From NCBI RefSeq assembly GCF_002278925.1, contig NZ_NCJH01000014.1, positions 1-64,000 on the forward strand: a stretch of 64,000 bases of DNA. The letters are read 5' to 3'. Of this stretch, positions 1-64,000 are shown piece after piece (the first letter of the stretch is position 1; each line of letters begins with the position of its first letter). The notes below the pieces were generated by a model that saw nothing but the letters and a program-made list of their open reading frames with translations, was not told the DNA's origin and made no database searches. The DNA comes from Polaromonas sp. 39-63-25 (GTDB taxonomy: Bacteria > Pseudomonadota > Gammaproteobacteria > Burkholderiales > Burkholderiaceae_C). The position numbers and the translations under genes were made by a program.

Positions 1-8
1 ATTTCGCA

Positions 9-28
9 GCCAATAGCTGGCTATTGGC
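9..28. repeat. perfect 9-bp inverted repeat at window edge
   Basis: GCCAATAGC (9-17) and GCTATTGGC (20-28) are exact reverse complements separated by two bases. The outer bases ATTTC (1-5) and GAAAT (31-35) extend the symmetry imperfectly. It lies about 150 bp upstream of the glutathione S-transferase start and shares the GCTAT/ATAGC core of the dispersed family described below, so it may be a relative, a terminator stem for a gene left of the window, or an operator. Confidence 0.5.
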
Positions 29-176
29 AAGAAATTCAACGCAGCAGGCCGCCCGAGCCCGGCTGATCGCGCGCCGCAGGGGACTTGTTCAGCGCTTCCT
101 TTATGCCCTGCCGGCGTTGTGTACGCTGCCATGGCCTACCATGGCAACACCTCCTGAACCTTACCGGATTTTCCCC

Positions 177-848
177 ATGATCACTGTGCATCACCTCAAC
201 CACTCCCGCTCGCAACGCATCCTCTGGCTGCTGGAAGAACTGGGCGTTGACTACGAGATCCAGCGCTACGAGCGTGACCCCAAGACCATGCTGGCACCCG
301 CGACCTTGCGTGCTGTGCATCCGCTGGGCAAGTCGCCGGTCATCACCGACGGTGAACTGACCTTGGCCGAGTCCGGCGCCATCATTGATTACCTGATCGA
401 GCGTTATGGCGACGGAAAATTCTCTCCGCCAGCGGGAACACCGGCGCGCCTGCGCTACACCTACTGGCTGCATTACGCCGAAGGTTCGGCCATGTCGCCG
501 TTGCTGCTCAAGCTGGTGTTCGACAAGATAGAAACCACGCCCATGCCGTTTTTTGCCAAACCGATCGCCAAGGCGATCAGCGCCAAAACCAAGGCGGCTT
601 TCATCGAGCCGCAGATCACACAGCACCTGGACTACCTCGAGGGGGAGCTGGGAAAGAGCACCTGGTTTGCAGGTGAAGCGTTCAGCGGTGCGGATATCCA
701 GCTGAGTTTTGTGCTGGAGGCGGCGGCGGCGCGCGGCGGGCTGGATGCCAGCCGTCCGAAGCTGATGGCTTTCCTGAAGCGCATTCACGCGCGGCCGGCT
801 TACAAGCGGGCCATCGCACGCGGCGGGGAATACACCCTGCTGCACTGA
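177..848 (+). CDS. glutathione S-transferase family protein
   Basis: A 223-residue protein beginning with the thioredoxin-fold strand MITVHHLNHSRSQRILWLLEE, the usual GST N-terminal domain in which a Ser/Arg pair near residues 9-11 faces the glutathione. The block HPLGKSPVITDGELTLAESGAII (about residues 47-70) holds the cis-Pro and the ES dipeptide that bind the gamma-glutamyl part of glutathione. The remainder is the all-helical C-terminal domain. The reading frame is open back to a TTG at 24, but homology starts at the ATG at 177, so the upstream 51 codons are treated as leader. Cytosolic; the substrate is unknown. It stands alone, with no co-directional partner nearby. Confidence 0.9.
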   Translation: MITVHHLNHSRSQRILWLLEELGVDYEIQRYERDPKTMLAPATLRAVHPLGKSPVITDGELTLAESGAIIDYLIERYGDGKFSPPAGTPARLRYTYWLHYAEGSAMSPLLLKLVFDKIETTPMPFFAKPIAKAISAKTKAAFIEPQITQHLDYLEGELGKSTWFAGEAFSGADIQLSFVLEAAAARGGLDASRPKLMAFLKRIHARPAYKRAIARGGEYTLLH

Positions 849-859
849 ATTTTCAGGTC

Positions 860-913
860 TTTTATGCCCTCAGCCATTGAGGGACGGGCGCAAGCAGCTA
901 TCGATTCGATAGC
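860..913 (-). repeat. dispersed palindromic element (copy 1)
   Basis: It lies directly after the GST stop codon. A GC-rich arm (gccctcagcc...gggacgggcgcaagca) is followed by GCTATCGA-T-TCGATAGC (897-913), a perfect 8-bp stem with a single-base centre. The same arm and stem recur at about a dozen places in the window. The stem differs from copies such as 54756-54772 (TGA/TCA) by paired changes, as expected if a hairpin is conserved. Confidence 0.75.
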
Positions 914-946
914 GAATTCAATAGCGTTTTCTGCGCCGGTGCGGTT

Positions 947-1021
947 TCAGCGAAAGCCGAAGTAAGACAGGATGAAGCCGATGATGACGATCAGGCCGAC
1001 GATGTAAATGATGGTGTTCAT
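947..1021 (-). CDS. 24-residue single-span membrane protein
   Basis: The peptide MNTIIYIVGLIVIIGFILSYF continues for three residues (GFR) to its stop. It is one hydrophobic helix with a short basic end, a format common in proteobacterial small-protein families that lack an assigned role. The ATG at 1021 is preceded by AGAGGAACC, a fair Shine-Dalgarno, which favours this start over a longer frame reaching back to 1135. The longer N-terminus is Arg/Gly-rich and does not look like protein. Function unknown; location presumably inner membrane. It is followed on the same strand by nothing close, and lies upstream of the GST on the opposite strand. Confidence 0.6.
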   Translation of the reverse strand: MNTIIYIVGLIVIIGFILSYFGFR

Positions 1022-1179
1022 GTGGTTCCTCTGGGAGTTTTCCGGGTGCACCGGGATGTACACCTTCTGTCCCAGATCATGAACGCGGCGGCGGCCTCCG
1101 GCTGTAGGCTGCCCCTGCCTGCGGCCGTCAGACAAGGGCTACAGCGCCCCGGCCGCGGCCCCAGTTCAACTTCGGCGCG

Positions 1180-1377
1180 TCAGGCCTTGTTTTTCATGGA
1201 ACAGGTGTTCCAGCCGAACAGGGCGTAAGGCGGGCACCAGCCGATGGCACCGGTGGCCAGCGGAACGACGCCTATCCAGCCCCACAGGCCGACCGTGCCG
1301 GTGGCGGCCAGCGCTATCAGGACCAGGCCGATAACGATGCGAAGGATGCGGTCGATGCCGCCGACGTTGGATTTCAT
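1180..1377 (-). CDS. DUF2892 (YgaP-type) membrane protein
   Basis: A 65-residue protein with the DUF2892 pattern: the N-terminal MKSNVGGIDRILRIVIGLVL amphipathic helix, a second hydrophobic stretch at about residues 30-48, and GWCPPYALFGWNTC near the end, including the family's conserved Cys pair (about residues 47 and 59). In YgaP the domain is the membrane anchor of a rhodanese; here it stands alone. The start at 1377 has the Shine-Dalgarno AAAGGAGCTCACC. The Crp/Fnr gene lies directly upstream on the same strand, with a 14-bp palindrome in the gap. That arrangement suggests this gene is the regulator's target, perhaps in sulfur or redox metabolism (inference). Confidence 0.85.
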   Translation of the reverse strand: MKSNVGGIDRILRIVIGLVLIALAATGTVGLWGWIGVVPLATGAIGWCPPYALFGWNTCSMKNKA

Positions 1378-1414
1378 GGTGAGCTCCTTTGAAAAAGGGG
1401 AAGGACTGATGACC

Positions 1415-1458
1415 GCATTAGGCGCCCTGGCACGGCCCGGGTCAGTGACCTGGGTCAC
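1415..1458 (-). promoter_or_regulatory. candidate Crp/Fnr-type operator and promoter of the DUF2892 gene
   Basis: GTGAC-CTGG-GTCAC (1445-1458) is a perfect palindrome with the 4-base spacer typical of Fnr/DNR-type half-sites. Read on the minus strand, a weak -10-like TAATGC sits at 1420-1415. The palindrome centre is then about 42-43 bp upstream of the predicted start of transcription, the usual position for class II activation. The adjacent Crp/Fnr gene product is the obvious candidate to bind it. The promoter call is inference. Confidence 0.45.
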
Positions 1459-1486
1459 GCAGCAGCCTTGCGGGCCGCCCCGGGGC

Positions 1487-2137
1487 TCAGGCGGGCAGGT
1501 CCGCGGCCATGGCGCGTAATGCGGCGCTGTCGCGGATGTGAATGTGCTCGCGTGCGAGTTCGACCCAGCCTTCACGCTCAAAGCGGCGCAACAGGCGCGA
1601 GACGATTTCACGCACGGTGCCGAGTTCGTCGGCGAGCGTCTGGTGCGTTAGCGCCAGGTCCTGGCCGCGGCCCAGCAGCGCGGCCGCCAGCCGCTGGTCC
1701 AGCCGCTGGAAGGCGATGGCATCGATCAGCCCGGTGAGGTCGGCCATGCGTTCGGCAAACAGGCCCAGCACCTCGTTGCGGAAAACCGGGGTTTCCAGCC
1801 AGCGGGCGAACACCGGCGGGGCAATCAGCAGCAGGGTGGTGGGCCGGGTGGTCACGCCCTGGGCCGACAGCGGCTGGCTGCGAAACAGGCAGGCGCTGGA
1901 GACCAGGCACAACTCGCCGGGGACCACGCGGTAGAGCTCCAGCGAGCGCCCGTCGCCGGAATGGCGCGAGACCTTGACCTCGCCGCTGAGCACCAGCGGA
2001 AAGCCCTGGCAGGGCGCGTGTTCGTCAAACAGCACGGTGCCTGCCGGCACGCTGAGCGGGCCGGCGTCGGGCCCCAGCTCGGCCAGCGTGGGCACGACTT
2101 CGGCCAGGGCGGGGTACAAGGCGAGGGGGTCGTTCAT
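1487..2137 (-). CDS. Crp/Fnr family transcriptional regulator
   Basis: A 216-residue regulator. The N-terminal half is a cyclic-nucleotide-binding-type beta roll (GTVLFDEHAPCQGFPLVLSGEVKV, then YRVVPGELCLVSS). The C-terminal half is a winged helix-turn-helix with LTHQTLADELGTVREIVSRL as recognition segment. There is no N-terminal Cys cluster, so it is not an oxygen-sensing Fnr with a 4Fe-4S centre; single cysteines (for example in LCLVSSACLF) could sense redox state. An in-frame GTG at 2194 would add 19 Thr/Pro-rich residues, so the ATG at 2137 is preferred. It is upstream of the DUF2892 gene with a palindrome between them. Confidence 0.88.
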   Translation of the reverse strand: MNDPLALYPALAEVVPTLAELGPDAGPLSVPAGTVLFDEHAPCQGFPLVLSGEVKVSRHSGDGRSLELYRVVPGELCLVSSACLFRSQPLSAQGVTTRPTTLLLIAPPVFARWLETPVFRNEVLGLFAERMADLTGLIDAIAFQRLDQRLAAALLGRGQDLALTHQTLADELGTVREIVSRLLRRFEREGWVELAREHIHIRDSAALRAMAADLPA

Positions 2138-2197
2138 GGGGCTGATGCTCGTTTCCGGGGTGGCCGGGGTGGTGGCAGGCTTTGCCGGCGTCACTAT

Positions 2198-2250
2198 GCT
2201 ACCAAATCAATAGCTGCTTGCTCCCGTCCCTGTTGGGCTGGAGGCCAAAA
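2198..2250 (+). repeat. dispersed palindromic element (copy 2)
   Basis: GCTA(9 bases)TAGC is followed by the arm tgcttgctcccgtccc...gggctggaggcc, the reverse orientation of copy 1. It fills the space between the stop codon of recJ (2255) and the start region of the Crp/Fnr gene, both on the minus strand. Confidence 0.75.
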
Positions 2251-2254
2251 TCAT

Positions 2255-3991
2255 TCAAATCTCCGCCGCCTCCACCAGAAAACGCACACGTTTGATGCCC
2301 TGCCATTCGTCGGCATCGAGCCGGAAGGCGAGTTTGACGCGCGCCGGCAGCGACTCGGTGTGGCCGAACCAGATGCCGTCCACCGGCTGGCCCTGGTGCT
2401 TGAGCTTGAGCGACAGGTGTTTTTCGCCGACCAGCCGCTGCGAGATGACCTCGACTTCCTCGCTGAAAGTCGGTGCCGCAAAACCCTGGCCCCAGACCTC
2501 TTTATGTAGCGTGTCCACCAGGTCGGCGCGCCGGTACTCGGGCGCCAGCGGACCGTCGGTGTCGATGCGGCGCAGCAAGGTGGCGGCGTCCAGCCACTCG
2601 TGCGCCACCAGTTGCAGCGCCTGCTCGAACACCTCGAAGTGTTCCTCGGCAATCGTGCAGCCGGCCGCCATCGCATGGCCGCCGAAACGCAGCAACACGC
2701 CGGGGTGGCGCTTGGCCACCAGGTCCAGCGCATCGCGCAGATGAAAGCCCGCAATCGAGCGGCCCGAACCCTTGAGCTCGTGTTCCTTGCCCGGCGCCTG
2801 GCTGGCGGCAAACACAAAGGTCGGGCGGTGCAGCTTGTCCTTGATGCGCGAGGCGACGATGCCGACCACACCTTCGTGGAAGTCCGGGTCGAAGATGGCG
2901 ATGGCCGGCGGCGGCCCATATTCCCCGTGAGCATCTTCGTCGATCATTGCATCGGCGGCCAACTGGGCCTGCTCGCGCATGCCGGCCTCGATGTCGCGCC
3001 GCTCGCGGTTGATGCCGTCCAGCGTTTTTGCCAGTTCGTCGGCGCGGCCCGCATCGTCGGTCAGCAGGCACTCGATGCCCAGCGTCATGTCGCTGAGCCG
3101 GCCGGCGGCGTTGATGCGCGGGCCGACCGCAAAACCAAAGTCGAAACTGGTCGCCACCGCCGCGACGCGACCGGCGGCGGTGAACAGCGCCGCCAGGCCG
3201 GCCGGCAGGGCGCCGCTGCGTATGCGCTTGAGGCCTTGCGCCACCAGGCGGCGGTTGTTGGCGTCGAGCCGGACGACGTCGGCGACGGTGCCGAGTGCCA
3301 CCAACGGCAGCAGGGTATCCAGCTTGGGCTGGTTGCCGGCATCAAACACGCCGCGCTTGCGTAATTCGGCGCGCAGGGCCAGCAACACATAAAACATCAC
3401 GCCGACACCGGCCATGGCCTTGCTCTCGAACGTGCAGCCGGGCTGGTTCGGGTTCACGATCACGTCGGCGTCGGGCAGCACGATGGCGCCGTCCCGGAGC
3501 GCTGGCAGGTGGTGATCGGTCACGAGTACCTGCATGCCCAGTTCACGCGCGCGCGCCACGCCCTCGATGCTGGCGATGCCGTTGTCCACCGTGACGAGAA
3601 GGTCAGCGCCGGTGGCCTTGACGCGCTCGGCAATCGTCGCGGTCAGCCCGTAACCGTCGACCACGCGGTCCGGCACGATGTAGCCGACCTGGGTCGCGCC
3701 CAGCAGGCGCAGGCCGCGCAGCGCGACGGCGCAGGCGGTGGCGCCGTCGCAGTCGTAGTCGGCCACCACGCATATCTTCTTGTTCGCGGCGATGGCGTCG
3801 GCCAGCAGCACGGCCGCCTCCGTCGTGCCTTTCATGGCCGACGGAGGCAGCAGCCGGGCCAGGCCGTCGTCGAGTTCATCGGCGGTGCGCACCCCGCGCG
3901 CGGCGTACAACTGCGCCAGCAAGGGGTGGACGCCGGCCTGCTGCAGCGCCCACACGCTGCGTGGCGGTGCTTCGCGTACTATTATTTTCAT
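2255..3991 (-). CDS. recJ: single-stranded-DNA-specific exonuclease RecJ
   Basis: A 578-residue DHH-family nuclease that degrades single-stranded DNA 5' to 3' in RecF-pathway recombination, mismatch repair and base excision. The metal-binding motifs are visible: DYDCDG at 78-83, the VDNGI segment at 135-139 and DHH at 159-161, followed by the DHHA1 domain (GSGRSIAGFHLRDAL, GGHAMAAGC) and a C-terminal OB-like region. Length is normal. The ATG at 3991 overlaps the stop of the upstream COG4255 gene by 4 bases (ATGA), so the two are probably co-translated. A copy of the dispersed palindromic element spans this junction and encodes the first residues. Confidence 0.96.
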   Translation of the reverse strand: MKIIVREAPPRSVWALQQAGVHPLLAQLYAARGVRTADELDDGLARLLPPSAMKGTTEAAVLLADAIAANKKICVVADYDCDGATACAVALRGLRLLGATQVGYIVPDRVVDGYGLTATIAERVKATGADLLVTVDNGIASIEGVARARELGMQVLVTDHHLPALRDGAIVLPDADVIVNPNQPGCTFESKAMAGVGVMFYVLLALRAELRKRGVFDAGNQPKLDTLLPLVALGTVADVVRLDANNRRLVAQGLKRIRSGALPAGLAALFTAAGRVAAVATSFDFGFAVGPRINAAGRLSDMTLGIECLLTDDAGRADELAKTLDGINRERRDIEAGMREQAQLAADAMIDEDAHGEYGPPPAIAIFDPDFHEGVVGIVASRIKDKLHRPTFVFAASQAPGKEHELKGSGRSIAGFHLRDALDLVAKRHPGVLLRFGGHAMAAGCTIAEEHFEVFEQALQLVAHEWLDAATLLRRIDTDGPLAPEYRRADLVDTLHKEVWGQGFAAPTFSEEVEVISQRLVGEKHLSLKLKHQGQPVDGIWFGHTESLPARVKLAFRLDADEWQGIKRVRFLVEAAEI

Positions 3992-4032
3992 AGCTGCTCA
4001 AGCAGAGCTGGAAAGGGCTGCTGGCCAAAAAG
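3979..4032 (+). repeat. dispersed palindromic element spanning the COG4255/recJ junction
   Basis: The element runs ctattattttcatagctgct...gctggaaagggctgctggccaaaaag, the same order as the 54756-54810 copy. It contains the recJ start codon, the overlapping stop codon of the upstream gene and that gene's last roughly 13 codons. The GC-rich arm is less well kept than in intergenic copies. Confidence 0.55.
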
Positions 4033-4965
4033 ACTTTTCATTCGGGAGAAAATTCCGGTGGAGGTGGTTTCAAAGGTCAAGGCGTTGCGCTCACCGCACA
4101 GGCTCAGCCGGACGGTCGCGCCGCCTTGCTGCAAGGCGAGCAGCCGCGCGCCTTCGCCGGCATCGAGGGCCGTCCATGCTCGTGTGTAGGCGGCCCAGTC
4201 GTCGCTGAAAACGGCGTGTGCCAGGCTGCGTGAGACCGTGGTGTCGGGCGGCACCCTGGCAGGGAAGGTGTCAGGCAAGGCACCGCTACCGCTGATCCAG
4301 ATGGAGTTGACGGCCAGTTGCCTTCTTGCCGCACGCGCATCGTTGACCGCATGGGTGTAAAGCAGCATCTGCATTTCGTTCTGCAACAACCTCATGGCCC
4401 GGCCGGGAACGCCGCCGGGCAGCCAGGTGTCCACATGGCGGCCCAGCACGCGGTCCAGCGAGGCGCTGGGCAGGTCGCGAAACAGCTCGCCTTCGGCCAG
4501 CCAGCGTGTCGGCGCCGCGTAGTGCAGCGTGATGCCATAGGTCTCGAAATAGGGCTGCATGGCCGCCAGCAGCGTGCGCGACTCGGCCTCCGGCAGGTCC
4601 AGCAAGGCCGGGTCGGTCATCGTGGCGTGGTCGCGGCCCATGGCCCAGTGGCAGGGCGTGATGAACGCCCAGGCCCGGGCCGCGGACACGCCGCCGCTCT
4701 GCAGATGCTGCCAGGCGGCCCAGGGAATCAGGCCGTCGGGTGCCTGCAGGCCCAGCCCCCGGGCCAGTACACGCTCGTGCGGCGGCGTCAGCGAACGCAC
4801 ATCGCCGCTGTCGGTGTGGACCAGCTTCATGCCCTGCAGCAACTTGCCGAGGTGGCGCCAGCCGGCGGGAGGCATGGCCTGGACGGCAGGCAGCCAGTCG
4901 TCAGAGGCGCAGGCGGCAAACGGCAGCACCCAGTGGTGTTGGGGCGGGGGGAGGGAGGCGGGCAT
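3988..4965 (-). CDS. COG4255-type conserved protein, phosphoglycerate-mutase-like annotation
   Basis: A 325-residue soluble protein resembling a Burkholderiales family often annotated as (2,3-bisphosphoglycerate-independent) phosphoglycerate mutase, but I see no clear metal-binding or phosphoserine motifs of that enzyme, so the function is unassigned. Notable segments are LTPPHERVLARGLGL (about 61-75), FITPCHWAMGRDHATM (about 102-117) and LLQNEMQMLLYTHAVNDARA (about 193-212). The ATG at 4965 gives the best N-terminus; the frame further upstream crosses the divergent lolC gene. Its stop overlaps the recJ start, indicating a two-gene operon. The last about 13 residues are encoded inside a dispersed repeat, so the C-terminus may be replaced relative to relatives. 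Confidence 0.75.
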   Translation of the reverse strand: MPASLPPPQHHWVLPFAACASDDWLPAVQAMPPAGWRHLGKLLQGMKLVHTDSGDVRSLTPPHERVLARGLGLQAPDGLIPWAAWQHLQSGGVSAARAWAFITPCHWAMGRDHATMTDPALLDLPEAESRTLLAAMQPYFETYGITLHYAAPTRWLAEGELFRDLPSASLDRVLGRHVDTWLPGGVPGRAMRLLQNEMQMLLYTHAVNDARAARRQLAVNSIWISGSGALPDTFPARVPPDTTVSRSLAHAVFSDDWAAYTRAWTALDAGEGARLLALQQGGATVRLSLCGERNALTFETTSTGIFSRMKSLFGQQPFPALLEQL

Positions 4966-5010
4966 CCCCTTATTGTCCGGGATGGCGCGAGCAGATGCCA
5001 CAATCGCCCC

Positions 5011-6267
5011 ATGCAAATCCCCTACGAACTGATTCTGGGCTGGCGTTACACGCGCGCCGGCCGCGCCACGCGGCGCAACGGGTTTATTTCCTTCATCTCG
5101 GGCGTCTCCATGCTGGGCATTGCGCTGGGCGTGGCGGCGCTGATCATCGTGCTCAGTGTGATGAACGGTTTCCAGAAAGAGGTGCGCGACCGCATGCTGG
5201 GCGTGATCTCGCACATCGAGGTGTTTGCGCCCAATGGCGCCGCCCTGCCCGATGTGCAGAAAACCCTGGCCGAGATCCGGCAGAACCCGCAGGTCATTGG
5301 TGCCGCCAGCTTTATTGCCGCGCAGGCCTTGCTGGCCCGCGGCGAGGACATGAAGGGCGCGATCGTGCGCGGCATCGACCCGGCGCTCGAAGGGCAGGTC
5401 ACCGACCTGGCCGTCGACCTGAAGGACACGGCCTTGCCCAAGCTGGTGTCCGGCGAGTTCGGTGTGGTGCTGGGCATCGAACTGGCGCGTTCGCTCGGCG
5501 TGCGTGAGGGCGACCAGGTGACGCTGATTGCGCCCAGTGGCCAGGTGACCCCGGCCGGTGTGGTGCCGCGCCTGAAACAGATGACGGTGGTGGGAGCGTT
5601 TGACTCCGGCCACTTTGAGTACGACTCGGCGCTGGTCATGCTGCACCAGGACGACGCCGCGAAAATTTTCCGACTCGAAGGCCCGACCGGCATACGCATC
5701 AAGCTCAGGGACCTGCACCAGGCGCGCGAAGTGGCGGCCGAGTTGTCACGCAGCCTCAGCGGCGATTTGTTGATCCGCGACTGGACGCGCCAGAACAAGA
5801 CCTGGTTTGCCGCGGTGCAGCTGGAAAAACGCATGATGTTCATCATCCTGACGCTGATCGTGGCCGTGGCCGCCTTCAACCTGGTCAGCACGCTGGTGAT
5901 GACGGTGACCGACAAACGCGCCGACATCGCCATCCTGCGCACCCTGGGCGCCAGCCCGAAAAGCATCATGGGCATCTTCATGGTGCAGGGCGCGATGGTC
6001 GGCGTGATCGGCACGCTCTCCGGCCTGCTGCTGGGCCTGGGCATCGCGCTCAACATCGACGTGCTCGTGCCGGCGCTGGAGCGCCTGCTCAACGCCAGCT
6101 TCCTGCCGAAAGACATCTACCTGATCAGCCGCATGCCCAGCGACCCGCAATACGCCGACATCATGCCGATCGCGGTGATTGCGCTGGTGCTGGCGTTTCT
6201 GGCCACCATCTATCCGAGCTGGCGCGCCAGCAGAGTCAATCCCGCAGAGGCCCTGAGATATGAGTGA
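5011..6267 (+). CDS. lolC: lipoprotein-releasing ABC transporter permease LolC/E
   Basis: A 418-residue permease of the LolCDE system, which extracts lipoproteins from the outer leaflet of the inner membrane and hands them to LolA. The N-terminus ([21 protein letters not shown]) is the family signature. It is followed by transmembrane helix 1 (about 22-50), a large periplasmic MacB-like domain and three C-terminal helices (from about residue 272: [21 protein letters not shown]), with the coupling motif [16 protein letters not shown] between. The start at 5011 is shared by the whole family; upstream extensions are antisense to the COG4255 gene. The stop overlaps lolD by 8 bases. No second permease gene follows, so the complex may use two copies of this subunit. 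Confidence 0.94.
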
Positions 6268-6964
6268 TGTTGTTCTTAAAGCCCAGGGCCTGACCAAACG
6301 TTTTCACGAAGGGCCTATCGACCTGACCGTGCTGCACGGCGTGGACCTGCGGGTGATGGCCGGCGAAACGCTGGCGATTGTCGGCGCCTCGGGTTCCGGC
6401 AAAAGCACCTTGCTGCACCTGATGGGTGGGCTGGACGCGCCCACCAGCGGCAGTGTCGAGCTCAAGGGGCAACTGATGTCCTCGCTGTCGGCGGCCGAAC
6501 AGGGCGAGCTGCGCAACCGGCACCTGGGGTTTGTTTACCAGTTCCACCACCTGCTGCCCGAGTTCAGCGCGCTCGACAACGTGGCCATGCCGCTGTGGAT
6601 ACGGCGCGAGGACCGCGAAAAAGCGGCGCAAATCGCCACCGCCATGCTGGCCAGCGTGGGCCTGAAAGACCGCATCCACCACCGTCCGGCCGAACTCTCG
6701 GGCGGCGAGCGCCAGCGTGTGGCGATTGCGCGTGCGCTGGTCACGCGGCCGGCCTGCGTGCTGGCTGACGAACCCACCGGCAACCTGGACCGGACCACCG
6801 CCGACGGCGTGTTCGAGCTGATGCTGCAACTCGCCCGCGAGCACGGCACCGCCTTTGTGATGGTGACGCACGACGAAACACTGGCCGCGCGTTGTGGCCG
6901 GCGTTTCAGGCTGGTGTCGGGGCGCCTGTCGAAATGGGCGGCCAGTCCGGCGCAAGGGCATTAA
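6260..6964 (+). CDS. lolD: lipoprotein-releasing ABC transporter ATPase LolD
   Basis: A 234-residue ABC ATPase. Walker A is GASGSGKST at 42-50, the Q-loop is FVYQF (Gln94), the signature is LSGGERQR at 146-153, Walker B with the catalytic Glu is [11 protein letters not shown] ending at 177, and the H-loop lies in VMVTHDET. It powers lipoprotein release with the membrane protein encoded just upstream, whose stop codon it overlaps by 8 bases (translational coupling). Nothing unusual in length or motifs. Confidence 0.95.
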
Positions 6965-7106
6965 CCGGCCTCGCGCCCTGGAAAGGGCCGGACGTGCATA
7001 ATCTTGGGTCCCCTCGTCGCCCGCGCCTGCGCTTTTTCCTGCCGGTGAGCCCTTCAACATGCCGTGGCAGTGCCTTGCCCGCGGCCCAGGACAACGCCAC
7101 CTGCGC

Positions 7107-7397
7107 ATGACCGATCACTACACCGCCCTCGGGCTGGACAGCGCTGCCACGCTGGCCGACGTCAAGAAAGCCTTTCGCCAGAAGGCGTCGTTCTGGCACC
7201 CCGACAAAAATCCCGATCCGCAGGCGCCGGCGCGTTTTCGGTCGGTGCAGGAAGCGTACGAAGTGCTGTCGGACGCGGACAAACGCCAGGCCTACGACGA
7301 CAACCGGCGCCGCAACCTGCTCGACAGCCCGCTGGCCACCGCGACCGATATCTGGCAAAACTATTTCAACCCGCTGCTCACCTCTGAGCTCCGCTGA
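7107..7397 (+). CDS. J-domain (DnaJ-like) protein
   Basis: A 96-residue protein that is little more than a J domain. It starts MTDHYTALGLDSAATLADVKK; the essential HPD tripeptide is in SFWHPDKNPD (about residues 31-33), followed by helix III (FRSVQEAYEVLSDADKRQAYD). J domains stimulate the ATPase of a DnaK/HscA-type Hsp70. No Gly/Phe-rich linker, zinc finger or client-binding domain is present, so specificity must come from its short C-terminus or a partner. It heads a cluster with three unrecognised genes (gaps of 3, 33 and 31 bases), which suggests they form one unit. The start is the ATG at 7107; an upstream ATG at 7059 adds residues unlike the family. Confidence 0.85.
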   Translation: MTDHYTALGLDSAATLADVKKAFRQKASFWHPDKNPDPQAPARFRSVQEAYEVLSDADKRQAYDDNRRRNLLDSPLATATDIWQNYFNPLLTSELR

Positions 7398-7400
7398 CCC

Positions 7401-8003
7401 ATGGAACTGAACAATGAAAAACCCGGTGGCATGAGCATCTCCCCCTATTTCCTCGACCTGCGTTCGGCCTACCAGTCCGAGATGGATGACCTGCGCTTCG
7501 ACTCCGAGGGGCGCGACGTGCTGCACCAGCGGCTGGCCGGCAAACGCCAGGAGCTCGCCTTTCTGCTCCAGATGATGGAACTCAGCCCCGAGATGGTGGC
7601 GGTGGTGTTTCACCAGGGGTTTGACTTCACCGGGCGGGTCGTCATGGATCACCTGCTCACCCATGACGCCGATGTTTTTCCGGCCTGGAGCAGCCTGGCG
7701 GGCAGCTGTGAGCTGGCGCCCTGGGCACAGGATCTGGCGCAGATCGTTCTGGAGTCGCCGGGCGGCGACCGGTTTATGACACTGACGGCGGGTCTGGAAT
7801 ACATGGCCGGCCTGCCGGTAGCCGCGGCGGGGCTCGCCCTGGGCGGCGACGAAGAAGATGACGAAGACAGCGACCAGGGCGGCGATGACGAGCTGGTGAT
7901 TTTTGCCGACGATGGCGAGGGCGGGCAGGGTAGTGATGCCCGCGCACGCCAGGAAGCCGGTGCCGACTGGCTGGTCCAGCAGGGCTTCGACCAGAAAGAC
8001 TGA
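7401..8003 (+). CDS. hypothetical protein, J-domain cluster gene 2
   Basis: A 200-residue protein I do not recognise. It is soluble, mainly helical by composition in the first 130 residues (PYFLDLRSAYQSEMDDLRF, LAFLLQMMELSPEMVAVVF), then has a very acidic low-complexity stretch (GGDEEDDEDSDQGGDDE, about 148-164) and ends with WLVQQGFDQKD. It starts three bases after the J-domain gene's stop codon, so translation is likely coupled. The acidic tract is shared in type with the next protein's C-terminus and may be a protein or RNA-contact mimic (inference). Confidence 0.7.
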   Translation: MELNNEKPGGMSISPYFLDLRSAYQSEMDDLRFDSEGRDVLHQRLAGKRQELAFLLQMMELSPEMVAVVFHQGFDFTGRVVMDHLLTHDADVFPAWSSLAGSCELAPWAQDLAQIVLESPGGDRFMTLTAGLEYMAGLPVAAAGLALGGDEEDDEDSDQGGDDELVIFADDGEGGQGSDARARQEAGADWLVQQGFDQKD

Positions 8004-8036
8004 TGCCAGCCACATGACCCGGAAAGTGAAACCCTG

Positions 8037-8792
8037 ATGACCCAGCACCTCGCCCTGATAGAAAAAACCCAAAGCCTGATTGCGGCCGGCGACATCGTGG
8101 GCGCCGAGTCGGCCCTGGTCACGCTGGCCGACACCGAAGGGGATGCCGCGCTGATGGTGGTGCTGGAGCAACTGCCGCCCAAGGACATCCTGGCCGTCAT
8201 CCGCGAATACGACCATTCGAAGGAGTCGGTGGTCAGCCTGCTGGTGTCGCCCGCGCAGTTCGCCCGCGCCGTGGTGATCGAAAAGCTCTACAAGGACCTG
8301 ACCCGCACCCATCTGCGCGGCATGGTCAACGCAGTCATCTTCCGGGACGACGCCGACCCGCTGGACTTTCTCAATGCGATTGGCGACCTGGACGGCGGCA
8401 GCGAGGCCCTCGCCGACTATTTTTCCGACCAATGGAGCCGGGTCGAGGGTTTTGCCCGCAGCGGCAGCTTCGAGGCGGCGGACGAGTACGGCAAGATGCT
8501 GTCCCAGGCGGCCCTGCTGGCCTCGGCCTACGAGAAACCGCGTGTCCAGCAGGATGAAATCGCCGACCATGACTGGATGGAACTCGCCTGGATTCTGCGT
8601 TACGAACTGCCGGACCTGTTCATCGAGATGCTGATGGTGCTGCGCGCCAAGGTCAGTGCTCACCAGGCGGCCGCTTCCGAGGATGAAGACGAGGAAGACG
8701 CCGAGGACGACGGCAAGGTCGAGACCGGCGACACCGACCGTGGCAAGGCCACACCGACGGCGCGCGAGTCCGACGAGGAATCGGCGATCTGA
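8037..8792 (+). CDS. hypothetical protein, J-domain cluster gene 3
   Basis: A 251-residue unrecognised soluble protein. The first about 200 residues are rich in helix-forming repeats of the type LALIEKTQSLIAAGDIVGAESAL and LEQLPPKDILAVIREYDHSKESV, which could be a small alpha-solenoid. The last about 45 residues are acidic (DEDEEDAEDDGKVETGD). It lies 33 bases downstream of the previous gene and 31 bases before the next, all in the same direction. No catalytic motif is visible. Confidence 0.7.
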   Translation: MTQHLALIEKTQSLIAAGDIVGAESALVTLADTEGDAALMVVLEQLPPKDILAVIREYDHSKESVVSLLVSPAQFARAVVIEKLYKDLTRTHLRGMVNAVIFRDDADPLDFLNAIGDLDGGSEALADYFSDQWSRVEGFARSGSFEAADEYGKMLSQAALLASAYEKPRVQQDEIADHDWMELAWILRYELPDLFIEMLMVLRAKVSAHQAAASEDEDEEDAEDDGKVETGDTDRGKATPTARESDEESAI

Positions 8793-8823
8793 ACCCCATC
8801 ATCTCCTGACCGAAGCAAACACC

Positions 8824-10035
8824 GTGTCCACGCCTTCCGCCGTCTCGCTGTACGATGCCCGACCTTTTTTCGAAAAGGCGCTGCAGCATGGCGTGCAACA
8901 CGGCATCCTTGGTCCGGAAAAAATCGAGGCCATGCGTATCGAGGGCCCCAAGGGCATGGTGCAGATCGCGCGTTATTTCGGCAACGAGTTTTTGCGCCCG
9001 GAGCTTGAAAAGGCCCGCGACCGCATGGTCAACCTGATCAGCATTTACCTGGAAAGCAGCTGCGGCGGCGACTTGAAGCAGGCGGCCGAGTCGCTGCGTG
9101 ATTTTTCCCTGCTGTCGCGCTCCAAGGGCGGCTCTGACATGCTCAAGGCGCTGATCGCCATGCCGCAGAACAGCCACTTCGGCATGAACGAACGCGGCGG
9201 CTTCCGCGACGAACACATTCCGCTGCTGGCCAAATGGTCGCTGCGCAGCCTGGCCGACTACCAGGCCGAACTCGCCCGGCGCAGCCAGGTGGCGCAGGTG
9301 GTGGACGCGGCCTTGTGGCTGGCCGGCGAACTGGGCATGGACGCCGACGAGCTTGACGAGGCCGGCAAGGACGCCGAGGCCGTGATCCGCACCGCCTTGC
9401 TGGCGCTGGCAGTGGGCCGCATCGAGATGCCCGACTGGATCGCGTTCGAGAAGATGATCGTTGCCCTGCGCAAAAAACATGGGGCTGCCCCGGCGGCGTT
9501 GCCTGTCGCCTTGCCCAAAAAACTGCCTGCCCATCTTCATGGCGTGGTGGAGCTCGTGCGCCAGTCCGTGATGACCGACGTGCCGAAAATCCTCGACCGC
9601 GCCCTGCCGGTGCGCCAGCTGTTTGACCGCAGCCCAGCGTTCATGGGCCGGTATTTCTGGGTCGAAGACGCTTTGGCCGAAGTCGACCACCACGACCGCC
9701 AGGCGTCGGCGGCCTGGAACAAGGTCACCGGCGGCAACAGCGATGATGGTTCTCTGCTGACCTTGTTGCTGTGCGTCGCCGCCGGCGCCACGCCCAAAAC
9801 GATGCTGACCGAAAAAGGCGCCGCGACCCTGGTGCGCAAGATCTGGAAATCAGGTTTCCATCCCGCACTGGCCCACCAGTACATCGTGGATCACGCCCCG
9901 GCGCAACACCAGGAGGCCTACACCAGCTTGTGGGAAGAGTTTGTGCAGGAGGCGCAGCCCACGCTGCAAAGCGATGCGGTTCACGCGCTCAATGACGCTG
10001 TGGCGCTGCTGCGGCGGGAATGTCATGTGCAGTAG
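8824..10035 (+). CDS. hypothetical protein, J-domain cluster gene 4
   Basis: A 403-residue unrecognised protein. The GTG at 8824 (VSTPSAVSLYDARPFFEKAL) is preferred because the frame further upstream translates the acidic end of the previous gene out of frame into Arg/Pro/Thr-rich sequence. It looks soluble and helical throughout (DFSLLSRSKGGSDMLKALIA, LLTLLLCVAAGATPKTMLTE). The later part has short segments such as RNSDFGMNE-like and HPALAHQYIVDHAPAQH without a recognisable active site. It ends the cluster and is followed by repeat-filled DNA. Confidence 0.68.
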   Translation: MSTPSAVSLYDARPFFEKALQHGVQHGILGPEKIEAMRIEGPKGMVQIARYFGNEFLRPELEKARDRMVNLISIYLESSCGGDLKQAAESLRDFSLLSRSKGGSDMLKALIAMPQNSHFGMNERGGFRDEHIPLLAKWSLRSLADYQAELARRSQVAQVVDAALWLAGELGMDADELDEAGKDAEAVIRTALLALAVGRIEMPDWIAFEKMIVALRKKHGAAPAALPVALPKKLPAHLHGVVELVRQSVMTDVPKILDRALPVRQLFDRSPAFMGRYFWVEDALAEVDHHDRQASAAWNKVTGGNSDDGSLLTLLLCVAAGATPKTMLTEKGAATLVRKIWKSGFHPALAHQYIVDHAPAQHQEAYTSLWEEFVQEAQPTLQSDAVHALNDAVALLRRECHVQ

Positions 10036-10089
10036 GCGCTTGCCGCCTGTGGTGTCGGCAAACGTATTTTTAAAAGCGATTCAGGGTCG

Positions 10090-10132
10090 CAGCCCTTATT
10101 GATAGGGCGTAGACAGCTATTGAATTTATAGC
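10090..10132 (-). repeat. dispersed palindromic element (copy 3)
   Basis: A cagccctta...gggcgtagaca arm is followed by GCTAT-TGAATTT-ATAGC (10116-10132). The 17-base hairpin core is identical to the one inside aceE at 49728-49744. Confidence 0.75.
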
Positions 10133-10150
10133 AAATGTTTTCTGTGGCTT

Positions 10151-10179
10151 GTCATCCCGGACTTGAGCCGGGATCCATG
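10151..10179. repeat. GTCATCCCGG-type palindromic repeat
   Basis: It contains ATCCCGGACTTGAGCCGGGAT, shown here in two parts: ATCCCGG and CCGGGAT around a short loop. This is one half of the 54-bp element seen at 46037-46090, and a repeat type widespread in proteobacterial spacers. Confidence 0.65.
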
Positions 10180-10195
10180 CGGGCGTTCCTCTGAC

Positions 10196-10660
10196 TCCGT
10201 TCGGGCTGAGCGTGTCGAAGCCTGCGCAAGCTTGCGCGGTTGGGGGTCTTCCAGCAAGCCGGGGGTTGCCCGGCGGCAACTCACTTTCTTTTTGCGTCGC
10301 CAAAAAGAAAGTAAGCAAAGAAAAAAGGCGACCCGATGGTCTGGATCCCTTCGCTTCGCTGCGGGCAACCTGCGGTGCTCGGTAAAAGCGGGGTCTGGCT
10401 AAACTCGCTTCGCTCAAACAACGCCAGCCCTGATCCGCTTTTGCCAGTGCTCCTCGGCCCAGCCCGACGGGTGGGGAACAAATGCGGGTTCGGGATCGGG
10501 TCCGGGGAGGCCTGACGCGCGCAGCGCATCAGGTCGGGCGCACGGGGCCGTCATGTTTGCACTCGGGTGCAGCACACGCGGCCAAATGAAGTCCCCCTCC
10601 ATCGCCCAGCGGGGCGAGGGCAGGGGATAGGGGTGGGAGTGGGGAGTTGGTCCTACTGTC
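10196..10660 (+). repeat. large composite repeat, copy D1
   Basis: About 465 bp of intergenic DNA that recurs in opposite orientation at 25727-26187. Shared landmarks, in order: a cgttcgggctgag...tcgaagcc segment, a hairpin ACTTTCTTTTTG/CAAAAAGAAAGT (10283-10312), cccgatggtctgga, cggtgctcggtaaaagcgggg, cctgatccgctttt, cggcccagcccgacggg, cgcggccaaatgaag, and a terminal block ending ggggagttgg tcctactgtc. Short frames inside it on both strands are not genes. Together with copies of two other repeats it fills almost all of the 10036-10702 spacer. Confidence 0.8.
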
Positions 10661-10702
10661 AGAAGGGAACCCGAGGCGGAGGGTGATGCCGGCGTGGCTG
10701 CT

Positions 10703-11746
10703 TCAAAGAATCCGGTTGAACCAAAGCAAGGACAACGAAGCCGACAGCAGTGCCAGCACCGAAGCCACCAGCGCCAGCAAGCCCGAAATTTCGGTTTCCT
10801 TTTTCACCACGGTCAGGCGCGAACTCAAGGTTTCGTAGACCTTCTTCAGGTCCGCCGCCGTGCCGGCATAGAAGTATTCGGCCTGGGTCTTGTTGGCAAT
10901 GGCCTTGAGGGTTTCCTCGTCGAGCCTGACGCGCATGGACCAGCCTTCAAAACCGATGGTCTCGCCGTCGACCGTGCCCACGCCCACGGTGTAGATGCGC
11001 ACGCCACGGTCGGCCGCCATCTTGGCGGCTTCCAGGGAGTCCACCCCTGTGGTGCGCTGGCCGTCGGTCAGCAGGATGATGGCCGCCGAGGTGTAGGAGC
11101 CCGGTGCTACCGGTGTGAACTCCTTCTTCGGCTCTTTCGGCGCCTGGTCAATCGCGATGCCGCTGTTGCGGTTGCGGCCGTAGGTCAGCGACGCCAGGTC
11201 GATGCCTGCATCGGGAAACAGCTCGGCCAGCGAAACGACGATGGCGTTGCCGATGGCCGTGGCGCGTTGCAGCTGGAACTTGTCGATGGCTGCGACCAGG
11301 TCTTCGCGGCTCAGGGTGGGCGACTGCACCACCGAGGCAGTGCCTGCAAACGCGACAATGCCGACCCGCACGCTGCGCGGCAGCTCGGCCAGAAAGGCCT
11401 TGGCGGCGTTTTGCGAGGCGACCAGGCGGTTCGGCAACACGTCGGTGGCGCGCATGCTGCCCGACACGTCCATCGCCAGGATGATGGTTTCCTGCTGCAA
11501 CGGCAGGGTGACGACGGCAAACGGCCGCGCTGCAGCCAGCAGCATGGCGGCGATGGCCAGCAGAAACAGCAGCGGCGGGATGTGACGGCGCACGCTCTGC
11601 CCCGTGCCCATGGCTTCGCGCACGATGGACAGGCTGGCATAACGCAGCGCCATTTTCTTTTTGCGGCGCAGCAGCCACACATAGACCACCACCAGCAGGG
11701 GAAGGGCCAGCATCAGCCACAAAAACTGGGGCCAGAGAAAGGTCAT
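10703..11746 (-). CDS. vWA domain membrane protein (BatA-like)
   Basis: A 347-residue inner-membrane protein. Two N-terminal hydrophobic helices (FLWLMLALPLLVVVYVWLL and IPPLLFLLAIAAMLLAA) precede a von Willebrand A domain whose metal-ion-dependent adhesion site is intact: DVSGSM (about 92-97) and later LLTDGQ. A C-terminal helix (GLLALVASVLALLSASLSLLW) closes the protein. This is the BatA/BatB architecture found with MoxR and DUF58 genes; such sets assemble or protect periplasmic or membrane proteins, in some bacteria under oxidative stress. It is the last gene of the four-gene minus-strand operon, 19 bases after the DUF58 gene. Confidence 0.9.
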   Translation of the reverse strand: MTFLWPQFLWLMLALPLLVVVYVWLLRRKKKMALRYASLSIVREAMGTGQSVRRHIPPLLFLLAIAAMLLAAARPFAVVTLPLQQETIILAMDVSGSMRATDVLPNRLVASQNAAKAFLAELPRSVRVGIVAFAGTASVVQSPTLSREDLVAAIDKFQLQRATAIGNAIVVSLAELFPDAGIDLASLTYGRNRNSGIAIDQAPKEPKKEFTPVAPGSYTSAAIILLTDGQRTTGVDSLEAAKMAADRGVRIYTVGVGTVDGETIGFEGWSMRVRLDEETLKAIANKTQAEYFYAGTAADLKKVYETLSSRLTVVKKETEISGLLALVASVLALLSASLSLLWFNRIL

Positions 11747-11765
11747 GGGAGCATCTCCTTGGGGC

Positions 11766-12768
11766 TCACGCCGCCACCTTCAGGTGGCCGGGCAGCTTGC
11801 CGCGGCCACCTCGGCCGGCGGCACCCGAGACCTGGCCGCGGCGCTTGCGCAGCTCGGTGAAACGCATGATGGCGTCGACCAGGTCGCCGTCGGTGGACAA
11901 CTCCAGCGTGTCCACGCCGGCCTGCGCCAGCGCCTGGCGCAAGTCGGCTTCACGCTGCGCGGCAATGCGGGCAAAACGCTGGCGAAAGCCTGCGTCGTGG
12001 GTGTCGACCAGCAGCTGCTCGCCGGTTTCCGCATCGCGTATCGGGATCAGGCCGAGGTCGGGCAGTTCGAGTTCCAGCGGGTCCAGCAGGCGCACCGCCA
12101 CCACCTCGTGGCGCTGCGCCAGCTGCGCCAGCGCTTTTTCCCAGCCGGGTTCGCTGATGAAGTCGGACACCACAAACACCGTGGAGCGCCGGCGCAGCAA
12201 CTGGGCGGCCGAGCTCAAGAGTTCGTCGAGGCGGGTGGTGACTGTGCCGGTGGTGGCGGGACGGGTCTGCAGCGTGTGCAGCAACTGCAGCACATGCGCG
12301 CGCCCGCCGCGCGGCGGCAGAACGGTGTCTACACCGGCGCCGTACAGCATGGCGCCCACGCGGTTGCCGTGGCGTGTCAGCACGCGGGCCAGCACCGCCA
12401 CAAACTCGGCGGAGACCTGGCTTTTGCGCTGGTCGCCCGAACCAAAATCGACCGAGGGGCTCAGGTCCAGCAGGAACCAGCTGGCCATTTCGCGGTCCTC
12501 GGTGAACACACGCACATGCGGCGACTGCAGGCGCGCTGTCACGTTCCAGTCGATGTGGCGCACGTCGTCATGGTGCTGGTACTCGCGCAGGTCGGCCAGG
12601 TCCATGCCGGTGCCGCGCATCAAGGTGCGGTAGTCGCCCTGCAGCAGGCCGTCGAGCCGGCGCAGCACGGTCCATTCGAGACGGCGCAGCACATGCTCGG
12701 CGCTGCCAGCCTGCACCCGGGCCACCACAGCCTGGACGGGGGCTTCGACAGGCTCAGCCCGAACGGAT

Positions 12769-12788
<20 letters not shown>
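11766..12788 (-). CDS. DUF58 domain-containing protein
   Basis: A 340-residue soluble protein. The DUF58 signature RDYRTLMRGTGMDLADLREYQ-HHDDVRHIDWNVTAR (about residues 53-92) is followed by a vWA-like fold with DLSPSVDFGS. It overlaps the moxR stop by 20 bases, so the pair is translationally linked. Residues 8-16, SVRAEPVEA, are encoded by a copy of a widespread intergenic repeat (12741-12766) that has become part of the N-terminus. The real start could therefore differ, with translation beginning further down, but no better start codon is obvious. Confidence 0.88.
12741..12766 (-). repeat. intragenic copy of the TTCGACAGGCTCAGCCCGAA repeat
   Basis: The sequence ggcttcgacaggctcag... lies within the DUF58 gene and codes for SVRAEPVEA. 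Related copies are at 10198-10222, 26160-26187 and 60361-60386, where they are intergenic. Confidence 0.8.
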
Positions 12789-13779
<991 letters not shown>

Positions 13780-13790
13780 GGGGAGATCCT

Positions 13791-14690
13791 TCAGAAAGGG
13801 GGCAGGCCGACGGCGGAAGCAGCGTTTTCAATCGGCACGGCAAAGGCAATGCCGACAAAGCTGCGCTGCTGGTTGGGGTTGAGGATGGCGGTGACGATGC
13901 CGACCACCTCGCCGTCCATGGTGACCAGCGGGCCACCGGAGTTGCCGGGGTTGGCGGCCGCGTCGAACTGGATCAGGTTGCTCATTTCCTGTTTGCCTTC
14001 AGGCGAGCGGAAGGTGCGCTTGAGTCCGGAGATCACGCCAGCCGAGGCCGACGGCCCGATGCCGAAGGGGTAGCCGACGGCCAGGACATGGTCGCCGGGC
14101 GCCAGGTCGCCGGTGGAGCGCATGGTGGCCGCAATCATGTCGTCGGGGATCTTGTGGGCCTGCAGCACCGCCAGGTCGTTTTCGGGCTGGGCGCCGGTGA
14201 TGTGGGCGATGGACTCCAGCCCGTCGGAAAACACCACCTTGATGGTCTGCGCGCCCTGCACCACATGCAGGTTGGTCAGGATGATGCCTTTGTCCACAAT
14301 CACCACGCCGGTGCCGACGCCGTATTCCTCGTCTTCCTTGCCGTTCCTGCTTTTGCCGTAACCGGTGACGCGCACCACCGAGGGACGAATGGTGTCGTAG
14401 GCTTTGGCGACGGCCGAGGGCAACTGGGCGGTTTCCAGCGTTTTCAGGACGGCCGCATGGATGTCGGCCTGCGTCAACCTGCGCGGCTGCGGCCGCAGCG
14501 CCAGCGAGAGGCTGAGGACCAGTAACAGGGCCATCACGGCCAGGGCAGCCCAAAGAAGGCGGGGACTGGACAGCGAGAAAAAACGTGTTGCCGGGGCAGA
14601 TTCAGCGGCTGGCCCGGCTTGCGCCTGCTGCTCGTGCGCCTCCGCCGGAGGGGGGCTGCTGGAGCTGCTGTAGAGGGCTGGCCTGCGCAT
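13791..14690 (-). CDS. membrane-anchored trypsin-like serine protease without PDZ domain
   Basis: A 299-residue S1C-type (DegP/HtrA-like) protease. An N-terminal Ala/Ser/Pro-rich tail and one transmembrane segment (about 46-65) anchor a periplasmic protease domain with a complete triad: His132 (TNLHVVQG), Asp162 (ENDLAVLQ) and Ser241 (NPGNSGGPL). No PDZ domain follows; the chain stops soon after the protease domain. It is the first gene of an operon with moxR, DUF58 and vWA genes. I chose the ATG at 14690; a GTG at 14699 would add three residues. Confidence 0.88.
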   Translation of the reverse strand: MRRPALYSSSSSPPPAEAHEQQAQAGPAAESAPATRFFSLSSPRLLWAALAVMALLLVLSLSLALRPQPRRLTQADIHAAVLKTLETAQLPSAVAKAYDTIRPSVVRVTGYGKSRNGKEDEEYGVGTGVVIVDKGIILTNLHVVQGAQTIKVVFSDGLESIAHITGAQPENDLAVLQAHKIPDDMIAATMRSTGDLAPGDHVLAVGYPFGIGPSASAGVISGLKRTFRSPEGKQEMSNLIQFDAAANPGNSGGPLVTMDGEVVGIVTAILNPNQQRSFVGIAFAVPIENAASAVGLPPF

Positions 14691-14828
14691 CCGTGTCACC
14701 TGTGAAAAGGGTTTTCCGGGGATTTCCGGACTGACGAATGCACGGTATCACGTCTGCCCCAACCCTGCACATTCTTCAGGCATCCGTGGGGTCATCGCTG
14801 CTGGCCGGTGTTCAGGCATCATCGGGTC

Positions 14829-15677
14829 ATGCCCCGCTGGATAGATACTCATTGCCACCTCGATGCCCAAGACTTCGACAGCGACCGTGTCGCCGTGCGG
14901 GAGCGGGCGGCGGACGCCGGCGTGGTGCGTTGCGTTTTGCCGGCGGTCGGGGTGTTTGACTTTGCGGCCGTACGCACACTGGCGCACGCTTTTGGGGACA
15001 GTTATGCGCTCGGCATTCACCCGCTGTTTGTCGGCCAGGCAACAGATGGCGACCTGGCCTTGCTCGATGCCGAACTCACCCTGCGAAAAGCCGACGACCG
15101 GCTGGTTGCTGTGGGCGAAATCGGGCTCGACTATTTTGTCCCGGCCCTGACACAAAGCCCCTTGCGCGAGCGCCAGGAGTTTTTCTACCGCGAGCAACTG
15201 CTGCTGGCACGCAAACACGGCCTGCCGGTGATCCTGCATGTGCGCCGCTCCGCCGACAAACTGCTCAAGCACCTGCGCGAACTCGCGCCGCAGGACGGCT
15301 GGCGCGGAATAGCCCATGCTTTCAATGGCAGCCGGCAACAGGCCGATGAATTCCTCAAGCTGGGCCTCAAGCTCGGTTTTGGCGGGGCCGTCACCTTCGA
15401 GCCGGCGCGGCAGCTCAGGCGCCTGGCGGCCGAATTGCCGCTGGAGGCGCTGGTGCTGGAAACCGACTCGCCGGACATTCCGCCGCACTGGCTGTACGCC
15501 ACGGCGCAACAGCGCGGCGAGGGCCGGGCCCAGGGGCGCAACGAGCCGGCCGAGTTGCCGCGCATTGCCGCCGTGGTGGCTGAACTGCGTGGCATGACGG
15601 TCGACGCCCTGGCGCTGGCGACCACCGCCAACGCCGGCGCGGCGCTGCCCGGGCTGCAGGCCCTGTCCGCATGCTGA
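14829..15677 (+). CDS. TatD family metal-dependent hydrolase / DNase
   Basis: A 282-residue TIM-barrel hydrolase. The N-terminal metal ligands are in MPRWIDTHCHLDA (His8 and His10), later ones in GEIGLDYF, VILHVRRSADK and LVLETDSPDIPPHW (catalytic Asp). TatD-type proteins are 3'-5' exonucleases for single-stranded or damaged DNA and act in DNA repair or turnover. The ATG at 14829 matches the family start. The stop overlaps the following deoxyinosine glycosylase gene by 7 bases, linking two nucleic-acid maintenance enzymes. Confidence 0.92.
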   Translation: MPRWIDTHCHLDAQDFDSDRVAVRERAADAGVVRCVLPAVGVFDFAAVRTLAHAFGDSYALGIHPLFVGQATDGDLALLDAELTLRKADDRLVAVGEIGLDYFVPALTQSPLRERQEFFYREQLLLARKHGLPVILHVRRSADKLLKHLRELAPQDGWRGIAHAFNGSRQQADEFLKLGLKLGFGGAVTFEPARQLRRLAAELPLEALVLETDSPDIPPHWLYATAQQRGEGRAQGRNEPAELPRIAAVVAELRGMTVDALALATTANAGAALPGLQALSAC

Positions 15678-16168
15678 CCGGTCTGGCGCCGCTGGTCAGC
15701 AGCCGGACCCGCGTGCTCATCCTCGGCAGTTTCCCCGGCGTGGCCTCGCTGGCGGCGCAGCAGTACTACGGCCACCCGCAAAACCATTTCTGGAAAATTT
15801 TGCAGGCCATTTGGCCATCCAGCCCAATATCATCGGGCGGAGACAGCTATCAAAATCGTAGCAAATGGCTATTGGACAGGCAACTGGGCGTCTGGGACGT
15901 GTATGCCTCCTGCGAACGCGAGGGCAGCCTGGACAGCCGCATCCGCCAGCCGGTGGTCAACGATTTCGCAGCAATGCTGGTCCAGTGCCCGGCGCTGGAA
16001 GCCATTGCTCACAATGGGGGCGAGAGTTTCAAACACGCGCGCCACACCGCGCTGCTGGGCTTGCCTGTCTACAAGTTACCGTCCACCAGCCCGGCGAACG
16101 CGTCCTGGTCGTTCGAGCGCAAGCTGGCGGCCTGGCGCGAAGTCTTCGAAAAGCACGGCATGGTGTGA
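15671..16168 (+). CDS. DNA-deoxyinosine glycosylase (UDG superfamily family 6)
   Basis: A 165-residue enzyme of the hypoxanthine-DNA glycosylase family. LILGSFPGVASL (about 16-27) followed by QQYYGHPQNHFW (about 30-41) is the diagnostic N-terminal region, HNGGESF (about 114-120) carries the catalytic-loop Asn, and LPSTSPAN is the C-terminal DNA-intercalation motif. It removes deaminated adenine (hypoxanthine) from DNA. Residues about 47-64 (PSSPISSGGDSYQNRSK) are encoded by a copy of the dispersed palindromic element (15811-15862) that keeps the frame open, so this stretch is probably an insertion relative to homologues. It overlaps tatD by 7 bases. Confidence 0.88.
   Translation: MLTGLAPLVSSRTRVLILGSFPGVASLAAQQYYGHPQNHFWKILQAIWPSSPISSGGDSYQNRSKWLLDRQLGVWDVYASCEREGSLDSRIRQPVVNDFAAMLVQCPALEAIAHNGGESFKHARHTALLGLPVYKLPSTSPANASWSFERKLAAWREVFEKHGMV
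15811..15862 (-). repeat. dispersed palindromic element inside the glycosylase gene
   Basis: ttggccatccagccc...cgggcggagaca is followed by GCTAT-CAAAATCG-TAGC, the orientation of copy 1. It lies in frame in the deoxyinosine glycosylase gene and adds no stop codon. Confidence 0.75.
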
Positions 16169-16169
16169 T

Positions 16170-16334
16170 CTAGCGCAGCGTTGCACGCTATCTGGAACAT
16201 AAAAGCGCGTCTTTTGTGCCATGGCTGCGTTGCAAATCCGCGCGATACCTAGGGTATCGCTGTGGTTTGCGCCTTGCCCTGACCCAACATCCATCGCTTT
16301 TATTTGTTCCATCAAGCATGCAACACTGCACTAG
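16170..16334. mobile_element. 165-bp MITE-like palindromic element
   Basis: The ends are inverted repeats: CTAGCGCAGCGTTGCA on the left and, read on the other strand, CTAGTGCAGTGTTGCA on the right (14 of 16 match). Both continue into TGGAACA(AA)TAAAAGCG. The exact centre holds GCGATACC-TAG-GGTATCGC (16242-16260), a perfect 8-bp stem. The element begins one base after the glycosylase stop codon. CTAG occurs at both ends and may be a 4-bp target duplication or the tip of the repeat. It has no coding capacity. Confidence 0.7.
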
Positions 16335-16375
16335 CGTCCGGCATGCGCCGCCGTGCCAGGCGGCAGTGGGTGGAT

Positions 16376-16990
16376 TTATCCAATCGGCCCGATGGCGTTG
16401 ACCGTCTGGCGATAGTCGGATTCGTTGAGAACGAAGTCGCCGCGATCCCAGGCCAGTCCGCGCTGCATGCCATCTGTCTTTGCAACGTTGATGCGCGTGA
16501 CGTGGGGCTCATGAATGCCGACCAGGTTGACGGCAGGGTTGAACGCCAGAAACACGCCGCGCAGCGTGGCCTGCCGGCGAAGTCGCCGCCGCCCGTTCTC
16601 CATGTGGAACTGCCCCCATTCCTTCATGCACCACGGACTGTCCCGGTATTCGTCCGTGTACACAAAAAGCATGACTTGCGCCTCCATCATGGCGATCTTG
16701 TACATCCTGTTCCAGTCGGATTTCATTGCGCCTATGGGCCGCGCGCCTGTGGGGGAGCGCATGTGCGGCCGCATGTCGAGCGACACACTCGCCACGCCGT
16801 CAGGCGCGATGTCGTTCTGCGCAAATGTTTTGGCATGGCGCGTCGCACCGGACCGGGCCACCACGGAGTCCATGTACACCGCGTCCACCTGGTACAGGTT
16901 GTACTGTTTCATCAAGCGGTCACGCAGCCAGTTGGCGAAATTGGCCCCGTGGTTGGCCATGGCAAAACTGAGCAGAATTTTTGTGGACAC
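16376..16990 (-). CDS. TIR-like domain protein
   Basis: A 204-residue protein with features of a Toll/interleukin-1 receptor (TIR) domain. There is an N-terminal strand KILLSFA (4-10), a helix (ANWLRDRLMKQY), a second strand with VDAVYMDS (35-42), and the block MMEAQVMLFVYTDEYRDS followed by PWCMKEWGQF. In that block S118/W120/C121/E124 match the SxWCxxE segment that supplies the catalytic Glu of TIR NAD-cleaving enzymes. A roughly 40-residue insertion (50-95) separates the strands. Bacterial TIR proteins act in antiphage defence or as NADase effectors; which applies here is unknown. The GTG start at 16990 matches the domain start; a longer frame runs into the opposite-strand methyltransferase-like gene. 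The MITE-like element lies just downstream. Confidence 0.65.
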   Translation of the reverse strand: MSTKILLSFAMANHGANFANWLRDRLMKQYNLYQVDAVYMDSVVARSGATRHAKTFAQNDIAPDGVASVSLDMRPHMRSPTGARPIGAMKSDWNRMYKIAMMEAQVMLFVYTDEYRDSPWCMKEWGQFHMENGRRRLRRQATLRGVFLAFNPAVNLVGIHEPHVTRINVAKTDGMQRGLAWDRGDFVLNESDYRQTVNAIGPIG

Positions 16991-17215
16991 CGGTTTTCCT
17001 TTCCCTGGATGCGCCGCATTATGGAAAAGTTGTCCGGCGCGGTCAAATTTTTCCCGGAAGATGGCGTGCCAGCGCCATGCCCTTCCCTGTGGTTGCGGGC
17101 ACTTGCGGCCGGTGGGTACACTTTGAGCCTTTGACGCTGGCCGTTGAACAGTCACCCTGTTCCGGGCGGGCCGACAAGCCCGGCCGCGTTCAGCGCCAGT
17201 ATCCAGATTGAACCG

Positions 17216-17989
17216 ATGGCCCGCAAAGAAACCAGCAACCCGCTTCCCCAGGCAGAACTGCCCGAGGTGAATTTCTCCGATTACGGCGACGTCCGCTACC
17301 TGCATCTGGGCACGGAGTGGGTGCAGGGGTCCATGCTGCTGGACAAACCTTTCGACATCGAGCTGGAGTATGTCCAGCGCATGATGGTCTGGCTGCTGTT
17401 CGCCGAGCCGGGCACGGTGGCCGCGCGCCACGCGATGCAGCTGGGCCTGGGGTCGGCAGCGCTGACCAAGTTCTGCTACAAAAAGCTGAAGATGAAGACC
17501 ACGGCCATCGAGCTCAACCCGCAGGTGCTGGCCGCCTGCCGGCTGTGGTTCAAGCTGCCCGCCGATGACCTGCGCCTGAAGGTCATCGTGGCCGACGCCG
17601 CGCAGGAAATCCGCAAGGCGGAGCACCGCGGCACGGTGGACGCGCTGCAGGTGGACCTGTACGACCATGAAGCGGCGGCGCCGGTGCTCGACAGCGCGGA
17701 CTTCTACGCGGATTGCCGTGAGCTGCTCAGTGAGGACGGTGTCATGACGGTCAACCTGTTCGGGCGCGACTCCAGCTACATCAGCTCGCTGGAAAAAATC
17801 GCCGAAGCCTTTGGCCCCGAATCCGTCTGGGCCTTCAAGCCGACGCGTGAGGGCAACACCGTCGTGGCGGCGCAACGTGAGCCGACCCGGCCCGAGCGGG
17901 AGGAGCTTTCGCAAAGGGCCGAGGTGATCGAGTCCCGCTTTGGCCTGCCCGCCAAAAAGTGGCTGAGGCTGTTCAAACCCGTTTTTTGA
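17216..17989 (+). CDS. spermidine-synthase-like methyltransferase-fold protein
   Basis: A 257-residue Rossmann-fold protein of the spermidine synthase-like group. The glycine loop is MQLGLGSAAL (about 79-88), the acidic ribose-binding residue is in AIELNPQVLAACR (about 99-111), and VDALQVDLYDHEAAAPVLDS (about 142-161) resembles the region that holds the aminopropyl-transfer Asp in true spermidine synthases. Key polyamine-binding residues cannot be confirmed by eye, so the product is left general. The start at 17216 (MARKETSNPL) gives a normal length. No adenosylmethionine decarboxylase gene is nearby. It is divergent from the TIR-like gene. Confidence 0.75.
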   Translation: MARKETSNPLPQAELPEVNFSDYGDVRYLHLGTEWVQGSMLLDKPFDIELEYVQRMMVWLLFAEPGTVAARHAMQLGLGSAALTKFCYKKLKMKTTAIELNPQVLAACRLWFKLPADDLRLKVIVADAAQEIRKAEHRGTVDALQVDLYDHEAAAPVLDSADFYADCRELLSEDGVMTVNLFGRDSSYISSLEKIAEAFGPESVWAFKPTREGNTVVAAQREPTRPEREELSQRAEVIESRFGLPAKKWLRLFKPVF

Positions 17990-18042
17990 GAGTTCCCCGA
18001 GAAGTTTTCCGTCTCGGAGGGGTGATCAGTTAAAGTGCCTGC

Positions 18043-19848
18043 ATGCGAGCTGCCGTGCCTCCCAAACACCCCCCTGAATCCACCCCCCGGTCCGCCGCCC
18101 CTGCCGGGCCGCTGGACTGGCGCCGGCTCGTGGAATGGCTCAGTGACGACGGGGTGATCTCGGCGGCCGAGGCGCAACGCACCATTGCGCGCTGCTCGCA
18201 GGTCCAGAGCGCGCAGCACCCGCTGATCCGGCTGGCCAGCGTCAGCATGACCCGCGTGGCCGACGGCAAGCCGCTGGACATCGAAACCATTTCCCAGTGG
18301 CTGGCCGGCCGGGCCGGCCTGGGCTATCTGCGTATCGACCCGCTGAAAGTCGACGTCGGCAAGGTGGCCGACACCATGTCGGCCCTGTATGCCGAACGCC
18401 ACAAGGTGCTGCCGGTGCAGGTCACTCCGACAGAGGTGGTGGTGGCGACCGCCGAGCCCTTCGTCACCGATTGGGTCTCCGAGGTCGAGCGCCAGGCCAA
18501 GCGCAGCGTGCGCCTGGTGGTGGCCAACCCGCTGGAGATTGCCCGCTACACCGCCGAGTTTTTCGCGCTGGCCAAATCGGTGAAGGCGGCGATGAAGGCC
18601 GGCGGCAACGCCGGCGCCGCCAGTTTCGAACAGCTGGTGGAGCTGGGCAAAACCAACAAGCAGCTCGACGCCAACGACCAGGGCGTGGTGCAGGTGGTGG
18701 ACTGGCTCTGGCAGTACGCCTTTGACCAGCGCGCCAGCGACATCCACCTCGAGCCGCGGCGTGACCAGGGTGTGATCCGCTTTCGCATCGATGGCGTGCT
18801 GCACCCGGTCTACCAGTTGCCCATGGGGGTGCACAACGCCATGACGGCACGCATCAAGCTGCTGGGCCGCATGGACGTGGTCGAGAAGCGCCGCCCGCAG
18901 GACGGCCGCATCAAGACCCGCAACCCGCGCGGCGACGAAATCGAAATGCGGCTGTCCACCTTGCCGACGGCCTTTGGCGAAAAAATGGTGATGCGGATTT
19001 TCGACCCCGACACCACCGTCAAGGACCTCGATGCACTGGGGTTTTCCCAGCATGACGCCACGCGCTGGGAACAGCTTGTCAAGCGGCCCTATGGCATCGT
19101 GCTGGTGACGGGGCCGACCGGCTCGGGCAAAACCACCACGCTGTACTCGACGCTCAAACGCATCGCCACCGAAGAGGTCAACGTCAGCACGATCGAGGAT
19201 CCGATCGAGATGATCGAGCCGGCCTTCAACCAGACCCAGGTGCAGGCGCACCTCGACTTCGATTTCCCCGAAGGCCTGCGCGCGCTGATGCGGCAGGACC
19301 CGGACATCATCATGGTCGGCGAGATCCGCGACCTGCAGACCGCGGAAATGGCGGTGCAGGCCGCGCTGACCGGGCATCTGGTTTTCAGCACCCTGCACAC
19401 CAACGACGCGCCTTCGGCGGTGTCGCGCCTGATGGAGCTCGGTGTGCCTTCCTATTTGATCAATGCCACCTTGCTGGGTGTGCTGGCGCAGCGCCTGGTG
19501 CGCACGCTGTGCTCGCAGTGCCGCGAGAAAGACGAAGGCAGTTCGCGCGAAACGCTGACCGAAATCGTCAAGCCCTGGCAGATCAACGGCGCTTACCAGC
19601 CTTACAAGCCGGCCGGCTGTGTCGATTGCCGCATGACCGGTTTCCTGGGCCGCATGGGTCTGTATGAATTGCTGACGGTGACCGAAGCCTTCAAGGACAA
19701 GGTCACCAAAGAGCCCAGCATCGACGCGTTGCGGCGCCAGGCCGTGGCCGACGGCATGCGGCCGCTGCGGCTGGCGGGCGCGCTCAAGGTGGCGGAGGGC
19801 CTGACCACCATTGAGGAAATCCTTTCCACGACGCCGCCGATGTCCTGA
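18043..19848 (+). CDS. GspE/PilB-family secretion or pilus assembly ATPase
   Basis: A 601-residue hexameric ATPase of the type II secretion / type IV pilus class. An N-terminal GspE-type regulatory domain (about 20-170) is followed by the catalytic part: Walker A GPTGSGKT at 357-364, the Asp box (TIEDPIEMIEP), Walker B (RQDPDIIMVGEIRD) and the His box (GHLVFSTLHTNDA). A tetracysteine zinc-binding module CSQC...CVDC typical of PilB/GspE lies near 500-525. All functional motifs are intact. No secretin, pseudopilin or platform protein gene is next to it, so it must serve a machine encoded elsewhere. A 22-bp perfect palindrome follows the stop. Confidence 0.9.
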   Translation: MRAAVPPKHPPESTPRSAAPAGPLDWRRLVEWLSDDGVISAAEAQRTIARCSQVQSAQHPLIRLASVSMTRVADGKPLDIETISQWLAGRAGLGYLRIDPLKVDVGKVADTMSALYAERHKVLPVQVTPTEVVVATAEPFVTDWVSEVERQAKRSVRLVVANPLEIARYTAEFFALAKSVKAAMKAGGNAGAASFEQLVELGKTNKQLDANDQGVVQVVDWLWQYAFDQRASDIHLEPRRDQGVIRFRIDGVLHPVYQLPMGVHNAMTARIKLLGRMDVVEKRRPQDGRIKTRNPRGDEIEMRLSTLPTAFGEKMVMRIFDPDTTVKDLDALGFSQHDATRWEQLVKRPYGIVLVTGPTGSGKTTTLYSTLKRIATEEVNVSTIEDPIEMIEPAFNQTQVQAHLDFDFPEGLRALMRQDPDIIMVGEIRDLQTAEMAVQAALTGHLVFSTLHTNDAPSAVSRLMELGVPSYLINATLLGVLAQRLVRTLCSQCREKDEGSSRETLTEIVKPWQINGAYQPYKPAGCVDCRMTGFLGRMGLYELLTVTEAFKDKVTKEPSIDALRRQAVADGMRPLRLAGALKVAEGLTTIEEILSTTPPMS

Positions 19849-19861
19849 ACCTTGTCCTGAA

Positions 19862-19883
19862 CCCTGTCCCGGCCGGGACAGGG
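19862..19883 (+). terminator. perfect 22-bp palindrome after the GspE-like gene
   Basis: CCCTGTCCCGG followed by CCGGGACAGGG, 14 bases after the stop codon. The stem is strong but no U-run follows, so it is either a factor-assisted terminator or a 3'-end stabilising hairpin. Confidence 0.5.
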
Positions 19884-19985
19884 CTGAATGTGCCTTCCTT
19901 CGCCTAAGTGAAAGCCACATTCCTGTCAGGGGTTATTGCATGCACAATCCAGCGATTCATTCTTTACAGACAAAGGAGACTCACC

Positions 19986-20460
19986 GTGAATATCAAGAGT
20001 CAAAAAGACTTCTTTGCCGGTCTCATGTTCATGGGTGTCGGTGTGGCGTTTGCCTGGGGGGCAACGACCTACAGCGTCGGCACAGGTGCGCGCATGGGGC
20101 CGGGCTATTTTCCCCTGATGCTGGGCGTGCTTCTGGCCATCATCGGTGCGGCCATCACCTTTACGGCGCTGGTGTTGCGACAAGATCGGCAAATGGGCGT
20201 GGAAACCGCTGATTTTCGTCATTGCCGCCAACGTTGTGTTCGGCCTCCTGCTGGCGGGCCTGCCCAGCATCAAGTTTCCTGCCTTCGGCTTGATTGTGGC
20301 GATTTACGCCCTGACCTTTATTGCCAGCATGGCGGAAGCCGGCTGGAAATTCAAGACCACCCTCATCCTCGCTACGGTGCTGGCCGCCGGCAGTTACATC
20401 GCCTTTGTGCTGGCGCTGAAGCTGCAGTTCCCGGTGTGGCCGTCCTTCATCACGGGCTAA
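19986..20460 (+). pseudogene. tctB: tctB, small membrane subunit of tripartite tricarboxylate transporter, frameshifted
   Basis: Two overlapping frames together give a normal TctB of about 155 residues with four membrane helices. Frame one starts at GTG 19986 (VNIKSQKDFFAGLMFMGVGV...) and reads through GPGYFPLMLGVLLAIIGAAI to about 20185. Homology then continues in the +1 frame with DKIGKWAWKPLIFVIAANVVF and runs to the stop at 20460. The shift falls in or next to ttgcgacaagatcgg. No slippery heptamer is visible. It is either a genuine loss of the subunit or a sequencing error. The gene lies 10 bases before tctA. Confidence 0.8.
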
Positions 20461-20470
20461 GGAAAATAAA

Positions 20471-21982
20471 ATGGATCTGATTGCAAATTTGTCCTTGGGT
20501 TTTGGCGTGGCATTCACGCCGATCAACCTGATGTATGCCTTTTTCGGTTGCGTGCTCGGTACCCTGATTGGCGTGTTGCCCGGCATCGGCCCGGTGGCCA
20601 CCATCGCCATGCTGCTGCCGGCCACCTACGCGCTGCCACCGGTTTCCGCGCTGATCATGCTGGCCGGCATTTATTACGGATCCCAGTACGGCGGTTCGAC
20701 CACCGCCATCCTGGTGAACCTGCCCGGTGAGTCGTCGTCCGTGGTGACCTGTATCGACGGTTACCAGATGGCCAGAAAAGGGCGAGCGGGGCCGGCGCTG
20801 GCCGCCGCCGGACTCGGTTCGTTTTTTGCCGGCAGCGTCGGCACGCTGATCATCGCGGCCTTCGCGCCGCCGCTGACCGAACTGGCCTTCAAGTTCGGCC
20901 CGGCCGAGTATTTCGCCCTGATGGTGCTGGGCCTGATCGGCGCCGTGGTGCTGGCCTCGGGTTCGCTGCTCAAGGCGGTGGGCATGATTGTGCTGGGGCT
21001 GCTGCTGGGCCTTGTCGGTACCGATGTGAATTCCGGTGTGGCGCGCTTCAGCTTTGACGTGCCCGAACTGACCGACGGTATCAATTTTGTCGTGATCGCC
21101 ATGGGTGTGTTCGGTTACGGGGAAATCATCAGCAACCTGTCCCAGCCCGAGCATGAGCGCGAAGTCTTCACGGCCAATGTGACGGGGCTGTTCCCCACCA
21201 AGCAGGACTTCAAGGACATGGCCCCGGCCGTGTTGCGTGGCACGGCCCTGGGTTCCGCCCTCGGCATCCTGCCCGGTGGCGGCGCCCTGCTGTCGGCCTT
21301 TGCGGCTTACACCATGGAGAAAAAAATCAAGGGCCGACCGGGTGAAGTGCCATTTGGCCAGGGCAACATCCGCGGTGTGGCCGCGCCTGAGGCGGCCAAC
21401 AACGCCGGTTCACAGACATCGTTCATCCCGCTGCTGACGCTGGGCATTCCGCCCAACGCCGTGATGGCGCTGATGGTCGGTGCCATGACGATCCACAACA
21501 TCCAGCCCGGACCCCAGGTCATGACCAGCAACCCCGAGTTGTTCTGGGGCCTGATTGCCTCGATGTGGATCGGCAATGCCATGCTGGTGATCCTCAACCT
21601 GCCGCTGATCGGCATCTGGATCAAGCTGCTGACCATCCCCTACCGCCTGCTGTTCCCGGCGATTGTGTTGTTCTGTGCGATTGGTGTTTATTCGACCAAC
21701 AACAACACCTGGGACATCTGGATGGTGGCGATTTTCGGTGTGATTGGTTATATTTTCATCAAGCTCGGAGCTGAACCTGCGCCGCTGCTGCTGGGTTTCA
21801 TCCTGGGCCCCATGATGGAGGAGAACCTGCGTCGCGCGCTGTTGCTCTCGCGCGGTGACTGGAGCGTGTTCGTGACCCGTCCGCTGTCTGCCGGCCTGCT
21901 TGCCGCCGGAGCGTTGCTGCTGCTGATCGTGCTTCTGCCTGCGGTCAAGAACAAGCGTGAAGAGGCTTTTGTCGAGGACTGA
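20471..21982 (+). CDS. tctA: tripartite tricarboxylate transporter permease TctA
   Basis: A 503-residue, about 12-helix permease of the tripartite tricarboxylate transporter family, which imports carboxylates using a periplasmic receptor (TctC) and a small membrane subunit (TctB). The conserved first loop GTLIGVLPGIGPVATIAMLLP (split over about 31-51), the GGSTTAILVNLPGE motif (about 74-88) and the symmetric second-half copy GSALGILPGGGALLSAFAAY are present. Length normal. Start at 20471 follows AGGAAAATAAA. A strong terminator follows the stop. It is in the same direction as tctB, tctC and a gamma-glutamyltransferase-like gene. Confidence 0.96.
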   Translation: MDLIANLSLGFGVAFTPINLMYAFFGCVLGTLIGVLPGIGPVATIAMLLPATYALPPVSALIMLAGIYYGSQYGGSTTAILVNLPGESSSVVTCIDGYQMARKGRAGPALAAAGLGSFFAGSVGTLIIAAFAPPLTELAFKFGPAEYFALMVLGLIGAVVLASGSLLKAVGMIVLGLLLGLVGTDVNSGVARFSFDVPELTDGINFVVIAMGVFGYGEIISNLSQPEHEREVFTANVTGLFPTKQDFKDMAPAVLRGTALGSALGILPGGGALLSAFAAYTMEKKIKGRPGEVPFGQGNIRGVAAPEAANNAGSQTSFIPLLTLGIPPNAVMALMVGAMTIHNIQPGPQVMTSNPELFWGLIASMWIGNAMLVILNLPLIGIWIKLLTIPYRLLFPAIVLFCAIGVYSTNNNTWDIWMVAIFGVIGYIFIKLGAEPAPLLLGFILGPMMEENLRRALLLSRGDWSVFVTRPLSAGLLAAGALLLLIVLLPAVKNKREEAFVED

Positions 21983-22002
21983 TCCCTCGATGACATGACC
22001 CA

Positions 22003-22029
22003 ACGGCACCCTCGGGTGCCGTTTTTTTT
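22003..22029 (+). terminator. rho-independent terminator after tctA
   Basis: ACGGCACCC - TC - GGGTGCCGT (22003-22022) followed by a run of T (22022-22029). A textbook intrinsic terminator placed between tctA and tctC, so the receptor gene is probably transcribed from its own promoter or by read-through. Confidence 0.92.
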
Positions 22030-22079
22030 GTAAAACTGTACTGACCCAGCCAGCCTGAAAACCGTTGCACAATGGCGAA

Positions 22080-23063
22080 ATGAAACGCAGACATATCATT
22101 TTTATGACGGCGGCCAGCGTTGCGGTTGCTGCCGCTTTGCCCGCCGCGGCGCAGACTTCTGCAGCAGCTTATCCCGCACGGCCGATCCGCATGATCGTGC
22201 CTTTCCCGGCGGGCGGAGCCACTGACATCCTGGCGCGTGCGCTGTCGCAGAAGCTCGGTGAAAAAATCGGGCAGACCGTGGTGGTCGACAACCGGCCGGG
22301 TGCCGGCGGGACCATAGGCGCCGACGCCGCGTCCAAGGCCACGCCGGATGGCTACACGCTGCTGCTGGCGACCTCGAGCACCCACAGCATCGGGCCGGCC
22401 ATCAACCCGAAAATCCCCTACAACGCCGAGACGGATTTCACACCGATCGCCTACGTCGCCAGTTCGCCCAACGTCGTGCTGGTGCCCAACTCCTCGCCGG
22501 CCAGGACCATGCAGGAGTTCATCGCCCATGCGCGAAAAAATCCGGGGCGGCTGAACTACGCATCCAGCGGCAACGGCACCATCGTGCACCTGACCACCGA
22601 GTACTTCAAGGCGCAGTCCGGCACCTTCATTCTTCATATTCCCTACCGGGGCACGGCGCTGGCCATGCCGGACCTGATCAGCGGCAAGCTCGACGTACTG
22701 TTCGACTCTTTTGTGACCGGCATGCCGCATGTCAAGGATGGCAAGCTGCGCGCCCTGGCGGTGACCACTCTCAAGCGCACCGCGCTCGCGCCTGATCTGC
22801 CGACGGTGTCCGAGATCCTGCCGGGCTTCGAGTCGGTGACCTGGTTTGGCGTGTACGGCCCCAAAGGCCTGACTGCCGAGCTGACGGCCCGGGTGAACCA
22901 GGCGCTCAATGCGGCACTGGCCGACCCCGATGTCAAAGAGCGGTTTGCGCGGCTGGGCGCCGAGCCCACCGGCGGCACGCCGCAGGCTTTTGCGGCGATG
23001 GTCAGGACCGACAACGCCAAGTGGAAAAAAATCATTTCCGAACGCAAGATCACCACCGACTGA
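22080..23063 (+). CDS. tctC: Bug-family TctC periplasmic solute receptor
   Basis: A 327-residue periplasmic receptor. A cleavable signal peptide (about residues 1-25, ending ALPAAAQ) is followed by the Bug-family hallmark YPARPIRMIVPFPAGGATDI (about 31-50), which forms the ligand-binding loop. Residues GAGGTIGADAASKATPDGYTL continue the pattern. Such receptors bind dicarboxylates, nicotinate, aromatic acids and similar anions for uptake. The ATG at 22080 is preferred over one five residues upstream because it begins with the basic MKRR typical of a signal peptide. Separated from tctA by a terminator. Confidence 0.93.
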   Translation: MKRRHIIFMTAASVAVAAALPAAAQTSAAAYPARPIRMIVPFPAGGATDILARALSQKLGEKIGQTVVVDNRPGAGGTIGADAASKATPDGYTLLLATSSTHSIGPAINPKIPYNAETDFTPIAYVASSPNVVLVPNSSPARTMQEFIAHARKNPGRLNYASSGNGTIVHLTTEYFKAQSGTFILHIPYRGTALAMPDLISGKLDVLFDSFVTGMPHVKDGKLRALAVTTLKRTALAPDLPTVSEILPGFESVTWFGVYGPKGLTAELTARVNQALNAALADPDVKERFARLGAEPTGGTPQAFAAMVRTDNAKWKKIISERKITTD

Positions 23064-23073
23064 CAGCGTTTAA

Positions 23074-23096
23074 CTGGCGCCATGGCCTGGCGCCAG
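23074..23096 (+). terminator. hairpin between tctC and the GGT-like gene
   Basis: CTGGCGCCA (23074-23082) and TGGCGCCAG (23088-23096) form a perfect 9-bp stem with a 5-base loop, followed by the pyrimidine-rich ccctttccttttc. Possible terminator or processing site just upstream of the next gene's start. Confidence 0.5.
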
Positions 23097-23119
23097 CCCT
23101 TTCCTTTTCAGAGCCATTC

Positions 23120-24730
23120 ATGAACTTCGACTACAGCAATCCCTACACCTCCACCCGCATCCCCCTGTTTGCCCGCAATGTGGTGTCCACCTCGCACCCG
23201 CTGGGCGCGCAGGCCGGGCTGCGCATGCTGCTCAAGGGTGGCAACGCGGTGGATGCCGCCATTGCCGCGGCCGCTGCCATGACCATCGTCGAGCCGGTCA
23301 GCAACGGCCTGGGCAGTGACGCCTTCTGCATCCTGTGGGACGGCAAGGAACTGCATGGCCTCAATGCCTCGGGCCGCGCACCGCAGGCCTGGACGCCGGA
23401 CTACTTCAAGCGCAAATACGGCGACGGCGCCGCCACCCCGCCCAAACGCGGCCTGGATTCGGTGACCGTGCCCGGTGCCGTGGCCGGCTGGGTGGCCATG
23501 AGCGAGCGTTTTGGCCGGCTGCCGTTTGCCGACCTGATGGAGCCCGCGATCGAAATTGCCGAGCGGGGCTACCTGCTGCCGCCGGTGGTTCAGCAGAAGT
23601 GGGCGGCCGCTACCAATGAACTGAAAGCGATGCCCGGTTTTGCCCAGTCCTTTCTGCCCTGGGGCCGCGCACCGAATGTGGGCGAGCTGTTCCAGTTCAA
23701 GGCCGCGGCCAGGGCGCTGCGGGCGATCGCCCAGAGCAAGGGCGCGGCGTATTACGGCGGTGAGATCGCGCAGGCGATCGAAAAATTCTCTGCCCAAAAC
23801 GGCGGCAGCCTGACGGCCAAAGACTTTGCGTCCTACCAGCCGGAGTGGGTCAAGCCCATCGGCAAGGACTACCGCGGCTACACGCTGCACGAGATTCCGC
23901 CGAACGGCCAGGGCATCTCGGCCTTGATTGCGCTGGGCATCCTGGACAAGTTCGATGTGGCCGGCCTGGCAGTGGACGGGGTGGATTCGCAGCACCTGCA
24001 GATCGAGGCCATGAAGCTGGCCTTTGCCGATGTTTACAAATATGTGGCCGAGCCATCGGCTATGGAGGTGAGCGTCGATCAAATGCTCGATGACAGCTAC
24101 CTCGCCTCCCGTGCCAAACTCATCGACATGAAAAAAGCGCAGGATTTCGGCGCCGGCAACCCGGTCAAGGGCGGCACCATTTACCTCACCGCGGCCGACG
24201 AAGACGGCATGATGGTCAGCTTCATCCAGAGCAACTACATGGGGTTCGGCTCGGGTTGTGTCGAGCCCGACTTCGGCATCAGTTTGCAAAACCGCGGCCA
24301 CGCGTTCAGCGTGCAGGCCGGCGTGAACCAGGTGGCGCCGGGCAAGCGGCCTTTCCACACCATCATCCCGGCCTTCCTCATGAAAGACGGTCAACCGGTG
24401 ATGAGTTATGGCGTGATGGGCGCCAACATGCAGCCCCAGGGCCACATGCAGACGCTGGTGCGCATGCTCGACTACGGGCAGAGCCCGCAGGCCGCCTGTG
24501 ATGCGCCGCGCTGGCGCTACAACGCCGGTTTTGAAATCAATGTCGAAGCGGCAATGAACCAGCAGACCGTGCAGGGCCTGTCGGACCGCGGCCACCGCAT
24601 GGAAGTGATCAACGACTCCTACCAGGACTTCGGCGCGGGCCAGTTCATCTGCCGTGCCGGCGATCCCAAGGTCGAGGGGTATGTGGCGGCCAGCGACAGC
24701 CGGCGCGACGGCCAGGCCGTCGGTTTCTGA
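23120..24730 (+). CDS. gamma-glutamyltransferase family protein
   Basis: A 536-residue Ntn-hydrolase of the gamma-glutamyltransferase / cephalosporin acylase family. The large-subunit signature is present (NVVSTSHPLGAQAGLRMLLKG; GGNAVDAAIAAAAAMTIVEP; NGLGSDAFCILWD). The small-subunit start, where self-cleavage creates the nucleophile, is probably at KGGTIYLTAADEDGMMVSF (about 350-368), with the later GFGSG...GISLQNRGHAF matching the family. There is no signal peptide at the chosen start, so it may act in the cytosol, unlike classical periplasmic GGT. It follows tctC by 56 bases; the transporter receptor and hydrolase may deal with one substrate (inference). Confidence 0.85.
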   Translation: MNFDYSNPYTSTRIPLFARNVVSTSHPLGAQAGLRMLLKGGNAVDAAIAAAAAMTIVEPVSNGLGSDAFCILWDGKELHGLNASGRAPQAWTPDYFKRKYGDGAATPPKRGLDSVTVPGAVAGWVAMSERFGRLPFADLMEPAIEIAERGYLLPPVVQQKWAAATNELKAMPGFAQSFLPWGRAPNVGELFQFKAAARALRAIAQSKGAAYYGGEIAQAIEKFSAQNGGSLTAKDFASYQPEWVKPIGKDYRGYTLHEIPPNGQGISALIALGILDKFDVAGLAVDGVDSQHLQIEAMKLAFADVYKYVAEPSAMEVSVDQMLDDSYLASRAKLIDMKKAQDFGAGNPVKGGTIYLTAADEDGMMVSFIQSNYMGFGSGCVEPDFGISLQNRGHAFSVQAGVNQVAPGKRPFHTIIPAFLMKDGQPVMSYGVMGANMQPQGHMQTLVRMLDYGQSPQAACDAPRWRYNAGFEINVEAAMNQQTVQGLSDRGHRMEVINDSYQDFGAGQFICRAGDPKVEGYVAASDSRRDGQAVGF

Positions 24731-24739
24731 TAAATCCAC

Positions 24740-25681
24740 TTGTCCAGAAGTTCAGAGCAAAAAACACTTGCAGCCCAGGATCCACGGGCGCAGACAGCTC
24801 CTAAAAGCATAGCGACCGGGTTGCTGCTGGCGACGTTTGGCGCGATTGCCTTCAGCGGCAAGGCGATCATCGTCAAGCTCGCCTACCGCTACGGCGTCGA
24901 TGCGGTCACGCTCATCATGTACCGCATGCTGTTTGCGCTGCCAATCTTTGCCGTGATGGCCTGGTGGGCCAGCCGCGGCAAGGCGGCCCTGACCCGCAAG
25001 GACTGGCAGGGTGTGCTCTGGCTGGGCTTCACCGGTTACTACCTGGCGAGTTTTCTGGACTTTGCCGGGCTCGCCTACATCAGCGCCTCGCTCGAGCGGC
25101 TGATCCTCTACCTCAACCCCACGCTGGTCCTGCTACTGGGGCTGGTGCTGTATCGCAGGCGCATCAGCGCGGCGCAAATCATGGGCATGGCGATCAGCTA
25201 CAGCGGCGTGGTGCTGGTCTTCGGCCACGAGATCACCCTGCTGGGGCCGGAGGCCGCCTGGGGTGCGCTGCTGGTATTTCTCAGCGCCGTCAGTTATGCG
25301 ATTTACCTGGTCTACAGCGGCGAGATGGTCAAGCGCCTGGGCGCCTTGCGGCTGGTGGGACTGGCCACCACGGTGGCCTGCCTGTGCTGCATCCTGCAGT
25401 TTGTGCTGCTCAGGCCGCTCAGTGCTGCAGCTGTCGCGCCCGAGGTGATCTGGCTGTCGGTGCTCAATGCCACGCTGTGCACGGCGGCTCCGGTGCTGAT
25501 GGTGATGATGGCCATTGAACGCATAGGCGCCAGTATGGCCGCGCAGACCGGCATGGTTGGCCCGATGTCCACCATCCTGATGGGCGTGCTGATTCTCGGG
25601 GAGCCGTTCACTGCCTGGGTGGCGGCCGGCACGGTACTCGTCATCGCGGGTATTTTTGTGTTTTCCCGCGCGGGCAAGTAA
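24740..25681 (+). CDS. EamA/DMT-family transporter
   Basis: A ten-helix drug/metabolite transporter of about 313 residues with two EamA repeats (first from LLATFGAIAFSGKAIIVKLAY; second from AAWGALLVFLSAVSYAIYLVY). The substrate is unknown; relatives export amino acids, nucleosides or other metabolites. The start is uncertain: only TTG (24740) is available before the first helix, there is no good Shine-Dalgarno, and the first about 25 codons include a dispersed palindromic element (24771-24813). It begins 9 bases after the GGT-like gene's stop. Confidence 0.85.
   Translation: MSRSSEQKTLAAQDPRAQTAPKSIATGLLLATFGAIAFSGKAIIVKLAYRYGVDAVTLIMYRMLFALPIFAVMAWWASRGKAALTRKDWQGVLWLGFTGYYLASFLDFAGLAYISASLERLILYLNPTLVLLLGLVLYRRRISAAQIMGMAISYSGVVLVFGHEITLLGPEAAWGALLVFLSAVSYAIYLVYSGEMVKRLGALRLVGLATTVACLCCILQFVLLRPLSAAAVAPEVIWLSVLNATLCTAAPVLMVMMAIERIGASMAAQTGMVGPMSTILMGVLILGEPFTAWVAAGTVLVIAGIFVFSRAGK
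24771..24813 (-). repeat. dispersed palindromic element at the DMT transporter N-terminus
   Basis: cagcccaggatccacgggcgcagaca is followed by GCTC-CTAAAAGC-ATAGC, close to copy 3 in the arm. It lies inside the coding frame, upstream of the first membrane helix. Confidence 0.7.
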
Positions 25682-25726
25682 TCGTCGTTCGGCTTTTGCG
25701 TCACGCTGCGTTCCCGGTTTGTCCTG

Positions 25727-26187
25727 GACAGTAGGCGCAACTCCCCACTCCCACCCCTAACCCCTGCCCGCGCCCCGCTGGGCGATGGAGGGGGTCTTCA
25801 TTTGGCCGCGTGTGTTGCTCTCGCGTGCAAACGCCACGGCCGCTTGACTCCGACATGACGCGCTATGCGCGTCATGTCTCCCCGAATTGGTATTGGTTTT
25901 CCATCTCTCACCCGTCGGGCTGGGCCGAGGAGCGCAGGCAAAAGCGGATCAGGGCTCGCGATTGTTTGAGGCGAAGCCGAGTTCGAGCGAGACCCCGCTT
26001 TTACCGAGCACCGCAGGTTGCCCGTAGCGAAGCGGAGGGTCCCAGACCATCGGGTCGCCTTCTCTTTGCTTACTTTCTCTTGGCGAAGCAAGAGAAAGTG
26101 AGTCGCCCGCCGGGGCGAGTCCCGGCTTGCCTGAAGACCCACAGCCGCGCGATCTAGCACAGGCTCCGACAGGCTCAGTCCAAACGC
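25727..26187 (-). repeat. large composite repeat, copy D2
   Basis: The inverted partner of the 10196-10660 repeat. It begins gacagtaggcgcaactccccactccc and then has ggccgcg, cccgtcgggctgggccg, aaaagcggatcagggc, cccgcttttaccgagcacc and ccagaccatcgggtcgcc in the order expected for the reverse complement of D1. The hairpin here is ACTTTCTCTTG...CAAGAGAAAGT (26072-26099). Its far end overlaps a cgacaggctcag repeat next to the M48 protease gene. Confidence 0.8.
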
Positions 26188-26201
26188 TGAAAAAGCGGTC
26201 C

Positions 26202-27272
26202 TTACTTTTTCACCGGGACTCGCCGCCCGCTCGGCGCGGTGACCGCTGGTGCATAGTCACGGCTGGCCGTGCGTGCGACCGCCAGGCCTTCCATGCGCTG
26301 GGCCACGGTGACGGGCTGCTGTCCGCTCAGGCCGTCCATCCGGTTGCCCATGGCCTGCTCCAGCAAGTCCAGCCGCTGCTGCGCCGGCGGGTGGGTGCTC
26401 AGCGACAGGGCAAACAGCGGGTTGTCGGGCGTGGCGGTGCGCAGCTGCTGCAACACGGCCACCAGGCCATAGGGGTCAAAACCGGCGCGCGCGGCCAGCG
26501 CCACACCGCTGCGGTCGGCATCGAATTCATCGGTCTGGTCCAGACCTCGTGAATACAAATCGCGCCCCAGGTTGAGAAACTGGGCCGACACCGCGCCCGC
26601 CAGTTCGCCCTTGACCTGCGAGCCGATGACCTGCGTGAGCAGGCCGGCCCGCGCGGTTTTGGCAATCGCCTGCAGGTGGTGCCTGGCGGTCACGTGGGTG
26701 ATTTCATGCGCCAGGATGCCGGCCAGCTCGGCCTCGTCGGCCACACGTTCGATCAGTCCCTTGGTCACGAACACATAACCGCCGGGCGCGGCGAAGGCGT
26801 TGAAGCCGGCATCGTCCAGCACCGCAAAAGTCCAGGGCAGTTGCGGCCGCGAGGACTGCAGGCTGATCCAGCGCCCCAGCTGGTTGACGTAACGCTGCAG
26901 CGCCATGTCGGGATGCAGCGGCTTGCTGCCCAGCAGCACGGCGGCCAGCTGGCGGCCGATTTCAATTTCCTTCGGTTCATCAATCTGTTCCAGCGACTGC
27001 GACAGCAGGCCGATCAGGTCACCGGCGCGGGACGCCTGACCTGCGCCTGCCGGCGCGAAGCTGGCGCCCAGCATGTTTCCCAGCACGCCGGCGGGCGAGG
27101 CCGGCTGGGCTGGCGCCGGCGCTTCTGCAGGGGCGGCCTGGCGCAGAAAGGAGCCCAGCAGGTTCAGGGCCTTGCCGGCGTCCTGGCCGTGCGCCGGCAT
27201 GCAGGCCAGACCGGCGGCCAGGGCCAGCGGCAGCAGCCAGGCCGGCTGCGGGAGGCGATGTGGCAGGTTCAT
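26202..27272 (-). CDS. M48 family metalloprotease
   Basis: A 356-residue secreted zinc metalloprotease of the Oma1/BepA type. A signal peptide (about 1-33, ending CMPAHGQ) is followed by a Pro/Ala-rich spacer and the catalytic domain: HEITH at 189-193, with the third ligand in DEFDADR further on. BepA-like enzymes edit outer-membrane protein assembly in the periplasm. A longer open frame upstream encodes a poly-proline stretch and the end of the preceding gene in another frame, so the ATG at 27272 is chosen. It lies 10 bases after the SH3-domain gene, forming a two-gene operon. Confidence 0.92.
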   Translation of the reverse strand: MNLPHRLPQPAWLLPLALAAGLACMPAHGQDAGKALNLLGSFLRQAAPAEAPAPAQPASPAGVLGNMLGASFAPAGAGQASRAGDLIGLLSQSLEQIDEPKEIEIGRQLAAVLLGSKPLHPDMALQRYVNQLGRWISLQSSRPQLPWTFAVLDDAGFNAFAAPGGYVFVTKGLIERVADEAELAGILAHEITHVTARHHLQAIAKTARAGLLTQVIGSQVKGELAGAVSAQFLNLGRDLYSRGLDQTDEFDADRSGVALAARAGFDPYGLVAVLQQLRTATPDNPLFALSLSTHPPAQQRLDLLEQAMGNRMDGLSGQQPVTVAQRMEGLAVARTASRDYAPAVTAPSGRRVPVKK

Positions 27273-27282
27273 GGACGGCTCC

Positions 27283-27867
27283 CTAGTTGTTATTGCCCGT
27301 GGGGCCGGCGTTTTGCAGCGGCGCCTGCGCCGGCTCGGGCAGGGCGTCAACCGTCCGGCTGCTGAGGGCCGCCGCGCTGGCGAACTGGCGGGCCTGGTCG
27401 GCATCCATGCGCAGCGTGTCGGCTTGCGCCACCGCCGCCATGTTGGGTTGTGCGCGCGCCAGGTCTTCCGCGCCCAGCCCGCGTATGCCCACGGTGGAGG
27501 TGGCGGTGGTGGTGGTGCCCTGGGCACTGCCCTTGTTGAAGAAGCTGGTCAGGCCGCGCAGTGCATTGGCGCCGGTACTGGGCGCGGCGGCGCTGCTGGC
27601 CGGGGCCACGTCGAACATGTGGACCCAGCCGCTGGCGCCTTCGGCGGTACGCACCTGGATCCACGCGCCCTGGCGCGCGCCCGAGCGCGTGACCGGCGTG
27701 CGCGCCGCCAGCGGGGTCACGCTGCGCGACGTTTCCCCCGGCGCCTCGCGCAATTCAGTGGTTCGTTTGACCAGCACCGCTTCGGTTTGTGCCTGGGCCA
27801 GGGCGCTGCCCAGCAGGAGGACGCAAGAGCCCAGCCAGTGAACGCGCTTGGATTTACTCAGTATCAT
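27283..27867 (-). CDS. secreted SH3b-domain protein
   Basis: A 194-residue protein with a signal peptide (about 1-27, GSALAQAQ) and one bacterial SH3 domain at about 29-92 (VLVKRTTELREAPGETSRSV, then TPVTRSGARQGAWIQVRTAEGASGWVHMFDV). The rest is Ala/Ser/Thr-rich and low in complexity, with ATSTVGIRGLGAEDLARAQP as the only motif-like piece. SH3b domains bind peptidoglycan or proteins. It is directly upstream of the M48 protease and divergent from the SDR gene 36 bases away. Confidence 0.85.
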   Translation of the reverse strand: MILSKSKRVHWLGSCVLLLGSALAQAQTEAVLVKRTTELREAPGETSRSVTPLAARTPVTRSGARQGAWIQVRTAEGASGWVHMFDVAPASSAAAPSTGANALRGLTSFFNKGSAQGTTTTATSTVGIRGLGAEDLARAQPNMAAVAQADTLRMDADQARQFASAAALSSRTVDALPEPAQAPLQNAGPTGNNN

Positions 27868-27903
27868 GGCCCATCAACTTTCAACGAAGAAGCGGAAATT
27901 ATT

Positions 27904-28698
27904 ATGGATTTAGGTATTGCAGGCAAATGGGCTTTGGTGTGCGGCGCAAGCAAGGGTCTGGGTCTGGGCTGTGCCCGGGCGCTGGTGCGCGAAGGCGTGA
28001 ACGTGCTGATCGTCGCGCGCGGCGCCGAGGTGCTGGAAGCGACCGCTGCAAAATTGATAGCTGACAGTGCCCGGCCGGCGGGCGCCAGCGTGCAGTTCGT
28101 GGCAGCGGACATCACGACCGTTGAAGGCCGCGCGGCGGTCTTCGCGGTGCGCAAGGACTTCGACATCGTGGTGACCAACGCCGGCGGTCCGCCCCCGGGC
28201 GACTTCCGCGACTGGGACCGCGACGCCTGGATCAAGGCGGTGGACGCCAACATGCTGACCCCGATCGAGCTGATCAAGGCCACGGTGGACGGCATGGCCG
28301 CGCGCGGCTTTGGCCGCATCATCAACATCACCTCCAGCTCGGTGAAGGCGCCGATTGACATTCTGGGATTGAGCAACGGCGCGCGCAGCGGGCTGACGGG
28401 TTTTGTTGCCGGCGTGGCACGCACCAAGCTGGCGGCCCAGGGTGTCACGATCAACAACCTGCTGCCTGGCAAGTTCGACACCGACCGCATCGCCACCACG
28501 GTGCGCGCCGCCGCTGAAAAATCCGGCAAGAGTGTCGAAGAGGTCCGCCGCGCGCAACAGGCCCAGATTCCCGCCGGTCGCTTCGGCACGCCGGACGAGT
28601 TCGGTGCGATCTGCGCCTTCCTGTGCAGCACGCATGCCGCTTACATGACGGGCCAGAACGTGCTGGCCGACGGCGGGGCTTACCCCGGGACTTACTGA
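27904..28698 (+). CDS. atypical SDR family oxidoreductase
   Basis: A 264-residue short-chain dehydrogenase/reductase fold. The cofactor loop GASKGLGLG (14-22) and the NAGG motif (92-95) are present, as are the serines of the active-site strand (144-146, NITSSSVK). However, the catalytic YxxxK is replaced: the matching positions are S157 and R161 in LGLSNGARSGL. Such members occur in FabG-like subfamilies whose reaction is unclear. Residues about 48-60 (KLIADSARPAG) overlap a sequence resembling the dispersed repeat family. Starts at ATG 27904; stands alone. Confidence 0.88.
   Translation: MDLGIAGKWALVCGASKGLGLGCARALVREGVNVLIVARGAEVLEATAAKLIADSARPAGASVQFVAADITTVEGRAAVFAVRKDFDIVVTNAGGPPPGDFRDWDRDAWIKAVDANMLTPIELIKATVDGMAARGFGRIINITSSSVKAPIDILGLSNGARSGLTGFVAGVARTKLAAQGVTINNLLPGKFDTDRIATTVRAAAEKSGKSVEEVRRAQQAQIPAGRFGTPDEFGAICAFLCSTHAAYMTGQNVLADGGAYPGTY
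28046..28085 (+). repeat. possible dispersed element in the SDR gene
   Basis: GCTgcaaaattgATAGC tgacagtgcccggccggcgggc resembles the hairpin end and arm of the family, in plus orientation. The match is weaker than in other copies, and the encoded residues fit a variable SDR loop, so this one is uncertain. Confidence 0.35.
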
Positions 28699-28799
28699 TC
28701 CTGATCCGCAGAGGGCGTTCCTTCGCAACGGCTGCGGTTCTCCGGGGCGCGGTCCGCGTTCAAAGGGGACGGGACTGAGGCTTTCGGCTGGCAGGTTCG

Positions 28800-30020
28800 T
28801 CAGCCCGCTGGTTGGGGCAGGCGCTGCAGCCCTCTGACTTGTGAGCCGAAAATAACCCACGCCTGCACAGCGAAGCCCGCGAGGGCCAGCACCAGGCAGG
28901 CGGGTTCCCCCCAGGTCGCGCCCACGAAACCGCCCAGTGCGGCGCCTATGGGCCGGGCCCCTGTATTGGCAGCCAGAAAAATCGCCGACACACGCCCCAG
29001 CATGGCGCCGGGCGTGACGGTTTGCCGCAAGGTCGTGGACGTGATGGTCCAGACAATCGGGCCGGCACCGAAAAGAAAAAACGCCAGGCCTGCCAGCACG
29101 CCGGACGGAAGGGCAAGTGTGGCGACCATGGTCAGCGCCGCCAGCACCGAGACGGCCGGCCCCAGCTGAATCGCCCGGCCGAAGGGCAGCTTCGCAACCA
29201 CGTGCGGGGCCAGCAGCGCGCCCACCACCATGCCGGCCCCATACGCGGCAAGTGTCATGCCCACGGCCGCGGCGCTCAGGCCGAGCAGCCGGATGGCGTA
29301 GGGCACGTAGGCGGCCTGCAGGACGAACCAGGAAATGTTCCAGGCCACAGCCGTCAGAAAAATGGGCCGCAGCAGCGCATGGTGCCAGACCCAGTGCGCA
29401 CCGTCCCGAATGTCGAGCAGCGGGTGACGCCTGGCCATGGGCGCGCGCGGCGGTTCCACCAGCCGCAGCAGCAGAACCACCGCAGAGACCGACAACACGG
29501 CGGCCAGCACAAACGCGGCAGGTGCACCGGCCCAGGTGACCAGTGCGCCGCCCAGCGCGGGCCCGGCGGCAAACGCGGCACTTCGGGCAAGTTCCAGCCG
29601 GCCGTTGGCGCGCGCCAGCGCTTCACGCGGCACCAGCGCGGGCACCAGGGCAGGCGCAGCAACGCTGAAGCCCACCGTGCCGACGGCACCCAGAAAGCCC
29701 AGCACGGCCAGCAAGCCGATGGAGAGCTGGCCGGACATCACCGCTGCCAGCAGGCCGAACAGGGCCAGGGCACGCAGGGTTTCGGCCCACACCATCAGGC
29801 GGCGCCGCGATGTGCGGTCGGCCAGCAGGCCCAGCGGAATCGACAGCAGCAAAAAGGGCAGGGTCTGGGCGGTCGCCAGCAGCCCGATGTCGCCGGGCCC
29901 GGCGCCCAGGACCAGCACGGCGACGATGGGCACCGCCGCCAGACTCAGTTGCTCAGCCATCTGCGCCGCGAGGTTGGACCCGGTGAGGGCCAGCAGGGAG
30001 CGGGGAAGCGGGGGTGTCAT
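28800..30020 (-). CDS. MFS transporter
   Basis: A 406-residue major facilitator superfamily protein with about 12 helices and the loop 2-3 motif GLLADRTSRRRLMVW (about 66-80). It resembles the enterobactin-exporter/macrolide-efflux-like subgroup; the substrate is unknown. ATG 30020 precedes MTPPLPRSLLALTGSNLAAQM; the longer frame to 30080 adds basic residues unlike a membrane protein start. The stop lies about 100 bases from the SDR gene's stop (convergent). It is divergent from the SMP-30-like gene. Confidence 0.88.
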   Translation of the reverse strand: MTPPLPRSLLALTGSNLAAQMAEQLSLAAVPIVAVLVLGAGPGDIGLLATAQTLPFLLLSIPLGLLADRTSRRRLMVWAETLRALALFGLLAAVMSGQLSIGLLAVLGFLGAVGTVGFSVAAPALVPALVPREALARANGRLELARSAAFAAGPALGGALVTWAGAPAAFVLAAVLSVSAVVLLLRLVEPPRAPMARRHPLLDIRDGAHWVWHHALLRPIFLTAVAWNISWFVLQAAYVPYAIRLLGLSAAAVGMTLAAYGAGMVVGALLAPHVVAKLPFGRAIQLGPAVSVLAALTMVATLALPSGVLAGLAFFLFGAGPIVWTITSTTLRQTVTPGAMLGRVSAIFLAANTGARPIGAALGGFVGATWGEPACLVLALAGFAVQAWVIFGSQVRGLQRLPQPAG

Positions 30021-30144
30021 TGGGGTGCCTGTTCTCCGAAAACACGCATCATGCCCGGTCTTGCGGCCGCGGCTGGCCATTTGCGGACCTGTCGGCGGGG
30101 AAGTGCTCCGGGCGCAGGCTGCGCTCAGCGCTATAGTCCAGCCT

Positions 30145-31242
30145 ATGAAAAAGGCAGCGTTGATCCTGGTCCTGATAATCGCGGTGGCCGGTGCTTACCT
30201 GAGCTGGTGGCCGGTACCGATAGAGCCTGTCCGCTGGAACGCCAGCACGGCCCCGGGCTACACCGGACCGCACGCGGTCAACCACAAGCTGGCGGGCCTG
30301 CAAAAAATTTCGCTGGGTGCCGAAGAAGGCCCCGAGCATGTGGTGATGGCCAGGGACGGCAAGCTGTATGTGACCGTGGCCAGCGGCAACATCCTGCGCA
30401 TGAACCCCGACGGCAGCGCGCAGGAGGTGTTTGCCAACACCGGCGGCAGGGTGCTGGGTTTTGATTTTGACGCTGCAGGCCATCTGATTGCGGCAGATGC
30501 GGTCAAGGGCCTGCTGTCCATCAGCCCGGACAGAAAGATCACGCTGCTGACCGACAAAGTGGGTAGCGACCCGATTCGTTATGCGGATGCGGTCATCGTG
30601 GCCGGCAACGGGAAAATGTATGTCAGCGATGCCTCCACACGTTTTGCGCCGGCCGCCTGGGGCGGCACGTTTGAAGCCAGCGTGCTGGACATTCTCGAGC
30701 AATCCTCGACAGGGCGAATCCTGGAATACGATCCGGCGACCCGGGCCACGCGGGTGGTCGCCCTGGGCCTGAGCTTTGCCAATGGTGTTGCCCTGAGTCA
30801 GGACGGCCGGTTCCTGTTCGTCAACGAAACCGGAAAGTACCGCGTGTGGAAAATTTCCGTGGACGCCAGCAATCTCGACGTGGCGCAACCGAATCCACAG
30901 GCCAGTGTGCTGCTGGACAACCTGCCCGGTTATCCCGACAACCTCATGCGCGGCCTGGACGGCAGGATCTGGCTGGGCCTGGCCAAGCCCAGAAACCCGA
31001 CGGTTGACAAACTTGCGGACCAGCCTTTTTTGCGCAAGCTCACCCTGCGGCTCCCGCGTGCCATGTGGCCCATTCCGCCTTCGTACGGGCATGTCATGGC
31101 CTTCACGGAAGACGGAAAGATCGTCGCGGACCTGCAGGACCCCAGCGGGGCCTACCCGGAGACCACCGGCGTCACGGAAACCCCCGACAGGCTGTACATC
31201 CAGAGCCTGCATGCCAAAAGCCTGGGCTGGCTGGCGAAGTAG
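30145..31242 (+). CDS. SMP-30/strictosidine-synthase-like beta-propeller protein
   Basis: A 365-residue protein with one N-terminal membrane anchor (KKAALILVLIIAVAGAYLSWW) and a six-bladed beta-propeller typical of the SMP-30/gluconolactonase and strictosidine synthase-like superfamily. Segments such as GPEHVVMARDGKLYVTVASG, FANGVALSQDGRFLFVNETG and DNLMRGLDGRIWLGLAKPR carry the family's repeated GxLYV pattern. It is probably an extracytoplasmic lactonase or esterase; the substrate is unknown. ATG 30145 is preferred since upstream sequence is antisense to the MFS gene. Convergent with the DMT gene that follows. Confidence 0.82.
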   Translation: MKKAALILVLIIAVAGAYLSWWPVPIEPVRWNASTAPGYTGPHAVNHKLAGLQKISLGAEEGPEHVVMARDGKLYVTVASGNILRMNPDGSAQEVFANTGGRVLGFDFDAAGHLIAADAVKGLLSISPDRKITLLTDKVGSDPIRYADAVIVAGNGKMYVSDASTRFAPAAWGGTFEASVLDILEQSSTGRILEYDPATRATRVVALGLSFANGVALSQDGRFLFVNETGKYRVWKISVDASNLDVAQPNPQASVLLDNLPGYPDNLMRGLDGRIWLGLAKPRNPTVDKLADQPFLRKLTLRLPRAMWPIPPSYGHVMAFTEDGKIVADLQDPSGAYPETTGVTETPDRLYIQSLHAKSLGWLAK

Positions 31243-31263
31243 GCTGAGCGTCGGTTGACGGGC

Positions 31264-32163
31264 TTAGCGCCGCGCCGACACCACAATCCCGCCCACGATC
31301 AGCGCGAACGCCAGCCCGTGGTACAGGTGCGGCAGCTCGCCCAGGAAGGCGGCTGACATCAGGGCCGCAAACAGCGGCGTGAGGTTGGCGAAAAATCCTG
31401 CCACCGCAGGGCCGGCGCGCTGCACACCGATGCCCCAGCAGCGGTAGGCGAGGATGGCCGGGCCGAGGGCGACATACAGCAGCGCGGCGGCCAGCGGCCA
31501 GCCCCAGCGGATGTGGGCATCGGTCAGGGCCCATTCGCTGGCCGCGAACAGGCCGGACCAGCCCAGCCCGAAAATCATCTGCGCCATCAGGAAGGCCGAC
31601 CAGTCGTTGCGGATCTCCGGCGGCTCCGCGGGTTTGGCCAGCAGCCAGCTGTAAAACGCCCAGGCCATGGTGGCCAGCAGCACATACAGGTCGCCGGGGA
31701 CAAGCCGCACCTGGGCCAGCAGTGACCACTGGCCGCGCGACAGGACCACCAGCACGCCGGCGATAGACAGCAGCGCGCCCATGATCTGCCGCCGCGACAC
31801 CTTCTGGGAAAAAAACAGCCAGCCTATGCCCAGCATCCACACCGGCGTGCTGGCCGCGACCAGCGTCACATTGAGCGGGGTCGATGTCTGCAGCGCCAGG
31901 TATTGAAGCGCGTTGTAGGCGCCCACACCCAGCAGGCCCAGCAGCGCAAAACGCCGCCAGTGGGCCCACAGGCCGCTGCGGCGGCGCAGCACCCAGCCGG
32001 CCAGCGGCAGCAGGATCACAAACGCTAGCGCCCAGCGCAGGAAGTTCAGCGTGATGGGCGGCACGAGCTGGTTGACCAGCCGTCCGACCACGGCATTGCC
32101 GGCCCAGAGCAGCGGCGGGATGGTCAAGAGCAGGGCGGTGCGAGGGTTCAGGCCGGGCGTCAT
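31264..32163 (-). CDS. EamA/DMT-family transporter
   Basis: A 299-residue ten-helix transporter with two EamA repeats (first from LLLTIPPLLWAGNAVVGRLV; second from LLATMAWAFYSWLLAKP). The substrate is unknown. The start at 32163 (MTPGLNPRTALL) sits directly before the first helix; a much longer frame upstream is antisense to the quinone reductase gene. Divergent from that gene with about 170 bases between. Confidence 0.9.
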   Translation of the reverse strand: MTPGLNPRTALLLTIPPLLWAGNAVVGRLVNQLVPPITLNFLRWALAFVILLPLAGWVLRRRSGLWAHWRRFALLGLLGVGAYNALQYLALQTSTPLNVTLVAASTPVWMLGIGWLFFSQKVSRRQIMGALLSIAGVLVVLSRGQWSLLAQVRLVPGDLYVLLATMAWAFYSWLLAKPAEPPEIRNDWSAFLMAQMIFGLGWSGLFAASEWALTDAHIRWGWPLAAALLYVALGPAILAYRCWGIGVQRAGPAVAGFFANLTPLFAALMSAAFLGELPHLYHGLAFALIVGGIVVSARR

Positions 32164-32331
32164 GCGGCGACTGTACCCAGCACGCCGCGAGATTGCTGAA
32201 GAAAGCCTGAACACCCGCCCGATGCCCGGGCCGGCCGCGCCTGCTGCGAGCAGAGCCCGGTGATTCGTGGCAGGATGCAGGCCGCAATCTGCTTTTCGCA
32301 TCCCTTCCATCGCTTTCCAAGGAAAAACACC

Positions 32332-33327
32332 ATGGCCCAGACCACCACGCTCGCCGTCCGGATTGACAAACACGGCGGACCTGAAGAACTCAAGCTGGTG
32401 GAGGTGACTGTCGGCGAACCCGGACCCGGCGAAATCCGCATCCGTCACAAGGCGGTGGGTCTGAACTACATCGACGTCTACCAGCGCGCCGGCCTGTACA
32501 AGCTGCCCATGCCGCTGCAGCTGGGCATGGAAGCCTCGGGCGTGGTCGAGGCTGTCGGCGAGGGCGTCACGCACCTGAAGGCCGGCGACCGCGCGGCCTA
32601 TGCGAGCCAGCCCCCCGGCAGTTATTGCGAGGTCCGCGTGATGCCCGCCAAGTGTGTCTGCAAGCTGCCCGATGACATTTCGTTCGAGACCGGCGCGGCC
32701 ATGATGCTCAAGGGCCTGACGGTGGAGTACCTGCTGAACCGCACCCAGCCGCAAGGCGGGCTGCAGGCCGGCGATTTTGTGCTGTTTCACGCCGCGGCCG
32801 GCGGCGTCGGCCTGATTGCCTGTCAGTGGGCCAGGGCCATGGGCCTGCAGCTCATAGGCACGGCCGGGTCGGACGACAAGTGTGCGCTGGCCAAGGCGCA
32901 GGGCGCGGCCTTTGTCATCAACTACGCGAAAGAGGATTTTGTCGCCCGCGTCAAGGAAATCACCGGCGGGCAGGGCGTGAAGGTGGTGTACGACTCGGTC
33001 GGCAAGGACACTTTCCTCAAGTCGCTCGACTGCCTGCGCCCGTTCGGCCTGCTGGCCAATTTCGGCAACGCCTCGGGCAAGGTCGAGCCGCTGGACATCG
33101 GCGTGCTGGCCGCCAAGGGTTCGCTCTATGTGTCGCGCCCCACGCTGTTCACCCACATCGCCACGCGCGAAAGCACGCAGGACATGGCCGACCAGCTGTT
33201 CGCCATGGTCAGCAGCGGCAAGGTGAATATCCAGATTGACCAGCGTTTCCCGCTTACCCAGGTGCAGCAGGCGCACATTTCCCTCGAAGCGCGCAAGACC
33301 ACCGGCTGCACCATCCTGACGCTGTGA
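32332..33327 (+). CDS. qorA: NADPH:quinone oxidoreductase (zeta-crystallin type)
   Basis: A 331-residue zinc-free medium-chain reductase. Motifs are NYIDVYQRAGLYKLPMP (quinone-reductase N-terminus, about 44-60), the cofactor loop HAAAGGVGLIACQWARAM (about 147-164) and YDSVGKDTFLKSL. It reduces quinones with NADPH in the cytosol and generally protects against electrophiles. The start at 32332 has the Shine-Dalgarno AAGGA. It is followed six bases later by a Nudix hydrolase gene, probably co-transcribed. Confidence 0.93.
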   Translation: MAQTTTLAVRIDKHGGPEELKLVEVTVGEPGPGEIRIRHKAVGLNYIDVYQRAGLYKLPMPLQLGMEASGVVEAVGEGVTHLKAGDRAAYASQPPGSYCEVRVMPAKCVCKLPDDISFETGAAMMLKGLTVEYLLNRTQPQGGLQAGDFVLFHAAAGGVGLIACQWARAMGLQLIGTAGSDDKCALAKAQGAAFVINYAKEDFVARVKEITGGQGVKVVYDSVGKDTFLKSLDCLRPFGLLANFGNASGKVEPLDIGVLAAKGSLYVSRPTLFTHIATRESTQDMADQLFAMVSSGKVNIQIDQRFPLTQVQQAHISLEARKTTGCTILTL

Positions 33328-33333
33328 CCGAAG

Positions 33334-34149
33334 GTGGAGAACCCGCAGGTTTTTGACCTGAACTGGCTGCATGCCCAGCGCGCCGCCGCCGCTCAGCCAC
33401 CCTTGCGCCCGCGCGTTCCGCTGTGGTCCGGTGCATCGCTGATCGGAACGGTTGAGCCTGATTTTTTACATCAAATCGACCTCCAGCCCTTTCTGGACGG
33501 GCGCAAGCTGCTATTAAAAGAAGAGCGCGATGGGCAGCCGGGCTGGCACCTGCTGGGCGATGTGACGGCCGGCCTGAATCGCGTGGCGGCCGCCCTGCAC
33601 GCGGCCGGCCTTGCTGGCGCCTGGCGCGATGAGCAACTCGCGGTGACCGACCAGCATGGGGTTCGCCTCGGTACGGTGGAGCGCGCGGCGGTCCGGCCGC
33701 TGGGCATCACCACCCAGGCCGTGCATCTGGTGGGACAAGCCGTGGACGGCCGATTCTGGGTGCAGCAACGGGCCTTCGACAAGCCCAACGACCCCGGCCT
33801 CTGGGACACCCTGATGGGTGGCATGGTGTCCGCCGAAGACACACTGGCAACAGCGCTGGTGCGCGAGACCTGGGAGGAGGCCGGCCTGGAGCTGGACCAG
33901 TTGCGGGGCATGGTTCGCGGCGGCCATGTCGACATCCGCCGTCCCTGCGACGACGGCCGCGGCGCCGGCTACGTGGTCGAACGCATAGCCTGGTACCACT
34001 GCACCGTGCCGGACGGCGTCACCCCGGTGAACCAGGACGGCGAGGTCGCGTGTTTTGCGCTGATGGACGGCCACGCCATGCTGCAGAAGATGCGTGACGG
34101 GGAGTTCACGCTCGAGGCAGCATTGATCCAGGCCGCGCTGCTGGCGTAA
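33334..34149 (+). CDS. Nudix hydrolase with DUF4743-type N-terminal domain
   Basis: A 271-residue two-domain protein. The N-terminal about 120 residues look like the DUF4743 domain found with Nudix enzymes related to thiamine-diphosphate hydrolases (Tnr3-type), which remove damaged thiamine diphosphate. The Nudix box GGMVSAEDTLATALVRETWE-EAGLEL lies at about 162-187 with the G, E, REU and EE positions intact. The GTG start at 33334 follows the quinone reductase stop by six bases. Residues about 49-63 (DLQPFLDGRKLLLKE) are encoded by a likely copy of the dispersed palindromic element. Confidence 0.85.
   Translation: MENPQVFDLNWLHAQRAAAAQPPLRPRVPLWSGASLIGTVEPDFLHQIDLQPFLDGRKLLLKEERDGQPGWHLLGDVTAGLNRVAAALHAAGLAGAWRDEQLAVTDQHGVRLGTVERAAVRPLGITTQAVHLVGQAVDGRFWVQQRAFDKPNDPGLWDTLMGGMVSAEDTLATALVRETWEEAGLELDQLRGMVRGGHVDIRRPCDDGRGAGYVVERIAWYHCTVPDGVTPVNQDGEVACFALMDGHAMLQKMRDGEFTLEAALIQAALLA
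33474..33520 (-). repeat. likely dispersed element inside the Nudix gene
   Basis: gacctccagccctttctgga followed by cgggcgcaagctgctattaa matches the family's arm closely, with the same order as copy 1. The second half of the hairpin is degraded, so only the arm and GCTAT are clear. It is in frame. Confidence 0.6.
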
Positions 34150-34180
34150 GCTCCAAGGCCTGACGGAGCCTCTTCCCCTT

Positions 34181-34275
34181 CAAGCAGGGGCCGCGGGTCC
34201 GGCTTCGCCGGCCCGCAGGCGCAGAGGCCCCCTCGGGGGGCAGGGAGTTACACGCAGTGAACGACCGTGGGGGCT
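34181..34275 (-). repeat. GC-rich stop-codon-linked repeat (copy E1)
   Basis: gcaggggccgcgg.../ccggcttcgccgg/...cgcag...gccccctcggggggc and then acgcagtga...gtgggggct, immediately before the stop codon of the Bcr/CflA gene on the minus strand. Three nested inverted repeats are visible. The same element follows lspA (partial) and trxB. Confidence 0.75.
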
Positions 34276-35496
34276 TTAGAACTTGCCGATCTCCGGCCAG
34301 CGGTGGTGCAGGTACAGCCAGGCCAGCAGGCCAATGCTCATCATCAGCAGCGACGTTGCCGCCAGCGCCACGGTGGAATGCATGATCAGCGGCGCGATCA
34401 CGCCGGCCACAATGCCGTTGGCGGTCGAGCCGATAAAGGCTTGCAGCGACGAGGCCATGCCGCGCCGTTCGGGGTAGAGGTCCAGCACCAGCAGGGTCAC
34501 CACCGGCACCATCAGCGCCCAGCCGAAGGCGAAGATGGCAATCGGAAACAGCGCCCAGGAGACATGCGCCTTGAACAGCAGGTTGGCTGCCAGGTTGAGC
34601 ACCGCAATCACCAGCATGATGACAAAGCCGTGGCGGATCTGCTGCTTGGGGGCGATCTTGCCCGCCATGCGGCCACTGACCCAGGCGCCAGCCATGATGC
34701 CCGCAATCGTCAGCACAAAAAACCAGAAAAACTCCGTCGGCGCCAGGCCCATGTGCACGCCCAGGAATTCGGGTGCCGCCAGCACGTACAGAAACATGCC
34801 GTTGAAGGGCACGCCGCTGGCCAGTGCCAGCAGGAAAAAACGCGCGCTGGAGCCGAGCTGCCAGTAGCCGCGCATCAGGTGTTTCACATTGAAGGGCTGG
34901 CGCTGCGTGACGTGCAGGGTCTCGGGCAGCAGCTTGTAGTTGGCGGTCCACAGCAACACACCGACCCCGGTGAGAAACCAGAAGATCGCGTGCCAGTTCA
35001 GATGCACAAACAGCCAGCCGCCGATGATGGGCGCAATCGCCGGTGCCACGCCGAAATAAATCGTCACCTGGCTCATCACCTTCTGCGCCTGCGCCGGCGC
35101 GAACATGTCGCGGATCACGGCCCGCGAGACCACGATGCCGGCGCCGGTGGACAGGCCCTGCAGCGCCCGGAAAAACACCAGCTGCTCAATGCTTTGCGAC
35201 AACGCACAACCGGCCGACGCCAGTGTGAACATCGCAATGCCCCACAACACGACCGGACGGCGGCCGAAGCTGTCGGCCAGCGCCCCGTGGAACAGGTTCA
35301 TGAAGGCAAAGCCGAACAGGTAGGCCGACAGCGTCTGCTGCATCTCGACCGGCGTCGCGCCCAGCGAACGCGCAATACCCGAAAACGCCGGGATGTAGGT
35401 GTCGATGGAAAACGGCCCGAGCATGCCCAGCAGGGCCAGCAGCACGGCCAGAGCCCAGCGCGGGGCACGCCAGAGCTGGTCAGCGTCCGGGTTCAT
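34276..35496 (-). CDS. Bcr/CflA-family multidrug efflux MFS transporter
   Basis: A 406-residue 12-helix transporter of the DHA1/Bcr-CflA group, which exports drugs such as bicyclomycin or chloramphenicol. The signature is GMLGPFSIDTYIPAFSGIA (about 24-42) followed by the loop 2-3 motif GALADSFGRRPVVLWG (about 71-86) and GLSTGAGIVVSRAVIRDMF. Start ATG 35496 is normal for the family. It ends in a GC-rich repeat that may act as its terminator. Confidence 0.92.
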   Translation of the reverse strand: MNPDADQLWRAPRWALAVLLALLGMLGPFSIDTYIPAFSGIARSLGATPVEMQQTLSAYLFGFAFMNLFHGALADSFGRRPVVLWGIAMFTLASAGCALSQSIEQLVFFRALQGLSTGAGIVVSRAVIRDMFAPAQAQKVMSQVTIYFGVAPAIAPIIGGWLFVHLNWHAIFWFLTGVGVLLWTANYKLLPETLHVTQRQPFNVKHLMRGYWQLGSSARFFLLALASGVPFNGMFLYVLAAPEFLGVHMGLAPTEFFWFFVLTIAGIMAGAWVSGRMAGKIAPKQQIRHGFVIMLVIAVLNLAANLLFKAHVSWALFPIAIFAFGWALMVPVVTLLVLDLYPERRGMASSLQAFIGSTANGIVAGVIAPLIMHSTVALAATSLLMMSIGLLAWLYLHHRWPEIGKF

Positions 35497-35514
35497 CGCT
35501 GCATGTCCTGCCGG

Positions 35515-37182
35515 TCAGCGGGAGACGGAGTCACTGAAGGCGCTCTGGCGCAGGCGGTTGGGCACCAGGGCGCCGGCCGAGTCGAGGATGGGGTAGGCAA
35601 TCGAGCAGATATGCGAGTTGATACGTTTCAAGTCGCTGATCAGATCGATGTGCAGCGAGCTGGTTTCCATGCTCTGCATGGTGCGGTCAGACAGGCGGCC
35701 CAGGTGGGTGGTGGCGTAGGCGCGCTCCAGGTCGCGGAAGCGCGCCTTTTCTTCCAGTAGTTTTTTCGCGTCGCGCACACTGCCGTTCAGGAAAACGCTC
35801 ATGCCCAGGCGCAGGTTGTCGAGCAGGCGTTGGTGCAGCTCGCAGATCTCGGTCATGCCGGCTTCGGAGAAGTTGCGGCCGGGCTTGATCTTCTTGTCCT
35901 CGATGTCGATCAGCACGCGTTCGATGATGTCGCCGATCTGCTCCATGTTGATGGTGAAGCTGATGATGTCGGTCCAGCGCCGGCTTTCCTCCTCGCCCAG
36001 GGCCTCGCGCGAGATCTTGGTCAGGTAGTACTTGATGGCCGAATACAGCTCGTCCACCGTGTCGTCCATCTTGCGCAGGTCTTCAGCCAGCCGCAGGTCG
36101 TTGTGGCGCATGACTTCCAGCACACCGATCAGCATGCTTTCCACCACGTCGGCCTGGTGCAGCGCTTCCCTGGCCGCACACGAGATGGCCAGCGACGGCG
36201 TGGACAGGGCCGTCGGGTCCAGGTGGTGCGGCCGGCCGCCGGTGGTACCGCCCTTGACCGGGCGCGGCAGGAGTTTTTCAACCCAGCGCGCCACCACCTG
36301 CGTCAAGGTGATGAACACCAGACCGACCAGCACGTTGAACATCAGGTGAAACAGCACCACCGTGGTGGCCGCCTCGCCGAGAAAGGGCCGCACATGGCGC
36401 AGCCACAGGCCGACAAAGGGCGCGGCGGCGGCGACACCGAGCAGCTTGAAAAGGAAGTTGCCCAGCGGCACCTGCCGCACTTCGATGGCCGACCGGGCCG
36501 TGGTCAGCACCGCCAGCAGGCCGCTGCCCAGGTTGGCGCCCAGCACCAGCCCCAGCGCCACGTCCAGCGGAATCACGCCCGAGGCCGCCAGCGTGGCCGT
36601 CAGCAGCACGATGGCCAGGCTGGAGTAGGACACCACGGCCAGCACCGCGCCGACCGTGATCTCCAGCAGCAGGTCGCTGCTGAGTGTGCCCAGCAGGGCC
36701 TTGACGGCCGCGTTCGAGGTCAGCACCGCGGTCGAGTCCGTTACCAGGCGCAGCGCCAGCAGCATCAAGCCCAGGCCGATCAGGACGCGGCCGAAACGTC
36801 CGACATTGGTGGTCTGGCGCGAGATGAAGAGCACCACGCCGGTGAAGATGAACAGGGGCGAGAGCCAGGACAGGTCAAACGAGAACACCACGGCCATCAG
36901 GCTGGTGCCGATGTCGGCGCCCAGCATCACGGCCAGCGCCAGCGGCAACGCGATCAGCCCCTGGCCGACAAAGGAAGAAACAATCAGCGAGGTGGCGGTG
37001 CTGGACTGAACCAGCGCGGTCACGCCGAGGCCCGACAGGGCGGCGGTGAAGCGGTTGCCTATGCTGCGCGACAGCACGTGGCGCAAATTGGCTCCGAACA
37101 CGCGCAGGATGCCGGTCCGAACCAGATGGGTGCCCCAGACCAGCAGTGCGATGGCTGCCAGCAAATTCAACAAATGCTTCAT
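35515..37182 (-). CDS. Na+/phosphate cotransporter family protein with PhoU-like tail
   Basis: A 555-residue protein. Residues about 1-310 are a membrane domain with two inverted copies of the Na/Pi cotransporter repeat; the QSSTATS motif at about 59-65 (LVQSSTATSLIVSSF) is the substrate/sodium site and LGLVLGANLGSGLLAVL belongs to the second copy. The C-terminal about 200 residues form a soluble, helical PhoU-like domain (AREALHQADVVESMLIGVLE). It likely imports or exports phosphate coupled to sodium. Start ATG at 37182. Confidence 0.9.
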   Translation of the reverse strand: MKHLLNLLAAIALLVWGTHLVRTGILRVFGANLRHVLSRSIGNRFTAALSGLGVTALVQSSTATSLIVSSFVGQGLIALPLALAVMLGADIGTSLMAVVFSFDLSWLSPLFIFTGVVLFISRQTTNVGRFGRVLIGLGLMLLALRLVTDSTAVLTSNAAVKALLGTLSSDLLLEITVGAVLAVVSYSSLAIVLLTATLAASGVIPLDVALGLVLGANLGSGLLAVLTTARSAIEVRQVPLGNFLFKLLGVAAAAPFVGLWLRHVRPFLGEAATTVVLFHLMFNVLVGLVFITLTQVVARWVEKLLPRPVKGGTTGGRPHHLDPTALSTPSLAISCAAREALHQADVVESMLIGVLEVMRHNDLRLAEDLRKMDDTVDELYSAIKYYLTKISREALGEEESRRWTDIISFTINMEQIGDIIERVLIDIEDKKIKPGRNFSEAGMTEICELHQRLLDNLRLGMSVFLNGSVRDAKKLLEEKARFRDLERAYATTHLGRLSDRTMQSMETSSLHIDLISDLKRINSHICSIAYPILDSAGALVPNRLRQSAFSDSVSR

Positions 37183-37299
37183 AAGTGTTGAGGGCCACTA
37201 TAACGCCGGTGCGCCGCCTGCTTGGCCTTCTTCGGCATTCCCAGGACGACCTGAGCACATCGACGGAATTTTCCGACGGGCCGCCCCTGGGAAAATTAG

Positions 37300-37342
37300 C
37301 CCTCGGTGGGCAGCGCATTACACGCAGTGAAAAGCGTGGGGA
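37300..37342 (-). repeat. GC-rich stop-codon-linked repeat (partial copy E2)
   Basis: gccctcggtgggcagcgcat followed by tacacgcagtgaaaagcgtg runs right up to the stop codon of lspA. It shares the stop-proximal half of the element at 34181-34275. Confidence 0.65.
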
Positions 37343-37840
37343 CTAACTTCTTTTCACGCGCAGCAGTTCGTCCAGCACCAGGCAGATGGCCCCGACGGTG
37401 ATGGCGCTGTCGGCCACGTTGAAGGCCGGGAAGTGCCAGCCGGCGTAGTGGAAGTCCAGAAAGTCGACCACATAGCCGTGCAGCGTGCGGTCAATCACAT
37501 TGCCGACCGCGCCGCCCAGAATGCAGGCCAGGGCAAAGGAAAACAGCTTTTGCCTCGCATGCGACTTGAGCATCCACAGGATGAACAGTGCCGCCGCGAT
37601 GCCGATGGCGGTGAAGAACCAGCGTTGCCAGCCCGACGCGGAGGCCAGGAAGGAAAACGCGGCGCCGGTGTTGTGCACCCGCACCACGTTGAAAAAGCTG
37701 GTGACATAGGTCGCGTCCCCGAGCTGGTAATAGCCCAGGATCAGCACCTTGGTGAGCTGGTCGGCGATCAGCAGGATCAGCGCCAGGCCCAGCCAGGGCA
37801 GCAGGCTGGCGGAGGTGGTTCCGAAGGTTGTTTTGGCCAT
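37343..37840 (-). CDS. lspA: lipoprotein signal peptidase
   Basis: A 165-residue, four-helix aspartic peptidase that removes the signal peptide from diacylated prolipoproteins in the inner membrane. The catalytic aspartates are D117 ([14 protein letters not shown]) and D144 (FNVADSAI). The conserved NTGAAFSFL is at about 57-65. The start codon overlaps the ileS stop by one base (TGATG), the conserved ileS-lspA arrangement. A GC-rich repeat follows the stop. Confidence 0.97.
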
Positions 37841-40659
37841 CAGGCGTACTTCCTTTCTTCTCCTGCACCGAACAGGTTGCTGGTGCAGCGCCCGCAGATC
37901 GTCGGGTGTGCGGCGTCATGGCCCACGTCGTCCCGGTAATGCCAGCAGCGCTCACATTTAACGGCGGAACTGGCTTCGGTGTTGATGGATTGTGCGCTTC
38001 CAGCTATTAAATTTATAGCGGATGTGATGAAGACGAACTTCAGATCCTCGCCCAGGCTGGCCAGCAGTGCATGGTCGTCGGCGGTGACTTCGAGCGTCAC
38101 TTTGGCCTGCAGCGACGAGCCGACCTTGCCATCGGTGCGCAGAGCCTCGATGTCCTTGTTGACCGCATCACGCAGTTCGCGGATGCGGCTCCATTTGGAC
38201 AGCAGGGCCTCATCGGCCGCGGCCAGATCGGCATAGGTTTCCATGAAGATGGACTCCGAACTGCCGAAGACTTTCCAGGCTTCCTCGGCCGTGAAGCTCA
38301 GGAAAGGCGCCATCCAGCGCAGCATCGCATGCGTGATCTGGTGCAGCGCGGTCTGCGCGCTGCGCCTGGCCAGCGACTTCGGTGCCGTGGTGTACAGCCT
38401 GTCTTTCAGGATGTCGAGGTAGAAGGACCCCAGGTCTTCGCTGCAGTAGATCTGCAGTTTTGAGACCACCGGGTGGAACTCGTAGACCTCGTAGTGCGCC
38501 AGGATGTCGGCCTGCAGCTGCGCCGCGCGGCTCAGTGCGTACCGGTCGATTTCCAGCATCTGCTCGAACGGCACGGCGTCTTTGGCCGGGTCGAAGTCGC
38601 TGACATTGGCCAGCAGAAAACGCAGCGTGTTGCGGATGCGTCGGTAGGCGTCCACCACACGCGCCAGGATCTTGTCGTCAATGGCCAGGTCGCCCGAGTA
38701 GTCGGTCGATGCGCACCACAGGCGGATGATTTCGGCGCCCAGCTTGCCCGACACTTCCTGCGGTGCCACGACGTTGCCTTCGCTCTTGCTCATCTTGCGG
38801 CCCTTGCCGTCCACCGTGAAGCCGTGTGTCAGCAGGCCCTTGTAGGGCGCGTGGTCGTACATTGCGCACGAGGTGAGCAGCGACGAGTGGAACCAGCCGC
38901 GGTGCTGGTCGTGGCCTTCGAGGTACAGATCGGCTGGCCAGGCGGACTGGTCGGCGTGGCTGCGCTTGAGCACATGAAAATGCGTGGTGCCCGAGTCGAA
39001 CCAGACGTCCAGGATGTCGGTGCTCTTGATGTAGTCGGGTGCGTCGGCACCCAGGATGGACTCGGCGCTGGCCTTGCTCCAGGCCTCGATGCCGCCGGCC
39101 TCCACCATGGCGGCGGCCTGGTCCATGATTTCCATGGTGCGCGGGTGCAACTCGCCGGTGGCGGTGTGGATGAAAAACGGCAGCGGCACGCCCCAGTTGC
39201 GCTGGCGGCTGATGCACCAGTCGGGCCGGCCGGCAATCATGTCGTGCAGGCGGGTCTTGCCGTTTTCCGGGTAGAAGCTGGTTTCCTCGATCGCGGCCAG
39301 CGCCAGCTGGCGCAGCGTGCGCGGCGCCTTGTCCCTGGTGAACACGCCTTCACCCTCGTCCATGCGCACAAACCACTGGGCGGCGGCGCGGTAGATCACC
39401 GGCGTCTTGTGGCGCCAGCAATGCGGGTAGCTGTGCACGATGTCATGCGTGGCAAACAGGCGGCCGGCGTCGCGCAGGGCCTCGATCACCAGCGGTGCGG
39501 CTTTCCAGATGTTGAGGCCGCCGAACAGCGGCAGCTCGTCGACGTAACGGCCGTTGCCCTGCACCGGGTTCAGGATGTCGTCGTAGGCAATGCCGTTGGC
39601 CACGCAGGAGTTGAAGTCTTCCACGCCGTAGGCGGGCGAGGAATGCACGATACCCGTGCCGTCGTCGGCGGTCGCGTAGTCGGCCAGAAAGACCGGGCTC
39701 AGGCGCCGGTAACCAGCATCCACGTCGTACAGCGGATGTTTGAAATTGATCAGCGCCAGGTGTTTGCCGGCCGTGGTGGCCAGCACCGTGCCGGTGAGCT
39801 GGTAACGCTCCAGACACTTGTCCACCAGCGAGGCGGCCAGCAGCAGGATGCCGCGCTCGGTATCGACCAGTGCGTAGTCCAGATCGGGGTTCAGGTTCAG
39901 CGCCTGGTTGGCGGGAATAGTCCACGCGGTGGTCGTCCAGATCACGGCATAGGCGTCCTTGGACAGGCTCTTCAGGCCGAAAGCGGCAGCCAGCTTGTCG
40001 GGCTGGTCGCACTGGAAGCCGACGTCCAGCGTCTGCGATTTTTTGTCCGCGTATTCGATCTCGAACTCGGCCAGCGAGGAGCCGCAGTCAAAACACCAGT
40101 AGACGGGCTTGAGGCCGCGGTAGACAAAACCGCGTTCCATGATGCGTTTGAGCGCGCGGATCTCGTCGGCTTCGTTGCCGGGGTTCATGGTCAGATAGGG
40201 GTTGGCCCATTCACCCAGCACGCCCAGGCGCTTGAAGTCCTCTTTCTGCTGTGCGATCTGCTCGGTGGCAAAAGCGCGGCTCTTGGCCTGCACGTCGTCT
40301 CTTGAAAGATTGCGGCCATGCAGCTTTTCGATGGCGTTTTCGATCGGCAGGCCGTGGCAGTCCCAGCCCGGCACATACACGGCGTCCAGCCCCTTGAGCT
40401 GGCGCGCCTTGACGATCATGTCTTTCAGGATCTTGTTGGCCGCATGGCCGATGTGGATCTGACCGTTGGCGTACGGCGGGCCGTCGTGCAGCACAAACTT
40501 CGGTTTGCCGGCGCGCACGTCGCGCAGCTTTTTGTAGATGCCCTTGTCGTCCCACTCCTTGACCCAGCCGGCTTCGCGTTTGGGCAGGTCGCCGCGCATG
40601 GGGAAAGGGGTGTCGGGCAGGTTCAGGGTGCTGCGGTAATCGGTTTTGTTGTCGGACAT
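37840..40659 (-). CDS. ileS: isoleucyl-tRNA synthetase
   Basis: A 939-residue class I synthetase that charges tRNA-Ile. HIGH is at 69-72, KMSKS at 622-626 and the C-terminal zinc-binding cysteines are in KCERCWHY and TICGRCTSN. The editing domain follows the usual order. Residues about 881-890 are encoded by a copy of the dispersed palindromic element (37991-38019) just before the zinc domain, in a linker that varies between species. Start ATG at 40659 is standard. Followed by lspA with one-base overlap. Confidence 0.98.
37991..38019 (-). repeat. dispersed palindromic element inside ileS
   Basis: tgcgcttcca is followed by GCTAT-TAAATTT-ATAGC (38003-38019). Only the hairpin and the near part of the arm are kept. 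It lies in frame in the linker before the C-terminal zinc domain of IleS. Confidence 0.7.
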
Positions 40660-40767
40660 GGGATGCTTTTGTTGAGGCAGGCCGGTGAGGCAGGACCGCC
40701 GGAATACGGGTCGGGAAGAAAGCCGTTCGCCCGGAGGGAGGGGCGGGGCCAGAGGCGACGAGATCGT

Positions 40768-41802
40768 CTAAATTCGGTCGCGCGTGGTCTGGCGGCTGGT
40801 TTCCGTGTGCATGGAGGCTGAAAATGACTTCGCGGCTTCGGCAAAAAACGCCCGCGCATCGTCGCAGTCTCTGGTAATGCCCGCCTTGAGGCTGTCCAGA
40901 CCGTCGTATTTCAGTTCGTCGTGCAGTTTGTGTAGCAGTTCCACCCGGATGATTTTACCGTATGCCTCCTCCAGTCCCAAGCCGGCGGGCCAGGCCAGGC
41001 AATGGGTCTCCAGCAGCACGCGTCCGCCGTTGACGTCGGTGGGGTCCAGCGAGGGCCGGATGCCCAGGTTGGCGACGCCGGGCAGGGGCTGGTCGGACAG
41101 GCCGAACACCTGCACCGCAAAAATCCCGCTGGCGGCCGGTTTCCAGTGGGAAAAGCGCAGGTTCAGCGTGCGAAAGCCCAGATCGCGCCCGAGCTTGCGG
41201 CCATGCACCACATGGCCGGAAATGCTGTAAGGCCGGCCCAGCAGGCTGGCCACCCGGCTCATCTGGCCCTGGCCCAGGGCCTCCCGCACCGCAGAGCTTG
41301 AGACGCGTGTGTTGCTGACCTCGTAGCTGTTCATGCGGGCCACGTCAAAACCCAGCTGCTCGCCGGCGGCGTCGAGCATGGCGTAGTCGCCGGCGCGTTT
41401 GGCACCAAAACGGAAGTCGTCGCCCACCAGCACGTAACGCGCGCCCAGGCCGCGCACCAGCACGTCTTCGATGAAGGCTTCAGCCGGCTGGGCAGCGAGC
41501 CGCGCGTTGAAGGGCAGCACCACGCACTGGTCGATGCCGCAGCGCGCCAGCTCGGTCAGCTTGTCGCGCAGCGTGGCGATACGCGCCGGCGCCAGCTCGG
41601 GTTTGCGCGCGCTTGCTGCGAAGTAGTCGCGCGGATGGGGCTCGAAGCTCATCACGCAGCTGGGCACGCCGCGGTGCTGGGCCTCGTTTTTCAGCAGCGC
41701 CAGCATGGCCTGGTGGCCGCGGTGCACGCCGTCGAAGTTGCCAATCGTCAGCGCGCACTGCGCCGCAAGCTGGGGGTGCTGGTAACCGCGGAAAATTTTC
41801 AT
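40768..41802 (-). CDS. ribF: bifunctional riboflavin kinase / FAD synthetase
   Basis: A 344-residue enzyme making FMN and FAD. The N-terminal adenylyltransferase has TIGNFDGVHRGHQAML (about 19-34) and the GDDFRFGAKRAGDY segment; the C-terminal riboflavin kinase has RPYSISGHVVHGRKLGRDLGF-type sequence (about 191-211) and GVANLGIRPS. It lies directly upstream of ileS and lspA, giving the common ribF-ileS-lspA order. About 108 bases separate it from ileS. Start ATG at 41802. Confidence 0.96.
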   Translation of the reverse strand: MKIFRGYQHPQLAAQCALTIGNFDGVHRGHQAMLALLKNEAQHRGVPSCVMSFEPHPRDYFAASARKPELAPARIATLRDKLTELARCGIDQCVVLPFNARLAAQPAEAFIEDVLVRGLGARYVLVGDDFRFGAKRAGDYAMLDAAGEQLGFDVARMNSYEVSNTRVSSSAVREALGQGQMSRVASLLGRPYSISGHVVHGRKLGRDLGFRTLNLRFSHWKPAASGIFAVQVFGLSDQPLPGVANLGIRPSLDPTDVNGGRVLLETHCLAWPAGLGLEEAYGKIIRVELLHKLHDELKYDGLDSLKAGITRDCDDARAFFAEAAKSFSASMHTETSRQTTRDRI

Positions 41803-41817
41803 GCTGCCAATTATCGT

Positions 41818-41875
41818 TTTAATAGCGCCTCAGGTCGGCTGGATGGGGGCTGGAGGCCTGAAAAGGGGGATGGAC
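41818..41875 (+). repeat. dispersed palindromic element upstream of ribF
   Basis: tttaatagcgcctcaggtcg followed by gctggatgggggctggaggcctgaaaag matches the arm in plus orientation; the hairpin part is degraded. It lies in the divergent spacer between ribF and the HNH gene. Confidence 0.55.
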
Positions 41876-41963
41876 CCGGCTTTGTCATGAAATCGCTGTA
41901 TATTGATGGTTCAAGCAGTTTGAGTCCGGTTTCCATGCGTTTTTTTAAATGTTGGAGGTTCGT

Positions 41964-42521
41964 TTGAAGGTCTTGAAACTCTCAGCCCAGGGGTTGCCGC
42001 AATCGTGGATCAGCCTCGAACAAGCCGTGCTGCACTATGCCTCGGATGAAGTGCGCTGGGAGATGGGTGCGCAGGTGGCCACGTTTCACGGCGGCCACAA
42101 CGCCATCACCGGCAACCAGTCCATCATCACCGTCAACAGCATCATCGGCACCAAGGGCGTGCCCAACATCAACCCCTTCGACCTCAAGCCCGGGCTGACC
42201 AACAGCAAGCTGTTCGCCCGCGACCGCAATGTGTGCGCCTACTGCGGCGACCATTTCCACGAGGAAGACCTGACCCGCGAGCACATCATCCCGTTCGCAC
42301 AAAACGGCATCGACAACTGGATGAACGTGGTCACCGCCTGCCGCGCCTGCAACCACCGCAAGAGCAGCCGCACCCCCGAGCAGGCGCACATGCCGCTGCT
42401 CTACACGCCGTATGTGCCCAGCCTGTGGGAAGACTTCATTTTGCGCAACCGCCGCATCCTGGTGGACCAGATGGAGTTTCTGATGGCGCATGTGCCCAGG
42501 ACTTCGCGGCTGCTAGTTTGA
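41964..42521 (+). CDS. HNH endonuclease domain protein
   Basis: A 185-residue protein with an N-terminal alpha/beta region (SAQGLPQSWISLEQAVLHYA) and an HNH nuclease domain. Zinc ligands are C91/C94 and C126/C129, the catalytic His is H107 (TREHIIPF) and N118/N121 plus H131 complete the fold. I placed the start at TTG 41964 because TGGAGG (41953-41958) sits 5 bases upstream; an ATG at 41949 lacks a site. Such small HNH proteins are common in Burkholderiales chromosomes with unknown substrate. It stands alone between ribF and an AT-richer gene. Confidence 0.85.
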   Translation: MKVLKLSAQGLPQSWISLEQAVLHYASDEVRWEMGAQVATFHGGHNAITGNQSIITVNSIIGTKGVPNINPFDLKPGLTNSKLFARDRNVCAYCGDHFHEEDLTREHIIPFAQNGIDNWMNVVTACRACNHRKSSRTPEQAHMPLLYTPYVPSLWEDFILRNRRILVDQMEFLMAHVPRTSRLLV

Positions 42522-42726
42522 GTTTGGCGGGGAGCTTTCCCTGCGAAATGACAGCGGCGGCTTCGCCCGAACCAGTCTCTACCTGTGTGAATGTGCGGCG
42601 ATCCGGGCTATTTGGATATCAGGTAACCTTTTTTAGGCAATAGAGGCACGTGTTGTCCGACTTGCGGCCATGTTCTCCCGCAGTTTTGTGGGAGATATCA
42701 ACGTTGGGTTTTCTTAAGATAGGCAC

Positions 42727-43338
42727 ATGAGAGCGCTATACATATTCGCCCTTCAGCTATTTACTGCTTCATTCTGCCTGGCGCAGGACAACAGTTTCGA
42801 TGAGATTCTTTCAAAAGCCGACAAGGTGCCACTTGTGATCAGAATTTACTCTCAAATTCTGTCTTTCTCTTGGCCCAAAGGCTTCACACTTGGAAGCCGG
42901 TCGGAAAAAAAGGGTGCGTTTTCACAGGTGCTCAAGGTTGTCGGTGAGTCCGATGACGGGTGGAAACAGAGAATACTCATAACCGGAATGCAAGATGCAT
43001 CGGTCAAGGAGAAGGATCCGGTCAAGCTGGTGTCTGACCTTGTGAAGTTCAGCTACAAGAGCGGCTGCCCTAAAAGCTATTCCGTCACAGATATTGGCGA
43101 AATGAAACTTGATACTGGGCAGCCCGCGTTCGTATTTATGGTGGGTTGCGGAATCACCATTCCAGTTGAAAATAGTGAGAAGGACAAAATGATGACTATG
43201 GCTGTGGTGGTGAAAGGCAGCGCTGACGTGTATTCGATGCTGTGGATTGAGAGATCAAACACGGATGAAGTTCCACCGTTGGCTTGGCCGGTTTGGAGAA
43301 GACGCCTTGATAGTCTGTTGCCCATTCAAATTCATTAG
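42727..43338 (+). CDS. secreted hypothetical protein, AT-richer than surroundings
   Basis: A 203-residue protein with a signal peptide (about 1-19, FTASFCLAQ). The mature part has no motif I recognise; a Cys pair (GCPKS and VGCGI) may form a disulfide. The codon use and base composition differ visibly from neighbours: many A/T-ending codons and runs such as gagaaggacaaaatgatgac. This suggests recent gain by transfer. It is flanked by about 200 bases without a gene upstream and lies convergent to the lipoprotein hydrolase gene. Confidence 0.75.
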   Translation: MRALYIFALQLFTASFCLAQDNSFDEILSKADKVPLVIRIYSQILSFSWPKGFTLGSRSEKKGAFSQVLKVVGESDDGWKQRILITGMQDASVKEKDPVKLVSDLVKFSYKSGCPKSYSVTDIGEMKLDTGQPAFVFMVGCGITIPVENSEKDKMMTMAVVVKGSADVYSMLWIERSNTDEVPPLAWPVWRRRLDSLLPIQIH

Positions 43339-43446
43339 CCCAACCCATCATTCCCTGGGCGCGCAAAAAAAAGCGCAGGCGAGTGAGGTCTGGTCTTGTT
43401 GCTGGTCGTCTTTTGAGTCTCTGTGCCGGCAGACGCTCCCAACACC

Positions 43447-44826
43447 TCAGTAAGTCAGCTCCAGAACCACCAGGTGCCTGTCCGCCATGGGCCAGGTCCG
43501 GCCGGTGATCTTCTCGCCGTTGAACTCCGCTGCAATTGGCCGAACACCATCCTGGCTCAGGTTGATCTTGGAACTCGACACGCCCGCGCCCGCGGGCGGC
43601 ACGCCTGGCAGGGCCTTGCCGTCGAATGACATCCTGTCGCGCGTCGCGTCGAAGTAGCCGCGTGGCCGCGTCAGTGTGATGCTGGACTTGGCGCTTTTGT
43701 CGGCGTCGGCCGGGCGGTCGGCGCGCAGGTGGATGAGCTTGCTCGAGCGCGCAAACGGGCTGCGGTAAATGTGGGTGGTCGCATACCCTGGCGCGCTGAT
43801 GATAAATTCATAAGGCGTGCCGGGCTGTGCGGTGAACGGGCCCCAGAGGCCGTCGGCGCCAACCGTCTTGCTGTGCACCGCGTTGCCCAGACGTGCGCCG
43901 GTGGCGGCGTCGGTGGCATACACCGCGAGTTGCGCGCCGGGCAGTGGCAGGTTGTTCGAATAGTTGCCCGAGGCCGGGTCCGTCGGCCGCAGGCCCAGGC
44001 CGGTGATCTTGCCGTTCAGCACCAGCGGCGTTTCGCTCTGGATCGTCGACGACTGTGGCGCCCGGCCGGTGATGAAACGGTAGGTCGCCTCGAACGCTGC
44101 CGGCGAAAAAGATGTCTCGCGGTGGTCGGCGCGCGGCAGGACGAGATTGGTCGCGCCCTTGAGGGCCGGGCCCTCGAAGCTGACGTTGGTCGGCTTGCCT
44201 TTGGCGCCTATCCACAGGCCATCGGGCTGGGCAAACTTGTCGTTGTTGTCAGAGCGCAGGGTCAGCCACTTGACCGGGCCGGTGACTTCGTCGCCGGCGG
44301 CGTTTTTCGGGGCGTTGAGCGCGGTCAGAAAAGGGCCGGTGCCCGAGAATTCATTGGCTTCGCGGAAACCCTTGATGGCCCAGACGCCGTGGTTGGGCGT
44401 GCCGCCCAGGATGGCGTGGCTCACGCGGCTGGCGCCGCCGCCGTTGTGGATGTAGTTGCGAATCGCATAACCGCCGCGCGAGTTGCCGACCAGCACGACC
44501 TGGCGTGCGCCGGTAGCCTGCAACACCTTGTCGATTTCCGCCTTCAGGTAAGCCATGTGTTCCGCGGTCGAGGTGCGTCCCGGCTGGGCCTTGCCGTCAT
44601 CGTCGCGCGCCAGCGGGTAGGGCAGGTCGATGGCATGCAGGCGCTCGCGCGGCCAGCCGTTGGACTCGAAGCGCCAGACCGTGCTTTGCCAGATGGAAGC
44701 GCTGTCGCCGTTGCCGTGCACAAACACGATGGGCGGGTGTTCCCCGGATGTGGGCGCCGTGGCGCAACCGGCCAGCACCAGGCCGGTGGCAGCAAGCACG
44801 AGAAGAAGGCGACGGTGCAACATCAT
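43447..44826 (-). CDS. alpha/beta hydrolase lipoprotein
   Basis: A 459-residue predicted lipoprotein esterase/lipase. The lipobox LVLAGC puts the lipidated Cys at 21. The alpha/beta hydrolase domain has the oxyanion segment VFVHGNGDSASIW (about 35-47) and the nucleophile elbow GNSRG at 114-118 (Ser116), with the catalytic His in RADHRE. The C-terminal about 180 residues are beta-rich (VLNGKITGLGLRPTDPASG, FTAQPGTPYEFIISAPGYATT) and may bind a polymer substrate. I chose the first of two adjacent ATGs (44826), after AGGAG; the frame before it adds 20 unlikely residues. Confidence 0.85.
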   Translation of the reverse strand: MMLHRRLLLVLAATGLVLAGCATAPTSGEHPPIVFVHGNGDSASIWQSTVWRFESNGWPRERLHAIDLPYPLARDDDGKAQPGRTSTAEHMAYLKAEIDKVLQATGARQVVLVGNSRGGYAIRNYIHNGGGASRVSHAILGGTPNHGVWAIKGFREANEFSGTGPFLTALNAPKNAAGDEVTGPVKWLTLRSDNNDKFAQPDGLWIGAKGKPTNVSFEGPALKGATNLVLPRADHRETSFSPAAFEATYRFITGRAPQSSTIQSETPLVLNGKITGLGLRPTDPASGNYSNNLPLPGAQLAVYATDAATGARLGNAVHSKTVGADGLWGPFTAQPGTPYEFIISAPGYATTHIYRSPFARSSKLIHLRADRPADADKSAKSSITLTRPRGYFDATRDRMSFDGKALPGVPPAGAGVSSSKINLSQDGVRPIAAEFNGEKITGRTWPMADRHLVVLELTY

Positions 44827-44901
44827 GGCTTGTCTCCTGAAATTAAAAAGTGCCCGTGGTTCATGCCACGGAGCATCGTTTTTCAATATGTCGCCGGCAA
44901 G

Positions 44902-46017
44902 TCAGGCAAACACGCCGGCGGTGTCCTGCATCCTGCTTGACACTTCACCCAGGTGATGCAGGGTGTCGCCAAAACTCATTTCCATCTGCGTTAGCCGCTT
45001 GAAATAGTGGCTGACAATGTATTCGTCGGTCACGCCGATGCCGCCATGCAGCTGCACAGCCTGCTGGCCGACAAAACGCATGGAGACGCCAAGCTGGTAC
45101 TTGGCTCTCGCCATGGCGGCACGGCGTTCTGCGGCCGGCGCGTTGAGCTTGAGCGAGGCGTAATAACTCATGGAGCGGGCCAGCTCCAGCTGCATCTTCA
45201 TGTCCGCCACGCGGTGGCGCAGCGCCTGGAAGCTGCTGATCACCACGCCGAACTGCTTGCGCGTGTTCATGTATTCGACGGTGATGGCCAGGGTCTTGTC
45301 CATCACGCCGACGGCTTCGGCGCAGGTGGCGGCGATGCCGATGTCGGTGGCATGCTCCAGCGCCGCCAGGCCGTCCAGCGTGATCAGCGTGGCCGGCGCG
45401 TCCTTGAGCACCACGTCAGCCGCGCGGCCGCCGTCCTGCGTGCCGTAGCCGCGGGTGCTGACGCCCTTGGCCGTGCGCTCGACCAGGAACAGCGCGATCT
45501 TGCCCTTGACCTGCGCCGGGACAATGAAGGCATCGGCCTGGTCACCGGCCGGTACTATGTTTTTGGTAGCTGTCAGCGTCCATCCGGCGCCGGCTGCAAC
45601 CGCTTTTGCTTCACAAACATCGAGCCGGTAGCGGGCGGCGCGCTCCTGTGAGGCGAGCACCACCAGCGCTTCGCCGCCGGCGATTTTCGGCAGCCAGGCG
45701 GCCTTGATATCGGCGGGGGCGTAGCCGGACAACACGGCGCCAGCGATCAGGGCCTGGGCCAGCGGCTCGAGCACGATGCCGCGACCGAGTTCCTCCATCA
45801 CGACCATGCCTTCGACCGGGCCCATGCCGAGTCCGCCGTCGTCCTCGGGAATGTAGAGGCCGGTCAGGCCGAGTTCGGCCAGCTGGCCGTAAGCTTCGCG
45901 CGAGAAACCGCCGGCCTTGGCGATGCCGCGGCGGCGCTCGAAGTCATAAGCCTTGGCTACCCATTTGCCCACTGCATCGCGCAGTTGTTCCTGGTCGTCG
46001 CTGAAATCAAAATCCAT
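44902..46017 (-). CDS. acyl-CoA dehydrogenase
   Basis: A 371-residue flavoprotein that makes a trans-2 double bond in an acyl-CoA, passing electrons to ETF. N-terminal MDFDFSDDQEQLRDAVGKWV and the later GIGVTDEYIVSHYFKRL are family marks; the region around residues 215-245 (DIGIAATCAEAVGVMDKTL) leads to the catalytic position. The start at 46017 follows AGGAGAATAGC. A weak match to the dispersed element lies at residues about 145-155. It follows a second acyl-CoA dehydrogenase gene; the two probably form a heteromeric or paired enzyme as in many steroid, terpenoid or long-chain acid pathways (inference). Confidence 0.9.
   Translation of the reverse strand: MDFDFSDDQEQLRDAVGKWVAKAYDFERRRGIAKAGGFSREAYGQLAELGLTGLYIPEDDGGLGMGPVEGMVVMEELGRGIVLEPLAQALIAGAVLSGYAPADIKAAWLPKIAGGEALVVLASQERAARYRLDVCEAKAVAAGAGWTLTATKNIVPAGDQADAFIVPAQVKGKIALFLVERTAKGVSTRGYGTQDGGRAADVVLKDAPATLITLDGLAALEHATDIGIAATCAEAVGVMDKTLAITVEYMNTRKQFGVVISSFQALRHRVADMKMQLELARSMSYYASLKLNAPAAERRAAMARAKYQLGVSMRFVGQQAVQLHGGIGVTDEYIVSHYFKRLTQMEMSFGDTLHHLGEVSSRMQDTAGVFA
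45552..45583 (+). repeat. weak match to the dispersed element in an acyl-CoA dehydrogenase gene
   Basis: ctatgtttttggTAGCTGTC followed by agcgtccatcc resembles the hairpin and arm. The encoded segment (GWTLTATKNIVPA) still fits the family's normal sequence, so this may be chance. Confidence 0.3.
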
Positions 46018-46036
46018 TGCTATTCTCCTGTTGGTG

Positions 46037-46090
46037 GTCATCCCGGGCTCGACCCGGGATCCATGGATTGCGGGTCAAGCCCGCAATGAC
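46037..46090. repeat. 54-bp GTCAT...ATGAC palindromic repeat
   Basis: The ends GTCAT and ATGAC are inverted repeats. Inside are two hairpins, ATCCCGGG...CCCGGGAT and ATTGCGGG...CCCGCAAT. It fills most of the space between the two acyl-CoA dehydrogenase genes. Half of the same element is at 10151-10179. Confidence 0.8.
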
Positions 46091-46103
46091 AAAGCTGCGG
46101 GTT

Positions 46104-47285
46104 TCAGCCCAGAACGAACTGCGACACGATGTTGCGCTGCACTTCGTTGCTGCCGCCGTAAATCGTGGTCTTGCGCATATTGAAATAGGTCGATGCCAGC
46201 GGCGCGTCGGCGGGAATGCCGCCGGGGAAGTTGCCTTGCCAGCCGGCTTCCATGGCTTCCTCGATGAAGGGCAGGCTGAAGGGGCCGGCGGCCAGCATCA
46301 TCAGTTCGGTGTAGCGCTGCTGGATTTCACTGCCGCGGATCTTCAGCAGTCCGGCGATGTCCAGTGAGTTCTTGCCCGACTTTTCGGCCGACAGCACACG
46401 CAGCACCAGCATTTCGAGGGCCACCACGTCGACTTCCATTTTGGCGATTTCGTCGCGGAAGCGCAGGTCGTCATACACGCCCTCGGCCTTGGCGATGCGT
46501 TTGAGGCGTTCGAGTTCGCGTTTGGCGCGGTTCACGTCGGCAATGTTGGTGCGCTCGTGGCTGAGCAGGTGTTTGGCGTAAGTCCAGCCCTTGTTTTCCT
46601 CGCCGATCAGGTTCTCCGCAGGCACTTCGACGTTGTCGAACCAGACCTCGTTGACCTCGGCCTCGCCGTCGAGCAGCACGATGGGACGCACGGTGACACC
46701 GGGCGACTTCATGTCGATCAGCAAAAAGGAAATGCCGGTTTGCGGCTTGCCTTCGGTGCTGGTGCGCACCAGGCAGAAGATCCACTCGCCGTACTGGCCC
46801 AGCGTGGTCCAGGTCTTCTGGCCGTTGACGATGTATTTGTCACCGACACGTTCGGCCCGGCATTTGACCGAGGCCAGGTCCGAGCCCGAGCCCGGCTCGC
46901 TGTAACCCTGGCTCCACCAGACTTCGCCGCTGGCAATACCGGGCAGAAAGCGCTTTTGCTGTTCGGGGCTGCCGAACGCCATGATCACCGGCGCCACCAT
47001 CACCGGGCCAAACGGCACGACGCGGGGCGCACCGGCGAGGGCGCATTCTTCCTCGAACAGGTGTTTTTGCACCGCGTTCCAGCCCGGGCCGCCAAATTCC
47101 TTGGGCCAGCCGTGGCCGAGCCAGCCTTTTTTGCCGAGGATTTTGGCCCAGCGCTGCATGTCGTCGCGGCTCAAACGCAGGGCGTTGTGCACCTTGTGCG
47201 AAATGTCGGCAGGCAGGTTGGCGTGAACCCAGGCGCGAATGTCTTCGCGGAATGTCTGTTCTTCGGGGGTGAAAGCGAGATCCAT
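46104..47285 (-). CDS. acyl-CoA dehydrogenase
   Basis: A 393-residue flavoprotein of the acyl-CoA dehydrogenase family. Motifs include WSQGYSEPGSGSDLASVKC (about 124-142, the FAD-contact strand) and GQKTWTTLGQYGEWIFCLVR, both typical. The C-terminal IYGGSNEVQRNIVSQFVLG (about 374-392) is the usual end. Start ATG 47285 with MDLAFTPEEQTFREDIR. The downstream gene on the same strand encodes another member, separated by a palindromic repeat. Confidence 0.94.
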   Translation of the reverse strand: MDLAFTPEEQTFREDIRAWVHANLPADISHKVHNALRLSRDDMQRWAKILGKKGWLGHGWPKEFGGPGWNAVQKHLFEEECALAGAPRVVPFGPVMVAPVIMAFGSPEQQKRFLPGIASGEVWWSQGYSEPGSGSDLASVKCRAERVGDKYIVNGQKTWTTLGQYGEWIFCLVRTSTEGKPQTGISFLLIDMKSPGVTVRPIVLLDGEAEVNEVWFDNVEVPAENLIGEENKGWTYAKHLLSHERTNIADVNRAKRELERLKRIAKAEGVYDDLRFRDEIAKMEVDVVALEMLVLRVLSAEKSGKNSLDIAGLLKIRGSEIQQRYTELMMLAAGPFSLPFIEEAMEAGWQGNFPGGIPADAPLASTYFNMRKTTIYGGSNEVQRNIVSQFVLG

Positions 47286-47407
47286 AAGATGCGTGTCTCC
47301 GTCGGGTTCGAGTTACTGCTGCATTTTTAGCACGGTCGTTCGGAATTTTATGTCCCAGTTGGGACAAATAGCGAGCGATTCCGCTTTGCAGAATCGGGCG
47401 CGGGCGA

Positions 47408-48628
47408 GTGTTTTTTCCGGCCCCGGATAATCACCCCACCTTGCCTTCCTACCGCACCATCATCAGCGCCCTCAGTGTCGGCCAGATTCTTGTCTGGGCC
47501 ATCATGTATTACGGCTTTTCTTCCTTCGTGCTGCCCATGCAGCGCGACATGGGCTGGAGTCAGCCCGACATCATGGGGGCGTTCACGCTGGGCCTGATGG
47601 TCTGGGGCCTGGCGACCTATGCGGTCGGCGCGGCGATCGACCGCGGGCGCGGACGCGCCGTGCTGACCGGCGGGGCGCTGCTAGGAGCGGCCGGCTGCGC
47701 GCTCTGGTCGCAGGCCTACAGCCTGCCGCTGCTGTATGGCGCCTGGGCGCTGCTCGGGTTGGCGATGGCGATGACGCTGTATGAACCGGCCTTCATGGAG
47801 ATCACCAAACGTTTTCCCGACCGCTACCGCCAGGGCATCACCACCCTCACCCTGGTCGGTGGTTTTGCCAGCACGCTGTCGTTTCCGGCGGTGGCCTGGC
47901 TGCAGGCCCGCCTGGGCTGGCGACCGGCGCTGCTGGTGATGGCGCTGACCCTTCTGATGGTGGCGCCGCTGCATGCTTGGGTGCTGCGCGGCGGCTGGAA
48001 GCGGCCGCCGCTGCCCAGCGCCGCGCCCGTGGTAGCGGTGCAGGACCAGGCCACGCTGCGCCAGGCCATGGAGGGTTCCACCTTCTGGCTGCTGACGGCC
48101 ACCTTCACGCTTTACACCTTTGCGCTGTCGACGGTATGGGCGCACCTGATGCCGGCCTTCGCGTCGCGCGGGTTGTCGCAGGCAGAGGCGGTGGCCGTGA
48201 TGGTGTGGTTCGGCCCGGCGCAGGTGGCGGGTCGCTTTGCCTTTCTGTGGCTGGGCCGCTCGCTGAACCACCGCGCGCTCGGGCTCGTGGTGCTGGCGCT
48301 GTTTCCGTTCGCGCTGATGCTGTTTGCGCTGGGCCGCCAGCCCGGGGTGCTGGTCGCTTTTGCGGTGCTGTTCGGCGTGGCCAACGGGCTGATCACCATC
48401 GTGCGCAGCAACATCGTGCCGGACTTCTACGGCCGCGAACATGTGGGGCGCATCAGCGGCGCGATGTCGGGCATTGCGCTGTGTACCCGCGCGGCGGCGC
48501 CTTTCCTGACGGCCTGGGCCTTGCTGGCGCTGGGCGGCTACACCGGGCTGCTCTGGCTGCTGGTCGGCATGGGCGTGGCGACGCTGGCGCTGTTTGCCCT
48601 GGCCAGGCCGCCGCAGCCGCGGGCGTGA
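47408..48628 (+). CDS. MFS transporter
   Basis: A 406-residue 12-helix major facilitator transporter of the monocarboxylate-like group, with GAAIDRGRGRAVLTGGALLG (about 77-96) as loop 2-3 motif and an equivalent WLGRSLNHRALG in the second half. Substrate unknown. The start is uncertain: GTG 47408 gives a short hydrophilic leader, and later TTG codons (LPSYRTIISALSV) could also serve. Divergent from the acyl-CoA dehydrogenase operon; purN begins 20 bases after its stop. Confidence 0.85.
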   Translation: MFFPAPDNHPTLPSYRTIISALSVGQILVWAIMYYGFSSFVLPMQRDMGWSQPDIMGAFTLGLMVWGLATYAVGAAIDRGRGRAVLTGGALLGAAGCALWSQAYSLPLLYGAWALLGLAMAMTLYEPAFMEITKRFPDRYRQGITTLTLVGGFASTLSFPAVAWLQARLGWRPALLVMALTLLMVAPLHAWVLRGGWKRPPLPSAAPVVAVQDQATLRQAMEGSTFWLLTATFTLYTFALSTVWAHLMPAFASRGLSQAEAVAVMVWFGPAQVAGRFAFLWLGRSLNHRALGLVVLALFPFALMLFALGRQPGVLVAFAVLFGVANGLITIVRSNIVPDFYGREHVGRISGAMSGIALCTRAAAPFLTAWALLALGGYTGLLWLLVGMGVATLALFALARPPQPRA

Positions 48629-48648
48629 CCGCGATAATCCCTGCATTC

Positions 48649-49257
48649 ATGCCCAACCTGATGCCACGCCAGTCCAAAAACATCGTGATCCTGATCTCGG
48701 GCAGCGGCTCGAACATGGCGGCCATCGTCCGGGCCGCGCAGGCGCAGCATTGGCAACAGCAGTTCGGTGCCCGGGTGGCTGCGGTGATCAGCAACCGGCC
48801 CGACGCGGCCGGGCTGCAGCTCGCGCAGTCGCTGGGCGTGGCCACGCAGGTGCTGAGCCACCAGGCGTTTGAATCGCGCGAAGCTTTTGACGCGGCGCTG
48901 ATGGCACTGATCGACACGCACCAGCCCGCCCTGGTGGTGCTGGCCGGGTTCATGCGCATTCTCACGCCGGGGTTTGTCAGGCATTACGCGGGACGGCTGG
49001 TCAACATCCACCCGTCGTTGCTGCCGGCCTTCACCGGCCTGAACACGCACCAGCGCGCCATCGATGCGGGTTGCCTGGAAGCCGGCTGCACGGTGCACCA
49101 GGTGACGGCCGAGCTCGACCACGGCCCCATCCTCGCGCAGGCGGTGGTGCCGGTGCTGCCGGACGACACGGCGGACACGCTGGCCGCACGCGTGCTGGTG
49201 CAGGAGCACCTGCTGTATCCGCAAGCGGTGAAGGCCTGGCTGCAGAGCCAGCCCTGA
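48649..49257 (+). CDS. purN: phosphoribosylglycinamide formyltransferase
   Basis: A 202-residue GAR transformylase for purine synthesis. The cofactor loop is ILISGSGSNMAAI (about 13-25). The catalytic region is VNIHPSLLPAF (His of the HPSLLP motif at about 121) and the following loop has the TVHQVTAELDHGPI segment with the essential Asp. Start ATG 48649; the upstream frame is antisense or overlaps the MFS gene. Normal length. Confidence 0.95.
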   Translation: MPNLMPRQSKNIVILISGSGSNMAAIVRAAQAQHWQQQFGARVAAVISNRPDAAGLQLAQSLGVATQVLSHQAFESREAFDAALMALIDTHQPALVVLAGFMRILTPGFVRHYAGRLVNIHPSLLPAFTGLNTHQRAIDAGCLEAGCTVHQVTAELDHGPILAQAVVPVLPDDTADTLAARVLVQEHLLYPQAVKAWLQSQP

Positions 49258-49274
49258 ACCGGCCTGGCGGTGTT

Positions 49275-51971
49275 TCAGCCCGCCTTCAACTGATGCAGCG
49301 CCGCCTGGACGATGCTTGATGCATCGACCCCGAAAAATCCGCGCAGCGCCGCACGGGTGTCGCTGCGGCCGAAACCGTCCGTGCCCAAGGTCAGGTAGCT
49401 GCGGCCGGCCGGCAGGAAGGCGCGGATGCTTTCGGGCACGGCGCGTACATAGTCGGTGGCGGCGATGATGGGGCCTTCGCTGTCCTTGAGTTGTTCCGCA
49501 ATGAAGGGCGCAGACGCGGGTTCGCCCTGGAGCGCGCGCTGCTGGCAGGCCGCGCCGTCACGCGCGAGTTCGCTCCAGCTGGTCACGCTGTACACCGTCA
49601 CGTCCAGACCCTGCTCGGCCAGCTGCTGCGCCGCCTTGATCACCTCGGTCAAAATCGCGCCGGAGCCCAGCAGCGTCAATTTTTCAAGCGTTTGTTGGCT
49701 CTGGCCCTTGTCTGGTGAGCGCGAGTAGCTATTGAATTTATAGCATCCGCGAACAATACCGGCTTCGGACCCGGGCCGCAAATCGGGTTGCGCATAGTTT
49801 TCGTTCATCAGCGTGACGTAATAAAAAACGTCCTGCTGCTCCACCATCATTTCCTGCATGCCGCGGTCGATGATGACGGCCAGCTCGCAGGCAAAGGCCG
49901 GGTCGTAGGCCTTGCAGTTGGGAATGGTCGCGGCCACCAGATGGCTGGAGCCGTCCTGGTGCTGCAGGCCTTCGCCGCCCAGCGTGGTGCGGCCCGAGGT
50001 GGCGCCCAGCAGAAAGCCGCGGGCGCGCTGGTCGGCAGCGGCCCAGATCTGGTCGCCCACGCGCTGGAAACCGAACATCGAGTAGTAGATGTAGAAGGGC
50101 AGCATCGCCAGTCCGTGCACGCTGTAGCTGGTGGCGGCGGCCGTCCAGCTGGCAAGTGCACCGGCTTCGCTGATGCCTTCCTCGAGAATCTGGCCGTCGA
50201 GCGCTTCGCGGTAACTGAGCACCGAGCCGATGTCTTCCGGCGCGTACTTCTGGCCCACACTCGAATAAATGCCGACCTGCTTGAACAGGTTCGCCATGCC
50301 GAAGGTGCGCGCTTCGTCAGCAACGATGGGCACGATGCGTGGGCCGAGTGACGCGTCTTTCAGCAGGCCGCCCAGCATGCGCACAAAGGCCATGGTGGTG
50401 CTCATCTCCTTGCCGTCGGCGGCCAGTGCAAAGTTCGCATACACGGGCAGGGCGGGGACAGGGACGGTGTCGGCGCTGGTTTCGCGTTTGGGCAGATAAC
50501 CGCCCAGCGCGGCGCGCTTGGCGTGCAGGTACTGCATTTCCGGGCTGTCTGCGGCCGGCTTGTAAAACGCCAGTTGCTTCGCCTGTTCGTCGCTGAGCGG
50601 CAGGTTGAAGCGGTTGCGGAATTCGAGCAGATCGCTTTCGTCGAACTTCTTCTGTGAATGCGTGGTCATCTTGCCCTGGCCGGCGCTGCCCATGCCGTAA
50701 CCTTTTTTGGTGTGCGCCAGGATCACCGTCGGCTGGCCGGTGTGGTTGGCGGCGGCGGCATAGGCCGCGTGGATTTTCACGAGGTCGTGGCCGCCGCGCT
50801 TGAGCCGGTCGATCTGCTCGTCCGTCATGCCCTGCGCCAGTCGTGCGAGCTCTTCGTTCTGGCCGAAGAAGTTGTCGCGGTTGAAGCGGCCGTCTTTCGC
50901 TGCAAAGGTCTGCATCTGGCCGTCCACCGTGTGCGCAAAGGCCTGCGTCAGCGCGCCGGTGATGTCGCGCGCAAACAGGCCGTCCCAGTCGCTGCCCCAC
51001 ACCAGCTTGATGACATTCCAGCCGGCGCCGGCAAACAGCTTCTCCAGCTCGTCGATGATGCGGCCGTTGCCGCGCACCGGGCCGTCCAGGCGCTGCAGGT
51101 TGCAGTTGACAACCCAGACCAGGTTGTCCAGGCCTTCGCGTGCGGCCAGCGTCAGCGCGCTCATCGACTCGGGCTCGTCCATCTCGCCGTCGCCGAACAC
51201 GCCCCACACCTTTCGGCCGGTGCAGTCGAGCAGGCGTCGGTGCGTGAGGTAGTGCATGAAACGCGCGTGGTAAATCGAACTGATCGGACCGATCCCCATG
51301 GAGCCGGTCGGAAACTGCCAGAAGTCGGGCATCAGGTAGGGGTGCGGGTAGCTCGACAGTCCCTGTGCGCCTTGGGTCGCCGCCGAGAGTTCCTGGCGGT
51401 AAAACCCCAGATCTTTTTCGTTCAGCCGGCTTTCGAGGTAGGCGCGGGCATACACGCCGGGCGCGCTGTGCGGCTGGAAAAAAACCAGGTCGCCGCGATG
51501 CTGGTTAACACCGTCGATTTGACCGAGCCCTTCGCGTGCATGAAAGAAATGGTTGAAGCCGGTTTCAAACAGATCGGCCGCGCTGGCATAACTGGCAATG
51601 TGGCCGCCGAGCTCGCTCGATCCACCCGACTCGGCCTGGTTGGCGCGCACCACCATGGCCAGCGCGTTCCAGCGCATCAACGAGGCCAGCCGTTCTTCCA
51701 TCGCCAGGTCGCCCGGAAAAACCGGCTGTTCGTTGACACCGACGGTGTTGACATAAGGCGTGGCGAGTTCCGGCTTCCAGCTCACGCGCTGCTCGCGCGC
51801 CAGCCGCGCCAGTTCATCGAGCAGGTAACGTGCGCGGGCCTGGCCTTGCGTCGCTGCCAGTGCCATGAAAGCCTCGCGCCATTCGGCGGTTTCCTGGGGA
51901 TCGGTGTCGGGTATGGGCATGGCAGCCTGCTGCAGGGCGTGGAGGGCATGGAGTGGGGCGGGCGCATTCAT
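49275..51971 (-). CDS. aceE: pyruvate dehydrogenase E1 component (homodimeric AceE type)
   Basis: An 898-residue thiamine-diphosphate enzyme that decarboxylates pyruvate in the pyruvate dehydrogenase complex. The cofactor motif is GDGEMDEP at 260-267 followed by NCNLQRLDGPVRGNGRI. A dispersed palindromic element (49695-49744) encodes residues about 743-759 (KFNSYSRSPDKGQSQ), just before KLTLLGSGAIL, in a loop that is shorter in relatives I know. The start at 51971 is typical. No aceF or lpd gene follows within the window on this strand; purN lies opposite its 3' end. The Lrp-type regulator is divergent from it. Confidence 0.96.
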   Translation of the reverse strand: MNAPAPLHALHALQQAAMPIPDTDPQETAEWREAFMALAATQGQARARYLLDELARLAREQRVSWKPELATPYVNTVGVNEQPVFPGDLAMEERLASLMRWNALAMVVRANQAESGGSSELGGHIASYASAADLFETGFNHFFHAREGLGQIDGVNQHRGDLVFFQPHSAPGVYARAYLESRLNEKDLGFYRQELSAATQGAQGLSSYPHPYLMPDFWQFPTGSMGIGPISSIYHARFMHYLTHRRLLDCTGRKVWGVFGDGEMDEPESMSALTLAAREGLDNLVWVVNCNLQRLDGPVRGNGRIIDELEKLFAGAGWNVIKLVWGSDWDGLFARDITGALTQAFAHTVDGQMQTFAAKDGRFNRDNFFGQNEELARLAQGMTDEQIDRLKRGGHDLVKIHAAYAAAANHTGQPTVILAHTKKGYGMGSAGQGKMTTHSQKKFDESDLLEFRNRFNLPLSDEQAKQLAFYKPAADSPEMQYLHAKRAALGGYLPKRETSADTVPVPALPVYANFALAADGKEMSTTMAFVRMLGGLLKDASLGPRIVPIVADEARTFGMANLFKQVGIYSSVGQKYAPEDIGSVLSYREALDGQILEEGISEAGALASWTAAATSYSVHGLAMLPFYIYYSMFGFQRVGDQIWAAADQRARGFLLGATSGRTTLGGEGLQHQDGSSHLVAATIPNCKAYDPAFACELAVIIDRGMQEMMVEQQDVFYYVTLMNENYAQPDLRPGSEAGIVRGCYKFNSYSRSPDKGQSQQTLEKLTLLGSGAILTEVIKAAQQLAEQGLDVTVYSVTSWSELARDGAACQQRALQGEPASAPFIAEQLKDSEGPIIAATDYVRAVPESIRAFLPAGRSYLTLGTDGFGRSDTRAALRGFFGVDASSIVQAALHQLKAG
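49695..49744 (-). repeat. dispersed palindromic element inside aceE
   Basis: ggctctggcccttgtctggtgagcgcgagta is followed by GCTAT-TGAATTT-ATAGC (49728-49744). The hairpin core is identical to that at 10116-10132. It is in frame and encodes a Ser/Lys-rich loop. Confidence 0.8.
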
Positions 51972-52073
51972 GCCCTCAATATAGGCCGATTGACCCCCTA
52001 TGAGCTGTCAAAATACGTCGCCATAATCCTGTTTGGCGGCATAAAATGCTTCAAATTGGAGATTTTAGGCGCC

Positions 52074-52541
52074 ATGAAGCTGGATGCACTGGATTTGCGG
52101 ATACTCGACGAGTTGCAGCGCGACGGCTCGTTGTCCAACGTGGAGCTGGCCAGGCGCGTGCATTTGAGTCCGTCCCCCTGCCTGGCCCGGGTCAAGGCAC
52201 TGGAGGCGGCCAGGGTGATCGACCGTTATGTGGCGATCGCCAATGCCGCGGCGCTGGGGCTGGGGCTGAGCGTGTTCATTTCCATCAGCCTGCGCTCGCA
52301 AAACAAGGACTCGCTCGCCGAGTTCGAGCGGCGCATTGCCGAGCACGACGAGGTCATGGAGTGTTACCTGATGACGGGTGACAGCGACTACCTGATCCGT
52401 GTGGCCGTGGCCGACATCGCGGCGCTCGAAAAATTTATTCTCGAGCAGCTCACGCCGATTCCGGGCATTGAAAAAATACGCTCGAGCTTTGCGCTCAAGC
52501 AGGTGCGCTACAAAACTGCGCTGCCGCTGCCAGCGCTGTGA
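52074..52541 (+). CDS. Lrp/AsnC family transcriptional regulator
   Basis: A 155-residue regulator. The N-terminal helix-turn-helix is LDLRILDELQRDGSLSNVEL (about 6-25) with VHLSPSPCLARVKALEAARV as recognition helix; the C-terminal RAM domain has YLMTGDSDYLIRVAV. These proteins sense amino acids or keto acids and often control metabolic genes next to them. It is divergent from aceE with about 100 bases between, so it may regulate aceE and itself. The ATG at 52074 is the family start. Confidence 0.93.
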   Translation: MKLDALDLRILDELQRDGSLSNVELARRVHLSPSPCLARVKALEAARVIDRYVAIANAAALGLGLSVFISISLRSQNKDSLAEFERRIAEHDEVMECYLMTGDSDYLIRVAVADIAALEKFILEQLTPIPGIEKIRSSFALKQVRYKTALPLPAL

Positions 52542-52549
52542 AGAGGTCC

Positions 52550-54385
52550 CTAGCGGACGGGTGCCTGCTCTTCGCCGGTGAGGGCTGGATGAGAGGTTTC
52601 GAGCGCATTGATTTTTGCCAGGAGATCCTCCCGGCGTGTGCTGTCCTCCGGCGGAAGGCTCGCAGGTTCGCCGGCAGCATCGACAAACTGGACGTAGTGC
52701 TTCGGGCCTGAGGTCATTCGCCGCAGGCGGGTTTTGAGGCTGTCGATGATTTGCTGTCCGGTCTGGGCCCCCGGCGTGCCGTGCCAGATGGCGATGTGCA
52801 GGTTGAACGCGTTGGGGTCGTCCAGTTTTCCGGACAGGCGTATGCAGTCGGCCAGGATCTTGGTGGCGATTTCGGCGACGGCCTCGCGATTGACCGGGCC
52901 TTCGATGAGCATCAGAAACAGGTTCTCGTCGTAACGGACCACTGTGTCCATGTCGCGCGCGGCCCGGCGCAGGATTTCGCCGATGCGCGAAAGCGCGGTG
53001 CTGCGCTTGTGGTCGCTGAGTTCGTCAGGGCTGGGGACCTGGTCGAGCCAGCTCAGCATCAACAGGCCGCATTCCGAGTGTTTGCGGCGCGCGCGCAGCA
53101 GCATTTGCGCCAGCCGGTTGTCGATCACCCGGGGCAGCATCAGCCCGCTGGCCGGGTCATAAGTGGCCAGGGCGGCACCGCGATGGGTGGAAAACAGGGC
53201 AGCCCGGCTGCGCCATGCCAGCACAAAAAAGATCCACAGCAGCCCGACCATGGCCGACAACACGCCGGCCGCCTGTGCCTCCTCGATGTTCTGCACCCAG
53301 CCCGCGTTGTAGGACAGCCGCGCCAGCGCTGCCAGTGCGATGGGTGCCGTGCCCAGCAGGAGCAGCAGGTTCCATGCCTGCCCGCGCAGGGACATCCACA
53401 CCAGGCTGCCCAGGATTGCCACCGTGGCCAGCGCCAGCCACAGGTTGCGAAGGTCGCGCGGGATGAAGTCCCGATCGATCGCCGCCAGGCCGGCCACGAG
53501 AAGGCTGCCCGCTGCGACGGTGGCCAGCAGCCGGTAAATGCGCGGGTGGCCGCTTTTGGCGTAGCTGGCCTGGGCGCAGAACCATGCCCCGGCGGCCATG
53601 CTCAGCCCGGCCGAGACCCAGCCCATGACCTGGTTGAGGTGTGCGCTGCCTGGCCACATGCGCCAGCCGCCGTAGTCGATCAGCACCAGCTGCGTGAACA
53701 TCAGCGTCACCACCACGGCGCCAAACCACAAAAACACCCGGTTGCGTGCCATGGAGAACGCGGCAAGGCTCAGCGCTGCCAGCACGCTGAACATGCCCCA
53801 CATCAGGCCAATCACCACGCCCACGCGGGAGGCGCCGTCAACGTATTCGACGGGAGACAGCAGCATGGGTCGCCCCGTGAGCGCCCGGTTGTTCTCGAAG
53901 CGCAGGTAGTAGGTCTGCACGCGGTCACTGCGTGTCTGCAATTCAAAGCTGGGCACGCGGGTGCGCAATGACCAGTTGGCCGGCGCAATCGCCTCGCCGG
54001 CCGCCTGTACGAGCCAGTCGCCCCGGGGGCCGCGCGAGAAAAGGCTGGCCTTGACGAGCGCCTGGCCCGGCAAACGGATGAACCAGGTTTGAAGCGACTC
54101 GGTGGCCGGTAGTGAGAAGGTGGCCCAGACGTCCTGCTTGCCCGAAGTGGGAAGAACTGTGTTGTCGGTGTAGGGCTGCAATCCCCAGGGCCCGGCGGCA
54201 GTGAAGGCGTCGGGCGAGGCAATCGTGCCCTTTGGCACGGCCACCCACTGCAGCGGTTCGGCCAGCGTGATGGTGACGCTGTCGCTGTAAAGGCGGTCAA
54301 AGTCCTGCGTGTGGCCTGCCCGCAGCACCAGGCCAAGCAGCACCAGAAAAAAAATGCGCAAGTTGGCCTTTCTGTACATCCGCAT
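52550..54385 (-). CDS. 7TM-DISM receptor with degenerate GGDEF domain
   Basis: A 611-residue membrane signalling protein. A signal peptide (about 1-26) and a periplasmic DISMED2-type jelly roll (about 30-190) are followed by seven membrane helices (about 195-390) and a cytosolic domain (about 415-590) with the layout of GGDEF diguanylate cyclases. The GG(D/E)EF position reads RYDEN (484-488, in DTVVRYDENLFLML), so the active-site loop is lost and c-di-GMP synthesis is unlikely. It may bind GTP or c-di-GMP, or signal by protein contact. The Lrp gene converges on it with 8 bases between stops. The start is uncertain by two residues. Confidence 0.85.
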   Translation of the reverse strand: MRMYRKANLRIFFLVLLGLVLRAGHTQDFDRLYSDSVTITLAEPLQWVAVPKGTIASPDAFTAAGPWGLQPYTDNTVLPTSGKQDVWATFSLPATESLQTWFIRLPGQALVKASLFSRGPRGDWLVQAAGEAIAPANWSLRTRVPSFELQTRSDRVQTYYLRFENNRALTGRPMLLSPVEYVDGASRVGVVIGLMWGMFSVLAALSLAAFSMARNRVFLWFGAVVVTLMFTQLVLIDYGGWRMWPGSAHLNQVMGWVSAGLSMAAGAWFCAQASYAKSGHPRIYRLLATVAAGSLLVAGLAAIDRDFIPRDLRNLWLALATVAILGSLVWMSLRGQAWNLLLLLGTAPIALAALARLSYNAGWVQNIEEAQAAGVLSAMVGLLWIFFVLAWRSRAALFSTHRGAALATYDPASGLMLPRVIDNRLAQMLLRARRKHSECGLLMLSWLDQVPSPDELSDHKRSTALSRIGEILRRAARDMDTVVRYDENLFLMLIEGPVNREAVAEIATKILADCIRLSGKLDDPNAFNLHIAIWHGTPGAQTGQQIIDSLKTRLRRMTSGPKHYVQFVDAAGEPASLPPEDSTRREDLLAKINALETSHPALTGEEQAPVR

Positions 54386-54492
54386 AGCTTATTGCATAAC
54401 CTGTTGCTTAAGCGCGTGCTGTCCGGCAGCGGATCGCCCGGCCATCACGATGTCACAAGAATTGACCTCTATCCGTCTTCCTTCAACAACGG

Positions 54493-54738
54493 ATGCCACA
54501 TGCCTTACCCCGGCCTCACCGGAGCCCCGACCCGAACAAGCGGACGCGCAAGCCGCTGAACAATGGCGTGCCGACCTTCCTCTTCTTCATGATCGAAAAC
54601 GTGGACCTGGTCGATGCCGCGTACATCATCGCGGGCAATGACAACAAGCTCCCGTTTTCGGGCCGCCGCGAGCCGAACCAGGCTGACGACTACGCGCTGA
54701 TCCTGCTGGAAGTCGGCGATTTCCCCAAGGCGCAGTGA
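54493..54738 (+). CDS. small unrecognised frame, possibly a decayed gene
   Basis: An 81-residue frame whose later part (GVPTFLFFMIENVDLVDAAY, then IIAGNDNKLPFSGRREPNQ) has balanced protein-like composition and good codon use. The piece just upstream in another frame (RIDLYPSSFNNGCHMPYPGL, about 54455-54515) also looks protein-like, so the two may be one gene broken by a frameshift near 54515-54530. I do not recognise the product. It is followed by a dispersed element and then prfC on the other strand. Confidence 0.35.
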   Translation: MPHALPRPHRSPDPNKRTRKPLNNGVPTFLFFMIENVDLVDAAYIIAGNDNKLPFSGRREPNQADDYALILLEVGDFPKAQ

Positions 54739-54755
54739 GGGGGCAGGGTGCAAAT

Positions 54756-54810
54756 GCTATTGAATCAATAGCTGCTTGCGCCCGTCCCTTCTGGGTTGGA
54801 GGCCGAAAAG
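54756..54810 (+). repeat. dispersed palindromic element, full-length reference copy
   Basis: GCTATTGA-A-TCAATAGC (54756-54772), a perfect 8-bp stem, then tgcttgcgcccgtccc followed by ttctgggttggaggccgaaaag. This is the best intergenic example of both hairpin and arm. It ends at the stop codon of prfC, which lies on the minus strand. Confidence 0.85.
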
Positions 54811-54811
54811 A

Positions 54812-56428
54812 CTAGATTTTTGACTGGAAGACCAGGCCCGCGTGTTCGCGCAGCGCATGGAACTTGATCTTGGGCCACTGCTGCTCGACGGCGCGCAAGG
54901 TGGCGCTGTGATCGACCAGCAGCGTGGGCGCATCCACCGCGTCGAGTGCCACTCGGTGCGCATTGGCGTCGATGAATTTTTTCAGCTCGTTCGGGTCATC
55001 GCAGGTGACCCAGCGTGCGAGGTTGAAGTTGCTCGGCATGATGCGCGCCTTGACGCCGTATTCGTGCTCGAGCCGGTGTGCCACTACCTCGAATTGCAGC
55101 TGACCCACGGCGCCCAGCAGCAGCAGGGAGCCGGCAATCGGCCGGAACACCTGGATCGCGCCTTCTTCACCGAGCTGGGTCAGGCCGGCACGCAGCTGCT
55201 TGCTGCGCAGCGGGTCGGCGACCTCGACCGCGCGGAACATTTCCGGCGCGAAGAAGGGCAGGCCGGTGAACTGCAGCGCCTCGCCTTCGGTGAGGGTGTC
55301 GCCGAGCTGCAGGATGCCGTGGTTCGGGATGCCTATGATGTCGCCGGCAAAGGCGGTGTCCAGCAGTTCGCGGCGCTGGCTCATGAAACTCACCACGGTG
55401 TTGGGCCGGATCTCCTTGCCGCTGCGCACCACCTTCAGGCGCATGCCGCGGGTGAACTCGCCGCTGGCCACGCGTAAAAAGGCGATGCGGTCGCGGTGCG
55501 CCGGGTCCATGTTGGCCTGGATCTTGAACACCACGCCCGAGAATTTCTTTTCTTCCGGATGCACCACGCGCTGCAGCGCGGTGCGATCGGCCGGCGCCGG
55601 CGCCAGGTCCACCAGCGCGTCCAGCACTTCCTGCACGCCGAAGTTGTTGATGGCCGAGCCGAAAAACATCGGTGTCTGCTTGCCGGAGAGAAACGCGGCA
55701 CGGTCAAACTCGGGTGAGGCGCCTTCAAGCAACTCCAGTTCGCCCTGCGCCTGGGTGAACTCGGCGCCAAAACGCCGTTCCGCTTCGGCGTTGTCCAGGC
55801 CGGCCAGGATTTCATCGTCGCCGCCGGCCTTGTCTTCGCCGGGGCTGAACACACGCATGCGTTTTTCACGCCGGTCGTAGACACCGTGGAACAGCTTGCC
55901 CATGCCGACCGGCCAGGTGAAGGGTACGACGGTCATGCCGAGCTCCTGCTCGATCTCGTCCATCACGCTCATCGGGTCCTGCACCTCGCGGTCCATCTTG
56001 TTGACAAAGGTCAGAATGGGCGTGTTGCGGGCGCGGCAGACCTGCAGCAGGCGCCGGGTCTGCGGCTCGACGCCGTTGGCCGCGTCAATCACCATCAGCG
56101 CCGCATCGACCGCCGTCAGCACGCGGTAGGTGTCTTCGGAGAAGTCCTGGTGACCGGGGGTGTCCAGCAGGTTGATCACGCAGTCGCGGTATTCCATCTG
56201 CATGACCGAGCTGGCCACCGAGATGCCGCGCTGCTTTTCGATCTCCATCCAGTCGGAGGTCGCGTGGCGTGCGGCCTTGCGCGCCTTGACGCTGCCGGCG
56301 ATCTGGATCGCGCCCGAGAACAGCAGCAGCTTTTCCGTCAGCGTGGTCTTGCCGGCGTCAGGGTGGGAGATGATGGCAAACGTGCGGCGGCGCTTGACCT
56401 GTTTTTCGATTTCAGTGGATTCGGACAT
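54812..56428 (-). CDS. prfC: peptide chain release factor 3
   Basis: A 538-residue translational GTPase that recycles RF1/RF2 from the ribosome after termination. G1 is SHPDAGKT at 21-28, G3 is DTPGHQD and G4 is NKMD, all intact; the RF3-specific segments ARHATSDWMEIEKQRGISV and KARIMPSNFNLARWV are present. Start ATG at 56428 and length are standard. A dispersed element lies directly after its stop. Confidence 0.97.
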   Translation of the reverse strand: MSESTEIEKQVKRRRTFAIISHPDAGKTTLTEKLLLFSGAIQIAGSVKARKAARHATSDWMEIEKQRGISVASSVMQMEYRDCVINLLDTPGHQDFSEDTYRVLTAVDAALMVIDAANGVEPQTRRLLQVCRARNTPILTFVNKMDREVQDPMSVMDEIEQELGMTVVPFTWPVGMGKLFHGVYDRREKRMRVFSPGEDKAGGDDEILAGLDNAEAERRFGAEFTQAQGELELLEGASPEFDRAAFLSGKQTPMFFGSAINNFGVQEVLDALVDLAPAPADRTALQRVVHPEEKKFSGVVFKIQANMDPAHRDRIAFLRVASGEFTRGMRLKVVRSGKEIRPNTVVSFMSQRRELLDTAFAGDIIGIPNHGILQLGDTLTEGEALQFTGLPFFAPEMFRAVEVADPLRSKQLRAGLTQLGEEGAIQVFRPIAGSLLLLGAVGQLQFEVVAHRLEHEYGVKARIMPSNFNLARWVTCDDPNELKKFIDANAHRVALDAVDAPTLLVDHSATLRAVEQQWPKIKFHALREHAGLVFQSKI

Positions 56429-56457
56429 AACCCACGATTATCGTTGACGGGGGTGGG

Positions 56458-56694
56458 CTAGCTGGCTTGCCTGGCGAAACGCGGCTGGCGGACGCCGTCG
56501 ATCACCACCTCTTCATTGAACATTGCAGCCGGTCGCACCCACAGGCCGTGCTCGCCATAAAGCGCGCGGTACAGGGTCAGGGGTTCGAGGGTTTCGCTGT
56601 GGCGCACGGTGCCCACCACTTCATACAGCATGCCCTTGTAATGGCGGTACAGGCCGGGCGGGGTGGTGATCAGCGGGGGAAGGTCGTCAGACAT
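56458..56694 (-). CDS. DUF1653 domain-containing protein
   Basis: A 78-residue protein with the DUF1653 core GLYRHYKGMLYEVVGTVRHSE followed by LTLYRALYGEHGLWVRP, a small beta-barrel-like family of unknown function common in proteobacteria. The start is placed at the ATG at 56694; another ATG two codons upstream is possible. It is upstream of prfC on the same strand (29 bases) and divergent from rsmB. Confidence 0.85.
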   Translation of the reverse strand: MSDDLPPLITTPPGLYRHYKGMLYEVVGTVRHSETLEPLTLYRALYGEHGLWVRPAAMFNEEVVIDGVRQPRFARQAS

Positions 56695-56748
56695 GGTCAT
56701 CCAGATGCAAAAAGGCACGCCGCGGGCCTGCGGTGGGACAATAGGGGC

Positions 56749-58002
56749 ATGCATCCTAACGCCTTACTCGACAGTTGTGCCACGCTTCTCAAGCAGGTCC
56801 TCAGATTTGAACACCCCGCCGACATGGTGGTGTCGCGCCATTTTCGCGAGCAGCGTCTCGGCCCGCGCGAACGCGCGACCGTGGCCGAGACGATTTACGG
56901 CGTCCTGCGCAAAAAGAATCTCTACACCTACCTGGCCCAGCACGGCAGCGGCCCGACCGAGCGGCGCCTGGCCATTCTGGGTTTTGCGGCGGAGCGCGAT
57001 TTTCTGCTGGGCGCCCTGACGGACCAGGAAAAGGACTGGCTGGCGCGCTGCGACCAGGTCAAACCGGACGACCTGATGGAGCCGCACCGCCACAACCTGC
57101 CGGCGTGGCTGGTCGAGCCGCTCAAGGCCCAGCTCGGGGCCGACTTCTGGCCGCTGGTGGAAAGCCTCAATGCACCGGCAGGGCTGGACCTGCGGGTCAA
57201 CACCCTGAAAGACAAGCGGGCAGACATCCAGAAGGAGCTGGCCAAGGCCGGCATCAAGGCTGTCGCAACGCCCTATTCCCCTTGGGGCCTGCGGCTGGCC
57301 GGCAAACCGGCGCTCAACAAGCTGGAGGCCTTCACCCGCGGCGCGATCGAGGTGCAGGACGAGGGCTCGCAGTTGCTGGCCTTGCTGGTTGACGCCAAAC
57401 GCGGGGAAATGGTGGTCGACTTTTGCGCGGGCGCGGGCGGCAAGACGCTTGCCCTGGGCGCCAGCATGCGCAACACCGGCCGGCTCTATGCCTTTGACAC
57501 CTCGGGCCACCGGCTCGATGCCCTCAAGCCGCGGCTGGCCCGCAGCGGCCTGTCCAATGTCCACCCGGTCGCCATCGCGCACGAGCGCGACGAGCGCATC
57601 AAGCGCCTGGCCGGCAAGATCGACCGGGTGCTGGTTGATGCACCGTGTTCGGGCCTGGGAACCCTGCGCCGCAACCCTGACCTCAAATGGCGGCACAACC
57701 CCCAGGCCATTGAGGAGCTGACCGCCAAGCAGACCGCCATCTTGCAAAGCGCTGCGCGGCTGCTCAAGCCGGGCGGGCGGCTGGTTTATGCCACCTGCAG
57801 CATCCTGCGCGAGGAAAACGAGGCGATCGCCGAGGCCTTCAGCGCTGCAAATAAAGAATTCACCGTCCTTGAAACCGGACCTTTGTTGACTCATCTAGGG
57901 GTGGAAAAGGCTGAAACACTGTGCCGCGGTCCCTACCTGCGGCTCTGGCCCTATCTGCATCAGACGGACGGTTTTTTTGCCGCGGTATGGCAAAAGGCTT
58001 GA
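56749..58002 (+). CDS. rsmB: 16S rRNA m5C methyltransferase, RsmB/NOP family
   Basis: A 417-residue SAM-dependent RNA methyltransferase. An N-terminal NusB-like helical domain (about 1-140) is followed by the Rossmann domain: FCAGAGGKTLALGA (SAM loop, about 227-240), the nucleophile pair C300 (DAPCSGLG) and C350 (YATCSI). It methylates a cytosine in 16S rRNA (C967 in E. coli by RsmB); membership in the RsmB/F/NOP group is certain, the exact site inferred. Start ATG 56749. Confidence 0.88.
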   Translation: MHPNALLDSCATLLKQVLRFEHPADMVVSRHFREQRLGPRERATVAETIYGVLRKKNLYTYLAQHGSGPTERRLAILGFAAERDFLLGALTDQEKDWLARCDQVKPDDLMEPHRHNLPAWLVEPLKAQLGADFWPLVESLNAPAGLDLRVNTLKDKRADIQKELAKAGIKAVATPYSPWGLRLAGKPALNKLEAFTRGAIEVQDEGSQLLALLVDAKRGEMVVDFCAGAGGKTLALGASMRNTGRLYAFDTSGHRLDALKPRLARSGLSNVHPVAIAHERDERIKRLAGKIDRVLVDAPCSGLGTLRRNPDLKWRHNPQAIEELTAKQTAILQSAARLLKPGGRLVYATCSILREENEAIAEAFSAANKEFTVLETGPLLTHLGVEKAETLCRGPYLRLWPYLHQTDGFFAAVWQKA

Positions 58003-58097
58003 TGTTTTTGATGGAAAAAGAAGGTGAGTAAGCCGAAGTTTCCGGTTAATCGGTGATTTTGTTCGTTTTTTACCGGTTTTGGTGCGAGTGCTCCGGC

Positions 58098-58126
58098 TTG
58101 ATGTTTGGCACGGGCCCAATTACAAT
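58098..58126 (+). promoter_or_regulatory. predicted promoter of the desaturase gene
   Basis: TTGATG (58098-58103), a 17-base spacer, then TACAAT (58121-58126): close to the sigma-70 consensus. Transcription would start near 58133, at the base of the hairpin described next. Confidence 0.6.
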
Positions 58127-58128
58127 GG

Positions 58129-58162
58129 AAAGTTGTCCGGCGCAGCCTCCGGAGACAACTTT
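58129..58162 (+). promoter_or_regulatory. hairpin at the predicted 5' end of the desaturase mRNA
   Basis: AAGTTGTC-CGG and CCG-GAGACAACTT form a stem with a small bulge around a 7-base loop, 36 bases before the start codon. At the 5' end of a transcript it could stabilise the mRNA or act as a thermosensitive switch (inference). Confidence 0.45.
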
Positions 58163-58197
58163 GATATGCGTGGCTGGTGACTGTTTAAAGGATTCTC

Positions 58198-59397
58198 ATG
58201 GTCTTGTTTGATGCCGCCCTTGACTGGCTGGCCAATGGTTTGCTCGCCGCCAGCTGGTGGCAAATTGTGCTGTACACACTGGTGACGACCCACATCACCA
58301 TTGCCAGCGTGACGATTTATCTGCACCGCCACCAGGCGCACCGTGCGATGGACCTGCACCCCATCCCCTCGCATTTTTTCCGTTTCTGGCTCTGGCTGGG
58401 TACCGGCCAGGTCACCAAGGAGTGGGTGTCCATTCACCGCAAGCACCACGCCAAATGCGAAACGTCGGAAGATCCGCACAGCCCGCAGGCCTACGGCATC
58501 AAGAAAGTGTTCTGGGAAGGCGCCGAGTTGTACCGCGCTGAAAGCAAGAACATGGAAACCATGGTCAAGTACGGCCACGGCACGCCGAACGACTGGATCG
58601 AGCGCAATCTCTACACCCGCTACAGCTGGCAGGGCGTTGGCCTGATGCTGGTCATCAACCTGGCCTTGTTCGGCGCAGCCGGCCTGGCGGTCTGGGCCGT
58701 TCAGATGATCTGGATCCCCGTGACGGCTGCCGGCATCATCAACGGCATTGGCCACTACTGGGGTTACCGCAACTTCGAGGCACCGGATGCCAGCACCAAT
58801 GTGTCGCCTTGGGGCGTCATCATTGGCGGCGAAGAACTGCACAACAACCACCACACCTATCCCACCTCGGCCAAGTTCTCTGTCAAGCCCTACGAATTCG
58901 ACATTGGCTGGGTGTACATCCGCGCCATGGAAAAAGTCGGTCTGGCGACGGTCAAGAAGGTTCCGCCCCGGCTTCAGCTCGGGGACATCCAGCCTGTGGC
59001 CGACGAGAAAACCCTCGAAGCCCTGATTGCCCACCGCTACGAGGTGATGGCCGGTTTTGCGCGTGAACTGCGCCGCGCCGGCAAGGCTGAAATCGAGGTG
59101 CTCAAGGCCCGCAAGGCTGATATCTCGGTACTGCAGGCGGCCAACCGCTGGTTGCATCGCGACGATGACAAGGTTCCTGCTGCGGCCAAGCCTCAGGTGG
59201 CGCAGGCCCGTGCCGAGCACCCGGTGCTCGACAAGATGGTCACCATGCGCGAAGAGTTGCGCCAGATGTGGCTGTCGAGGTCGGCGTCGCGCGAGCAGCT
59301 GGCCACGGATCTACAGGCCTGGTGCCGCCGCGCTGAAGAAAGCGGCATCGCGGCCCTGCAGGAGTTTTCGATGAAGTTGCGCGCCGCACGCGCCTGA
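58198..59397 (+). CDS. fatty acid desaturase
   Basis: A 399-residue integral membrane di-iron enzyme that inserts a cis double bond in fatty acyl chains, adjusting membrane fluidity. The three His boxes are HRHQAH (43-48), HRKHH (80-84) and HNNHH (215-219). Membrane segments lie around 15-35, 60-75 and 140-180. The C-terminal about 130 residues (from about 270) are charged and helical, longer than in the minimal acyl-CoA desaturase. Start ATG 58198 with a promoter and a 5' hairpin upstream and an intrinsic terminator downstream. Confidence 0.93.
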   Translation: MVLFDAALDWLANGLLAASWWQIVLYTLVTTHITIASVTIYLHRHQAHRAMDLHPIPSHFFRFWLWLGTGQVTKEWVSIHRKHHAKCETSEDPHSPQAYGIKKVFWEGAELYRAESKNMETMVKYGHGTPNDWIERNLYTRYSWQGVGLMLVINLALFGAAGLAVWAVQMIWIPVTAAGIINGIGHYWGYRNFEAPDASTNVSPWGVIIGGEELHNNHHTYPTSAKFSVKPYEFDIGWVYIRAMEKVGLATVKKVPPRLQLGDIQPVADEKTLEALIAHRYEVMAGFARELRRAGKAEIEVLKARKADISVLQAANRWLHRDDDKVPAAAKPQVAQARAEHPVLDKMVTMREELRQMWLSRSASREQLATDLQAWCRRAEESGIAALQEFSMKLRAARA

Positions 59398-59429
59398 TTC
59401 TGCCGTCAGGGGCTTGCCCCCTGTGCTGC

Positions 59430-59466
59430 AAACCGCCTCGGTGCCTCGCGCCCAGGCGGTTTTTCT
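59430..59466 (+). terminator. terminator after the desaturase gene
   Basis: AAACCGCCT (59430-59438) and AGGCGGTTT (59454-59462) form a 9-bp stem with a 15-base loop; TTTTTC follows. It lies 33 bases after the stop codon. Confidence 0.85.
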
Positions 59467-59582
59467 TTGGGGTCTCGGTTTCGCCCAGCCGACAAGGGAC
59501 GGGGCGGCGACAGGGATTACTTCGGAAGTACCAGCCGCTGGCCGCTGGAAAGCCCCGTGACGCCACACACAGACTTTGCGAA

Positions 59583-59612
59583 TGCTGCTGTCTGCTGCTG
59601 TCTGCTGCTGTC
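59583..59612. repeat. three tandem copies of TGCTGCTGTC
   Basis: A 10-base unit repeated exactly three times in the spacer between the desaturase and rpmG. The unit number could vary between strains by slippage. No function is apparent. The rest of the 59467-59651 stretch holds no gene that I can support. Confidence 0.7.
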
Positions 59613-59651
59613 TTCCCCGGGCCATGGTTACACCAGGGAAAACCGGCCGGC

Positions 59652-59697
59652 CATGAAAAACCCGCCGGGACACTGGGTCCGGGCGGGTTTTTTCATG
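59652..59697 (-). terminator. bidirectional terminator downstream of rpmB-rpmG
   Basis: CATGAAAAACCCGCC and GGCGGGTTTTTTCATG form a long stem with one bulge; the poly-A/poly-T arms give a U-run in either direction. It lies 33 bases after the rpmG stop and would end the ribosomal protein operon. Confidence 0.85.
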
Positions 59698-59730
59698 GTA
59701 CAGCACAGAGTGCTGCAGGTTCAGGCTGAA

Positions 59731-59898
59731 TTACTTCAGCTTGATTTCCTTGTATTCCACATGCTTGCGTGCCTTGGGATCAAACTTCATGATCAGCATC
59801 TTGTCAGGTGTGGTCTTCTTGTTTTTGGTGGTCGTGTAGAAGTGACCCGTGCCGGCCGTCGATTCCAGCTTGATTTTTTCGCGTGCGCCTTTTGCCAT
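59731..59898 (-). CDS. rpmG: 50S ribosomal protein L33
   Basis: A 55-residue protein, [20 protein letters not shown] continuing through [20 protein letters not shown] to KEIKLK. It is a zinc-free L33 (no CxxC pairs). Start ATG at 59898 with AAGGAGAATCATC upstream; stop TAA at 59731. It follows rpmB by 11 bases in the conserved rpmB-rpmG operon and is followed by a terminator. Confidence 0.97.
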
Positions 59899-59909
59899 GA
59901 TGATTCTCC

Positions 59910-60143
59910 TTAGATTTCACCGCGGGCACGGAGGTCCATCAGGACCGCGTCGATACCGATCTTGTCAACAAGACGCAAACCGGCGCTGGATGTACGCAGG
60001 CGAACCCAGCGGTTTTCCGTTTCGACCCAGAAGCGGCGGTATTGCAGATTAGGCAAAAACCGGCGCTTGGTTTTGTTGTTCGCGTGAGAAACATTGTTTC
60101 CCACCATCGGGCCTTTGCCCGTAACCTGACAGACGCGTGCCAT
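59910..60143 (-). CDS. rpmB: 50S ribosomal protein L28
   Basis: A 77-residue protein, [20 protein letters not shown] followed by [20 protein letters not shown], the standard L28. The start is ATG 60143; the longer frame to 60239 crosses the promoter. It is first in the rpmB-rpmG operon and has a near-consensus promoter upstream. Confidence 0.98.
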
Positions 60144-60210
60144 GAGCACTCTCCGTATAAAAAAGAAAAAAAGGATGCTGGCACCCGTCGGATACTCAGC
60201 CAAGCCTGCG

Positions 60211-60239
60211 ATTATAGCCTGAAAACCTGCCGCCCTCAA
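60211..60239 (-). promoter_or_regulatory. sigma-70 promoter of rpmB-rpmG
   Basis: On the minus strand: -35 TTGAGG (60239-60234), 17-base spacer, -10 TATAAT (60216-60211), a perfect -10. Transcription would start near 60204, giving a leader of about 60 bases rich in A and G. Confidence 0.8.
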
Positions 60240-60290
60240 GTCTCAAGTTCCTAGCGGTGAGGGCGTAGCCCGATTGCGACCCGCTCCCCA

Positions 60291-60360
60291 GAAGAATCAA
60301 GCAGGGGCCGCGGATCCGGCTTAGCCGGTCCGCAGGCGCAGCGGCCCCCTCGGGGGGGCA
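60291..60360 (-). repeat. GC-rich repeat (copy E3)
   Basis: caagcaggggccgcggatcc, then ggcttagccggtccgcaggcgcag and cggccccctcgggggggca: the promoter-distal part of the element, in tandem with copy E4 downstream of trxB. Confidence 0.7.
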
Positions 60361-60419
60361 TCCTTCGACAAGCTCAGGACGATCGGTTAAGAAGTGAACG
60401 TCCGCGAAGGCTCTCAAAC

Positions 60420-60512
60420 CCAGCAGGGGCCGCGGATCCGGCTTCGCCGGTCCGCAGGCGCAGCGCCCCCTCGGGGGGCAGCGCAGTACGCGAAGCGACA
60501 AGTGTGGGGGCT
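60420..60512 (-). repeat. GC-rich stop-codon-linked repeat (copy E4)
   Basis: cagcaggggccgcggatccg to gcgccccctcggggggcagc, then gcagtacgcgaagcgacaag and tgtgggggct ending at the trxB stop codon. Complete copy of the type also seen after the Bcr/CflA and lspA genes. Confidence 0.75.
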
Positions 60513-61514
<1,002 letters not shown>

Positions 61515-61658
61515 TTAAAACCCCTGGCGGATGGAAATAGTTGGCACAACACACGCTATTGTAGGAACCCGTTCCAGAAGTTTGCATCGCCGGTGCCGCT
61601 TCCCCGGCGCCGGCAGGCTTTGGGATCCCTTCGGCAGCGCGGTCTGGAGAAGTTTGTC

Positions 61659-62336
61659 ATGTCTACGATGGTGTCTAACCTTGAACTGATTCGTCGGGTG
61701 CCCCTGTTCTCGATGCTGACGACCAGCCAGGCCGAGTCCGTGGCCCAGGCGGTGATCAAGCGCCGCTACAAACGCGGTGAAGCGATTGTCGAGCAGGGCA
61801 AGAAGTCCAACGCCCTGGCCATCATCCTGACTGGCCGGGCGCGCGTTGTGACCACCGATGCGCGCGGGCGGGAGGTGATCCTGGCCACCCTGCATCCGGG
61901 CGACTACGTCGGCGAGATGAGCCTGATCGACAACGAACCGCATTCGGCTACCGTGCGCACCGAAGTCCAGACCGACGTGCTGGTGGTGGGCCGGCCGGAG
62001 TTTGCCCGCTGCCTGCCCGAAAACAGTTCCATGGCCTACGCGGTCATGAAAGGCCTGGTGCAGCGCCTGCGCCAGGCCGACCGCAAGATCGAATCGCTGG
62101 CCTTGATGGATGTCTATGGCCGCGTCGCCAGGGCCTTGCTGGAGTCGGCGGTGCCGGACCGCGAGGGCAACACCGTGATCCGCGAGAAGGTCTCGCGCCA
62201 GGACCTGGCCAAAATGGTCGGTGCCTCGCGCGAGATGGTCAGCCGCGTGATGAAAGACCTGGAAGAACGCGGTTTTATCGAGACCCGCGCCGATGGCTCG
62301 ATGTGGGTCAAGGACAGGCTCAACACCCTGGGCTGA
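61659..62336 (+). CDS. Crp/Fnr family transcriptional regulator
   Basis: A 225-residue Crp-like regulator. The cyclic-nucleotide-binding fold has KRGEAIVEQGKKSNALAIIL and LHPGDYVGEMSLIDNEPHSATV (about 85-106), close to the phosphate-binding cassette of cAMP/c-di-GMP-binding members. The winged helix is SRQDLAKMVGASREMVSRVM. It may correspond to the Clp/Crp-type regulator found before ftsK in this family of bacteria. The ATG at 61659 follows TGGAGAAG. It lies 70 bases before ftsK. Confidence 0.92.
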   Translation: MSTMVSNLELIRRVPLFSMLTTSQAESVAQAVIKRRYKRGEAIVEQGKKSNALAIILTGRARVVTTDARGREVILATLHPGDYVGEMSLIDNEPHSATVRTEVQTDVLVVGRPEFARCLPENSSMAYAVMKGLVQRLRQADRKIESLALMDVYGRVARALLESAVPDREGNTVIREKVSRQDLAKMVGASREMVSRVMKDLEERGFIETRADGSMWVKDRLNTLG

Positions 62337-62406
62337 CGACAGTTTTTCTGTCACCTTTTTGCGTCATGCCGGCCTGGTTAACTGAGGTAAGCTCAGTGAT
62401 TGCCCT

Positions 62407-64000
62407 ATGACTTATTCGCTAGATACCCTGAACTCCCGAACCTCTTCCGCCACCGGTCCCGCAGGCGGCGTGAAACGCTTTGCGCATGAAGTCAGCCTGA
62501 TCCTGGGGCTGCTCGCGCTGGTCTTCTGGCTCGGAGCGCTGATCAGCTATTCGCCGCTGGATGCGGCATGGTCCACCACGGGCAGCAGCGAAGCGGCCAG
62601 CGCGCTCAAGGCCGGCGAAGCCGTCACCCGCAATTGGGGCGGGCGCCTGGGCGCGCACCTGGCCGATGCCAGCTATTTCCTGTTTGGTTTTTCCGTCTGG
62701 TGGGCACTGGCTGCGGGCGTTCGAGCCTGGCTGGGTTCGCTGGCGCGCGGCCTGCGCAGCCAGCCGGCTTCCAGCACGGCGTTGGACCGGGTCAGGTTCT
62801 GGGCCTGCCTGGCGCTGCTGTTGCTGGCCAGCACGGCGCTCGAATGGTCGCGGCTGTACCGCTTTGAAGTCAGGTTGCCCGGCCATGCGGGCGGCATCCT
62901 GGGCTATCTGGCGGGTCCTGCCAGCGTGAAGTGGCTGGGTTTTACCGGCTCCGGCCTGGTCTGGATTGCGGTTGGGGTGATTGCGGTGTCGGTGGTGTTT
63001 GCTTTTTCCTGGGCCCATACGGCCCAGCGCATAGGCGCCTGGATTGACGAGCTGATCGAATCGCGCCGCGAAAAGCGCGAGATTGCCGAGGATCTCGCCG
63101 TGGGCCGCGTTGCCGCCCGCGAGCGGGAGGAAATCCTGCACGAAGAACGCATCGAGATCGAGGAACATCATCCGGTGCCGGTGCTGATCGAGCCGACGCT
63201 GGTCGAGATCCCCAAAAGCGAGCGGGTGGCCAAGGAACGCCAAAAACCGCTGTTCAGCGAGATGCCCGACTCCAAGCTGCCGCAGGTGGACCTGCTCGAC
63301 GGCGCGCTGATACGTCAGGAAACCGTGGCGCCAGAAACGCTGGAGATGACCTCGCGGCTGATCGAGAAAAAGCTCAAGGACTTTGGTGTCGAGGTGCGTG
63401 TCGTGGCGGCCGCGCCGGGCCCGGTCATCACGCGTTACGAGATCGAGCCGGCCACCGGCGTCAAGGGTGCGCAAATCGTCAATCTGGCCAAGGATCTGGC
63501 GCGCGCGCTGAGTCTCGTGTCGATTCGTGTGATCGAGACCATTCCCGGCAAGAACTACATGGCGCTGGAACTGCCCAACGCCAAACGCCAGTCCATCAAG
63601 CTCAGCGAAATTCTGGGCTCGCAGGTGTACAACGAAGCCAAGTCCATGCTGACGATTGGCTTGGGCAAGGACATCAGCGGCGCGCCGGTGGTGGCCGACC
63701 TCGCCAAGATGCCGCACTGCCTGGTGGCGGGCACCACCGGCTCGGGCAAGTCGGTGGGTATCAATGCGATGATCCTGAGCCTGCTCTACAAGGCTGACGC
63801 GCGCGATGTGCGCCTGTTGCTGATCGACCCGAAGATGCTGGAGATGAGTGTCTACGAAGGCATTCCGCACCTGCTGGCACCGGTGGTCACCGACATGCGC
63901 CAGGCCGCGCACGGCCTGAACTGGTGTGTGGCCGAAATGGAAAAGCGCTACAAGCTGATGAGCAAGATGGGTGTGCGCAACCTGGCCGGCTACAACGTCA
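62407..64000 (+). CDS. ftsK: DNA translocase FtsK (3' end outside window)
   Basis: The first 531 codons of an FtsK/SpoIIIE-type DNA pump that clears chromosomes from the division septum and activates Xer recombination at dif. An N-terminal membrane domain with four helices ([36 protein letters not shown] and others, to about 205) is followed by a short charged linker (about 205-300), then the alpha domain and the RecA-like beta domain with Walker A GTTGSGKS at 442-449. The linker is much shorter than in E. coli. The gamma domain lies beyond the edge. Start ATG 62407. Confidence 0.97.

Follow-up and report, generated by a model that had tools for sequence, protein, structure and literature searches.

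REP/BIME sequences with their RAYT transposase are short, able to form hairpins, present in hundreds of copies and located near stop codons, usually with one Y1_Tnp gene per genome, and in these features the element reported here is like them. It is also like the Rickettsia palindromic elements in lying in frame within housekeeping genes; the Rickettsia elements lengthen the protein. The nearest described repeat is BRE (Hot et al. 2011), which is reported to be dispersed in Polaromonas and other Comamonadaceae with some copies in coding sequence, about 90 bp long, of 69% mean GC content in Bordetella, and sometimes arranged in tandem (PMC3110155); by its described length, GC content and tandem arrangement BRE differs from the element. 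The preliminary description knew of no equivalent in this family. Our literature searches likewise found no description of the element, nor of an uptake signal in Comamonadaceae.

The DUS of Neisseriaceae likewise number hundreds to thousands; they are found both in spacers and in genes, where the region is permissive, and they are reported to show single-nucleotide dialects between related species and a recombination-linked spread (PMC3630211, PMC2397512). They are 10-12 bp long (core 9-12 bp), whereas the element, including its phased A/T tracts, measures about 70 bp. The USS of Pasteurellaceae consist of a core plus AT-tracts, predicted to be rigid and slightly bent (PMC7811141). According to PMC1939737, USS are suggested to form within sequence that is already there rather than to be inserted, their even spacing is reported together with doubts about it, 35% of DUS and 65% of USS lie inside genes, and both accumulate gradually with many mismatched forms. 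The element resembles USS in having a core with AT-tracts, even spacing and copies in genes; USS are far shorter and their core is not stem-forming. No likeness between the USS core and the element is known to us.

The preliminary description of the window, which is the whole 64-kb stretch of Polaromonas sp. 39-63-25 DNA that was analysed, reported a dispersed palindromic element of about 55 bp within and between genes. This observation is confirmed, except that 55 bp is the length of the core, and the whole element with its helically phased A/T tracts measures 68-70 bp. The core has the pattern GCTAY..ATAGCTGCTTGCGC..GGGCTGGAGGCC and a GC content mostly of 45-65%. A/T tracts follow the core at intervals of one helical turn and were periodic at 10.5-11 bp in all four genomes profiled (without a control). 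A weight matrix trained on matches within 864 kb of the host genome gave 158 sites above 10 bits in these 864 kb and no site above 6 bits when the 864 kb were reversed; because the matrix represents the dialect of the host genome, other dialects are under-counted. In the part of the genome that was sampled, one site occurred about every 5-6 kb. Exact ATAGCTGCTTGCGC occurred 49 times genome-wide and 0 times in the reversed sequence. Across 70 positions the information was 56.9 bits, and the site scores were bimodal with the 70-position matrix, having a peak at 45-75 bits and a valley at 10-30 bits, and the control had nothing above -5. Only 9 of 167 sites fell in the intermediate range of 10-30 bits; near-miss forms are rare and the motif is no short core, in contrast to DUS and USS.

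A covariance model was built from nine copies in the window, and the window was scanned unfiltered (Table 1). The model found the same nine copies at E <= 1e-8, which is no independent proof since these copies trained it, and it scored the four other copies more weakly. In the host genome it gave at least 150 matches, and the copy at 54754 had the top score among the 150 genome matches scored. These genome matches, the exact ATAGCTGCTTGCGC counts and the weight-matrix sites prove the excess independently. The weak match that the preliminary description placed at 28046 has 15 bits by weight matrix and is kept in the close relatives G203 (23 bits) and G231 (26 bits). Copies inside housekeeping and other genes, as first described, were also found (aceE, ileS and the UDG-superfamily, NUDIX, acyl-CoA dehydrogenase and short-chain dehydrogenase genes), and these genes are not destroyed. 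In aceE, encoding pyruvate dehydrogenase E1, the copy lies between the middle domain, ending at amino acid 729, and the C-terminal domain, starting at amino acid 761 (Pfam); this site was aligned with 26 relatives. Rfam had no match to the window, and BLAST of the 55-mer against plasmids and phages returned nothing. Among 300 genomes sampled at the order level the element was confined to Comamonadaceae, and among 200 genomes of that family 61 were element-positive and 139 element-negative.

Table 1. Copies of the element in the 64-kb window, with covariance-model E values and weight-matrix bits.
Position	Strand	Copy	Location	Model E	Bits	Remarks
861..915	-	copy	intergenic, 3' of the stop of gene 177-848 (+)	5.6e-14		training copy; common to G203 and G231
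2196..2250	+	copy	intergenic, adjoins the stop of recJ-like gene 2255-3955 (-), RecJ domains	4.3e-14		training copy
3976..4030	+	copy	recJ-like gene, at its 5' end or immediately upstream	9.5e-11		training copy; common to G203 and G231
10080..10134	-	copy	intergenic, 3' of gene 8824-10035 (+)	5.7e-13		training copy
15810..15864	-	copy	within UDG-superfamily gene 15671-16168 (+), Pfam UDG	3e-12		training copy
24766..24815	-	copy	EamA gene 24821-25681 (+), at its 5' end or immediately upstream, Pfam EamA	9.9e-9		training copy
28043..28097	+	weak copy	within short-chain dehydrogenase gene 27271-28698 (+)	1.5 (non-significant)	15
33474..33528	-	copy	within NUDIX gene 33334-34149 (+)	4e-10		training copy
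37967..38021	-	copy	within ileS 37840-40659 (-), linker between anticodon-binding domain and zinc finger	0.004	26	model match at 37990
41810..41862	+	weak or partial copy	intergenic	0.054	18	23 bits in G203, 3 bits in G231
45552..45606	+	weak copy	within acyl-CoA dehydrogenase gene 44902-46017 (-), Pfam	0.028
49692..49746	-	copy	within aceE 49275-51971 (-)	5.6e-11		training copy
54754..54808	+	copy	intergenic, adjoins the stop of RF3-like gene 54812-56428 (-), RF3 domains	1.2e-14		training copy

In the 864 kb, 61 of the 158 sites lay within predicted genes, an approximate count because genes outside the window were called by a purpose-written gene finder. The intergenic copies have a 3' location in spacers, near stop codons, and lie in convergent spacers. 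The high copy number, the stem-loop potential and the 3' spacer location would fit a non-autonomous mobile hairpin (REP, RPE or MITE-like) moved into genes and spacers by RAYT or another transposase, and the preliminary description had likewise seen an invasion of coding sequence similar to that of the Rickettsia elements. However, no clean empty site was found. We compared 17 element-free orthologous intragenic pairs at 11 sites: nine had equal length, the other eight differed by -3, -6, -9, -15, -21, -21, +27 and +48 nt, and none of the 17 was shorter by 55-70 nt. The eight intergenic pairs with the element absent also gave no clean empty site, in a tally that includes one miscall (C31:235209, where the relative carries the element but was counted absent). 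Within the window, the length was equal without the element in the NUDIX and acyl-CoA dehydrogenase orthologues of G224 and G230 and at the 28043 site in both genomes, while in G224 the UDG-superfamily orthologue without the element was 9 nt shorter and the 3976 locus without the motif was 294 nt longer. The equal-length replacements show many clustered differences.

The ileS site gave the same picture in a larger set, made from 85 sources (80 loci, the own genome and 4 relatives), from which 12 were dropped for lack of a parsable frame. The element was present at the same codons in 22 of the 73 genes, and in 69 of the 73, all 22 element-bearing rows among them, the site is 36 codons long. The element state changes 10 times on the gene tree, a quick tree on which 9 of the changes are forced by well-supported branches. 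Because clean empty sites are missing and the ileS length is kept, invasion by insertion is unsupported. At the sites compared the element appears to have been spelled into existing sequence rather than inserted; stepwise gain itself was not observed. The protein length is unchanged by the element, unlike with Rickettsia palindromic elements, and unlike REP/BIME more than one third of the copies lie in predicted genes, with no insertion seen.

Folding and transposase genes also bear on the mobile hairpin. Over 125 copies the covariation score was 0.137 against 0.127 in shuffles, a value reached by 48 of 500 shuffles, and stem pairs changed on both sides numbered 5 against 6.7 in shuffles. The selection on the folded form that had been proposed is thus not borne out, and stem covariance as proof of a folded RNA was rejected, since it stayed at the level of shuffles; from the paired stem changes quoted for it, the innermost pair holds and the remaining pairs do not. 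Against this, one orthologous spacer of G230 retains a palindrome with different inner letters. A REP-associated tyrosine transposase had also been suggested as mobiliser. Of 38 Polaromonas genomes, 37 have a Y1_Tnp gene whatever their element count, element-poor ones among them, and the sole Y1_Tnp gene of the host genome lies more than 1.5 kb from any element (best match in 3.3 kb, L039: 7.5 bits, E 0.32). RAYT was therefore rejected as mobiliser; here too the element is unlike REP/BIME. In Comamonadaceae there is a weak association, with Y1_Tnp in 53 of 61 element-positive and 94 of 139 other genomes, which speaks for the hairpin. In G224, whose copies have a strong dialect of their own and flanks that could not be aligned, insertion would be conceivable. 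In all, the mobile hairpin is largely refuted at the tested sites, and we consider it very improbable; against it is also the change of dialect at retained orthologous sites, given below. The preliminary description had stated that its interpretation would fail without an excess over control, covariation and empty sites in relatives: the excess was found, the other two were not, and the interpretation as a whole is partly supported.

The dialects differ at position 41, which is G in the host. It is C in G235 at 22 of 24 orthologous G sites (P 2e-14) and C in G223 at 14 of 14 (P 2e-11), the reference being how often third positions in these genes change from G to C. These two genomes have the dialect and many sites in common, so they represent one switch and not two. 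Positions of low information stayed site-specific, with identities of 0.61 and 0.67 between orthologues and 0.32 and 0.29 between mismatched sites. It means that the dialect was switched in place at retained orthologous sites. Retention at intragenic pairs was 33 of 50, against 27, 21 or 9 expected under neutral decay, depending on the assumed rates. Third-position conservation was 0.72 at informative element positions against 0.67 for the flanking sequence, with the element higher in 28 of 47 pairs (P 0.02), a weak test because it is conditional on the presence of the element. In two other relatives the element is missing from all orthologous sites tested: it was found at 0 of 8 orthologous sites in G230 and 0 of 10 in G224, and 127 kb of G230 contained no sites.

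Equal-length replacement with clustered differences, the bimodal scores and the partial similarity already present at the sites would also fit short single-stranded patches, copied from existing elements, that replace host DNA where there is microhomology, in one step and with the length kept, by short-patch illegitimate recombination or by ectopic gene conversion. Such patches should make the variable letters uniform as well, yet these are site-specific while position 41 switches, and no single-step event was seen. A literature search under the name of this mechanism returned nothing. We regard it as improbable.

The similarity present at element-free sites was described by a capacity score, that is, how nearly synonymous recoding of a peptide window could spell the element. 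In all nine equal-length element-free pairs (6 sites), the site ranked within the top 1% of windows. For the eight unequal-length pairs the capacity was in the top 0.02-4.4%, taking the best of 7-97 windows. As a control, the same places read in shifted frames or on the opposite strand had a median of 0.53. The median capacity of 51 element-free IleRS was in the top 1.9%, and 17 of them were outside the top 5%, several outgroup-like genera among them. A point against the reading that we prefer below is that Comamonadaceae without the element might have such compatible peptides as remnants of an earlier one.

The spacing of sites was more even than random (CV 0.73 and 0.78 against 0.98), and this evenness was matched in 3-29 of 1000 simulations when placement was restricted to real spacers and genes. 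The closest pair of sites in the two 300-kb stretches C31 and C52 was at least 439 bp apart. Even spacing, bimodal scores and phased A/T tracts, together with dialects at orthologous sites and the placement near stop codons and in convergent spacers, might be explained by an intracellular DNA-binding protein (a nucleoid organiser, a gyrase- or IHF-like protein, or a replication or repair factor) which reads the motif, with direct selection at each site and dialects following changes of the protein. But weak selection per site would hardly drive both the absence from 127 kb of G230 and a switch at most orthologous sites, and the orientation bias is inconsistent relative to GC skew. The orientation was 41:17 in C31 and 27:31 in C52 with the same GC-skew sign, and a replication-strand signal (KOPS- or Chi-like) was rejected on it. 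The binding protein seems to us rather unlikely.

The motif looks like a DNA-uptake signal because it appears to be written in existing sequence with species-specific dialects. Our best reading, with chances that we judge about even, is a double-stranded DNA signal that is read in trans and kept where it stands, and that may work as uptake sequences do in Neisseria and Haemophilus. The data show the behaviour in place; uptake itself is inferred. A trans-acting reader would recognise the element of about 70 bp as double strand, through the sequence-specific core and the A/T tracts. Letter replacement, with no copy inserted, would create and preserve the element at hundreds of loci on the chromosome, and the element would arise where it is tolerated, in spacers near stop codons and in protein linkers whose peptide nearly encodes it. 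The reader would be the DNA-uptake machinery, and the maintaining force might be biased uptake with recombination (molecular drive or selection for kin DNA), as for DUS and USS.

Uptake machinery would be available, since ComEC (190 of 200 Comamonadaceae genomes) and the ComP_DUS-type pilin (36 of 38 Polaromonas genomes, with two matches in the host genome) are widespread. ComEC is also in 131 of the 139 element-negative Comamonadaceae genomes. The ComP_DUS pilin family is present in Polaromonas with or without the element, including the element-poor G230, G212, G222, G229 and G232, and was not found in G201 (83% complete) despite 119 matches to the element pattern. None of the genes tested (ComEC, ComP_DUS pilin, Y1_Tnp) tracks the element. 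In IMG/VR, 17 contigs had matches to the element pattern, which was counted against uptake. Many species with and without the element are in one genus, so the gene of the reader should be findable by comparison.

It is possible, though we put it forward tentatively, that Comamonadaceae own a further, independently evolved uptake-sequence system besides those of Neisseriaceae and Pasteurellaceae, in which a core with a phased, bent A/T tail forms a signal of about 70 to 100 bp, the species have dialects, and the linkers of many proteins are respelled to hold the signal. To our knowledge such a length would exceed any known uptake signal, the element being several times longer than DUS or USS. 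If the uptake reading is true, self-marked DNA would direct gene exchange in a large environmental family for which we found no prior report, and partners in gene exchange could be predicted from the dialects. Should uptake play no part, the data still show a motif of about 57 bits that many loci carry in their coding sequence by imposition and that was switched, in place, between congeners, a natural experiment of sequence-level drive against protein constraint.

The placement relative to regions conserved in relatives differed between stretches. In C31, 45 of 51 sites were in conserved regions (33.5 expected), in C52 15 of 37 (15.3 expected), and in the window 11 of 11 (9.6 expected, non-significant).

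The dispersed palindrome of the preliminary description is a real repeat, but it is not limited to about 55 bp: the element has about 70 bp and 56.9 bits, and its motif runs past the reported arm. A weight matrix identified 158 sites above 10 bits in 864 kb of sampled DNA (the window, which is positions 1-64000 of contig C48, with 1-400 kb of contig C31 and 140-540 kb of contig C52) and none in the same sequence reversed, so the excess over control is clear; extrapolation gives about 880 sites in the 4.83-Mb genome. The score distribution was bimodal, with spacer copies near 60-70 bits and copies within genes near 40-60 bits; the interval from 10 to 30 bits held just 9 of 167 sites. Among the 13 copies originally listed, the covariance model scored nine as strong (these nine were also its training set), three as weak and one below significance, though by weight matrix this last copy was kept in two relatives.

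Copies were found between and inside genes as had been described, with 97 of the 158 sites intergenic and 61 inside predicted genes, in a sample about 88% coding by our own gene finder. Spacers held 82 of the 125 covariance-model copies, adjoining stop codons in either orientation. Thirty of the 82 were in convergent spacers (63 of at least 50 bp in the sample), and 12 were in the 93 divergent spacers. Sites were spaced more evenly than chance would give (CV 0.73 and 0.78 versus a uniform random mean of 0.98), and equal evenness was reached in 3-29 of 1000 simulations with placement limited to real spacers and random gene positions. In the genes inspected, the element was placed in linkers: between the middle and C-terminal domains in aceE, and between the anticodon-binding domain and the zinc finger in ileS.

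Selection on the folded form, earlier suggested from paired stem changes, was not supported by the 125 copies, in which stem covariation was at shuffle level. Outer stem pairs were nearly invariant and inner pairs were broken in about 30-52% of copies. Letters are conserved more than pairing. In one orthologous spacer of G230, a Polaromonas relative, the palindrome was retained with different inner letters.

The element had also been supposed to invade genes by insertion. Comparison with relatives (nucleotide identity roughly 80-92%) over 17 intragenic and 8 intergenic element-free pairs revealed no clean empty site. The length difference was 0 in nine of the intragenic pairs (11 sites), -3 to -21 in six, and +27 and +48 in the others; for the spacer pairs, one of which is a miscall, it was -107 (twice, same site), -29, -21, +11, +14, +44 and +294. 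The clearest case is ileS, with 73 parsable of 85 sources (80 named loci, the own genome and four relatives). The best named IleRS matches of the own genome came from Polaromonas. Exactly 36 codons span the site in 69 of the 73, and the element was present in 22 (7 to 48 bits) and absent in 51 (-24 to -61 bits), with no intermediate scores. Its state changed 10 times on a quick gene tree, nine changes being forced by well-supported branches. The element occurs in ileS of Polaromonas, Rhodoferax, Acidovorax, Simplicispira and Diaphorobacter, among others. A similar peptide is already encoded by some genes without it; in locus L190 this is AIDLVAG, for which the element uses other codons. At the compared sites, the element does not appear to have been inserted.

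Many genera have a second conserved element-like site (TTGTTATCTTTTTGATAGC...) about 1.0-1.4 kb upstream of ileS. It was seen in L182-L252, which belong to the 80 ileS loci, and begins for the most part at 230-520 nt of the locus; three Variovorax loci are included, with 13-18 bits.

For each element-free orthologue, we calculated the best element score reachable with synonymous codons at all positions, frames and strands. The real site was within the top 1% in all nine equal-length pairs (6 sites). For the eight unequal-length pairs, with the best of several windows taken, it ranked in the top 0.02-4.4%. Neighbouring shifts and the opposite strand gave a median of 0.53 (369 values), with 1.9% in the top 1%. 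For the 51 element-free IleRS the median was the top 1.9%; 34 of them ranked in the top 5% and the other 17 did not. Either the element grows where peptides permit, or the element-free orthologues are former carriers; both readings are in-place recoding.

In all the stretches sampled, relatives differ from the own genome in the letters at given motif positions. At position 41, 92% of own copies have G; in relatives G235 and G223, 93-94% have C, and their dialect also has A for T at position 44 and A at positions 45-46. At orthologous sites with G in the own genome, position 41 was changed to C in 22/24 (G235) and 14/14 (G223), compared with 0.17-0.19 for third-position G to C change across these genes; since the two genomes have one dialect and many sites in common, this is a single switch. 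When 30 such in-gene changes were applied singly to the own codon, 21 were synonymous and nine nonsynonymous. At uninformative positions, identity was 0.61-0.79 between orthologues versus 0.29-0.32 for mismatched sites, about twofold, which indicates that copies are vertical and not wholly rewritten.

G230 had no site in 127 kb with the own-dialect matrix, no element at eight orthologous sites, and 25 core-pattern matches genome-wide versus 13 in control. G224, another relative, had no element at 10 orthologous sites and has other copies in a strong, distinct, longer dialect (L155-L158, L162-L166, L257-L266) with at least four A/T tracts phased about 11 bp apart and reaching about +100; it gave 100.8 bits over 160 profiled columns (23 copies, no small-sample correction). 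Core 14-mer counts (at most one mismatch) ranged from 436 down to control level across 38 Polaromonas genomes. At least 61 of 200 family genomes (E <= 1e-4) and at least 5 of 300 at order level, all five from the same family, were positive, which are lower bounds because a single-dialect model was used and 19-28 candidates were scored per genome.

The REP-associated transposase (Y1_Tnp) proposed as mobiliser was rejected: the single Y1_Tnp gene of the own genome lacks a flanking element, and the gene is in 37/38 Polaromonas genomes with or without the element. Across the family it was in 53/61 element-positive versus 94/139 other genomes, a weak association.

According to four reports (PMC1939737, PMC2397512, PMC3630211, PMC7811141), uptake sequences arise in place, occupy permissive positions in genes, are evenly spaced, have dialects, are missing from some species, and combine a core with A/T tracts. 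The element is alike in all of these, its dialects lying at retained sites, and from these common properties we propose that it may work like an uptake sequence, with no claim to membership of that class. Unlike uptake sequences, its length is atypical, near-miss sites are scarce, and no receptor among those examined tracks it: ComEC (190/200 family genomes) and ComP_DUS pilins (36/38 Polaromonas genomes) do not discriminate carriers, and relative G201 (83% complete) had no ComP_DUS match despite 119 pattern matches. The main rival is an intracellular DNA-binding protein as reader of the element. A literature search of incomplete coverage found no relevant report on uptake sequences in Comamonadaceae.

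One strong copy (C49:9202-9256) lies within the own ComEC match (C49:8814-9719). The element is also borne by 17 IMG/VR viral loci (L297-L313), many with GCGCTT..AAGCGC arms; similar copies on three contigs suggest possible use or mimicry of the signal by some phages.

The window has other repeats, of which the CCCTCGGGGGGCAG type may be the BRE described by Hot et al. 2011, and one GTCATCCCGG copy (the first in the table) adjoins an element copy.

Other repeats in the window
Repeat	Position	Remark
GC-rich dispersed, CCCTCGGGGGGCAG type	34180-34240, 60297-60357, 60419-60479, 37300-37331	separate from element
Inverted pair of long repeats	10325-10660 and 25727-26061	arms 52-158 nt, 85-94% complementary
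Short dispersed, GGCTTCGACAGGCTCAGCCCGAACG	12741-12765, 26162-26186, 10196-10222	both orientations
Dispersed, CTGT..GTCATCCCGG..CCGGGATCCATG	10142-10179 and 46028-46065
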